From: Nitrospiria bacterium
GTDB lineage: Bacteria; Nitrospirota; Nitrospiria; SBBL01; JAADHI01
Assembly: GCA_945787655.1 (NCBI GenBank)
Contig: CALZIJ010000009.1
Coordinates: 67,588-105,436, forward strand
Length of the DNA stretch: 37,849 bases
Direction of reading: 5' to 3'
In this document: piece by piece, positions 1 to 37,849 of the stretch
Layout: each line of letters begins with the position of its first letter
How positions within the stretch are numbered: position 1 is the first letter of the stretch
Made by a program: the position numbers and the translations under genes
The notes under the pieces: model-generated
Told to the model about the DNA's origin: nothing
Databases searched by the model: none
What the model saw: only the letters and a program-made list of their open reading frames with translations

Positions 1-125
1 CCCTTCCCTAGAGGGGCCTGACCGTATTATTTGACAAGTCGACTCCTTCATAGAAAATCACTTGATTTTCAGCGTAAATAACACTACTTTTCATAAAGAA
101 ATTGTATTTGGAACCCGATCCACTG

Positions 126-950
126 ATGAAAAACAACCTCTCGGTAAACGCACTTTCTTTTTCAAGAATGGAAACCCCTGTCCTGAAAGGGCTGGACTTT
201 TCCACCCAGCCAGGTGAGCGCATTGGGTTGATCGGCCCCAATGGCGCGGGAAAATCCACCCTGCTTAAACTATTAATCAAATTACTCACGCCGGATTCGG
301 GCCATATTACATTAAACGGGACACCCTACACCGCCTGGAGTCAAAAAGCATTGGCCCGAACCATCGCGTACCTTCCTCAAAATCCGGTTTTGGCTGATGG
401 CTTTAGCGCCTTGGAAGTGGTGATGATGGGGAGATATGCACGTCTGGGCCGCTTTGAAAGCATTTCAAAAAAAGATGAACAACTGGCTTGGGACGCGATG
501 TCAGAAACAGAGTCCGTCGACTTTGCCCACCGGCAATTTAATGCGCTCTCAGGCGGCGAACAACAGCGTGTCCTGCTCGCCCGCGCTTTGTCCCAGGAAG
601 CACAAATTTTGCTTTTGGATGAGCCGACCGCCAGTTTGGACCTACACCATCAGCTTCATTTTTTTAAACTGCTTCAGTCCATCGAAAAAACAGGCCGCAC
701 GGTACTACTGGCCATTCATGATCTGAATCTTGCTGCCCGCTACTGTAACCGACTCATTTTATTGCATCAGGGAAAACTGGTTTCAGACGGCACACCCGAA
801 ACCGTTTTAACATCAAAACACCTGCTTTCGGTTTATGGTATCTCCGCGGAAATTTCCCGGAATCAGCAAATCGACCGGCTTTCTGTCCTGCCGCTTTCTA
901 TTCACAATCAGACCCCTCATCACCCGAAAAAAGCCCCGCCGTATGCTTGA
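126..950 (+). CDS. ABC transporter ATP-binding protein, FecE/BtuD type (iron-siderophore, haem or cobalamin import)
   Basis: Cytoplasmic ATPase subunit that would power an inner-membrane importer for a metal chelate. Seen: Walker A GPNGAGKST at about residues 37-45, signature LSGGEQQR, Walker B ILLLDEPT followed by the switch His in AIHDLN. The length, 274 aa, is normal for FecE/BtuD. I chose the ATG at 126 because the family pattern starts there; an in-frame TTG at 102 would add 8 residues, and neither has a strong ribosome site. Permease and binding-protein genes would be expected upstream, but only about 100 bases precede it and no coding end could be recognised there. It overlaps exbB by 8 bases, so it is cotranscribed with the TonB system. 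Substrate cannot be read from the ATPase; nickel, iron or cobalamin are all possible. Confidence 0.9.
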   Translation: MKNNLSVNALSFSRMETPVLKGLDFSTQPGERIGLIGPNGAGKSTLLKLLIKLLTPDSGHITLNGTPYTAWSQKALARTIAYLPQNPVLADGFSALEVVMMGRYARLGRFESISKKDEQLAWDAMSETESVDFAHRQFNALSGGEQQRVLLARALSQEAQILLLDEPTASLDLHHQLHFFKLLQSIEKTGRTVLLAIHDLNLAARYCNRLILLHQGKLVSDGTPETVLTSKHLLSVYGISAEISRNQQIDRLSVLPLSIHNQTPHHPKKAPPYA

Positions 951-1644
951 ATTCTATCTCAAAGGGGGCTGGCTCATGCATCCCATCCTGCTCTGTTCTA
1001 TTATCATGTTGACCATTGTCATCGAGCGGACTGCCTATTTTCTCAGAATTCGTTCTGCGAATATTCCACACCACTTTGCCCTTATTGAACACGCTTTGTT
1101 AAAAAAGAATTTTAAAGAGACACAAGAGATTATCGAAGGGCTTTCGGGGCCAATCGCTCATATCCTTCACGTCGGACTCAAGACGCCGGAGGAGACCATC
1201 GAGGTCATCGAAGAAAACATGGCCATTGCAGGAGAACAAATGGCCAGGGAAGCCGCCAAGGGGGTTTCCCTCTTGGCCCTGATCCCCTCTGTTTCAACCC
1301 TGTTGGGACTCTTGGGTACGATTATTGGCTTGTCTTTGGCCTTTAAAAAAGTAGCAGGCTTTGAAGGACAAGTGTCACCGGTGTTATTGGCTTCAGGGAT
1401 CTGGGTCTCCTTGATCACGACGGTCGCCGGCCTGTCCGTCGCCATTTCTGGACTCATTGCCCACCACTTTATTCAAAACCGGGTGTCCCGCTTAACCTTT
1501 GAAATTGAACACTTCGGAAGCCGCTTATTACTCTTGCTGAAAAAAACAAAACCATACGATCAATCCACTAAAAAAACGGCCCCTTTAAATCCGGAATACG
1601 AGACCTCTGATTTTAACTTGATCTCCCCGGAAAGAAACCCCTGA
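943..1644 (+). CDS. exbB: ExbB/TolQ/MotA-family proton channel subunit
   Basis: Inner-membrane subunit of the ExbB-ExbD motor that uses proton-motive force to energise TonB. The protein is 233 aa, with an N-terminal membrane helix around residues 12-30 and two more in the conserved MotA/TolQ/ExbB region: SLLALIPSVSTLLGLLGTI, then a Gly/Ala-rich helix beginning ASGIWVSLITTVAGL. The GLLGTIIGL segment is the family hallmark. The ATG at 943 overlaps the end of the ABC gene (ATGCTTGA); an earlier in-frame start at 835 would lie deep inside that gene and has no family similarity. The C-terminal 30 residues are polar and not conserved. It abuts exbD through a TGATG overlap. TolQ is the alternative reading, but the tonB neighbour favours ExbB. 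Confidence 0.93.
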   Translation: MLEFYLKGGWLMHPILLCSIIMLTIVIERTAYFLRIRSANIPHHFALIEHALLKKNFKETQEIIEGLSGPIAHILHVGLKTPEETIEVIEENMAIAGEQMAREAAKGVSLLALIPSVSTLLGLLGTIIGLSLAFKKVAGFEGQVSPVLLASGIWVSLITTVAGLSVAISGLIAHHFIQNRVSRLTFEIEHFGSRLLLLLKKTKPYDQSTKKTAPLNPEYETSDFNLISPERNP

Positions 1645-2069
1645 TGTTACGGATTAAAACCACACATTTAACAACTGAATCCTCCCCCGGTATCAACCTG
1701 ACCCCCATGCTTGACGTGGTTTTTTTAATACTCATCTTTTTTTTACTCACTTCGGTAATTTCGGTAAAACCCGTGCTTGACCTTAATCTCCCTCAAGCCG
1801 GGTCCGCCCGCAGTGTTCCTGATAAACAAGAACTCCAGATCGTCATTTATAAAAACGGGAACCTTGAACTGGAGGGAGAGACGGTTTCCCTCAGCAATCT
1901 CGAAAAACGCCTGCGCGAAAACACCACACAAGCACCGGGAAAATCCCTCCGGGTTTCAGCAGACGAAGCGGCCCCTTTTGGGAAATTCATCAAAGTGCTG
2001 GACATCGTGCAGAAACTCAAACTTGACCATCTCGAAATCGTGACCCACCCACCCGAAGAGAAGCCATGA
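1644..2069 (+). CDS. exbD: ExbD/TolR-family biopolymer transport protein
   Basis: Partner of ExbB in the proton-driven motor. The protein is 141 aa with a single membrane helix near residues 20-42. The conserved LTPMLDVVFLILIFFLLTS segment places the essential proton-carrying Asp at residue 24, equivalent to Asp25 in E. coli ExbD. The periplasmic remainder, about 95 residues, has the usual two-stranded/helix composition including LRVSADEAAPFGKFIKVLD. Its start overlaps the exbB stop by one base and its stop overlaps the tonB start by four (ATGA), so translation is coupled. The helix is encoded through T-rich runs (T7 and T8 near 1721-1747), ordinary for hydrophobic codons. Confidence 0.94.
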   Translation: MLRIKTTHLTTESSPGINLTPMLDVVFLILIFFLLTSVISVKPVLDLNLPQAGSARSVPDKQELQIVIYKNGNLELEGETVSLSNLEKRLRENTTQAPGKSLRVSADEAAPFGKFIKVLDIVQKLKLDHLEIVTHPPEEKP

Positions 2070-2842
2070 CGCCGCATTTTTTTTCGTTTATTCTGGCTGT
2101 ATCTCTCCACCTTCTCTTACTGATTTCACCCATGAATTCAGAGAATAAGGTGTCATTTCAGAGCATTTCGGCCAGCCCCATTACCGTCAAAATAACGCAA
2201 AAGTCTCCTGAACCAATACCATCTGTATTCAAAACACCTCCGCCGGTCCTTCCCCATAAAATATCTCTCCCGCCGTCCGACTCGGAAATCCGGCGAAATA
2301 CCCGGCCAATCAAGAAAAAAACGCCGCCTCCCCGACCGGAAAAAGTGGAAAAACCTGAACCAGCGTTTCCAATTCAACCCCCGATAACAGATCCCGCCCC
2401 GCTGGTGAAAACCGCACCGGAAAGAGTCAAACCACCCCGCGTAAAAACCCCTTTGAAAAATGCGGATCACATTATTCAGACAAAACCCATTCAAACCGAG
2501 ACCGAACCCTCCCCTGAGCCGCCATCTGTCCACACCGCACTGCCTTCCCCTGCTTTGAAAAACCTGGCCCCGGATGAAAACATTCGTATCGAATCAGTCC
2601 AACCTCCCGCCTACCCCATTGCGGCCCGAAGACAACGGCGGGAAGGCCAGGTGCAATTAAAAATCCGGGTGCTTGAAGATGGGGAAGTCGGTCATGTGGA
2701 AATTTATCAATCTTCGGGTTGGGAAGATTTTGACGCGGCGGCGCTGCATGCCGTTTCAAATTGGCGCTTTAAACCCGCCATCCGAAATGGACTGCCCATA
2801 CAGCAAACGGCCATCTTTCCGGTCCATTTTAATCTGAAATAA
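2066..2842 (+). CDS. tonB: TonB family energy transducer
   Basis: Periplasm-spanning protein that transmits ExbBD energy to outer-membrane receptors. At 258 aa it shows an N-terminal membrane anchor with the conserved His (H15 in AVSLHLLLL). A long Pro/Lys/Glu-rich linker runs over about residues 45-175. The C-terminal TonB domain begins at PPAYPIAARRQRREG and contains the family pattern SGWEDFDAAALHAVSNWRFKPA. The start at 2066 is preceded by GAAGAGAAG, a fair ribosome site, and overlaps the exbD stop. No TonB-dependent receptor is visible in the window, so the receptor served is unknown. Confidence 0.94.
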   Translation: MTPHFFSFILAVSLHLLLLISPMNSENKVSFQSISASPITVKITQKSPEPIPSVFKTPPPVLPHKISLPPSDSEIRRNTRPIKKKTPPPRPEKVEKPEPAFPIQPPITDPAPLVKTAPERVKPPRVKTPLKNADHIIQTKPIQTETEPSPEPPSVHTALPSPALKNLAPDENIRIESVQPPAYPIAARRQRREGQVQLKIRVLEDGEVGHVEIYQSSGWEDFDAAALHAVSNWRFKPAIRNGLPIQQTAIFPVHFNLK

Positions 2843-2894
2843 GAAAAACCAACAGCCCGCAGGAGTTCGAGGAAACTTATGATAAAATGCCTCC

Positions 2895-3158
2895 ATGCGG
2901 ATGTTTCTGATCAATTTCCTGATTGGCCTGCTTGTGGCGACGATTGCCCACAGCAAGGGGCATTCCTTTATAAAATGGTGGATCAATGGCGTCATCCTCG
3001 GCCCGTTTGCATTGATTTACAGCATTTTTATGCCAAGAAGGAAACCCCTTCATACTGAGCAAGCCCGCATTCAATGTCCCCACTGTAAAAAAATGGTCGA
3101 AGCTTCGGCAACACAGTGCCCGCATTGTGAAAAGAAGATTGATATTGTTGATATTTAG
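2895..3158 (+). CDS. Small membrane protein with C-terminal zinc ribbon, function unknown
   Basis: An 87-residue protein with two hydrophobic segments (about residues 4-18 and 28-46) followed by a zinc-ribbon signature CPHCKKM...CPHCEKK, with cysteines at 61, 64, 75 and 78. Such one-domain zinc-ribbon membrane proteins are common and uncharacterised; the ribbon would face the cytoplasm or periplasm depending on topology. The start is uncertain: an in-frame stop lies just upstream at 2883, so only the ATGs at 2895 and 2901 are available, and neither has a clear ribosome site. Its stop overlaps that of the convergent larC by four bases. It lies 52 bases after tonB and may be the last gene of that operon. 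Confidence 0.7.
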   Translation: MRMFLINFLIGLLVATIAHSKGHSFIKWWINGVILGPFALIYSIFMPRRKPLHTEQARIQCPHCKKMVEASATQCPHCEKKIDIVDI

Positions 3159-3895
3159 GAAAAACTGTGGGGAGTCCCTAGCGCAAAGATCGCCCCATTG
3201 GGAAGGTTTTTCAAGACCCTCGTCCCGTAAACCCTTTTGACCTCATGAATCACCATTTTGGGCCATGCCCCATATTCAGTCTTAAACGCGCCCAATAATG
3301 CCATCGCCGTCGGAGTGACCGTTTCTCCATTCGAATCCACGCCATAAACCGGCACGTCCTTTAATAATTCCAACACAGCCGGAGCTGGAGTGGAAAGCAG
3401 GCCGTGTGCACAACGCACCGTCCCGTCACCTATCGGGATCGGACTGCAAATAAACCGGGAGGGTGCAATATAGTCAAACAACATACTGGAGAGGCAAATA
3501 TCCAATATACTGTCCAAGGCCCCAACTTCATGAAACTCCACCTCTTCTAATGAGATCTGATGAACGGCACTCTCAACCTCTGCCAGGCGAGAGAAAGCGG
3601 TCGATGCAAATTGTTTGGCCATGGGGGTCATTTGACTGTTTTGAATCATTTTCTGGATTTCACCATGGGATCGATGCAAAACCTGTGTCTCTAGCGAAAC
3701 CCGCGCCCGCCAACCCGCAATACGATTCACCGAAGTCTTTTCAAGAAATAAACATTCTTTTAAATCAGGGATTCCGATTTGAGTGATCAACCGGGACAGG
3801 GCATCTTGCTCCAAACCGGAAAGCGCCGCCAAACCCGTCAGGAGCATGTCGCCACTGATCCCTGAAGGCGTTCTCAATGTGAGAATTTTAGGCAT
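3155..3895 (-). CDS. larC: LarC-like nickel-insertion protein, N-terminal domain only
   Basis: LarC is the CTP-dependent enzyme that inserts nickel into the pincer nucleotide to finish the LarA cofactor. Seen: SGISGDM near the N-terminus, EFHEVGALDSILDI, the GDGTVRCAHGLLSTPAPAV segment, and ETVTPTAMALL; all are LarC hallmarks. The protein is 246 aa, against roughly 400 for full LarC. It stops at the LPNGAIFALG region, where the first domain (LarC1) normally ends, and no LarC2 sequence follows in any frame because a convergent gene occupies the space. The ATG at 3895 overlaps the larB stop by 8 bases; an upstream start would lie deeper inside larB. Last gene of the minus-strand run. LarC2 is the part known to bind CTP, so activity without it is uncertain. 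Confidence 0.88.
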   Translation of the reverse strand: MPKILTLRTPSGISGDMLLTGLAALSGLEQDALSRLITQIGIPDLKECLFLEKTSVNRIAGWRARVSLETQVLHRSHGEIQKMIQNSQMTPMAKQFASTAFSRLAEVESAVHQISLEEVEFHEVGALDSILDICLSSMLFDYIAPSRFICSPIPIGDGTVRCAHGLLSTPAPAVLELLKDVPVYGVDSNGETVTPTAMALLGAFKTEYGAWPKMVIHEVKRVYGTRVLKNLPNGAIFALGTPHSFS

Positions 3896-4553
3896 CTGCT
3901 TTTGAATTGAGCGCCCGAATAATCCGGGATGCCGCACAAGCCGCCCCATATCCGTTGTCAATATTCATCACTGTGACCCCGGACGCACAACTGGAAAGGA
4001 TTGCATTTAATGCCGTCTCTCCCTTTCGAGCCCGGCCATAACCCACTGAAGTCGGCACCGCGATGATCGGTCTGGGCGTCAAGCCGCCTAACACGGACAC
4101 CAAAGCCGCATCCATTCCGGCGATCACAATCAGCACGTCATGCGTATTAATTTCGTCAAGACGTTTTTCAAGCCGCCACAAGGCAGCCACGCCGATATCA
4201 TCAAATGCCGTATGTGCTATTCCCATATGGATCAAGGTCCGCGCGGCCTCCATCGCCACAGGAATATCGGATGTTCCGGCCGTCACCACAGCAATACGGC
4301 CGGATTGAAGTGGAGGGAAAACGCCATTTAAAAAAGCCGTTTTGGATTCGATGTGAAAATCAAGCCGGCCAGCCGCAGCCGGATCGAGCGCATGGTACTT
4401 TTCAGGCGTCATCCGGGTAAACAAGACGGGAGCGTTTTGGTCTGAGAGTTCGATAATCAAACGGTTCAGTATCTCGATTGATTTCCCTGCACAAAATACG
4501 GCTTCCGAGATCCCGATTCTCGCATACCGGGCATGATCATAAATCACGCTCAT
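3888..4553 (-). CDS. larB: LarB, pyridinium-3,5-biscarboxylic acid mononucleotide synthase
   Basis: First enzyme of nickel-pincer nucleotide synthesis; it carboxylates and hydrolyses nicotinic acid adenine dinucleotide. The C-terminal PurE-like half is clear: VVTAGTSDIPVA, FDDIGVAALWRL, IAGMDAALVSVLGG, VPTSVGYG, and SSCASGVTVMNIDNGYGAA, with Cys189 at the position of the catalytic Cys known from Lactobacillus LarB. At 221 aa it is about 25-30 residues shorter at the N-terminus than most LarB proteins and begins directly at the DHARYARIGISEAVF segment. The ATG overlaps the larE stop (ATGA), indicating translational coupling. PurE (AIR carboxylase) is excluded by the LarB-specific N-terminal segment and by the lar neighbours. 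Confidence 0.93.
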   Translation of the reverse strand: MSVIYDHARYARIGISEAVFCAGKSIEILNRLIIELSDQNAPVLFTRMTPEKYHALDPAAAGRLDFHIESKTAFLNGVFPPLQSGRIAVVTAGTSDIPVAMEAARTLIHMGIAHTAFDDIGVAALWRLEKRLDEINTHDVLIVIAGMDAALVSVLGGLTPRPIIAVPTSVGYGRARKGETALNAILSSCASGVTVMNIDNGYGAACAASRIIRALNSKADA

Positions 4554-5377
4554 TGCACGGCCTTTTTAAAAGCGCGCCCGGGACGATAGGCTGAGGGATC
4601 AAGCGCCACCGTCCTCACAAACGGATGCGCTTTTTTTATTTTCGACTTCAGGGCATCAAGCAGTCCTGCATTAAACTTCCCTCGGTCGGAAGAGAGGACT
4701 TCGATTTTCATATGATCCTCATCCAGCCGGCATCGCACCATTTTTAAGGACAAATGTTTTTGTAATGTGGTTTCTGAAAAATGAACGGCTTCAAGCCGTT
4801 CAGGCGTAACCCGTGTGCCGGTATAAAGGCGACTGGAAAGGCAAGGGGATGCGGGCAATTCGGAAAAAGGTAAGCCTAAATGCCGGGCACAGCGTCGAAT
4901 ATCGTCTTTTCCCATGCCCGCCTCGACATAAGGGTGGCGCACTTCAAAATCCTCCGCGGCAATCAATCCGGGACGGTATTCGGAAAGATCATCACAGTTT
5001 GTGCCACTCATTAAAGTAAATGGCGCTTCCTGTTTCGTTGAAAGGGTTCGGGACAATCGGGACATGGCCTGGTACAGATGGCTTTTGCAAAAAAAACAGC
5101 GATTGACCGGATTACTCAGATAATCTTCATCAAAAAACTCTTCGGCTTTTAAAAGATGAAGCAGCCATCCTTCTTTTTGAGCAAAGGCCTTGACCCTTTC
5201 TGTCGCTTCAGGCGGGACAGAAGGGCCGATAGAATGGGCAATATGACAACGCGAGCCTAAAATACGGTGGGCCACCACCGCGAGCAAAAGGCTGTCAATC
5301 CCGCCGCTGCAGGCGATAATGACCGGGCCTGCTGTTGAAAGCGTCCTTTGGAGCCCTGGATGATTACCTTTCAACAT
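4550..5377 (-). CDS. larE: LarE, ATP-dependent sacrificial sulfur transferase
   Basis: Adenylates and sulfurates the two carboxylates of the LarB product to give the thioacid pincer. A PP-loop ATP pyrophosphatase motif CSGGIDS lies at about residues 23-29, followed by NRCFFCKSHLY (Cys94, Cys97), SGTNCDDLSEYRPG and LPASPCLSSRLYTGTRVT. Cys179 in the SPCLSSR segment matches the sulfur-donating Cys176 of Lactobacillus LarE, so a sacrificial mechanism is likely. The protein is 275 aa, typical for the family. It follows the large secreted heparinase-like gene by 29 bases on the same strand and overlaps larB by four bases. With larB and larC it makes the cofactor used by LarA-family enzymes; a candidate user is encoded at 30423-31679. 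Confidence 0.93.
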   Translation of the reverse strand: MLKGNHPGLQRTLSTAGPVIIACSGGIDSLLLAVVAHRILGSRCHIAHSIGPSVPPEATERVKAFAQKEGWLLHLLKAEEFFDEDYLSNPVNRCFFCKSHLYQAMSRLSRTLSTKQEAPFTLMSGTNCDDLSEYRPGLIAAEDFEVRHPYVEAGMGKDDIRRCARHLGLPFSELPASPCLSSRLYTGTRVTPERLEAVHFSETTLQKHLSLKMVRCRLDEDHMKIEVLSSDRGKFNAGLLDALKSKIKKAHPFVRTVALDPSAYRPGRAFKKAVQ

Positions 5378-5406
5378 GAATTCAAAAAACCACCTTTAAA
5401 ACCGAC

Positions 5407-8172
5407 TCAATTAACGCTCAAGCCTGTGGGTGGGTCCGGCGGCAGATCAGGCGGTAAATCCCCGGCGCGAACCACTTGAAAAGTGGCGCCGCCCAATGCG
5501 TTAAAGAACAAAACGCCGCTGCCCGATGCCGCAGTGATGTTACTTAAAATTTTTGACCCGCCTCTGTAGATATCATACAAACCTGGAGTAATGTCCACGA
5601 GCAGATGTCTTCCGGTTTTGGACGAAGAATAACTCGTACTGTAGGTCGCTGAGGTGACTGAAGCGCCGCTTGTGCTGTTTGAAAACATAACCACCCTTGG
5701 CACAGTCGCATCATTGATTTGCGTCCCCACCATGGTGTCTCCGTCGATTCTGGTTGTGGGCGTCATTGAGGCGAGTGTTCCCGAATCGCCGAATTGCATG
5801 ACATTTAGAAAATGGTCATATTGCTGGCCGGTTGTACTTTGGATTTGCATGGTATAGGTTCCGCGGTAATATTTCTCCCAATCGGCCAATGTTTTTGTCA
5901 GCATCAGACGGCCCCGCATATCTTCCCAATAATGTCCCGAGCCACCGGTTTTGTTAATTTGAAAGCTTTGTGGCAACAGTGTTTTATTGAACAGGCGCCC
6001 GTGGGCAGTATTACCGCTCCATGACGCATTGAGCTCAATAATATTATTGTTCGTAGGGCTGCTATCCGTTCTGACCCATCGTCCACCACCGCTGTCAGGA
6101 TCGTCCGGGTAATCCTGAGCACTCATACTGATTTCACTTCCGGCACTGTTTTTCAGCTTTGGGGGATCGTACTGGACTTGAAGCAACCAGTATTTTGTCG
6201 TATCACTGACATTCGGGGTATTCAGCCGGTCAAAAACCACTACATATTCGTCATTGGTGCCGCCCGCCGAACGAAGATAGGCAAACTGTCTTTTTGCGTA
6301 ATCGACTTTTGAATTACTCCAGGCATTGGAATAATCGTAATCCACATAGTCATACTGCGTGCCGTTCAAGTCGGATTTCAGAATGGTCCCGGAATGATTG
6401 TCCCCATTAATTTGATAGGTGGCAGAAGTGTGGTCCAGCTCGTACTGCTTGAAATTATTTCTAAACTCGGCGTAATATTGATCCCCGGGTTCGAGATCAA
6501 TTTCAGCCTGACTCCGTACCGCCATGACATTGTACCAGGGATTCGTGTCTGTTTTTTTGCTGCCTGAGCCGGAAAAACCTTTCTTGATGTTGCGGTTTGT
6601 CGTCAAATGACCGTATTTGTAGATTTCAAACGCGCCGAATGTCTTGTGATTATGTCCCCCGCTTCCATTAAACCAGGTCGGTGCTTCAAACCGAACCACC
6701 GTGGCGTCGGGATCATCAAAAGCCGAAAGAAAATAATGCCGTCCGTTCCCGAGATTTGTCGACAAAGGGAGGTTTAAGGTCATCGGGCTTTTCGACGTCA
6801 CATTGTCGTGCCGATCGGTAAAAATCATCTCGAACAACAGCCATCTTTGCTGGATGTTGGACCCGCTTGTTGGCGAGTCACTTCCGTTCAACCAATTACT
6901 GTCATCACGAATCCACTTAAATAAAGACGCTAAATCATCGGAATCACTTTGATTACCGCGGGATAAAAAATGGATCGTGGGATTCATAATCATCCGCGTC
7001 ACTCTCCCAAAATCTCTTTTGTAATCCCAGGCCGGCTCCTTGGCTGAAGAATCCTGCGACTGGAACCACCGCAACTCGTCATCCTCTACAAATTTCCGGG
7101 GATTAACGGAATATAAAAAATAGAGCGGCACGTATTTCATCCAACCTGTTTGCTCGTAGTAATTCACATTAAGTGCCGTACTCATCGCGGGTAAAAAATC
7201 TGCCACTTTCTTGTAAGAAATTTGTTGGTACCCGATGCCTTCAACCGTTGAAATCCCATCGGTAAAGAACCTGTTATGCAGGGCAACAAAACCATCGATC
7301 CAATTCCTTTTTAGCAATCCCATTAATGTATCCAGGGTATCTGAGTAGGTGCTTGAACCGCTGTCATCCACATCATCCCCATACAAACCCAATACGGCCA
7401 TTCCATTTTGATAAGTCCCGTATGACTGCTCTGTAAACGGATTATCCGTCGTTCCGGCATATTTATTGTCATAGGCATTCTTGGTCGCACGGATGAAATC
7501 CTGCCGGTCCGATTTCGTGACTTTGCTAAACACCCAATCATTCACAACGGCAAGGGCCATGTTTTTTGGCCCATCGTGGCCTGTTCCGCCATAATCATAG
7601 GTATAGAAATCGAGCCAGTCATGTTTACTTGTGGTCGTTGAACTGACCGCATTAAGACGCGCGGCAATATGACGGGCATATTCCACTGCCTTGTCGCCGT
7701 ATTCATTGGTCGTATGCGCCGGAGTAATGCTTAAATTATAGGGGGAGAGTTTCAGGGCATCCACATCAACAATGTATAAAAAAGCGGCATTCATTGCATT
7801 TCGTGAAGCGTCTTGCCCCAGTGTCGAGGTAACAGACTTGCTCCATTGATCATCCATTTCTGCAATTAAATCCTTAAACCGGGCCAAATACGTCGCATCT
7901 GTTGTTAATTTCTGACGAATTTCTGTCACGGTCATTCCCATCGCACCCGGATTAGATGCCTTGTAGGACTCAGAAATCAGATAGACTCTCGGATGGACGC
8001 CTTCGGCGATGGGAGAACCCGCAGGGGGTGTCCAGGCCCAGCCCCATGAAGGGAGCATCATCAATAAAATAATAGCGCCACAAAAAAAACGAACGAAATT
8101 GGATGATAAATACAGATAAACACGATTTATAATCATTCCAGGAATGCCATGTTTTATTAAAATAGAATACAT
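5407..8172 (-). CDS. Large secreted heparinase II/III-like polysaccharide lyase
   Basis: A 921-residue exported protein with an N-terminal hydrophobic signal (about residues 26-46, FFCGAIILLMMLPSWGWA, then AWTPPAG). The N-terminal half begins with the EGVHPRVYL segment typical of heparinase-II-type alpha/alpha-toroid lyases. Around the middle is a catalytic-type His cluster, GGHNHKTFGAFEIYKYG, leading into the beta-sandwich region. Likely role: cleavage of an acidic polysaccharide in periplasm or outside. The ATG at 8172 has a good ribosome site (AGAGGGA, 5 bases upstream); an internal ATG at 8136 is possible. The C-terminus ends in a proline linker PPDLPPDPPTGLSVN, which looks like the first residues of a fibronectin type III domain cut off by the stop. 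Exact substrate unknown; heparinase-fold assignment is by motif only. Confidence 0.78.
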   Translation of the reverse strand: MYSILIKHGIPGMIINRVYLYLSSNFVRFFCGAIILLMMLPSWGWAWTPPAGSPIAEGVHPRVYLISESYKASNPGAMGMTVTEIRQKLTTDATYLARFKDLIAEMDDQWSKSVTSTLGQDASRNAMNAAFLYIVDVDALKLSPYNLSITPAHTTNEYGDKAVEYARHIAARLNAVSSTTTSKHDWLDFYTYDYGGTGHDGPKNMALAVVNDWVFSKVTKSDRQDFIRATKNAYDNKYAGTTDNPFTEQSYGTYQNGMAVLGLYGDDVDDSGSSTYSDTLDTLMGLLKRNWIDGFVALHNRFFTDGISTVEGIGYQQISYKKVADFLPAMSTALNVNYYEQTGWMKYVPLYFLYSVNPRKFVEDDELRWFQSQDSSAKEPAWDYKRDFGRVTRMIMNPTIHFLSRGNQSDSDDLASLFKWIRDDSNWLNGSDSPTSGSNIQQRWLLFEMIFTDRHDNVTSKSPMTLNLPLSTNLGNGRHYFLSAFDDPDATVVRFEAPTWFNGSGGHNHKTFGAFEIYKYGHLTTNRNIKKGFSGSGSKKTDTNPWYNVMAVRSQAEIDLEPGDQYYAEFRNNFKQYELDHTSATYQINGDNHSGTILKSDLNGTQYDYVDYDYSNAWSNSKVDYAKRQFAYLRSAGGTNDEYVVVFDRLNTPNVSDTTKYWLLQVQYDPPKLKNSAGSEISMSAQDYPDDPDSGGGRWVRTDSSPTNNNIIELNASWSGNTAHGRLFNKTLLPQSFQINKTGGSGHYWEDMRGRLMLTKTLADWEKYYRGTYTMQIQSTTGQQYDHFLNVMQFGDSGTLASMTPTTRIDGDTMVGTQINDATVPRVVMFSNSTSGASVTSATYSTSYSSSKTGRHLLVDITPGLYDIYRGGSKILSNITAASGSGVLFFNALGGATFQVVRAGDLPPDLPPDPPTGLSVN

Positions 8173-8486
8173 TTATTCCCTCTCTATAAAATAATATGAA
8201 GACATTGAAACGCGGCTTTGATTGATCAAAAGCACAATTTATGCCCACGCTCTTCTCTATAATAAATAACAACGTAATAAGCCAAAAAAGACAAATATTA
8301 TTAATTTATTACCATACGATGGTTCTGTTACTTGCATTCAAATTCATGCTGACAAGAAACCGATTACATAGAAAATGTGGTGCTGTTTCCCTAAACAATA
8401 AAGATTCCATCCTGCCTTTACGATAGTGGTTCAAGCTCAGCATTCACAGGAACATGACTGCATTTGGCATTGATTTGTGCAAAGCC
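8173..8486. other. 314-base non-coding gap between the MBOAT gene and the secreted lyase gene
   Basis: The only large break in the minus-strand run. It is A+T-rich with no convincing gene; a 61-codon plus-strand frame at 8241-8426 has no ribosome site or recognisable features. On the minus strand a weak sigma70-like pair is present: TTGGCT (8280-8285) and TATTAT (8259-8264) with a short 15-base spacer. A local promoter for the secreted lyase and larEBC is therefore possible but not demonstrated. No strong hairpin followed by a T-run was found, so a terminator for the upstream genes is not supported. Confidence 0.35.
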
Positions 8487-9893
8487 CTAAAATTGGAAAT
8501 AAATAAATGGTTGAAACCCTTTTGGGTAAAATAACACGACAAGCCATATCAAACAAAAAAGAATCGCCGGGGTATACCATGCGTTTACGGGTAACATATG
8601 CAGTTTGGTAATATTTAAATCATGAATAACATGAACCAATACCGTTAAAATTAGAATAAATAGCACAAATGGATGCATCCAGGAAACCCCTTCCCCCAAA
8701 AGAAACATTTTTTGAAGGATCAACATGGCCTGGGAAAAATCCTGCGCCCTGAAAAACACCCATCCTGTCAACACAACCGTCATGGTCAATCCCCAATTGG
8801 CAATGCGGGGAAACTGTATCCCCTGAAACAACACTGCTTTTTCCATTTTTATGTTCTGCCAGTAACGATGTACGATCAATGCAAATCCGTGCCAAATGCC
8901 CCAAAACACAAAAGTCCACGCAGCGCCGTGCCACAAACCGCAAAGCGCCATTGCAACAAAGGTATTGATATAGGTCCGTCTCTGGCCTTTCCGGTTTCCT
9001 CCCATGGGAATATAAAGGTAATCTCGAATCCAGGTTGAAAGGGAAATATGCCATCTCCTCCAAAAATCGCCAATACTTTTTGCAATATAAGGAAAATTAA
9101 AATTGATATTCAGGTCATAACCCATAATCCTTGAGATACCGATGGCCATATCCGAATACCCTGAAAAATCACAATATATTTGTATCGAATACGCAAACAT
9201 CGCAAGCCAAAGGGTGGCTCCGTCAAAAGCCGCCGCATTGGAAATAACCGGATCGATAAACATGGCCAAGCGGTCTGCGACAAAAACTTTCTTAAACATC
9301 CCTATGACAAAAATACGGCTCCCCTCAAGAAAATTGGTTTTTGTCAAAGGCACATATTGTCTAAGCTGCGGCAAAAAATGCGATGCCCGCACAATTGGCC
9401 CGGCCACCAATTGAGGGAAAAAAGCCACAAAAACAGCAAAATCAAGCAGGCTTGTACACGGTTCAATCTTTTTGTTGTAAACATCAATCGTATAACTTAA
9501 GGTCTGGAAGGTATAAAAAGAAATGCCAACGGGGAGAATAATGTTTAATGTTGAAACATTTAAATTCAATGGAGTCAGTATCACCTGAAACGATGAAATA
9601 AAAAAGTTAAAATATTTAAAGAAAAAGAGAATGCCCAAGTTCACGACAAGGCTGCTGATCAAAAAAAACCGACGCCGGGTTAGATTCAAGGTTTTGGTAA
9701 GTTGAAGGCCAATGCTGTAGTCCACTATTGTTGAGACCAGAATCAGACACAGAAAGCGGTAATCCCAATAGGCATAAAAATAATAACTCGCGACAAGGAT
9801 TAATCCCTTTCTGGCGGTGTTGTTCTTCATCCAAAAAAGATACAGCAACACGGTGATAATAAAAAAAGCAAATTCAATTTGTGTGAATAACAT
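8487..9893 (-). CDS. MBOAT family membrane O-acyltransferase, AlgI-like
   Basis: Multi-pass inner-membrane protein expected to pass acyl groups to the periplasm for polysaccharide O-acylation, as AlgI does for alginate. At 468 aa with about 10-12 membrane segments it shows the MBOAT hallmarks PVGISFYTFQTLSYTIDVY, FPQLVAGPI, YCDFSGYSDMAIG, FWRRWHISLSTWIRDYLYIPMGGN and CGLWHGAAW. The His in LWHG is at residue 322, the usual catalytic position. I start it at the ATG at 9893, one base after the preceding stop (TGACATG); an in-frame start at 9941 would overlap the neighbour by 47 bases. It pairs with the SGNH/AlgJ-like gene directly upstream. Acyl donor and polymer unknown. Confidence 0.92.
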   Translation of the reverse strand: MLFTQIEFAFFIITVLLYLFWMKNNTARKGLILVASYYFYAYWDYRFLCLILVSTIVDYSIGLQLTKTLNLTRRRFFLISSLVVNLGILFFFKYFNFFISSFQVILTPLNLNVSTLNIILPVGISFYTFQTLSYTIDVYNKKIEPCTSLLDFAVFVAFFPQLVAGPIVRASHFLPQLRQYVPLTKTNFLEGSRIFVIGMFKKVFVADRLAMFIDPVISNAAAFDGATLWLAMFAYSIQIYCDFSGYSDMAIGISRIMGYDLNINFNFPYIAKSIGDFWRRWHISLSTWIRDYLYIPMGGNRKGQRRTYINTFVAMALCGLWHGAAWTFVFWGIWHGFALIVHRYWQNIKMEKAVLFQGIQFPRIANWGLTMTVVLTGWVFFRAQDFSQAMLILQKMFLLGEGVSWMHPFVLFILILTVLVHVIHDLNITKLHMLPVNAWYTPAILFCLIWLVVLFYPKGFQPFIYFQF

Positions 9894-9894
9894 G

Positions 9895-10932
9895 TCAGTG
9901 TAAATTTTCTTCGCTGATGTAATTAAAAATGGCTTCCGCAACCAGACGATTTCCGTCCTCGTTCAAATGACCTTCTCCAGGCTTTGAATTGATGAAACCG
10001 CTGTGAAATCGACCCGTGCGCTGGTGAAACCCGATAAACCATTGTTCAAGGCTGATAAAACCCATCCCGTGCGTTTTGGCCATTTTAGAAAAATCTTTCA
10101 TAAAAGGCGCGAGGGGATCTGTAAAATCAAACCGCCCATCCCTTAATTCGGGAACCCTGGGGACATACACAAAAACAATGGGAAGCGATGTTTGCGCTGC
10201 AAGCTTTTCAAATAAAAACCGGAGAGCGGCTTTCTCATCATATGCCTTTTGAGAATGACCTTGTGCTTTTATTCTTTGCGGGACGGGTCCGATTGCAAAA
10301 CGAAAATCCTTCAAATCCGGCATGGACTTTGCGAGCGCGAAGAGAAAATTCAGATCCAGATCATAAATAAGCTTCCTTAAAAAAAGGGGGCCCTGCGGCT
10401 CTCTCTGTTTTAATATAAACTTGAATTCCGGGTCGGCCACAAAAAGTGACCCCCTTCTTTTTTTTCCTGGGAGCACATCCCGTCTATGATTTATCAGAAT
10501 AAAATGAGCCGCAATCGTTGGATTCAGCCGCTCATATTTCGGGAGATCAAAATAATAATCCACAACTGCGCCGCCTAAGGCCCCCACCCCGAAAGCAACC
10601 AGATCCAAACCATTTTCAGCACTTATTTTTGTAAACACCTGAGCAATTTTTTTATCATCGTCCACCTGGATGGCTTCAACAAAGGAATCCCCCCAAATGG
10701 CAATTTTACGGGATTGAATCTTTGTAATATCCGGAATACCATGGATCCCCAAGGCGCCAGAGACACTGGACCCCCAGCCTTCATTTCTTTCCCGGTTAAC
10801 GGTACCCGCGACCCGGACATACTTCTTTAAACCGGGATGCCACTCATAGGGCTCAATCGTGTCAATAAAAATGGCTGAGACCAGCCAGGTAAACCCGATT
10901 GAAAAAAGAAAGCTGCAGGCTATTTTTTTCAT
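9895..10932 (-). CDS. SGNH-hydrolase-like protein, AlgJ/AlgX-type partner of the MBOAT
   Basis: A 345-residue protein with an N-terminal signal anchor (residues 1-23) and an SGNH/GDSL fold. The nucleophile motif IWGDSFVEA places Ser at residue 83, and the C-terminal block is GEGHLNEDGNRLVAEAIF. The His is present, but the acidic residue before it is Glu rather than the usual Asp. Such proteins sit beside MBOAT acyltransferases and finish acyl transfer onto polysaccharide in the periplasm; that role is inferred from context. It overlaps the upstream glycosyltransferase by four bases (ATGA) and is one base from the MBOAT gene. Confidence 0.8.
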   Translation of the reverse strand: MKKIACSFLFSIGFTWLVSAIFIDTIEPYEWHPGLKKYVRVAGTVNRERNEGWGSSVSGALGIHGIPDITKIQSRKIAIWGDSFVEAIQVDDDKKIAQVFTKISAENGLDLVAFGVGALGGAVVDYYFDLPKYERLNPTIAAHFILINHRRDVLPGKKRRGSLFVADPEFKFILKQREPQGPLFLRKLIYDLDLNFLFALAKSMPDLKDFRFAIGPVPQRIKAQGHSQKAYDEKAALRFLFEKLAAQTSLPIVFVYVPRVPELRDGRFDFTDPLAPFMKDFSKMAKTHGMGFISLEQWFIGFHQRTGRFHSGFINSKPGEGHLNEDGNRLVAEAIFNYISEENLH

Positions 10933-11921
10933 TCGTTACACCCTTGCCGCGAATGGGTTAAAACCTTCAGAAGCTGGGCTTTGTTTTCTTCGAAAAAGGC
11001 CAGTTTCGTTTTTCTTAAAGCAGCGGCCTCTCTGTGCAGATCTTCCAGCCTGGATAAGCCCCTTTTAATTCCCGCAGCAATCCCGCTTGGTGAATTATCG
11101 ACAAACTCCGCTCCCCGGTCGAAACTCTTTCTTAATATGGCCCAATCTGAAGTCACCACAGGCTTTCCGAAATAGATGGCCTCATAAGCCCCGCGCTGCA
11201 TTGTGTGATCCCTTGTGGTTAACACCGCAATTAAATCCGAGGCCTGCATCAAGCCGTAATAATCTCTCTCATCCAGAAAATCGGTAAATCGGACATTTTC
11301 AGGTTTTTGTTTTGTATACACCTGATTTTTTTTCCCGATTTTCCCCGTCACATGGAAACGGACTTCCGGGAGCTGCCCGGCCGCTTCCAAAAAATTTGAG
11401 ATCGGTTCATCATGTGCAAAGGTATTCACCAACATGACATTGAATTTCCCCTTTAATTCCGGGGCGCTTGCTTCACTACATTGAATAGGAATATCCGGAA
11501 TAATCAGATATTTTGCCCCCCACCCGTCCAGAATTTTTCCAATACCCGAATTCGTTACAATTGTGCAGACCGCTTTTCTACAAAAAAATTTTTGCAGAAA
11601 CATCACTTTCTGCCACATCGGATGATCAAAGGCCCCGGTGTGTGCATCAATCACATACGACGCATCAAATATTTTACAATGGATAAAAATCGGAAAACAC
11701 GCAAACACTGGCGGCGACATGACAAAAACCACATCCGGTCTGTCCCTGAATAATATGCTCAGGGTTTTGATCGCTTGAAAAAAATATTTCAGGACAATCG
11801 TGAAATAATGACTCCCAAAAAAATCAAAATAGACCATGTAGGATTTACCGCCCAGCTCACGAGCGGTGTTATCACTCCGACTACAATAAGGCTGCCATGA
11901 AATATAAACAATTTTCGGCAT
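10929..11921 (-). CDS. Glycosyltransferase, GT4-like (GT-B fold)
   Basis: A 330-residue cytoplasmic sugar transferase. The C-terminal half has the GT-B donor-binding pattern: NVMLVNTFAHDEP, VRFHVTGKIGKK, VRFTDFLDERDYYGLMQASDLIAVLTTRD, and the E-x7-E-like MQRGAYEAIYFGKPVVTSDW. The N-terminal half includes RPDVVFVMSPPVFACFP, as in other polysaccharide GT4-type enzymes. The donor sugar cannot be read. It follows the broken glycosyltransferase by 15 bases and overlaps the SGNH-like gene by four. Confidence 0.85.
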   Translation of the reverse strand: MPKIVYISWQPYCSRSDNTARELGGKSYMVYFDFFGSHYFTIVLKYFFQAIKTLSILFRDRPDVVFVMSPPVFACFPIFIHCKIFDASYVIDAHTGAFDHPMWQKVMFLQKFFCRKAVCTIVTNSGIGKILDGWGAKYLIIPDIPIQCSEASAPELKGKFNVMLVNTFAHDEPISNFLEAAGQLPEVRFHVTGKIGKKNQVYTKQKPENVRFTDFLDERDYYGLMQASDLIAVLTTRDHTMQRGAYEAIYFGKPVVTSDWAILRKSFDRGAEFVDNSPSGIAAGIKRGLSRLEDLHREAAALRKTKLAFFEENKAQLLKVLTHSRQGCNE

Positions 11922-11936
11922 AAGGGCCTCTATTTA

Positions 11937-13005
11937 TCAGGATAAAACCGTTTTAAGGCAGGATATCTCGGTTTCCACGGTATCGTCCACCTCCGGCGGG
12001 TTTTGCGGGTTTTGCTTCAACGTTCCTGCCTCAATATTTCTGAGCACCTCATTGACCTTTTCCCGCATGTCCCTGGCCTCTTTTGCCGCATAGCGTACAA
12101 CACCTGGGGGACGGCGGCCGTTTTCACTCGCCACCACCTGCGCACCCAGACGAGGCCACCCCATCCGAAGTCGGCGTTCTCAAATAAATATCCGCTTTGG
12201 ACAATAAGGTCATAAACGCATTATGGTCCAATGATTGGGCCAGTAAAATTAAACCCCGTGCTTCAAAGTCACGCAACTTTTGGTAATATTCTGAAATCTC
12301 GCTGTCTTCAATCACGCCAATTCCGGTTACAATAACACCGATTTCCGGATCCAGGGTTTACAGAAACGCCAGCAGCGTTTCAATGTAAAACCCGTTTCGA
12401 AGTACGATGTATGACACAATGAGCGATTTTTTCTGCTGTGCAAAAGATTCAATTTCATCGGGCAGCTTGACGGGTTCATAGGCCAGGTACTGCCGGCTGA
12501 ATGCGGGGATCGGATGAATTTTTCGGGCATCAATCAAAGGCCCGTAACGCGCAATTTCAGCTTTAATCGACGCATCGTTACAGACAATCAGGTTTGAGAG
12601 CACAAAGTTCATCCAAATCACCGGAAACATTTTTCCGCCGTTTTGCTTCGGGAAATAAAGTTGCTTCAGCCCCCCGTGAAAGGTCAGGGCGGCTCTTCGA
12701 AACGTCAGCAAAGAAACGACATGGGCAAGCAGTCCAAGAATCGGGCCTTTGACGGCCTGGGCATTGACATGAATATGAAAACAATATCCTTTCAAGCGCA
12801 TCCGGAACAGACTCACCACATAGTGGAAACCATTTTGTACATCCATATATTCCGGGCTTTTTACCCGCCGGTTTTTTCCCAGATTCAGGACTTCACAAAC
12901 ATCTCCTCTTTCACGAAACCCGTCCCGCAGATATTTAATGCGGACACTCCATCCGGAAAAAGGGGGAGGATAGGATCCGATTTGCAAGATTTTAAAAGCG
13001 CTCAA
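11937..13005 (-). pseudogene. Broken glycosyltransferase (in-frame stop plus frameshifting deletion)
   Basis: Reading from a TTG at 13005, which has a GAGGAG ribosome site about 10 bases upstream and lies 4 bases after the lyase stop, the N-terminal GT-B half is normal (KILQIGSYPPPFSGWSVRIK, LTFHGG). A TAA at 12358-12360 interrupts LLAFL*TLDPEIGVIVTGIG, with clear similarity continuing in the same frame through ADIYLRTPTSDG. Near 12140-12165 the frame then shifts: the donor-binding stretch that should read roughly DGVASSVREAxxLGAQVVAS lacks about 7 codons, and LGAQVVASENGRRPPGVV continues in another frame to the stop at 11937. Two independent lesions make a non-functional gene likely; sequencing or assembly error is the alternative. 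Confidence 0.85.
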
Positions 13006-13009
13006 CCGT

Positions 13010-15223
13010 TCACTGCTCCTCGTTCTTAAAATGCACATCGAGATCCGAACCCGCCTGACATGTAGCGACATAATCTTTCATATTATAAGAAAAATCGATC
13101 TCCAAAACCTCATCTGCAAGCAGATCCAAATCATAGGATTTAAGGTGAAAGGCCGTCTCCCCTGCTTTCCAGGGTAATAATAACATTGGGAAAAGGACGG
13201 GGTTTCGATTCAGTGGAAGCTCAAACGAAAGCACCCAGACCGGGGTTTTATCACCGTAGCCGGAAGCCTGCCACCCCCCTTCCGGTCCAGGTTTTCCTTT
13301 TTGGGCATCGACATTGTAATCGCCAAAATATTGCATTAACAAACCGGAATCCCCATTTGTTGCCTTAATCTGTTGTCGATCCCGATCAATCTCCAGAGAA
13401 ACATTGGCATCAAAATGAAAATACGCCGTCGCGCTTTCCCCTCTCCCATCAGAGGTTATTTGGTCCAAAAGCACCCAAAAGCGGGATGCCATAAAAACAA
13501 TATCACGCCGATGCATCACATTTTTGGCGTAGAATACGGAACCGGACACCGATTGCGTTTCTTTGATACACCGCCAAAAATTCAGTTGAGGATTTCGAAC
13601 GGATTTCCAGGTCAGTCGCCCGCAGTATTCCGCTTGCCGGTGAGCCCCGATTTGCACGGTATTGTGCGCGGCTTCTTCCCTAAAATAACGGTGCCACGCC
13701 AGTTCACCAAAATAGGTGTAAAATCCACCCTCGGCCAAAATATTTTTCCCATACGCGGACAACTCAAAGGATAAGGCATCCGCATGGCCATGCGCCGCAG
13801 AAGGCACCCCGCCTTCATGTAAGCCCGCGGCAATCTCCCCACAATCAAAACACAGATAATGGCCATTTTTTTCCCAGTGATTCCGCATCACATAATAACC
13901 ACTGTCCTGAAATTCCCTGGCCTGCCCCTTTGGAGCGGCGGCTTCGATTTTTTTAAATCCCGCCAGCATGGCATCATCCGAAAGCCATAAGAGCTCTTCC
14001 GAAACCCCGCTGCTTTGCCTTTTAAAATCCGGACGCTGAAACAAGGCCGCCCCCAAGCTTAACATGCCGCGAAAATCCCAGGAATGCTTTGGGCTGAAAT
14101 ACAGGGAACGGGCATTATCAATGTCTCCGATTGCGGGCAAGGCGCCGTCGGGCCGGGTCATGCCCATCGACACTTCAAACGCTTTTTCCACGGCTGACAG
14201 AACATCCGCTGACACCGCCTTGTTGTTAACGCGGCGAAGCAGGGCTGACTGCACATAAAAGCCCAGTGTGAAGTGGTGATAAAAAGTGGCCTGCTCAACA
14301 CAGAGACCGTCCTCAAAAAACTGCTTATGGACCTGGTTCTCCAGAATAGACCAGCCCAGGCTTTCCCATTTCTGTCCGTCTTTTAATGGTGAAAAAAGGC
14401 TCCCGATCACGTGCAAGCCCGCTGCTTCTCCAATCAGATGATTATAAGGGCTGGAGTAATACGATAAATGTTGAGACATGTGAAGCCCGTGCTCATAAAT
14501 TGACTTTAATAATCTGAAATGAAATTCAGGCGTTAAACATGCGGCATCCCGGCATAAAAAATAGGTCCAGATCCATGACAAACTGCGAACCGCAAGTTCC
14601 AGACTACTTGTCCAGTTCACACCGGAATGATACGGGTTGTCCTCAATCCAGGATGTAATAATCGAAAATGCCTTTTCCGCGTATTTTTCGTCTCCTGTGA
14701 ACCAATAGGCCTTGCCTAGCACAATCAAATACTGATGCCGATTCATTTCCCAAACATATTTAATATCCACCGTTGGGCTGGGTTTCGACTTTGTCACGTC
14801 CTTGTAAAACACCCGGGGCCACTCACAACCTTCCAAGGGATCTTGATGCCACCCCTTGTTTTCCGCCAAGCGTGTTTCACAGCCAAGCAAGGTCAGTTTC
14901 CCATTGCAGATACGATCCGCCTCATCCAGCCACAGCGGGGGATTCAAATGTGTTTTAATATCGTTTATGCGGTTTTCTTTTTGAAAACACTCTGTAAAAA
15001 ACCGATCCCTTTCTTTTGACCAAAACTGCTCAAATAATACTTGATTAGTATTTTCACCCGAAGAAAGGCCGCAGCATGTCCGGAGAAAATCGGCGTCACT
15101 CAATTGATCGCTTCCGGATTGATGGTGCCTTTGTTCTTTTTTTTCAAGCTGACGCTCACGGATACGAAACAGAATTTCTTCCCGCGGCATCACCCATAAT
15201 TTTTTGATTTTATGGAATAACAT
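13010..15223 (-). CDS. Heparinase II/III family protein (alginate-lyase-like)
   Basis: A 737-residue protein of the type found in many capsule and exopolysaccharide loci. The N-terminus reads KLWVMPREEILFRIRER, followed by an alpha/alpha-toroid domain (NRHQYLIVLGKAYWFTGDE, SSPYNHLIGEAAGLHVIG). The C-terminal heparinase domain has GHADALSFELSAYGKNILAE and REEAAHNTVQIGAHRQAEY. No signal peptide is obvious, so it may be cytoplasmic or use an unrecognised route. Likely an eliminase acting on uronate-containing polymer, for trimming or turnover. The upstream sulfotransferase stop is 6 bases before its ATG. Confidence 0.9.
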   Translation of the reverse strand: MLFHKIKKLWVMPREEILFRIRERQLEKKEQRHHQSGSDQLSDADFLRTCCGLSSGENTNQVLFEQFWSKERDRFFTECFQKENRINDIKTHLNPPLWLDEADRICNGKLTLLGCETRLAENKGWHQDPLEGCEWPRVFYKDVTKSKPSPTVDIKYVWEMNRHQYLIVLGKAYWFTGDEKYAEKAFSIITSWIEDNPYHSGVNWTSSLELAVRSLSWIWTYFLCRDAACLTPEFHFRLLKSIYEHGLHMSQHLSYYSSPYNHLIGEAAGLHVIGSLFSPLKDGQKWESLGWSILENQVHKQFFEDGLCVEQATFYHHFTLGFYVQSALLRRVNNKAVSADVLSAVEKAFEVSMGMTRPDGALPAIGDIDNARSLYFSPKHSWDFRGMLSLGAALFQRPDFKRQSSGVSEELLWLSDDAMLAGFKKIEAAAPKGQAREFQDSGYYVMRNHWEKNGHYLCFDCGEIAAGLHEGGVPSAAHGHADALSFELSAYGKNILAEGGFYTYFGELAWHRYFREEAAHNTVQIGAHRQAEYCGRLTWKSVRNPQLNFWRCIKETQSVSGSVFYAKNVMHRRDIVFMASRFWVLLDQITSDGRGESATAYFHFDANVSLEIDRDRQQIKATNGDSGLLMQYFGDYNVDAQKGKPGPEGGWQASGYGDKTPVWVLSFELPLNRNPVLFPMLLLPWKAGETAFHLKSYDLDLLADEVLEIDFSYNMKDYVATCQAGSDLDVHFKNEEQ

Positions 15224-15229
15224 TTACTT

Positions 15230-15961
15230 CTACTTTTTAAAAAACCGTTGTATTTTGAGTAAACTCACACCAATACCATAGCGAATCCAGAATTTGATTT
15301 CAGATTCTTTTTTCGTAATTTTCGTTCGGCGGACCGCATCATAATCACTCAGCTGAATATCCGTACCCAGGTAGGCATTCAGCTTTTGAATCAAGGCTTT
15401 TTTGTCTTTCAGTTCGTTATAATGAATCCTCAAAACCTCAAGGTTCTCTTCCTCGATTAAGCGCTCAACCGCAGCCACTTGCTCGTCATATTTTCGATAG
15501 ATATCCTGTTTGGTAAAAAAGACCTTGTACTTGGTATAACTTCTGAAAATCTGTTCGTGATCCCGCGTGATGAAAATAAGTTTCACTTTTTTAAGATCAA
15601 CAAATGATTTCCAGAAATAAATCGTGTAACAAAGTCGCGGATCTTTCCATAACCAGGGCCGGTTGGCTTCACATTTCGCAATAAACTGCTTGTATTGATC
15701 AGCATCACACTGATCCGCCCAAGCCGCCATCGCCTGAATATCCACCGGCCGGTCATAACGAATTTTATGATGACCGTATCCGGATTCAAAAAAAATTGAT
15801 TTGTTCAAGGCCACAAGATCGGGGTTCTCATAGTCCCCGTCGGGATAGCCATCCCGGCTTTCAATGGCTTCACGATTAATATAAAAACGGTCTTTTGAAA
15901 TCAAACCGGACAGGAGGGAAGATCCCGTGCGGCCCGGCCCTAAAATAACAACATTATTCAT
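15230..15961 (-). CDS. Sulfotransferase family protein
   Basis: A 243-residue PAPS-dependent-type sulfotransferase. The 5'-phosphosulfate loop GPGRTGSSLLSGL is near the N-terminus, and the 3'-phosphate segment is FITRDHEQIFRSYTKY; WLWKDPRLCYTIYFW lies between them as in bacterial polysaccharide sulfotransferases. It would transfer sulfate to a sugar hydroxyl. The APS-kinase fusion at 34041-35753 could supply PAPS, so sulfation of the polymer is plausible. It overlaps the kinase gene by four bases (ATGA). Confidence 0.85.
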   Translation of the reverse strand: MNNVVILGPGRTGSSLLSGLISKDRFYINREAIESRDGYPDGDYENPDLVALNKSIFFESGYGHHKIRYDRPVDIQAMAAWADQCDADQYKQFIAKCEANRPWLWKDPRLCYTIYFWKSFVDLKKVKLIFITRDHEQIFRSYTKYKVFFTKQDIYRKYDEQVAAVERLIEEENLEVLRIHYNELKDKKALIQKLNAYLGTDIQLSDYDAVRRTKITKKESEIKFWIRYGIGVSLLKIQRFFKK

Positions 15962-16770
15962 CTCTCACTTGCTCCGTATTGATAGCCTTCCAAAAAAGCG
16001 TCGATGAGTGTTTCCTTAACCCCGGCTGAGTACATTAAATTAAACTTTGCTTTTCGGATGTACTCAACAAAAAAATGAATGTCTTCCGCCGGCAATCCCT
16101 TTTCCACACCCACAAAATCAATAACTTCGACTGCATTTGGACCGACAAAGATATTCCTGGGGCTGTAATCCCGATGACAATTTGAGAGAAAATCCAGTCC
16201 AAATGAAAACGACGCCTGTGAATGATTTTTGAAGGATTCGATACGATCACTCAGTTCATTGCTGCTGGCCTTTTCTTTAAAACAGTCATGGAATAAGGCC
16301 AGCCAGTAGCCGACACGGTAAAAATGTTCGGCGATTTCCACCTTTGCAAGCCATGGAATCTTTTTAAGCAACAATGCATTCATGAGTGTTCCCGCACATT
16401 CTTTGGTAATCAGTACATGCCATTCTTTTAGCAACGCCATTGGCTTCGAACATGAAAAATGGATCGCTGAAGTCTTCCTTGTATTAAAATAGTCCAGTAA
16501 CTTACACATGATCGTATACTGCTTTTCCAATGCGATAAAAATCTCTTTCTCCGGTTTGTTTTTCAGATATCGCACCCAAAAAAACTGGGGCGGTATTCCT
16601 TTGCTGTCTACTCGAATCCGGTGAAATTCCGTAAATCTTTTGCGAACATCCGACTTTTCCAGTGCGATATTCACGAAGGGTTTATTGAGACCAAGCGTTT
16701 CAGGATGGGCTTTCAAATAAACCAGCAGTCCCTCAATAGAAAACATAGGTCTCTCAAGTTTTTTTTCCAT
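15958..16770 (-). CDS. Phosphotransferase-fold kinase (APH / lipopolysaccharide-kinase-like)
   Basis: A 270-residue protein with the catalytic signature of the aminoglycoside-phosphotransferase/choline-kinase fold: CHRDYSPRNIFV (HxDxxxxN), followed by VEVIDFVG supplying the metal-binding Asp. The N-terminal lobe is weakly conserved, and I could not find a clear nucleotide-binding Gly loop. The ATG at 16770 was chosen because it lies 13 bases after the preceding stop; an earlier in-frame ATG at 16845 would overlap that gene by 62 bases. Likely substrate is a sugar or glycolipid of the locus (inference). It overlaps the sulfotransferase by four bases. Confidence 0.72.
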   Translation of the reverse strand: MEKKLERPMFSIEGLLVYLKAHPETLGLNKPFVNIALEKSDVRKRFTEFHRIRVDSKGIPPQFFWVRYLKNKPEKEIFIALEKQYTIMCKLLDYFNTRKTSAIHFSCSKPMALLKEWHVLITKECAGTLMNALLLKKIPWLAKVEIAEHFYRVGYWLALFHDCFKEKASSNELSDRIESFKNHSQASFSFGLDFLSNCHRDYSPRNIFVGPNAVEVIDFVGVEKGLPAEDIHFFVEYIRKAKFNLMYSAGVKETLIDAFLEGYQYGASER

Positions 16771-16783
16771 ACAAAATTTCTTA

Positions 16784-18616
16784 CTAGTCCCGTTTTGGAT
16801 AGGGAACCTGCTCCAATACTTTTTTGGCATCATCTGGAAAGACACTGCATCGATTTTCTAAAAAAAGCTCTGAGAATTTTAATGCAGAGGCCAAATTCAG
16901 AATGGTTAAGGTCGAATCTTTTTCTCCTGAAAAATGGCTTGCCACCAGCGCACTGGCTTGTTTGCGGTCGATGACCTCGCTGAGCGCCGAGCAGCTGTTG
17001 ACCTGATCCAGCAAATAGGTTTTCAAGCGGGTATCGGTTAAGGTATCCCGCCGTGCATCCTTGTGTTTGGCCTTATACCCGATCCGCGTATTTCTAAACA
17101 CCTTGGAAAGCACCCGATTAATCAGATTTTGAGTCAGGCTGACTGAAATAGGTCTTCCGGTGGCCTGGTAGGGCACATCCTTTATTTTTTCGTTGAGCGT
17201 CAAACAGGACATTTTTTCCCACAAGGCTTCCTGCCGGAATCGAAGCGGGACTCGGAAATAAAAATCCAGCAAGCGATTGTCGATAAAAAACATGATTCCT
17301 TTGAAATAATATCCGTTTATTTGTGCTGAATTATAGGTCGTTCGCGGCTCGCGATTTCTGAAATACCATGAAATAAAGCGATTCACAAAACAGGGATCAT
17401 CCATTTCATCGAAACTTTGAACAAAAGCCTCTTTTGCCAATACCGCCTGCTTTTTATAATAATCAGTTTTGAGAATCCCGGACCAATTGTCGACACTTTT
17501 TTGGCTCAAGCGATCAAAAGTCAATGAAATTTTATCCGTCATGCCCGTTGGATACAACATGTAGGGCTGGATGAGTTTGGTCGAAACGAGTCCGATTGTT
17601 CCGCCGTGTGAATAGTTTTTGACCCCGCGATCCAATAAAAAGGGATGATATTTTGTGGATGTGAAACTTTTTATATTGGTTTCTGACGCCGTGAGCCAAA
17701 CCACGAGCGATAAGATGTCGGAATAGGTGGTGCTGACTCCGGGTTCGGTAATGAATTGGTGGTTAAAAAAACCCAGACGTTCGGAGGTCATTCGTCCATA
17801 CGTCAAGTCCCGCGACCCTTCAAAACCGTAGGTCACTGTCTCGGCGGAGATGCCTGCCTTCTCCGCAGCGGCAGCAATCAGACGGCTGTCCAGCCCGCCC
17901 GACAGAAAGATTTTGATGTCTTTAAAATAAGCAAAGCGTTCTTTAGTGGCCTCGATCAGACGCTGGTTAAATTCCTGGGATATCCCGCGCAAGTCGAGAT
18001 CAAAATAATTGCCGAAAACCGGCTCCCAATAGGTTTTTTGCTCGGCCTTGAAATCTTCGATAGTAACCATGCTCGCCGGCCCCAGCCTCTGGACACCTTC
18101 CAGAAGCGTTCCATCTCCAAACACATAACCAAAGACAAAGAACCGATACAAACTTTGCAAATCAAGTACAGGCTCACGGGACAGACAAACCAGAATCGAA
18201 CGGATATTTGAGGCCATCACCACGGCCTGTTCTTCCTGATAAAGGTAGAGGTTGTAGAGTGATGAACGGCAGGTATATCCCCTTAAGGCATGGCTTCTTC
18301 GGTCATAGATCACCAGGCTGAAATTCCCGTTCAGCGCCTCGATAAAACGATCTCCTTCCGCAAGATATTTTTCCAGCACCCACGATAGGTGATCGACATT
18401 AACGATATCACCTTCCAGAACCATCACATGGGAATCCAATTGATGAATGTTTTTTGTTAAACCCGCCTCAAGTGAAACGATACAAACATGGTCATCGACA
18501 TACACTTCTTTTTTCAGGTCAACGTTGGGCAAAACATTGACTTGCTCCAGTTTCCGAAGCACTTCCTTTTCATGGTATTGCCCACCCTTGTTAGAAGCGT
18601 AAACAGCGAACGGCAT
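16784..18616 (-). CDS. Asparagine-synthase-like protein lacking the glutaminase cysteine
   Basis: A 610-residue protein with the two-domain layout of AsnB. The C-terminal ATP-pyrophosphatase domain is intact at its core (IFLSGGLDSRLIAAAAEKAG, SGGLDS at 239-244). The N-terminal domain reads MPFAVYAS instead of MCGI, so the catalytic Cys2 that releases ammonia from glutamine is absent; the domain fold seems kept (ALNGNFSLVIYDRRSHALRGY). Such homologues in polysaccharide clusters may use free ammonia, another amine, or form a different amide. The other asparagine-synthase gene (21315-23210) keeps its Cys. Role inferred: amidation of a uronic acid or related step. Confidence 0.85.
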   Translation of the reverse strand: MPFAVYASNKGGQYHEKEVLRKLEQVNVLPNVDLKKEVYVDDHVCIVSLEAGLTKNIHQLDSHVMVLEGDIVNVDHLSWVLEKYLAEGDRFIEALNGNFSLVIYDRRSHALRGYTCRSSLYNLYLYQEEQAVVMASNIRSILVCLSREPVLDLQSLYRFFVFGYVFGDGTLLEGVQRLGPASMVTIEDFKAEQKTYWEPVFGNYFDLDLRGISQEFNQRLIEATKERFAYFKDIKIFLSGGLDSRLIAAAAEKAGISAETVTYGFEGSRDLTYGRMTSERLGFFNHQFITEPGVSTTYSDILSLVVWLTASETNIKSFTSTKYHPFLLDRGVKNYSHGGTIGLVSTKLIQPYMLYPTGMTDKISLTFDRLSQKSVDNWSGILKTDYYKKQAVLAKEAFVQSFDEMDDPCFVNRFISWYFRNREPRTTYNSAQINGYYFKGIMFFIDNRLLDFYFRVPLRFRQEALWEKMSCLTLNEKIKDVPYQATGRPISVSLTQNLINRVLSKVFRNTRIGYKAKHKDARRDTLTDTRLKTYLLDQVNSCSALSEVIDRKQASALVASHFSGEKDSTLTILNLASALKFSELFLENRCSVFPDDAKKVLEQVPYPKRD

Positions 18617-18643
18617 AATGTCCTCTATGATTGTGGTGCGCTT

Positions 18644-20125
18644 TTATATTCTCACCCGTAATTTCCCGTTTTTAAACTGGAGTTCCTTCCACACAAAAAA
18701 GAGACTCAAAACCACAAACTCCAACCCCACGACTGGAATCCAGAAAAGATGTTGTACGTTTAAGTATAACCCATTAAACGCATAGAGCCCGGCAAATAAA
18801 ACCATTGGAATCAGCATCACTTTCAAATAATATTCCTTAAAGTTTAACTTTATTTTAATGATGGAATATATGGGCGTAATCAATCCGCTGGTCACTACGA
18901 CCGTAATCAAAGATCCCAACGCAATGCCGTAGACACCATAGATCCTGACCAGAAAAACACTCAGCCCCAGATTTAACACCATTTCAAAAAATCCCAGCAC
19001 GCCAAAAAACCGATTATAACCGAGTCCGACAAGCACGTGAATCAGCATGCTTTGACTCATCATAAATGTTTTTGCCAAAATCAGTATCATTAAAACTTCC
19101 CAGGAAAGATCGTAACCCTCGCCCATCCAGAGTGCAATAAACTGACGACCAAACAAAAGGGCCATCAAGGTCGTCCCCAGAAAAAAACTCATTGTATACT
19201 TCGGCATGATCAGCGCCATTTTTTTAATTTCTTCATGCTGATTATCTGTATTGAGTTTACTTGCGAAAGGAAGGATTGTGGCCCGGAGGTCTTTGGGAAT
19301 TTTAGCAAGATATCGCAGCAGGCTTTCCGCAATAGAGTAGGCGGCCACGGTTTTCATATCGAGGAACATACCGACTAAAAGGATATCTGTTCGCTCAAGA
19401 ATTCGAATCGACATTTGTCTCAAAAAATTAAAAAAAGCAAAAACATAAGTGCCTTTCATTGATTTGAAATCAATCCAGGTTTTGGAAAACTGGATAAATG
19501 GACAAATTTTTCGCACCTGATAAATCAGAACAGAAGTGAGTATCAAAGTCTCCACCAGCACGGTAAGCGAGGCGATGATCAGACCGTATCCAAGTTTAAG
19601 GACAATGATCATCGCCAGACTGCGAAGAATAGAAAAACTGGTATCCACCGTATTAACAAGGACAAACTTCCGCTGACTGACAATCACGCCTCTGAAGATA
19701 CTGCCAATGGCCCCCACGCAAAAATTAATCGCCACAATCCCGAACAGCATTTTGGTCTCTTCTACATATTCCGGCTGGAGATTAAAGATACGATCGACAT
19801 TCATGACCAACACCATCAACACCAAAAAGATAACCGGGAAAATAAATCCGTAGGACGCGATTGTTGTATTTAAAAGTCTGTTGGCGGAATCGTATTCTTT
19901 TTTCCCGCTATAATCCGCAAAATATTTGGTCACCGTCGTTCGAATGCCAATATCCAGAATGCCATAATACCCGGTCAAGGACATCGCAATAGACCATATG
20001 CCGTAGCGTTCATCGCCAAAGGAATGGACAATAATCGGGGTGGCGATAAAGGCCAGAAGATAGGAAAAAAAAGTCCCCGTCCAATTGGCCAAAACAGCGA
20101 TTCCAAACTCTTTTTTTAAAGACAT
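18644..20125 (-). CDS. Wzx-like lipid-linked oligosaccharide flippase
   Basis: A 493-residue integral membrane protein with about 12-14 hydrophobic segments, starting FGIAVLANWTGTFFSYLLAF, followed by SFGDERYGIWSIAMSLTGYYGILDIGI. This N-terminal pattern is typical of the MATE-related polysaccharide exporters (Wzx/RfbX). It would flip undecaprenyl-linked repeat units across the inner membrane. No Wzy polymerase is labelled, but the O-antigen-ligase-like gene at 23222-24586 could serve that function. The gap to the upstream glycosyltransferase is 54 bases. Confidence 0.9.
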   Translation of the reverse strand: MSLKKEFGIAVLANWTGTFFSYLLAFIATPIIVHSFGDERYGIWSIAMSLTGYYGILDIGIRTTVTKYFADYSGKKEYDSANRLLNTTIASYGFIFPVIFLVLMVLVMNVDRIFNLQPEYVEETKMLFGIVAINFCVGAIGSIFRGVIVSQRKFVLVNTVDTSFSILRSLAMIIVLKLGYGLIIASLTVLVETLILTSVLIYQVRKICPFIQFSKTWIDFKSMKGTYVFAFFNFLRQMSIRILERTDILLVGMFLDMKTVAAYSIAESLLRYLAKIPKDLRATILPFASKLNTDNQHEEIKKMALIMPKYTMSFFLGTTLMALLFGRQFIALWMGEGYDLSWEVLMILILAKTFMMSQSMLIHVLVGLGYNRFFGVLGFFEMVLNLGLSVFLVRIYGVYGIALGSLITVVVTSGLITPIYSIIKIKLNFKEYYLKVMLIPMVLFAGLYAFNGLYLNVQHLFWIPVVGLEFVVLSLFFVWKELQFKNGKLRVRI

Positions 20126-20179
20126 CTTAATGCACTATTATCGGGAAATATATAATCCGTTTGACGTGGTAAACGAGGT

Positions 20180-21301
20180 TTAATAAAAACCCTTCGCAGC
20201 GCAAACATCCTGGTAGAGGGCGTCGTAGCGTGAAACCATTCTTTTTAGGCTATACTCCTCTTCCACGAGCGTTCGGCCCGCCTTTCCATATTGTATCCTG
20301 TTTTCAGGGAAAAGAACCATTTCATGAATGGCCTGAGCCAGGGCTTCAGGGTCTTCGGAAGGAAACAGCAAACCGGTCCGTTCTTGCCTGACCAGTTCAG
20401 GATTACCGCCAACATCAGTCGCGATCACCGGCAAAGCACAACTCATCGCTTCAAGGATAGTGTTCGACATCCCCTCACTGAGTGACGGCAGTACAAAAAG
20501 ATCCATCGTATTCATGACTTCAGGCATATCTGCCCGGCGTCCTGCAAACAACACCTGCGCCTCCATTCCCAAATCTGAAACCAGGGTTTGGAGTTTACTT
20601 TTGAGAGGGCCATCGCCAACGAGCATCAGTTTCAAATTGGCCATTTTTTTAGACGCCAAAGCAAATCCCCGAATCAGAAGCGCCTGATTCTTCACCGGCA
20701 TGAATCTGCCGGCCGTTCCGATAACAATGTCATCTTTTTTATAACCCAATGCCTGCCTTGTGAAGAGGCGGTCTTTTGCGGGGAAAAACCGCTCCGTATC
20801 CACCCCGTTGCAAATAACCAGTATCTTCTCTTTGGGAAATTCAACGGTTTCGGCCAGACGCGATCGATGCGGCTCTGAAACAGAAAGCACGCGGTCCGCC
20901 AGATGCCAGACCTTCCGTTGTACAGACAGATTCAATCGTTTTTTCTGAATGGTTCCATGCTCACCGTGAATAAGGCCGGGCACCCTGGATAATTTTGCAC
21001 CGGCGACGCCTTCACACAGCGTGCCCCAGGCATGCGTATGGACAATATCCGCTTGCCAACTTTTGAGTAGCCGACTCAGGCGAAAAGGGAGCCCAAAATC
21101 GTTCCCCGGCTTTTTCCCCAAATCAAATAACGACGTCTGTTTTGTATCCACACGTTTTTCCTGGCTGCCTTGACCCACAAAAGCACATATTGCACTTTCA
21201 ACATGATCCTGGTCGATATGGTTGACGATGTTAATAATGCCGTTCTCAGCCCCTCCCGCACCTAATTGGTGGATGAGGTGCATTACTTTAATTCTGCGCA
21301 T
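20180..21301 (-). CDS. GT4 glycosyltransferase resembling exosortase-A-locus sugar transferases
   Basis: A 373-residue GT-B enzyme. Seen: VMHLIHQLGAGGAENGIINI near the N-terminus, IVHTHAWGTLCEG, IHGEHGT, VSEPHRSRL, ICNGVDTERF, GTAGRFMPVKNQALLI and the donor-site SEGMSNTILEAMSCALPVIATDVGG with E-x7-E. The N-terminal pattern and the GEHG segment resemble the sugar transferases found with EpsH/exosortase A (remembered family likeness, not a search). I start at the ATG at 21301, 13 bases after the asnB stop, because it puts the conserved RRIKVMHL strand at the N-terminus; the ATG at 21349 would overlap asnB. Confidence 0.9.
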   Translation of the reverse strand: MRRIKVMHLIHQLGAGGAENGIINIVNHIDQDHVESAICAFVGQGSQEKRVDTKQTSLFDLGKKPGNDFGLPFRLSRLLKSWQADIVHTHAWGTLCEGVAGAKLSRVPGLIHGEHGTIQKKRLNLSVQRKVWHLADRVLSVSEPHRSRLAETVEFPKEKILVICNGVDTERFFPAKDRLFTRQALGYKKDDIVIGTAGRFMPVKNQALLIRGFALASKKMANLKLMLVGDGPLKSKLQTLVSDLGMEAQVLFAGRRADMPEVMNTMDLFVLPSLSEGMSNTILEAMSCALPVIATDVGGNPELVRQERTGLLFPSEDPEALAQAIHEMVLFPENRIQYGKAGRTLVEEEYSLKRMVSRYDALYQDVCAAKGFY

Positions 21302-21314
21302 TTTTATGATCGGG

Positions 21315-23210
21315 TTAAGGGCATGAATGCTTAGAGGCAACCGCTTCAATTTTTGGATGGGTCTTTAAAAACCAGGTTTCGTACCATAACTGAAACATCA
21401 ACATCATCCACAATAGCCGCTCGTATTGTCTTTCGCCAGAAAGATGTTGGGCAATGACTTTTTGGACAAACGCAGGATTTAAAATACCGTTGTCCGCGAT
21501 TCTTTTTTCTGAAAGCGTTTCCATTAACAAGGGCTTTAACGCGCCGCGATACCAATCATTTAACGGAATGGAAAATCCGGTTTTTTGATGTGTAAACACT
21601 TCTTCGGGCAACATTTTGTGAAAGGCCTTTTTAAGGATATCCTTCGTACTGTGACCGGTCACTTTCATTTCGGGTGGAATCGTCATCGCCAGCTCAACCA
21701 GGTGGTGATCTAAAAATGGCGCCCGCGTTTCCAGAGAATTGGCCATACTCATCCGATCCACCTTGGTCAGAATATCATCCGGCATATATACTTTCATATC
21801 AAAATACATGCACTGATTTAAAAGCGCCTGGTCTTCCAATAAAACAGATTCCGCCACGTCATAGGGAGACGCATTTTTGGCTTGTGTTGAAAATTCGAGG
21901 GTAAAGAGTTCCCTTAAAATGGTCTCCCGTGTTCCAATGCTGAAAAATGCATAATCGTCATATTTTAAACCTTCCAGAAACGCTTTCCCCTTAAATCCAA
22001 AGGGCAGCCTTTCGCCTAAATGCCGTGACATGGCATTCCGAAAGGCCTTGGGCATCCCGGACATAAACCCCCGGTCCAAAATTCTTTGATAACGGGTATA
22101 CCCCCCAAAAAGTTCATCACCACCATCTCCGGAAATCGCAACCGTCACATGGTTTTTAGTCAGTTGAGAAACCAAAAACGTAGGCAATGCCGACGAGTCT
22201 CCAAACGGCTCGTCGAAGGCCCAAAGAATGTCATCAATCAAGCCCAGGGCATCGGGACGGGCAATGAGTTCATGATGATCGGTTCCATATTTTTGGGCGA
22301 CTGACCGTGCAAAGGGCAACTCACTTTTTTTATCGTTTTCAAGCCCGATCGAAAAGGTTTTTACAGGCGCATTGCTCATCTGGCTCATCAGAGCCACCAT
22401 AATGCTTGAATCAATTCCACCGCTTAAAAAAGCACCCAGCGGCACATCACTGATCAAACGGTTTTTGACGGAATGACTTAAACTTGCCCTGACCTTTTCA
22501 CAAAATTCATCCTGGGAAAACGGGCCGGGCTGCTGATAGCGTGCGTTCCAATAGCGCCTCTTCTCTATCTTGTTATTTTGATAGACCAGGTATTCACCGG
22601 GAAACAGTTTGTAAACATGCTCATAAATTGCAAAGGGGGCCGGGATATAATTAAACGTAAAATAATGAGACACTGCTCTGGGAGACAATTCTTTTTTAAA
22701 CTTGGGGTGACACAACATGGATTTGATCTCTGAAGCAAAAATAAAATCACCCTGCATCTCCGTATAATAAAGCGGTTTTTCCCCCATACGGTCCCGTGCC
22801 AGTATCAATTTCTGGGCCTTGATATCCCATAAGGCAATGGCAAACATTCCATTTAAATGTTGTAAAAATTCTTCACCATAACTTTCATAGAGATGGACGA
22901 TCACTTCGGTATCTGTCTGCGTATAGAATTGATGTCCTTTTTGAATTAAGTCTTTCTTTAGATCCAGAAAATTATAAATTTCCCCATTAAAAACGACGAC
23001 CAGTGATTGGTCTTCGTTATAAATCGGCTGCGAGCCGGAAGAAAGGTCAATAATTTTAAGCCGGCGCATGCCCAAAGCCACAGGACCGTCCAGAAAATAG
23101 CCTGCCTCATCGGGCCCCCGGTGATGAATCACATCACACATGGAATGCAAAACAGCCTGGTCCGAACCCCTGATCCCCGACTGCCTATAAAAACCCGTAA
23201 TGCCACACAT
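21315..23210 (-). CDS. asnB: Asparagine synthase (glutamine-hydrolysing) family amidotransferase
   Basis: A 631-residue class II glutamine amidotransferase joined to an ATP-pyrophosphatase domain. Cys2 in MCGITGFYRQSG is the glutaminase nucleophile; HHRGPDEAG, VVFNGEIYNF and QTDTEVIVHLYE complete the glutaminase site. The synthetase motif SGGIDS lies at 263-268, followed by SGDGGDELFGGYTRY. The family is frequent in polysaccharide loci, where it probably amidates a uronic acid or modifies another precursor rather than making asparagine. It sits between the ligase-like gene (11-base gap) and a glycosyltransferase. Confidence 0.92.
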   Translation of the reverse strand: MCGITGFYRQSGIRGSDQAVLHSMCDVIHHRGPDEAGYFLDGPVALGMRRLKIIDLSSGSQPIYNEDQSLVVVFNGEIYNFLDLKKDLIQKGHQFYTQTDTEVIVHLYESYGEEFLQHLNGMFAIALWDIKAQKLILARDRMGEKPLYYTEMQGDFIFASEIKSMLCHPKFKKELSPRAVSHYFTFNYIPAPFAIYEHVYKLFPGEYLVYQNNKIEKRRYWNARYQQPGPFSQDEFCEKVRASLSHSVKNRLISDVPLGAFLSGGIDSSIMVALMSQMSNAPVKTFSIGLENDKKSELPFARSVAQKYGTDHHELIARPDALGLIDDILWAFDEPFGDSSALPTFLVSQLTKNHVTVAISGDGGDELFGGYTRYQRILDRGFMSGMPKAFRNAMSRHLGERLPFGFKGKAFLEGLKYDDYAFFSIGTRETILRELFTLEFSTQAKNASPYDVAESVLLEDQALLNQCMYFDMKVYMPDDILTKVDRMSMANSLETRAPFLDHHLVELAMTIPPEMKVTGHSTKDILKKAFHKMLPEEVFTHQKTGFSIPLNDWYRGALKPLLMETLSEKRIADNGILNPAFVQKVIAQHLSGERQYERLLWMMLMFQLWYETWFLKTHPKIEAVASKHSCP

Positions 23211-23221
23211 CGGCTTTCCTA

Positions 23222-24586
23222 TTAAACCTTGTTCACTGCCCTGTTTGAGTCGCTGGAAGGGATGTCGTATTCTAATTCGACTTCTTCGTCCTCTTCTTCA
23301 GATGCTTTTTCGATGCTTTGTTTCAGAATTTCATTCTGCTGGATGTTGCTTAAAGCCGTCGCCAAGGCGCAGTACCAATATACCCCTTCCCCATAAATAC
23401 GACTTCCAAAGGTCGCGGACACCAGGAAACCGACGAGAGCCACTTCAATCGCCACGCTTTCAACATAATAAAAGTTGTCGTGATCCGTTCCGGAACGGCG
23501 CCGGATTTTATGGAGTTCTAAAAACGTACTGAAATAAAAAATAAAAAACAGAAAAAACCCCTGAATACCCCAATCTGTCGCCATGAGTAGAAATGTGTTG
23601 TGGACAGAACGGGGTTCCCCTCCATGTTTTTCAACAATTTCAGGAATATAAACATGACTATAGGCTTGAAAACCACCGCCGCCTTTTCCAAAGGGATAAT
23701 CCGAAACCATTTTCAACGCGCCAACCCACGAGTCGATCCTTCCCATTGCCGAGCCGTCCTCTTCATAGCTCTGAATGGTTTGCAGCCGGTTTAATATACG
23801 TTCATCCGCCAGGAAGGTAAACAATACGCCTGCCAAAACAAGTCCGATTATGATCCGGCTTCTGTTTTGGCTTTTACTAAGGACAAGAATCGTCACCAAC
23901 ATCAAAGCGATTCCCAAAAAAGCCCCGCGGCTGTTACACAATACCAGTGCATTTAAAATAAAAGGGGCCGCAGCAATTGCCCCGAGCTTCTCCCATTTAT
24001 TCCCAAAGAGCGTCAGGTTTCCAATAAACGGAAGGCTCATGATGAGATGATTGGCCAGGTGATTGCTTCCCCGGATACCGGGGGCGCCAATATTTTCAAG
24101 GCGTCCGCCCACCATATCCCCTTTGGTATAGGCCAACCAGCCGAGCAAAAAATTACCCCATATCTGCACCCAGATAAACATGCGGTAGTGCATGCGGGTT
24201 TTGACAATGTTGACAATCAGGTAGTACAGGACAACCAGTTTAATAAAGTCGACGACGGCTTCCTGATTTTCTTTGGGGTCCGCCGCAAAAAGACTGACAA
24301 ACAACATATTGATGATAATAAGAATCAGCCATTTTAACTGGGGTATTCTGGAAAATGCTTCTTTCGCGTAACTTCCTCTTTTGAGTAAATAACTCGCTAA
24401 CAGCACGATGGCCGCGTAAAAAGACCAGCGGTACAGCCCGACCTTGACGCCTCTGGCCCACGAAAACTGGGTATAAAAAGTAAACATATAGGTTAACAAA
24501 CCGATGATGGGACCCTTGATAAAAGTGGTTCCCAAACCCCCGATATAGATAATCAACCACAGTAAACCTGTTTTTGAAACAGCCAT
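23222..24586 (-). CDS. O-antigen ligase/polymerase-like membrane protein (WaaL/Wzy type)
   Basis: A 454-residue inner-membrane protein with about 11-12 helices and one large periplasmic loop carrying SAMGRIDSWVGALKMVSDYPFGKGGGGFQAYS and HGGEPRSVHNTFLLMATDWG, the pattern of the O-antigen ligase domain. Together with LCNSRGAFLGIALML this resembles the O-glycosylation ligases of exosortase-A loci. It would polymerise repeat units or transfer glycan to an acceptor. The start at ATG 24586 lies 4 bases after the preceding stop; a start at 24712 would overlap the upstream glycosyltransferase. The C-terminal tail is highly acidic (ASEEEDEEVELEYD). Confidence 0.88.
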   Translation of the reverse strand: MAVSKTGLLWLIIYIGGLGTTFIKGPIIGLLTYMFTFYTQFSWARGVKVGLYRWSFYAAIVLLASYLLKRGSYAKEAFSRIPQLKWLILIIINMLFVSLFAADPKENQEAVVDFIKLVVLYYLIVNIVKTRMHYRMFIWVQIWGNFLLGWLAYTKGDMVGGRLENIGAPGIRGSNHLANHLIMSLPFIGNLTLFGNKWEKLGAIAAAPFILNALVLCNSRGAFLGIALMLVTILVLSKSQNRSRIIIGLVLAGVLFTFLADERILNRLQTIQSYEEDGSAMGRIDSWVGALKMVSDYPFGKGGGGFQAYSHVYIPEIVEKHGGEPRSVHNTFLLMATDWGIQGFFLFFIFYFSTFLELHKIRRRSGTDHDNFYYVESVAIEVALVGFLVSATFGSRIYGEGVYWYCALATALSNIQQNEILKQSIEKASEEEDEEVELEYDIPSSDSNRAVNKV

Positions 24587-24590
24587 GAGA

Positions 24591-25820
24591 TCAAGTTTCC
24601 CTGGAATACATGGTTTGTGGAAATGCCGTCCGGGTGCATATTTCCTGAAACACTTCTCCGACATGCGGCCAGGTGCAATTTCCTCTGACAAAATCAGAGG
24701 CATTTTGGCCAATCATTTTCCTTCTCTCCTCCTGGCCGAGCAAGCTTATAATCTCCTGGCTGAAACCAGATGCACCATCTTTTAAAATAATGTTTTCCCC
24801 GTCTTTAACAGATAGTCCTTCCGCCCCGATCGATGTTGAAAGAATGGCTTTTCCCATCGCCATGGCTTCATAAATCTTCATACGGGTGCCCCCGCCGATT
24901 CTGATCGGGACAATGTAAAGTGCCGCTTTGGCAATATAAGGGCGGACATCTTTTACCCAGCCAGTCAACTGAACTTCAGATACGCGGGTCAGTATTCTTT
25001 TTAAACGGGGGGAAGGGTTCCTTCCGACCACCTTCAAAACAATGTCCGGGATCGTTTTTTTGATTGAAGGCAGAATATCATGGATAAAAAAAATCACGGC
25101 ATCCTCGTTCGGAAGCCAATCCATCGATCCCACAAAAACCAGTGTGTTGGCTTCTATTTTTTCGGCTCGGGGCGTGTAATAATCGATATCGACCCCCGTT
25201 GGAATTTCCGCCACATTCTCCAATCCATACAAGGATTGAAAAGTGGCACGATCCTGTTTTGAAACAGCAATCACCGTGGTAAATTTACTGCAAATCCATT
25301 TCTCGAAATAAAACAGTTTTTTCCACTGCAGCCACCAGAATAGTTTCGATATAACACCGCGTGCCCCTTCAAAATGTCTTTTACACACCTGAGATTCCAC
25401 ATTGTGCTGGAATAAAATAGACGGCGTCCCGCCAATATTTTTAAAATTCAGCGCCGATTGGATAAAATCACACACCACCAGGTCATATTTTTCTTTTTCA
25501 TGCGCATCTTCGACCGCCAACTGCAACGCTCTGGAATGGTCATTGAGCACCGAAACCGGAAATAAAGAGAACATTTGGAAAAAGAGCCGCATAAAAAAAA
25601 GGGGAGAATATTTTTTGATTTCTTTCCAGGAAACAGGGATAAACCGGGTGCACAGCGTTTGTATTTCAGATAAATAAGGGCTGTCTTTCGGCGACTCAAC
25701 ATTTGAAATCAGCGTAATTTCGTTGATCTTGGCCAATTGCTCCAAGATTTTTCCTGTCCGGATTTTCCCGCCCGTGTCCATGGGCAAAAGAAAGCGTTGC
25801 GATAGAAAAAGAATCTTCAT
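24591..25820 (-). CDS. GT4 glycosyltransferase (GT-B fold)
   Basis: A 409-residue sugar transferase. The N-terminus MKILFLSQRFLLPMDTGGKI gives the acceptor-domain Gly-rich loop. Later come ILFQHNVESQVCKRH, VIAVSKQDRATF, EIPTGVDIDYYTP, LVFVGSMDWLPNEDAVIFF, VQLTGWVKDVRPYIAKAALY and the donor site GGGTRMKIYEAMAMGKAIL with conserved Glu. The GSMDWLPNEDAV segment is like that of the glycosyltransferases of EpsH/exosortase-A loci. It lies 3 bases after the dehydrogenase gene and 4 before the ligase-like gene, in a tight operon. Donor not determinable. Confidence 0.9.
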   Translation of the reverse strand: MKILFLSQRFLLPMDTGGKIRTGKILEQLAKINEITLISNVESPKDSPYLSEIQTLCTRFIPVSWKEIKKYSPLFFMRLFFQMFSLFPVSVLNDHSRALQLAVEDAHEKEKYDLVVCDFIQSALNFKNIGGTPSILFQHNVESQVCKRHFEGARGVISKLFWWLQWKKLFYFEKWICSKFTTVIAVSKQDRATFQSLYGLENVAEIPTGVDIDYYTPRAEKIEANTLVFVGSMDWLPNEDAVIFFIHDILPSIKKTIPDIVLKVVGRNPSPRLKRILTRVSEVQLTGWVKDVRPYIAKAALYIVPIRIGGGTRMKIYEAMAMGKAILSTSIGAEGLSVKDGENIILKDGASGFSQEIISLLGQEERRKMIGQNASDFVRGNCTWPHVGEVFQEICTRTAFPQTMYSRET

Positions 25821-25823
25821 CCC

Positions 25824-27155
25824 TTACCAGCAAACCCCCTCATATCCGCTTGAGGCGTCGTCAAGGTTTTTAAAGATCCGAACCAAATCAAACACCCGCT
25901 TTTCACTGGAGATGTTTTTCATAATATAGTCGGCTTCTTCCGCCTTATTGCCAATTACAATCAGGTCGGATTCTGCCATCAGCTCATCGATATCACCCGT
26001 CATCAGCATGGAAATGTGCGGGATTTCCTTTTCAATGTATTCCTTGTTTGCGCCGAACAGCTTGGCCAGAGAAACATTCCGGTCAAAGATTTTCACCTGA
26101 AACCCTTTTCCGATCAGCGACTCCACCAATTCTACCAAAGGAGACTCCCTTAAATCGTCCGTTCCCGCTTTAAAACTCAAACCCACAAAGCCCACCCTTT
26201 TGGTCCCGGACCGAATAATTTTATTCACTACCCGTTCAATCTGCACTTTATTGCTGGGCAAAATCGCATTCAGCAAGGGCACATCGACATCCTGCGTTTT
26301 GGCCTTGTACGTCAAGGCCCTGAGATCTTTCGGAAGACAAGATCCCCCAAAAGCAAAACCCGGTTTTAAATAATATGAGGAGATGTTTAACTTGTCGTCC
26401 ATGCAAAAAATTTCCATGACTTTATGGCTGTCGATCCCCAGCGTTTTGCAGATACCACCGATCTCGTTGGCAAAAGTCACCTTGGCCGCGTGAAAACAAT
26501 TACAGGCATATTTCATCATTTCCGCGGTTTTGATGTCCGTTCTTTCCAGAGGCGCCTCTAAAAACGTATACATCTCGCATAAAACATCCCCGCTTTTTTG
26601 ATCATATTGACCAATGACGGTCATGGGCGGGTTAAAAAAATCTTCCACCGAAGTGCTTTCTCTTAAAAATTCAGGATTCATCGCAATGCCAAAATCCTCC
26701 CCCACACGCTTTCCCGAAGCTTCTTCCAAAGCGGACAGGATGACGTCCTCAACACTGCCGGGGAGCATGGTGCTTCTGGCCACCACCACATGGTAGGATT
26801 TCTTTTTGGCAAGACTGTGTCCTATCTCGGAAGCGCAACGCCTGACATAATCCAGTTTTAAACTCCCGTTTTCGTGACTGGGTGTCCCGACACAAATCAA
26901 AGAAATATCGGTTTGCAGAACCGCCTTTTCGGTATCCGTCGTCGCACTAAGCTGACCAGGATGATACTGATCCGTTGTAACCGTATCAGAAATAATTTGG
27001 CCGATGTCCTTCTCAACGATGGGACTTTTCCCGGCGTTGATCAAATCCACCTTCACAGCATTGACATCCACGCCAACCACCTCATGTCCCACTTTTGCCA
27101 GACAGGCCGCTGACACGCAGCCCACATAACCCAATCCAAAAACCGAAATTTTCAA
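25824..27155 (-). CDS. algD: GDP-mannose 6-dehydrogenase-like nucleotide-sugar dehydrogenase
   Basis: Oxidises a nucleotide sugar at C6 to the uronic acid with NAD+. The protein is 443 aa: NAD-binding FGLGYVGCVSAACLAKVGHE, ICVGTPS, RSTMLPGSV, NPEFLREST, substrate segment YLKPGFAFGGSCLPKD with catalytic Cys273, and KVGFVGLSFKAGTDDLRES-like C-terminal NAD/sugar domain. The catalytic region and the final residues EGVCW match Pseudomonas AlgD closely as remembered, more so than UDP-glucose dehydrogenase, so GDP-mannuronate is the favoured product. The TTG start at 27155 overlaps the preceding stop (TTGA) and has GGAG six bases upstream. UDP-glucose dehydrogenase is the alternative. Confidence 0.86.
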   Translation of the reverse strand: MKISVFGLGYVGCVSAACLAKVGHEVVGVDVNAVKVDLINAGKSPIVEKDIGQIISDTVTTDQYHPGQLSATTDTEKAVLQTDISLICVGTPSHENGSLKLDYVRRCASEIGHSLAKKKSYHVVVARSTMLPGSVEDVILSALEEASGKRVGEDFGIAMNPEFLRESTSVEDFFNPPMTVIGQYDQKSGDVLCEMYTFLEAPLERTDIKTAEMMKYACNCFHAAKVTFANEIGGICKTLGIDSHKVMEIFCMDDKLNISSYYLKPGFAFGGSCLPKDLRALTYKAKTQDVDVPLLNAILPSNKVQIERVVNKIIRSGTKRVGFVGLSFKAGTDDLRESPLVELVESLIGKGFQVKIFDRNVSLAKLFGANKEYIEKEIPHISMLMTGDIDELMAESDLIVIGNKAEEADYIMKNISSEKRVFDLVRIFKNLDDASSGYEGVCW

Positions 27156-28864
27156 AGCGATCTCCTTTTATTCATCTCTATTGAATTCATTATCATTGTC
27201 GCGGTCAAACGCCTGAGCTGCTCATGATCCAGCGAATTATCCGATAAATATCGCTTGATCAGTTCGCGTAAACGGGTTTGATCAGAAACCAGTCGAAAAT
27301 ATTCAAAATCCTGAATGCCTCTTCGAATGGCCTTTAGGCGCAAGGACGCCACCGGCCCCAATACCCCGTTCTTATTCTGAGGATACACTAAAAAATCACG
27401 CCCATCTGAAACCACCGCATTCTTCTTAATTGTACTCCAAAACACCAGTCCGTCTTCATTTCGCAACCAGGCCCGCCAACCATAGTGCATCGCCTTTCTG
27501 AGCGGTTCATCAATCAGAGGCATACGGGTTCCGGCCATGTATTCAAAAATCGACTTCCCTTGTACTTTCAGGGCCTTTGCCTTTTGCCGGGGCAAGGCAT
27601 CATCCATCGAGTGTTTCGAAATGACCCAGATATCGACAGGAGACAGTATGGTTTCACCACGATTGGCCTTAAAATCCTTATCAGGGTGACCTCTGTGTTT
27701 CTCACAATAAAAGTGGGAGATGTCCATCCGAAACTTAAAACGGGGACTGCGCTGAAAAACACCGTGCGTCAAATCGGCATAATATCTGAGTGCTTTATAA
27801 TCTTTTTCACCTTTGGGTTCATCCAGATTCCAGGGAATACGATTATTTTTCCTCGGCTTTTGATTTAGAAAAATTTGAAAGACTGTTTGCTCCCAGCCTT
27901 TCTCCTTAAAATGGGTCATGAACGCTTCGGCGATCACACGCCATTCCGTTTCGTATTTTTCCCGGTCATTTTGATAATTCGAAAAATCAGAGGGCCATTC
28001 CGGATTAAAAGGAAGATATTGATGAGAGACAGGTCTTTTATTGTCAAAAAGCGAACCGCTAAAAAGCGGGCCGTAGAAGGCATCATACGGACGCCAATCC
28101 TTAACGTGTATTTCCTCACCTGCGCCGGATAATACAGGCGCCATGCCCGGATGCGGCCGTCCCCGTTGGCTTTTGTATGGGAGAGGATTAAACAACATGC
28201 GGTGCTTTCTTGAAAAGAGATAAAAATTCATGGCAAGTCGTCGGCCGGCAGCAGAATCTGCTTTCACATCCGCCTCTTTTAAAAACCCAAGCCCGTAATT
28301 ATTTAAATCCACCGTCAGTGATGGTTCTTGCGGCAATGTAAAGGGATAAACAGTCACTGTTATTTTAATAGAATAAACAAGGTCATCGTCATCATGGAGC
28401 GTCAGTCGGCCTTGATATTTTCCCGGCAAAGTCTGTTTAGGAATCAATACATCCACCCAGACCACTTGAGCCATCCTGCTTTTCGTGGAAGGAGTCAGTT
28501 GAAAACGGCTTCCCGGCGCCAATGGAAGCAGGCAGTCCGGCGGGTCGGACTGCTGACAGGTCTCCAGGGTCAACAACTGCACATTGTGTTGTCCAAAGGG
28601 AGATGGGCCTTCAAAATCTTCAATTTTAAAATGAAAGGCGGAGCCGATTTTCTTCACCTCATTGAGAACCAGCTGAAAGGAGAGGGTTTCATTCCCTGCA
28701 CCGGCAAGCGCAATGGCTTCCCCGGACGGGACAGGCTGAAACGCCCGCTGATTTGAAGGGTGATACTTCACCGTTTGCGAAGTATATAAAACGTCTATTG
28801 CTTCTCCGTTTGCGGGGAAACACATGCACATTATCAAAAAAAAGAAACAGCGGCTCTTTTTCAC
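27152..28864 (-). CDS. Secreted DUF4091 / GH123-like glycoside-hydrolase-fold protein
   Basis: A 570-residue exported protein (signal peptide about residues 1-22, CFFFLIMCMCFPANGEA). A beta-rich N-terminal domain (LSFQLVLNEV, WVDVLIPKQTLPGKYQGRLTL) precedes a TIM-barrel-like part. The C-terminal hallmark SLRLKAIRRGIQDFEYFRL is that of DUF4091, a region found at the end of GH123-related proteins. It may trim or edit the polysaccharide, but no catalytic pair could be assigned. The start is GTG at 28864, overlapping the AMP-ligase stop (GTGA). Why a hydrolase-like gene sits between the ligase and the dehydrogenase is unclear. Confidence 0.8.
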   Translation of the reverse strand: MKKSRCFFFLIMCMCFPANGEAIDVLYTSQTVKYHPSNQRAFQPVPSGEAIALAGAGNETLSFQLVLNEVKKIGSAFHFKIEDFEGPSPFGQHNVQLLTLETCQQSDPPDCLLPLAPGSRFQLTPSTKSRMAQVVWVDVLIPKQTLPGKYQGRLTLHDDDDLVYSIKITVTVYPFTLPQEPSLTVDLNNYGLGFLKEADVKADSAAGRRLAMNFYLFSRKHRMLFNPLPYKSQRGRPHPGMAPVLSGAGEEIHVKDWRPYDAFYGPLFSGSLFDNKRPVSHQYLPFNPEWPSDFSNYQNDREKYETEWRVIAEAFMTHFKEKGWEQTVFQIFLNQKPRKNNRIPWNLDEPKGEKDYKALRYYADLTHGVFQRSPRFKFRMDISHFYCEKHRGHPDKDFKANRGETILSPVDIWVISKHSMDDALPRQKAKALKVQGKSIFEYMAGTRMPLIDEPLRKAMHYGWRAWLRNEDGLVFWSTIKKNAVVSDGRDFLVYPQNKNGVLGPVASLRLKAIRRGIQDFEYFRLVSDQTRLRELIKRYLSDNSLDHEQLRRLTATMIMNSIEMNKRRSL

Positions 28865-30426
28865 GGGCGGGTCCTGTCCTGACTGATCGAATGGGCCTGA
28901 ATCAATTTCTGTTTTAATATCTTCCCGGATTCATTTTTGGGTAAATCGGGCATCCATTCAAAAACGTGTGGAATTTTATATGGCGGCAAATATTCTTCAC
29001 AATATTTCATCAAGTCTTCTGTCTTGAGATCCACATTCGGGCCTAAAACAATACAGGCTTTAATCGCCTCGCCCAATGTGTCCTCAGGGATTCCGATTAC
29101 AGCCGCCTCATGAATGCCCGGATGATGATGCAAGACCTCTTCAATTTCTTTTGGGCTCACTTTGTGGATACCGCTTTTAATCAGGTCTTTTTTTCTGCCG
29201 GTCACGTAAAAAAAACCTTCATGGTCCATGCGGCCTAAATCCCCGGTATAATACCATCCCTTTTTTAAAACCTTTCGAGTCTCTTCAGGATTCCGCCAAT
29301 ATCCGCACATCATATTGCTTCCCCTGGCGACAATTTCACCTTCTTCCCCAGTGGCCGCTTCCTGACCGTTATCTCGCATAATCTTCATCTCAACATTGGG
29401 GATTGGTTTTCCAATCGAAGTCATCTTTTCTGAAAATTTTTCGGGCATCAAATAGGAAAGCCGCGCCGATGCTTCCGTCGCACCGTACATAATAAAAATG
29501 CGTTTGTCCGGAAATTTTTTCAACAATTTTTCTTTCACAAAAACCGGCATATGCCCCCCGGCCTGTGTGAGATATCGGAGATCTGGAAAATTCATTCTGG
29601 CAATGGATGATTGATTCAACAAAATCGAAAATGTAGAAGGCACACCCGCAAAACCGGTGACCGCCTCATCTATCATGGATTTTAAAACGGCATTGGGAAA
29701 GGTAAAGCGATTATCGAGTACGATCGATCCGCCAACGGAAAAATGGAGATTAAGCAAGGTTTTTCCATAGACATAATAAAAAGGCAAAACCACCATGCCT
29801 CTGTCCTGGGCATTCAATTCAAGATAGCTCACAATAGAACGGGTATTGGAAACCACGTTCAAATGACTGAGGGTGACACCCTTGGGCGTTCCGGTACTGC
29901 CGGACGTATAAATGATGGACGACAAATCCATATCCACCTGAGTAGTTTGAGGCCGGGTTGAAGGATATGCGGGTGTGATCTCCTCTAAACACATCCCCCC
30001 TTCACCCAGAGCGTCTTTTTGCTCTGACGCAGTATCGGCCGACAAAATGATCGGAACCCACTCTTTAAGTGCAGACAACACTTCCGGGGATCTTAAAAAA
30101 TGTTTTTCAGAAATTAATATTTTCGGATCCGCGTCCTTTAAAACAGGACACACTTCATTGATTGCAATGCCGGTATTTACGGGTACGACAACAGCGCCTG
30201 CCTTTAATATCCCGTAATAACAGGCAATATAATATATTGAATTTCTCAGCAAAAGGGACACGCGATCGCCCCGCTTCACGCCCTTGTCCAAAAACCAGTG
30301 TGCGATCTGATTGGCCTGAATCTCCACTTCACGATACGACCACCGCTTCCGCCCGTGGATGACTGCGATTTTTTCTGGAAACTGATCGGCGCTCTGTTCT
30401 AAAAAATGGTGAATTAAGTAGCTCAT
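28861..30426 (-). CDS. AMP-forming acyl ligase (acyl-CoA/acyl-ACP synthetase family)
   Basis: A 521-residue adenylate-forming enzyme that activates a carboxylic acid with ATP and passes it to a thiol (CoA or an ACP arm). Seen: P-loop YTSGSTGTPKG at residues 173-183, MYGATEASARL, YTGDLGRMDHEGFFYVTGRKKDLIKSG, and the catalytic Lys502 in ESGKILKQKL. I start at ATG 30426, which overlaps the larA stop (ATGA); a longer frame to 30690 lies inside larA and lacks family similarity. The acyl carrier protein is encoded two genes upstream, with larA between, so loading onto that ACP is a natural guess. Acid substrate unknown; a 2-hydroxy acid is inferred from larA. Confidence 0.92.
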   Translation of the reverse strand: MSYLIHHFLEQSADQFPEKIAVIHGRKRWSYREVEIQANQIAHWFLDKGVKRGDRVSLLLRNSIYYIACYYGILKAGAVVVPVNTGIAINEVCPVLKDADPKILISEKHFLRSPEVLSALKEWVPIILSADTASEQKDALGEGGMCLEEITPAYPSTRPQTTQVDMDLSSIIYTSGSTGTPKGVTLSHLNVVSNTRSIVSYLELNAQDRGMVVLPFYYVYGKTLLNLHFSVGGSIVLDNRFTFPNAVLKSMIDEAVTGFAGVPSTFSILLNQSSIARMNFPDLRYLTQAGGHMPVFVKEKLLKKFPDKRIFIMYGATEASARLSYLMPEKFSEKMTSIGKPIPNVEMKIMRDNGQEAATGEEGEIVARGSNMMCGYWRNPEETRKVLKKGWYYTGDLGRMDHEGFFYVTGRKKDLIKSGIHKVSPKEIEEVLHHHPGIHEAAVIGIPEDTLGEAIKACIVLGPNVDLKTEDLMKYCEEYLPPYKIPHVFEWMPDLPKNESGKILKQKLIQAHSISQDRTRP

Positions 30427-31679
30427 GACAATAATTGGAGCGGAGCATGTGGAAGAATCGTGACATTGCACTGCTCCCCGAAACGGCTTTTTATCATATT
30501 CAGCACATCGCCCCAGTTTGTTTTGAAGGGGTAACTTTCGTGAAAAATTTTCCGGTATTCTGCAGGATTGACGTTTTGAGAAAAAAAGATCAACGCATTC
30601 TCTTTCAGAAAACGGCGTTGTACAGGCGGCTTGTAAAGACGCATCCCGGGACCAAAAAGGGAATGATGGCCAAGACCATTTGAACAACAACTGGTTAAAA
30701 TGATCAGTCCGTCTTTTTTAACAATAGGCTCTTTGATTGATTTCAAAGGGGTAAATGCCGTATCAGCCTGGAGTAATTCTGAATCTTTAGGGTAGGCATT
30801 CAAAATTAAGACATCCGCATCCCGCGGGACAGGGGTATTATAAATTTCGCGCCCGAAGTCCACCCCCTTACGGTGAGCCTTGACCAAATCTCCAGCGAAC
30901 AAGCCGGCCGGCATTCGTTTGGCATTGGGAACAACCCCGACAAAAAAATCTACACCGACTTGCTGAACCACATTTTCCAGTTCCAGGCGGAACTTGTTGT
31001 TCTTCACCTCGTTGACGCCTCCACGAAGCCCCATCATGACAAATTTATGGCTGCGCTCCAGTGTTGCAATATCTGAAAGGCCCGGCAAAACCAATTTTCC
31101 ACCGGCACTGAATCCCGCAAAATGGTGGGGCATAATACTGCCGATTGTGATCTTAAAATCGGCATGATAAAAATCCCGATTCACCTGAAACGGGGTCTTT
31201 CCAAGTAAAATACCCGTATCCACCAAATTGTCATATGGATTGTGATTCAATACCCAATATTCACTAGCAATGGCTTTTCCCAGCTTCCGTTCTACATCTT
31301 CACGAAGCATGGGCGCATGGGCGCCATTGCAAATAATGAAAAAGATATTTTCCTTGGATACGCCCGCACGGAGCAAGCGTCGGAGCACAGCATTCAACAC
31401 CCCTTCCAATATTGAAGGGCGGGTAATATCCTCAATGGCAATCGCCACTCGGGATTTCCCCTGGGCCAGTTTTTCAAGGGGTTCACATCCGATCGGCTGA
31501 GACAGCGCAGACTCAATCTCTGTTTCGCTTAAACCCGGCGCGTCTGTTATCGCACAATAGGATATATTCCAGCCTTCGGGCATTTCGAGCCTGAATTCAC
31601 CCTCGTCATACCATGCCCCCCAAGGTAAATGTGGAACCGCATTCATATCAAGACCGGTTTTCCTGTTTGTTTTCGACAT
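30423..31679 (-). CDS. larA: LarA-family nickel-pincer-dependent 2-hydroxyacid racemase/epimerase
   Basis: A 418-residue homologue of lactate racemase, which interconverts stereoisomers of a 2-hydroxy acid using a nickel-pincer cofactor. Seen: EDITRPS (Arg87), NGAHAPM (His121), PHHFAGFSAGGK (His185 and Lys195) and SHKF (His211). The spacings His-Lys 10 and Lys-His 16 equal those of His174, Lys184 and His200 in Lactobacillus LarA, where the Lys holds the cofactor. The substrate-site Gln is kept (Gln304), but the residue three on is Thr307 where lactate racemase has Lys298, so the substrate may not be lactate. The ATG at 31679 overlaps the ACP gene by 32 bases; an ATG at 31646 (11 residues shorter) avoids this and is equally possible. 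larEBC lie in the same run at 3155-5377. Confidence 0.9.
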   Translation of the reverse strand: MSKTNRKTGLDMNAVPHLPWGAWYDEGEFRLEMPEGWNISYCAITDAPGLSETEIESALSQPIGCEPLEKLAQGKSRVAIAIEDITRPSILEGVLNAVLRRLLRAGVSKENIFFIICNGAHAPMLREDVERKLGKAIASEYWVLNHNPYDNLVDTGILLGKTPFQVNRDFYHADFKITIGSIMPHHFAGFSAGGKLVLPGLSDIATLERSHKFVMMGLRGGVNEVKNNKFRLELENVVQQVGVDFFVGVVPNAKRMPAGLFAGDLVKAHRKGVDFGREIYNTPVPRDADVLILNAYPKDSELLQADTAFTPLKSIKEPIVKKDGLIILTSCCSNGLGHHSLFGPGMRLYKPPVQRRFLKENALIFFSQNVNPAEYRKIFHESYPFKTNWGDVLNMIKSRFGEQCNVTILPHAPLQLLS

Positions 31680-31899
31680 AGTCTTTTATGGCTTCCAGGG
31701 TATCAAAATTATCCGGCATTAAATCGTCTTCTTCGACCGTAATGTCGTACGTTTCCTCCAAAAAAGCCACCAGGGCCTGAATCCCCAATGAATCGATAAT
31801 CCCCTCTTCCAGCAAGGAATCCGTTTCGTCAATCTTCATATCGGCATCCATCATGTTTTCTTTGATCAAAAAAGCTCGGATCGTTTCAATTACCTCCAT
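31648..31899 (-). CDS. Acyl carrier protein
   Basis: An 83-residue acidic protein with the phosphopantetheine site GIIDSLGIQAL; Ser37 follows Asp36. The four-helix carrier pattern (MEVIETIRAFLIKEN, LVAFLEETYDITVEEDDL, TLEAIKDYVE) and size are typical of stand-alone ACPs. A good ribosome site (GGGAG) sits 7 bases before the ATG at 31899. It precedes larA and the AMP ligase and follows a GNAT gene by 39 bases, so it probably carries the activated acyl group to a transferase in this locus rather than working in fatty-acid synthesis (inference). Confidence 0.93.
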   Translation of the reverse strand: MEVIETIRAFLIKENMMDADMKIDETDSLLEEGIIDSLGIQALVAFLEETYDITVEEDDLMPDNFDTLEAIKDYVENKQENRS

Positions 31900-31938
31900 C
31901 GACTTTCTCCCTGATTATGAATTGAGTTGGCCAAAATA

Positions 31939-32988
31939 TCACACATCCCGATCTCCGACGGTCATATACCAATTTGAGCCATTGAGCCAGGTATCACTTA
32001 AGGGGGTCCCTTTTTTCGCGTAGGCAAATACCGAAGAATGATCAGGCCGTAATTTAAACCCTTTGGATACAAACACCGGAATCAAGGGATGCGTGTCCAT
32101 GAAAATTGCGGAAATGGAATGCACCTTTTTTTCCCTCAGATATGCTATCCATTTCTCCACCAGGCAATGCTCCGGCTCCGCCTGCCTCAAACACAGCATA
32201 TCCTTAAACAAAACCATGTTTTCCGATATCGTGTATAAAATATACCCTGTTAACACTCCTTTTTTACGAAGCTCATAGCGTTCTGTTTGATAAAGCGGAT
32301 TTTCATAATACCGCCAGTTGAGGTAGGCGGAGGAACGGTCCCCAATCACGGAGTATTTTTCCGCCACTCTGTTATAAAAATGATCATATTCCTGTGAAAA
32401 AGGTTGATCTTCAACAGGAAAACCGTCATATCCCCTGTCATTATTCCTGATCAATAAATCATTCAACCACAACGCCGCATTTCCAAAAGGCTGCACCATC
32501 TGCCTCAGGTTTTCATTTGCCAGACGCTGTCTTAAAAAGGTATCCGCACGCAATAATTTAACATAGCGTTTCATTTTACCGATGCAGTGATGTCCGACGG
32601 CTTCATGGACTGTTTTCATCCGGTCATTGGGATGTGCGTAAAAGGCCGGGATATGGCCCTCATCGACCGAATCTTTTGCTTTTCGCCGCAACTTCATGGC
32701 GACACCGAGGGTCCTGAATTTTTTATCAACTGAAAAATCCCCACAATTCCATACCAGGATATCTTCCCCATTCACTCGGATTCGTCTGGGGAGGACACAA
32801 GTAAACGCCACTTCTTGCCCTGTCTTTTCATCCACAACAAACCAGGCCCTGGCCAAGCCTGCCGGGTTTTTAAGATACAACCATTCGAAACGCGCCCGAC
32901 TGACCTTCTTCTTTCGGTTTCGATTAAGCAGATCCGTGAATACATCAATATCTTTTTCTATTTCCGCATCAATAATACGTATCGGCAT
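31939..32988 (-). CDS. GNAT-family acyltransferase
   Basis: A 349-residue protein with an N-terminal GNAT core: VAFTCVLPRRIRVNGEDILVWNCGDFSVDKKFRTLGVAMKLRRKAKDSV in outline, where RTLGVAM is the acyl-CoA/pantetheine pyrophosphate loop. The length suggests a second, degenerate GNAT-like half (residues about 200-340), as in Eis-like or FemAB-related enzymes of polysaccharide loci. It would transfer an acyl group to an amino or hydroxyl group, with CoA or the neighbouring ACP as donor. It is 10 bases from the deacetylase gene. Acceptor unknown. Confidence 0.8.
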   Translation of the reverse strand: MPIRIIDAEIEKDIDVFTDLLNRNRKKKVSRARFEWLYLKNPAGLARAWFVVDEKTGQEVAFTCVLPRRIRVNGEDILVWNCGDFSVDKKFRTLGVAMKLRRKAKDSVDEGHIPAFYAHPNDRMKTVHEAVGHHCIGKMKRYVKLLRADTFLRQRLANENLRQMVQPFGNAALWLNDLLIRNNDRGYDGFPVEDQPFSQEYDHFYNRVAEKYSVIGDRSSAYLNWRYYENPLYQTERYELRKKGVLTGYILYTISENMVLFKDMLCLRQAEPEHCLVEKWIAYLREKKVHSISAIFMDTHPLIPVFVSKGFKLRPDHSSVFAYAKKGTPLSDTWLNGSNWYMTVGDRDV

Positions 32989-32998
32989 ATGCTCATTT

Positions 32999-34009
32999 TC
33001 AGGCCTTTGAAATCAGGCGCTCAATATCCATTTGGTAAATCACTTCTGAAAGATGGGGTGTAATTCGGATTCGTTTAAGTTCAAATAAATCGGCGTCTCC
33101 TCTGACAATACCGTTATTAGAGGTCGTTGAAGTGATGTATCCCGCATCCATTACCAACTTTTTAATTTCGGGATTATAATAACTGTAGTTTCCCCCATTG
33201 GGGTAGGAAAAATGCCGGACTTCGGCGCCTAACTGCGACTCCAAAACCTGCTTACACTGAACGATTTCATCTTTCGCATCCTGAAGCGAGGCATTGGGCA
33301 AATTAATATGGGTCATCGTGTGCGAGGCGATGGTCATCCCATTATTGTGCATTTCTCTTGCTTGATCCCAGGACAGCATGACCATTTTTGCTTTCTCGTC
33401 AATATCCGTCACATCGGACATTTCAGCCCTCAAGCGCGTCCGAATGGCTTCACGCGTTTTTAGTTCATTCGATTTAATGAGCGCCGTAATTTTGCGAATC
33501 GCCTGCCACCGTTCCGTCCGGTTTGTCCACTGGAAACCCCATTCCCGTTCACCCGTGTTAATGTTCAAGGATGTTTTATTTGTATGCTCGATCAGATAAA
33601 TCACCTCGAACAACCAGAGCGGCTCTCCGTCTCCAAGACAGCCTGCGGCCACGTAAAATGTCCCGGTGACGCCATATTTTTTTAAAATCCGGTAGGCCCG
33701 GAAATTATCCCGATATCCGTCATCAAAGGTCAGTACAACAGAACGCGGTGGAAATTTTTTCCCTTGCCTTAAACTGTCTGAGACTTGGTCCAGATCGATG
33801 ACATTGTAATGACGGCTCAGGTATTGGATCTGGTGTTCAAAAATAGATTCACTCAGACAAATAGATGGACTGGCGTAAAAATTATCTTCCGGGTTAGTAA
33901 TCGCATGATACCTCAAAATAGAAACTGTATCCCGACTTGAGATATTCCTGCATAAAGACATAAAACCGCTTGCGAGCAGGAAGTCCTTAATTTTGCGAGA
34001 CTGATTCAC
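32999..34009 (-). CDS. Polysaccharide deacetylase (NodB domain, CE4)
   Basis: A 336-residue carbohydrate esterase family 4 protein. Seen: VVLTFDDGYRDNF (catalytic and metal Asp pair), YGVTGTFYVAAGCLG, IASHTMTHINL (metal His pair), HFSYPNGG, and a C-terminal RIRITPHL. Removes N-acetyl groups from amino sugars. An insertion between the FDDG and SHTMTH motifs (about residues 125-210, Lys/Arg-rich) is longer than in the smallest NodB domains, as in exosortase-locus relatives. No signal peptide or membrane helix is evident, so it may act in the cytoplasm. The start is GTG at 34009 with GGGAA upstream. Confidence 0.9.
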   Translation of the reverse strand: MNQSRKIKDFLLASGFMSLCRNISSRDTVSILRYHAITNPEDNFYASPSICLSESIFEHQIQYLSRHYNVIDLDQVSDSLRQGKKFPPRSVVLTFDDGYRDNFRAYRILKKYGVTGTFYVAAGCLGDGEPLWLFEVIYLIEHTNKTSLNINTGEREWGFQWTNRTERWQAIRKITALIKSNELKTREAIRTRLRAEMSDVTDIDEKAKMVMLSWDQAREMHNNGMTIASHTMTHINLPNASLQDAKDEIVQCKQVLESQLGAEVRHFSYPNGGNYSYYNPEIKKLVMDAGYITSTTSNNGIVRGDADLFELKRIRITPHLSEVIYQMDIERLISKA

Positions 34010-34040
34010 CGTGTTCCCTTAAACATCACTCAAGCATGAC

Positions 34041-35753
34041 TTATTTAATATAGCCATTATTTTCCAGATAAAGCAGGATTTCCTGCGTGGCTTCTTCCGG
34101 GGTCAAGCCGGATGAATCAATCGTCAGCTCTGGAGATTCCGGAAGTTCATAGGGGTCGTCAATACCTGTAAACCCTTTAATTAAACCGGCCTTTGCTTTT
34201 GCGTACAACCCTTTTCGGTCCCGCTGTTCACAAACCGCCAACGGGGTTGAAACATGCACTTCTACATACTTTCCATATCGGGAGATGAGTGCCCGGTTAT
34301 AATCCCGTGTCACCTTGTAAGGCGCAATAGGCGCGCAAATCGCGATCCCGCCGTTCTTTGTAATTTCGCTGGCCACGAACCCGATCCGTTTCACATTAAT
34401 ATCCCGGTGCGCTTTCGAAAAACCCAGTTCGCTCGACAAGTGTTTTCTTACAATATCCCCATCCAGGAGTGTGACGGGTCGGCCGCGCATTTCCAATAGC
34501 TTTACGAGCAACACATTGGCTATCGTTGATTTTCCTGCGCCAGACAAGCCTGTGAAGAATATCGTGATGCCCTGTTTGTCCTTGGATAAATACGATTTTC
34601 TAAGTTCCTCCACCACGGAAACGTGTGAAAACCACTCTGGGATTTGAATGCCTTCCGTCAGCCTCCGATTTAGCTCCTCCGGTGAAATATCCCGCGTTTT
34701 TTGATCTTTTCCCACAGCATCGACAGACAGGTACTGTGCCTTTTCTTCCACAAAGACCATCTTTTTCACAGGCAGTTTCTCAATGCCGATCTCATCAAAA
34801 TACGACGCACATGATTCCCGTAAAACAACCGCCGCGCCTTGGAGCGGGCCCGCATCTGTCCGGTCGGTTTCACGTTCACCGGTCAGGCTCATAAAATACC
34901 CGCATCCGTAATTTCGTCTCATAATCCCGTGGAGTATTTCTTCCCGGGTACCTGCATTTTTCGAAGCAAAGGGCAGCAGGCTGAACATCATAATGTTCGG
35001 GGGATACTTCTTTGCAATTTCTATATAGCAGCGTATCCGGGTGTGGTAGTCTTTTTCTGCGGGTTTCGTAAGTCCCACAGCGGGATGTAATAATAAGTTG
35101 GCATCCACAGACTTGATCGCCCGGAGCGTCATTTCCTGCTCTGCCCGATGAAGGGGCGCATTGGTTTGAAAGGCTACAATACGACGCCAGCCCAATTGGT
35201 TAAATTTTGAACGAAGGGCCGCCGGCGTAAGTCTGAACATTTTGTAATCATAATGAACAGGAAGCTGAAGCCCTTCGACTTTTCCCCCGGCATAATAGTT
35301 TTGGGTCTTTTGAAATAGCGATCGGACACCTCGGTGTGATTCATTCGTGGTGCCAAAAAGCTTTTCTGCCGCCTTCTTTTTATCAACCGGCCAGATATCT
35401 TCTATCGTCATTACAGCCAACAAACAGCCTTCCTGGTCTCTGAGGGCGACTTTTTGATCCCTGGAAAGAGAGGCGGCTTTTTCCTCGGAAATGTCCAGGG
35501 TAATCGGAAGCGGCCACAGCAATCCGTTTTTTAAACGCAACTGATCCAGGACGGAGTGGTATTCGTCCTCGTTCATAAATCCTGCCAGTGGAGAAAATCC
35601 CCCATTGAGCAGTAACTCCAGATCACAGATTTGGCTTGGCCTTAGGTCAATGGACTGAAAAGACATTGAATCTTTCTTTAGCGCCGCACTTCTTTCTGAC
35701 GAAACAAGCAGTGCCGAAAGGGAACCGCCATACGGACTAATCAATTGTTTCAA
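34041..35753 (-). CDS. ATP-sulfurylase-like domain fused to APS kinase (Sat-CysC type), sulfurylase site degenerate
   Basis: A 570-residue fusion. The N-terminal part (residues 1-390) has the sulfurylase scaffold (LISPYGGSL, LELLLNGGFSPLAGFM). Its active-site motifs are altered: QTRNPxHRAH reads QTNAPLHRAE (H202 kept, second His replaced by E205), and the GRDHAGP segment is replaced by MSLTGERETD near 288-297. The C-terminal kinase (about 395-570) looks competent: GLSGAGKST at 402-410, DGDIVRKHLSSELGFS, DRKGLYAKAKAGLIKGFTGIDDPYE. It could make PAPS for the sulfotransferase at 15230-15961, from APS made elsewhere, or phosphorylate another precursor. The TTG start at 35753 is well supported by GGAGG seven bases upstream and by the family N-terminus. 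Confidence 0.87.
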   Translation of the reverse strand: MKQLISPYGGSLSALLVSSERSAALKKDSMSFQSIDLRPSQICDLELLLNGGFSPLAGFMNEDEYHSVLDQLRLKNGLLWPLPITLDISEEKAASLSRDQKVALRDQEGCLLAVMTIEDIWPVDKKKAAEKLFGTTNESHRGVRSLFQKTQNYYAGGKVEGLQLPVHYDYKMFRLTPAALRSKFNQLGWRRIVAFQTNAPLHRAEQEMTLRAIKSVDANLLLHPAVGLTKPAEKDYHTRIRCYIEIAKKYPPNIMMFSLLPFASKNAGTREEILHGIMRRNYGCGYFMSLTGERETDRTDAGPLQGAAVVLRESCASYFDEIGIEKLPVKKMVFVEEKAQYLSVDAVGKDQKTRDISPEELNRRLTEGIQIPEWFSHVSVVEELRKSYLSKDKQGITIFFTGLSGAGKSTIANVLLVKLLEMRGRPVTLLDGDIVRKHLSSELGFSKAHRDINVKRIGFVASEITKNGGIAICAPIAPYKVTRDYNRALISRYGKYVEVHVSTPLAVCEQRDRKGLYAKAKAGLIKGFTGIDDPYELPESPELTIDSSGLTPEEATQEILLYLENNGYIK

Positions 35754-35793
35754 AAAACGCCTCCATATTTAAAAAAAGTGCCAGAATGCAAGT

Positions 35794-37849
35794 TCAAGTC
35801 CGCTCCAGTTTTTCCCAGGTAACGGGTTGAAGGTCTGCCAAACCGCGTATAATACCCAACAGCGCGGCCAGGTTCACCAAGCAAAAATAATACGGCAGGG
35901 CAAACACCCCCTTGGCTTCAATATTCGTAAATAAACCCACCACTGCGAGGGCATAAAAAATGACCTGTCCTAAAAAAAACACCTGATAAATCGGGGTTCC
36001 CAGCAGCGCAAGGTTTGCCATAAACAAAAGGATTAATTGAACAGGGATAAACCACCTGAATAATTTATGGAACACATATTTTAAAGACAAACCCGGTTGT
36101 TCCATAAAGTGCGGTAAACCCTCCCCTTGTTTCAAGGCTTGAACGGCCCCGGCAATGACCCTCACCTTTCTTTTGAATTCATCCGTTGTCGTTGTGGATC
36201 CGGATTCATAGGCCAAAGCTTCGGGTTCATAAACAATGCGGTAACCCTGTTTTGCAACATTCATTGAAATGACAAAATCATCCAGAATAATGTTATCAGA
36301 AGGCGGCTTGAACAGCTCGGTCCGGATGGCATACATCGCCCCGTCCACCCCGACCATTGATCCCAGCTCGGTCTCCTTTTCCTGAATAAAACGTTCATAA
36401 CGATAATAGGTGCCTTCTGATTTCCCATAATAAATATAGTCATTTTGCAAGATCACATCTCCACTGACCGCACCAACGGCAGGGTCAGCAAAATTCCTCA
36501 CCAGCTTTTTAATGGCAATCGGATCGTACATCGTATTGGCATCCGACAGAACAGTAACCTCCGTCTGGATTTCCGGCATCGTTCTATTAAGTACAGAGAC
36601 CTTCCCTCTCCGCGGCGAATAGGCATACCAGGAAACGCCCTCTTTTTCGTATTTGCGGATAATTTCGTTGGTTCGATCCGTAGAGCCATCCGAGCCGATC
36701 ACGATTTTCAGTTTTTCCTTTGGATAATCCAGTGCCAGCGCATTCTTGATTTTCTCCTCAATCACCTGATCTTCGTTATAAGCGGCGATCAACAAGGACA
36801 CCGTCGGGCAATATGTCTCTTTAAGCACTTTTTTTCTGAAGGGAAAAGACAGCAGAACTAAAAAAAACGGGTAGCCAACATAGACGGCCACAATCACACC
36901 ACTGGCTCCCCACAGCGTGATTTCTGCCAAAGATGGAAACCGTTTCAGGGCCAATCCGAAGAAAAAGAAACAGGCCAGGAAAATAAAAATACCTATTTTA
37001 GATATTTTAAGTCCTGAAAGACCTGTCTGTGATGCACGCGCACGCTCCGGCTCCCAGGTCACCTGGGAAGTTCCTCTGATGCCTCTATATATCCCGATTA
37101 AAGAAGCCACATTTGAAAGCGTGAAATAATAGGGCGCCTGAAAAATTTTATTTTGCCAGCCCATAAACGTGAAACAGCCGCCGACAAGGGTCATCAACAC
37201 AAACAACACCTGAAATCCGAAAAGGACTTGATAAATACGGCCCGCCTCAAAAAGAAAAATATTACTAACAAAAGCCGTCGTCATCATCACGGGAACAAGC
37301 CATCGCAACAACTTGTGTGAAATTAATGCCAGGGAAAAGGTCCCAAACCGGAAAGGGTTTAAAAGGGCTTGAACGCGAAACAGTCCGCGCCAGCTTCGGC
37401 TCACGATTCTTACCCGGCGGCGGAACTCTCCTCGAAAACTGGATGCAGTTTCCTCATAACAGACCGCCTCCGGTTCGTATATCCCGCGATATTTTTTAAA
37501 AATAATCTGTAATGGATTTACAAAATCGTTGATATCGGTGGATTTCAAAGGAGAATACAGTGTATTGCGAATGGCATAAATCGCTCCGTCCGCGCCAACC
37601 ATTGAGCCCAAGCGCGACTCCATTTTTTTAATGGCGATTTCATAAGTCCAGTACAGGTTCTCCAAAACACTGACCGAAGATTCTTCTGAAGTCAGGTACC
37701 TGGATTCTCCAGTTACATATCCTACTTTAGGATCATTAAAATTACGAACCAGTTTTCTGACCGCATCAGGTTCATACATTGCGTTCGCGTCTGAAAAAAC
37801 AATGATTTCTCCAGTTGCTTTTTGAACCGCATGGTTCAAACCCAGTGTC
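35794..37849 (-). CDS. Tandem GT2 glycosyltransferase, two catalytic domains in one chain (5' end off window)
   Basis: Incomplete: the reading frame runs open to the window edge (last codons TLGLNHAVQKATG), so the N-terminus is missing. Visible in order: the rest of a first GT2 domain (IIVFSDANAMY, VGADGAIYAIRNTLY, INDFVNPLQI, RRRVRIVSRSWRGL), about four membrane helices, then two helices and a complete second GT2 domain (VSLLIAAYNEDQ, GSDGSTDRT, VLSDANTMYD, GVDGAMYAI, LDDFVISMN, KRKVRVIAG) and four more helices. The two halves align motif by motif, so the gene is an internal duplication or fusion of membrane-bound GT2 enzymes. Function inferred: chain synthesis or priming of the polysaccharide. 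It ends 40 bases before the sulfurylase/kinase gene. Confidence 0.88.
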   Translation of the reverse strand, partial: TLGLNHAVQKATGEIIVFSDANAMYEPDAVRKLVRNFNDPKVGYVTGESRYLTSEESSVSVLENLYWTYEIAIKKMESRLGSMVGADGAIYAIRNTLYSPLKSTDINDFVNPLQIIFKKYRGIYEPEAVCYEETASSFRGEFRRRVRIVSRSWRGLFRVQALLNPFRFGTFSLALISHKLLRWLVPVMMTTAFVSNIFLFEAGRIYQVLFGFQVLFVLMTLVGGCFTFMGWQNKIFQAPYYFTLSNVASLIGIYRGIRGTSQVTWEPERARASQTGLSGLKISKIGIFIFLACFFFFGLALKRFPSLAEITLWGASGVIVAVYVGYPFFLVLLSFPFRKKVLKETYCPTVSLLIAAYNEDQVIEEKIKNALALDYPKEKLKIVIGSDGSTDRTNEIIRKYEKEGVSWYAYSPRRGKVSVLNRTMPEIQTEVTVLSDANTMYDPIAIKKLVRNFADPAVGAVSGDVILQNDYIYYGKSEGTYYRYERFIQEKETELGSMVGVDGAMYAIRTELFKPPSDNIILDDFVISMNVAKQGYRIVYEPEALAYESGSTTTTDEFKRKVRVIAGAVQALKQGEGLPHFMEQPGLSLKYVFHKLFRWFIPVQLILLFMANLALLGTPIYQVFFLGQVIFYALAVVGLFTNIEAKGVFALPYYFCLVNLAALLGIIRGLADLQPVTWEKLERT

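Follow-up and report, generated by a model that had tools for sequence, protein, structure and literature searches.

A dedicated nickel-pincer (Lar) gene set in a Nitrospiria exopolysaccharide locus, predicted to edit the stereochemistry of a glycan decoration

A set of nickel-pincer nucleotide (NPN) genes, comprising a LarA homolog and the cofactor-building LarE, LarB and LarC, is embedded in an exopolysaccharide (EPS) locus of a Nitrospiria bacterium, and we judge it fairly probable that it serves the NPN-dependent stereo-editing of a 2-hydroxy acid, which would be loaded onto an acyl carrier protein (ACP) and transferred to an amine of the glycan. The window, i.e. the whole stretch of 37,849 nt analyzed here, lies at the end of contig C9 in a metagenome-assembled genome (MAG) of 3.04 Mb that is 98% complete. 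Under the favored reading, LarE, LarB and a LarC1-only protein would build the cofactor, with the LarA of the same locus as its sole user; LarA would flip the C2 hydroxyl center of a 2-hydroxy acid; an AMP-forming ligase would activate the selected stereoisomer and then load the ACP; the neighboring deacetylase would expose a sugar amine; and a GNAT-like acyltransferase would move the acyl group onto it, giving an N-(2-hydroxyacyl) sugar. At the level of sequence, all these parts are present, exclusive to the locus, conserved in their linkage and associated with glycan loci across a clade, and from them we infer in what order the steps run, that the substrate is a hydroxy acid and that it becomes part of the polymer. 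Against this reading stand the replacement of two LarA residues (Lys298 by Thr/Asn and Tyr294 by Leu/Val), a LarC without its LarC2 half and loci of genus g16 in which the ligase and ACP were not found.

All genes of the locus lie on the minus strand, from 37839 down to 3155, and most overlap or are spaced by less than 60 nt (Table 1). Besides the interruption at a broken GT4 gene, the one large gap is of 314 nt, preceding the terminal heparinase II-like gene upstream of larE. The AMP ligase and larA genes overlap by 4 nt, while the translation of LarA probably starts at Met12 (about 31646), because this position abuts the ACP stop and equals the start of the G007 homolog, and because residues 1-12 of the structural model are of low confidence. 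The closest NCBIfam matches of the ACP are specialized ACPs, every one of them under its cut-off, and the label of the SGNH-like protein comes from a reading of the sequence, with no family match. The earlier note on this DNA had placed a LarA with Lys195, His121, His185 and His211 inside a polysaccharide operon and larE, larB and larC at the end of the same minus-strand run; the residues, the Lar_N match and the EPS gene set bear out the former, and the scores of all three cofactor genes beyond their NCBIfam cut-offs the latter. The gene content as a whole is best explained by an exopolysaccharide that is predicted to be sulfated and O-acylated, to contain uronate and to bear one further decoration. 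Two further features of the window lie beside these. The GT4 gene at about 11930-13071 is interrupted by an in-frame stop near 12358, and further on the frame changes; it is intact in a genome of the same genus (G001; L022:32-1111, 359 aa), and the window copy may have become a pseudogene or reflect an error in the MAG assembly. Convergent with the end of the locus, positions 102-2842 encode an ABC transporter ATPase, ExbB, ExbD and TonB.

Table 1. Genes of the locus, with positions in the window and the basis of each assignment
Feature	Position	Strand	Basis
GT2 glycosyltransferase, running to contig end	35794..37839	-	family search
Bifunctional sulfate adenylyltransferase/APS kinase (activated sulfate, glycan sulfation)	34041..35753	-	NF004040 above cut-off
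Polysaccharide deacetylase family protein	32999..34009	-	PF01522 E 1.9e-24
GNAT-like acyltransferase	31939..32988	-	Acetyltransf_9 (weak), homologs, context
Acyl carrier protein, phosphopantetheine motif GIIDSLG (Ser37)	31648..31899	-	PF00550 above cut-off
LarA homolog, NPN-dependent racemase/epimerase superfamily	30423..31679	-	Lar_N E 2.8e-45, active-site alignment, AlphaFold and Foldseek to 9eia
AMP-forming acyl ligase, 521 aa from MSYLIHH	28861..30426	-	PF00501 E 1.2e-81 and AMP-binding_C
Rest of EPS run (part 1): GH123-like, UDP-sugar dehydrogenase, GT4s, Wzy, AsnB x2, Wzx	5407..28864	-	family searches
Rest of EPS run (part 2): APH-like, sulfotransferase, heparinase II/III, SGNH-like, MBOAT, secreted heparinase II-like	5407..28864	-	
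LarE, [4Fe-4S]-type	4550..5377	-	TIGR00268 226.7 bits, cut-off 150; residues
LarB	3888..4553	-	NF033503 248.6 bits, cut-off 175
LarC1-only putative nickel-insertion protein, 245 aa	3155..3892	-	TIGR00299 167.8 bits, cut-off 90; PF01969 positions 3-229/375

The LarA ORF contains a Lar_N domain (PF09861, 154.5 bits), and its AlphaFold model (pLDDT 92) is matched over its full length by Foldseek to solved LarA structures (TM 0.83 to 9eia). Alignment with Lactiplantibacillus plantarum LarA equates Lys195, His121, His185 and His211 of the window protein with K184, H108, H174 and H200, and D84, R87 and Q304 with Asp72, Arg75 and Gln295. The equivalents of the NPN-binding Arg75, Lys184 and His200 are thus kept (R87, K195 and H211), as are both catalytic histidines, 108 and 174 (H121 and H185). 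Domain, fold, NPN ligands and catalytic histidines fit membership of the LarA superfamily, with C2 inversion as the predicted activity. Two other positions depart from the L. plantarum enzyme: Lys298 is replaced by Thr in the window (T307) and in G001 and by Asn in G007, a genome of the same family and another genus, and Tyr294 by Leu in the window and Val in G007. In the structure of LarA with D-lactate, Lys298 and Gln295 touch the substrate carboxylate and Tyr294 the 2-hydroxyl (PMC11851776), and Lys298 has been counted among the catalytic residues (PMC7583248). A lactate or malate racemase is rejected on this residue pattern, in which neither Lys298 nor Tyr294 is kept. No named NCBIfam LarAH group is reached above its curated cut-off, the best match being LarAH6 (malate racemase) with 253 bits against 500. 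Since the protein falls outside the characterized LarAH groups and is devoid of the carboxylate-binding Lys, ordinary lactate-type chemistry cannot be assumed. The position preceding Lys298, for which a role in side-chain recognition has been proposed (PMC7583248), is acidic (Asp/Glu) in the LarA of this locus; one might speculate that a substituent of polar or cationic character could be accommodated there.

The presence of a ligase, an ACP and a GNAT beside LarA makes the decoration of the glycan with an acid the natural reading; the acid would be attached to the amine freed by the deacetylase. Published work has cautioned that genomic context is not always predictive of LarA substrate (PMC7583248). 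GNAT homologs were recovered in just 7 of 147 relatives, with an adjoining ACP in all seven, and a polysaccharide deacetylase lies at or close to the GNAT in the GNAT-bearing genomes. The four GNAT genomes without LarA have a ligase followed by a TIGR03099-type PLP decarboxylase; among their ligases that of G107, the only one scored, passes TIGR03098 (exosortase A-associated ligase; 625 bits) and the others closely resemble this family, while the window ligase scores 390.3 bits, under the cut-off of 592.35. The PLP decarboxylase has no tblastn match in the window or in the fetched loci of G001 and G007. Exosortase (TIGR02602) is over cut-off in the window genome (G000), G001 and G007, and in the last it is encoded within the locus. 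As the decarboxylase occurs in the cassettes that lack LarA, and LarA in those that lack the decarboxylase, these observations suggest that GNAT, ACP and ligase form a fixed acyl-attachment core in which the acid-supplying enzyme may have been exchanged for a nickel-pincer one. Directly downstream of larC, G001 encodes a secreted protein (L021:10291-10956) with a PEP-CTERM-like tail (PTPEPGSF...RSKR), which fits the link to exosortases.

The order ACP-larA-ligase is common to all three genomes with this type of locus (the window, G001 and G007), and would also be compatible with LarA inverting a 2-hydroxyacyl thioester on the ACP, in the manner of the epimerases of modular synthesis, instead of the free acid. 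The replacement of the carboxylate-binding Lys298 by Thr or Asn would fit such a neutral thioester, going by the role of this residue in the D-lactate structure (PMC11851776). However, the carboxylate-contacting R87 and Q304 are retained together with both histidines, and the known LarA substrates are all free carboxylates (PMC11851776). We therefore regard inversion on the carrier as a possible but unlikely route.

Turning to the cofactor pathway, LarE displays a PP-loop (SGGIDS) and the cluster ligands Cys94-x-x-Cys97 and Cys179, a CxxC...C pattern found in the [4Fe-4S] type of LarE (PMC9283937). The LarC proteins of the window, G001 and G007 (3155-3892, L021:11151-11888 and L025:673-1449, respectively) end in the alignment at the boundary between LarC1 and LarC2, with the whole C-terminal half absent and the shortened end, LPNGAIFALG, conserved. 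The LarC1 sequence matches the LarC entry 12bi (E 3.5e-35); a fold search of the PDB with the LarC1 model gave no match, the library apparently being without 12bi. A LarC2 profile retrieved nothing in all three genomes even at E 10, and a LarC2 encoded elsewhere in the genome was rejected on the same threshold (no match at E<=10). Nor was one found in another frame 3' of larC, where about 300 nt are left before the convergent tonB. Among the class relatives LarC is encoded by 138 of 147, with intact copies covering both halves of the family; other partial matches (G015, G031, G146 and the second fragment of G118) have different ends and may reflect contig edges. LarA is found in only 19 of these genomes, and most members of the class may produce the nickel-pincer cofactor with no LarA as its user. 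Within LarC, it is the LarC2 half that binds CTP. LarC has been characterized as CTP-dependent, with CTP cytidinylylating the precursor (PMC11796402). Being without the CTP-associated half, the present LarC does not allow the ordinary cofactor pathway to be assumed. A conjunction of both departures, with LarA acting on an ACP-thioester hydroxyacyl group and its cofactor arising by a shortened pathway of LarC1-only nickel insertion without the CTP-using domain, appears unlikely to us.

To place the window LarA in a family tree, as had been proposed for it, we used 31 sequences including L. plantarum LarA and Mar2. It clusters with the LarAs of G001 and G007 and those of genera g16 and g24 and of G291 and G243 (support 100/98), in a clade separate from L. 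plantarum LarA and Mar2; six further g16-type members were joined to the clade by sequence identity to tree members, not by placement in the tree. A glycan-locus setting is seen for 24 of the 25 clade members examined, the window, G001 and G007 included, the exception being G243 on a long branch. In the g16-type loci (17/17 examined, including G418) LarA is found with a Wzx-like flippase and ahead of a PMT-like glycosyltransferase, and in nearly all it is beside a GT2. The three g24 loci (L038-L040) have LarA flanked by an acyltransferase-3 on one side and an ATP-grasp ligase on the other, and a FemAB protein is encoded close by, whereas in G291 it is found amid glycosyltransferases and an ABC-type exporter (the latter read from the sequence start). 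No homolog of the AMP ligase or ACP of the window was detected near LarA in the g16 loci, so that activation is not a universal trait of the clade. As the activating enzymes vary among the sub-branches, the feature that they share is the glycan location. Some peculiarities of individual branches may be recorded here: in the g24 LarAs the second catalytic His is replaced by Gln; the g16/G418 loci (L031, L027-L037, L113-L117, L147), where fetched, contain a nucleotidyltransferase and a PLP aminotransferase-like gene by our reading of the sequence; and G290, from another class, encodes five LarA homologs outside glycan loci (L106-L109).

The g16 loci, with no ACP or ligase detected, are among the observations that would accommodate a LarA that epimerizes a sugar acid (an aldonate or uronate derivative) into a sugar residue or its precursor instead of preparing an acyl decoration; gluconate-acting LarA groups are known (PMC7583248), and the locus encodes a UDP-sugar dehydrogenase. 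Nevertheless, the hexonate-epimerase model scores a mere 29.6 bits against the window LarA (cut-off 500), as opposed to the 253 bits of the malate-racemase group, and each locus of the type seen in the window, G001 and G007 has a dedicated ligase, ACP and GNAT on the flanks of LarA. This role for the enzyme is quite unlikely.

The phyletic pattern of the genes points to a dedicated set. The genome encodes a single LarA and a single LarC, and LarB and LarE each exceed the cut-off once; all four lie in the EPS locus. G001 keeps the complete gene order with larEBC last, while in G007 larE-larB-larC-GNAT-ACP-larA-ligase form an uninterrupted series inside an exosortase-type EPS locus with different surroundings. 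LarA, LarB, LarE, LarC, the GNAT and the terminal heparinase II-like protein are absent from G002-G005; in G006, LarB, LarE and a full-length LarC are scattered over three contigs, with no LarA and no locus. Given the linkage in G001 and G007 and the joint absence in G002-G005, the Lar genes and the locus are gained and lost as a unit. Hence, the proposal of the earlier note that a dedicated Lar set serves a surface-glycan locus is strengthened: these are the only Lar genes of the genome, they stay linked after rearrangement and they are lost together with the locus. As for its suggestion of looking in other genomes for larA beside ligase, ACP and GNAT genes in glycan loci, G001 and G007 have this arrangement, and in both larA co-occurs with larEBC, the opposite of what it had expected of chance neighbors. 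Conserved linkage, co-loss and the clade-level glycan context likewise rule out a chance neighborhood. In wider scans of contigs a three-row LarA alignment retrieved only two Nitrospirota MAGs, OFTM336 and OFTM308, which correspond to G001 and G007, besides a distant LarA from Moorella, and the single protein had no match, and a plasmid search yielded distant LarAs only (<35% identity).

Decay or loss of function of the Lar set, with LarC half lost, would be in keeping with the lack of LarC2 in any of the three genomes and with the broken GT4 nearby in the window. Yet all three species have LarA, LarB, LarC1 and LarE in intact form, the shortened end of LarC is conserved, and between G000 and G001 the four proteins show synonymous difference proportions of 0.71-0.82 (saturated or near) against nonsynonymous ones of 0.20-0.27, and all four are therefore maintained; we consider decay improbable. 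That the Lar genes are mere passengers, with LarA acting in general hydroxy-acid metabolism and its glycan location fortuitous, would agree with LarAs of the phylum outside the 100/98 clade lying outside glycan loci (e.g. G290), but is highly improbable given a linkage that survives rearrangement in G007, the joint loss in four relatives, the presence of nearly the whole clade in glycan loci and an active site that is not lactate-type.

The nearest known systems share some features with the window set and differ in others. Mar2/LarAH6 and LarAH5 (NF052593, NF052595) include the best-scoring named family and share the fold, the NPN Lys and His and the two catalytic histidines, but the window LarA falls short of their cut-off (253 against 500 bits), belongs to a separate clade, has Lys298 and Tyr294 replaced and has His-Phe instead of Tyr-Lys after the second His. 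As in the L. plantarum lar operon, larA, larB, larC and larE are all in one locus; however, the window set is without a lactate transport context and instead has an ACP, a ligase and a GNAT around it in an EPS locus, its LarE is of the [4Fe-4S] type and its LarC is LarC1 only. With the exosortase A-associated cassette (TIGR03098 and TIGR03099) it shares the GNAT-ACP-AMP ligase core, an exosortase-type EPS locus and a nearby deacetylase, but the ligase has diverged (390 against 592) and LarA and larEBC are found in place of the decarboxylase. The LarAH with a single catalytic His (PMC12611868) is likewise a LarA branch with an altered active site and a tentative link to carbohydrate metabolism; in that branch Asn takes the place of the second His and the neighbors are glycolysis genes, while the window LarA has both histidines and a setting of glycan assembly. 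In line with the impression of the earlier note that such a system is undescribed, a literature search retrieved no relevant report of LarA with a polysaccharide or O-antigen, in Nitrospira or in surface-glycan assembly, the family being known from small-molecule and sugar-acid metabolism. The families are known ones, in a combination for which no description was found, and the LarC1-only member departs from the definition of the LarC family.

As a naturally LarC2-free protein and the sole LarC of its genome, the LarC of this locus offers a direct test of whether the CTP-associated half is needed for building the nickel cofactor. A LarA branch confined to glycan loci would give a testable role to many orphan LarAs, and it predicts that bacterial polysaccharides carry a chiral acyl group not reported so far. 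In the organism at hand, LarA probably determines which stereoisomer of an acid decorates the surface coat.
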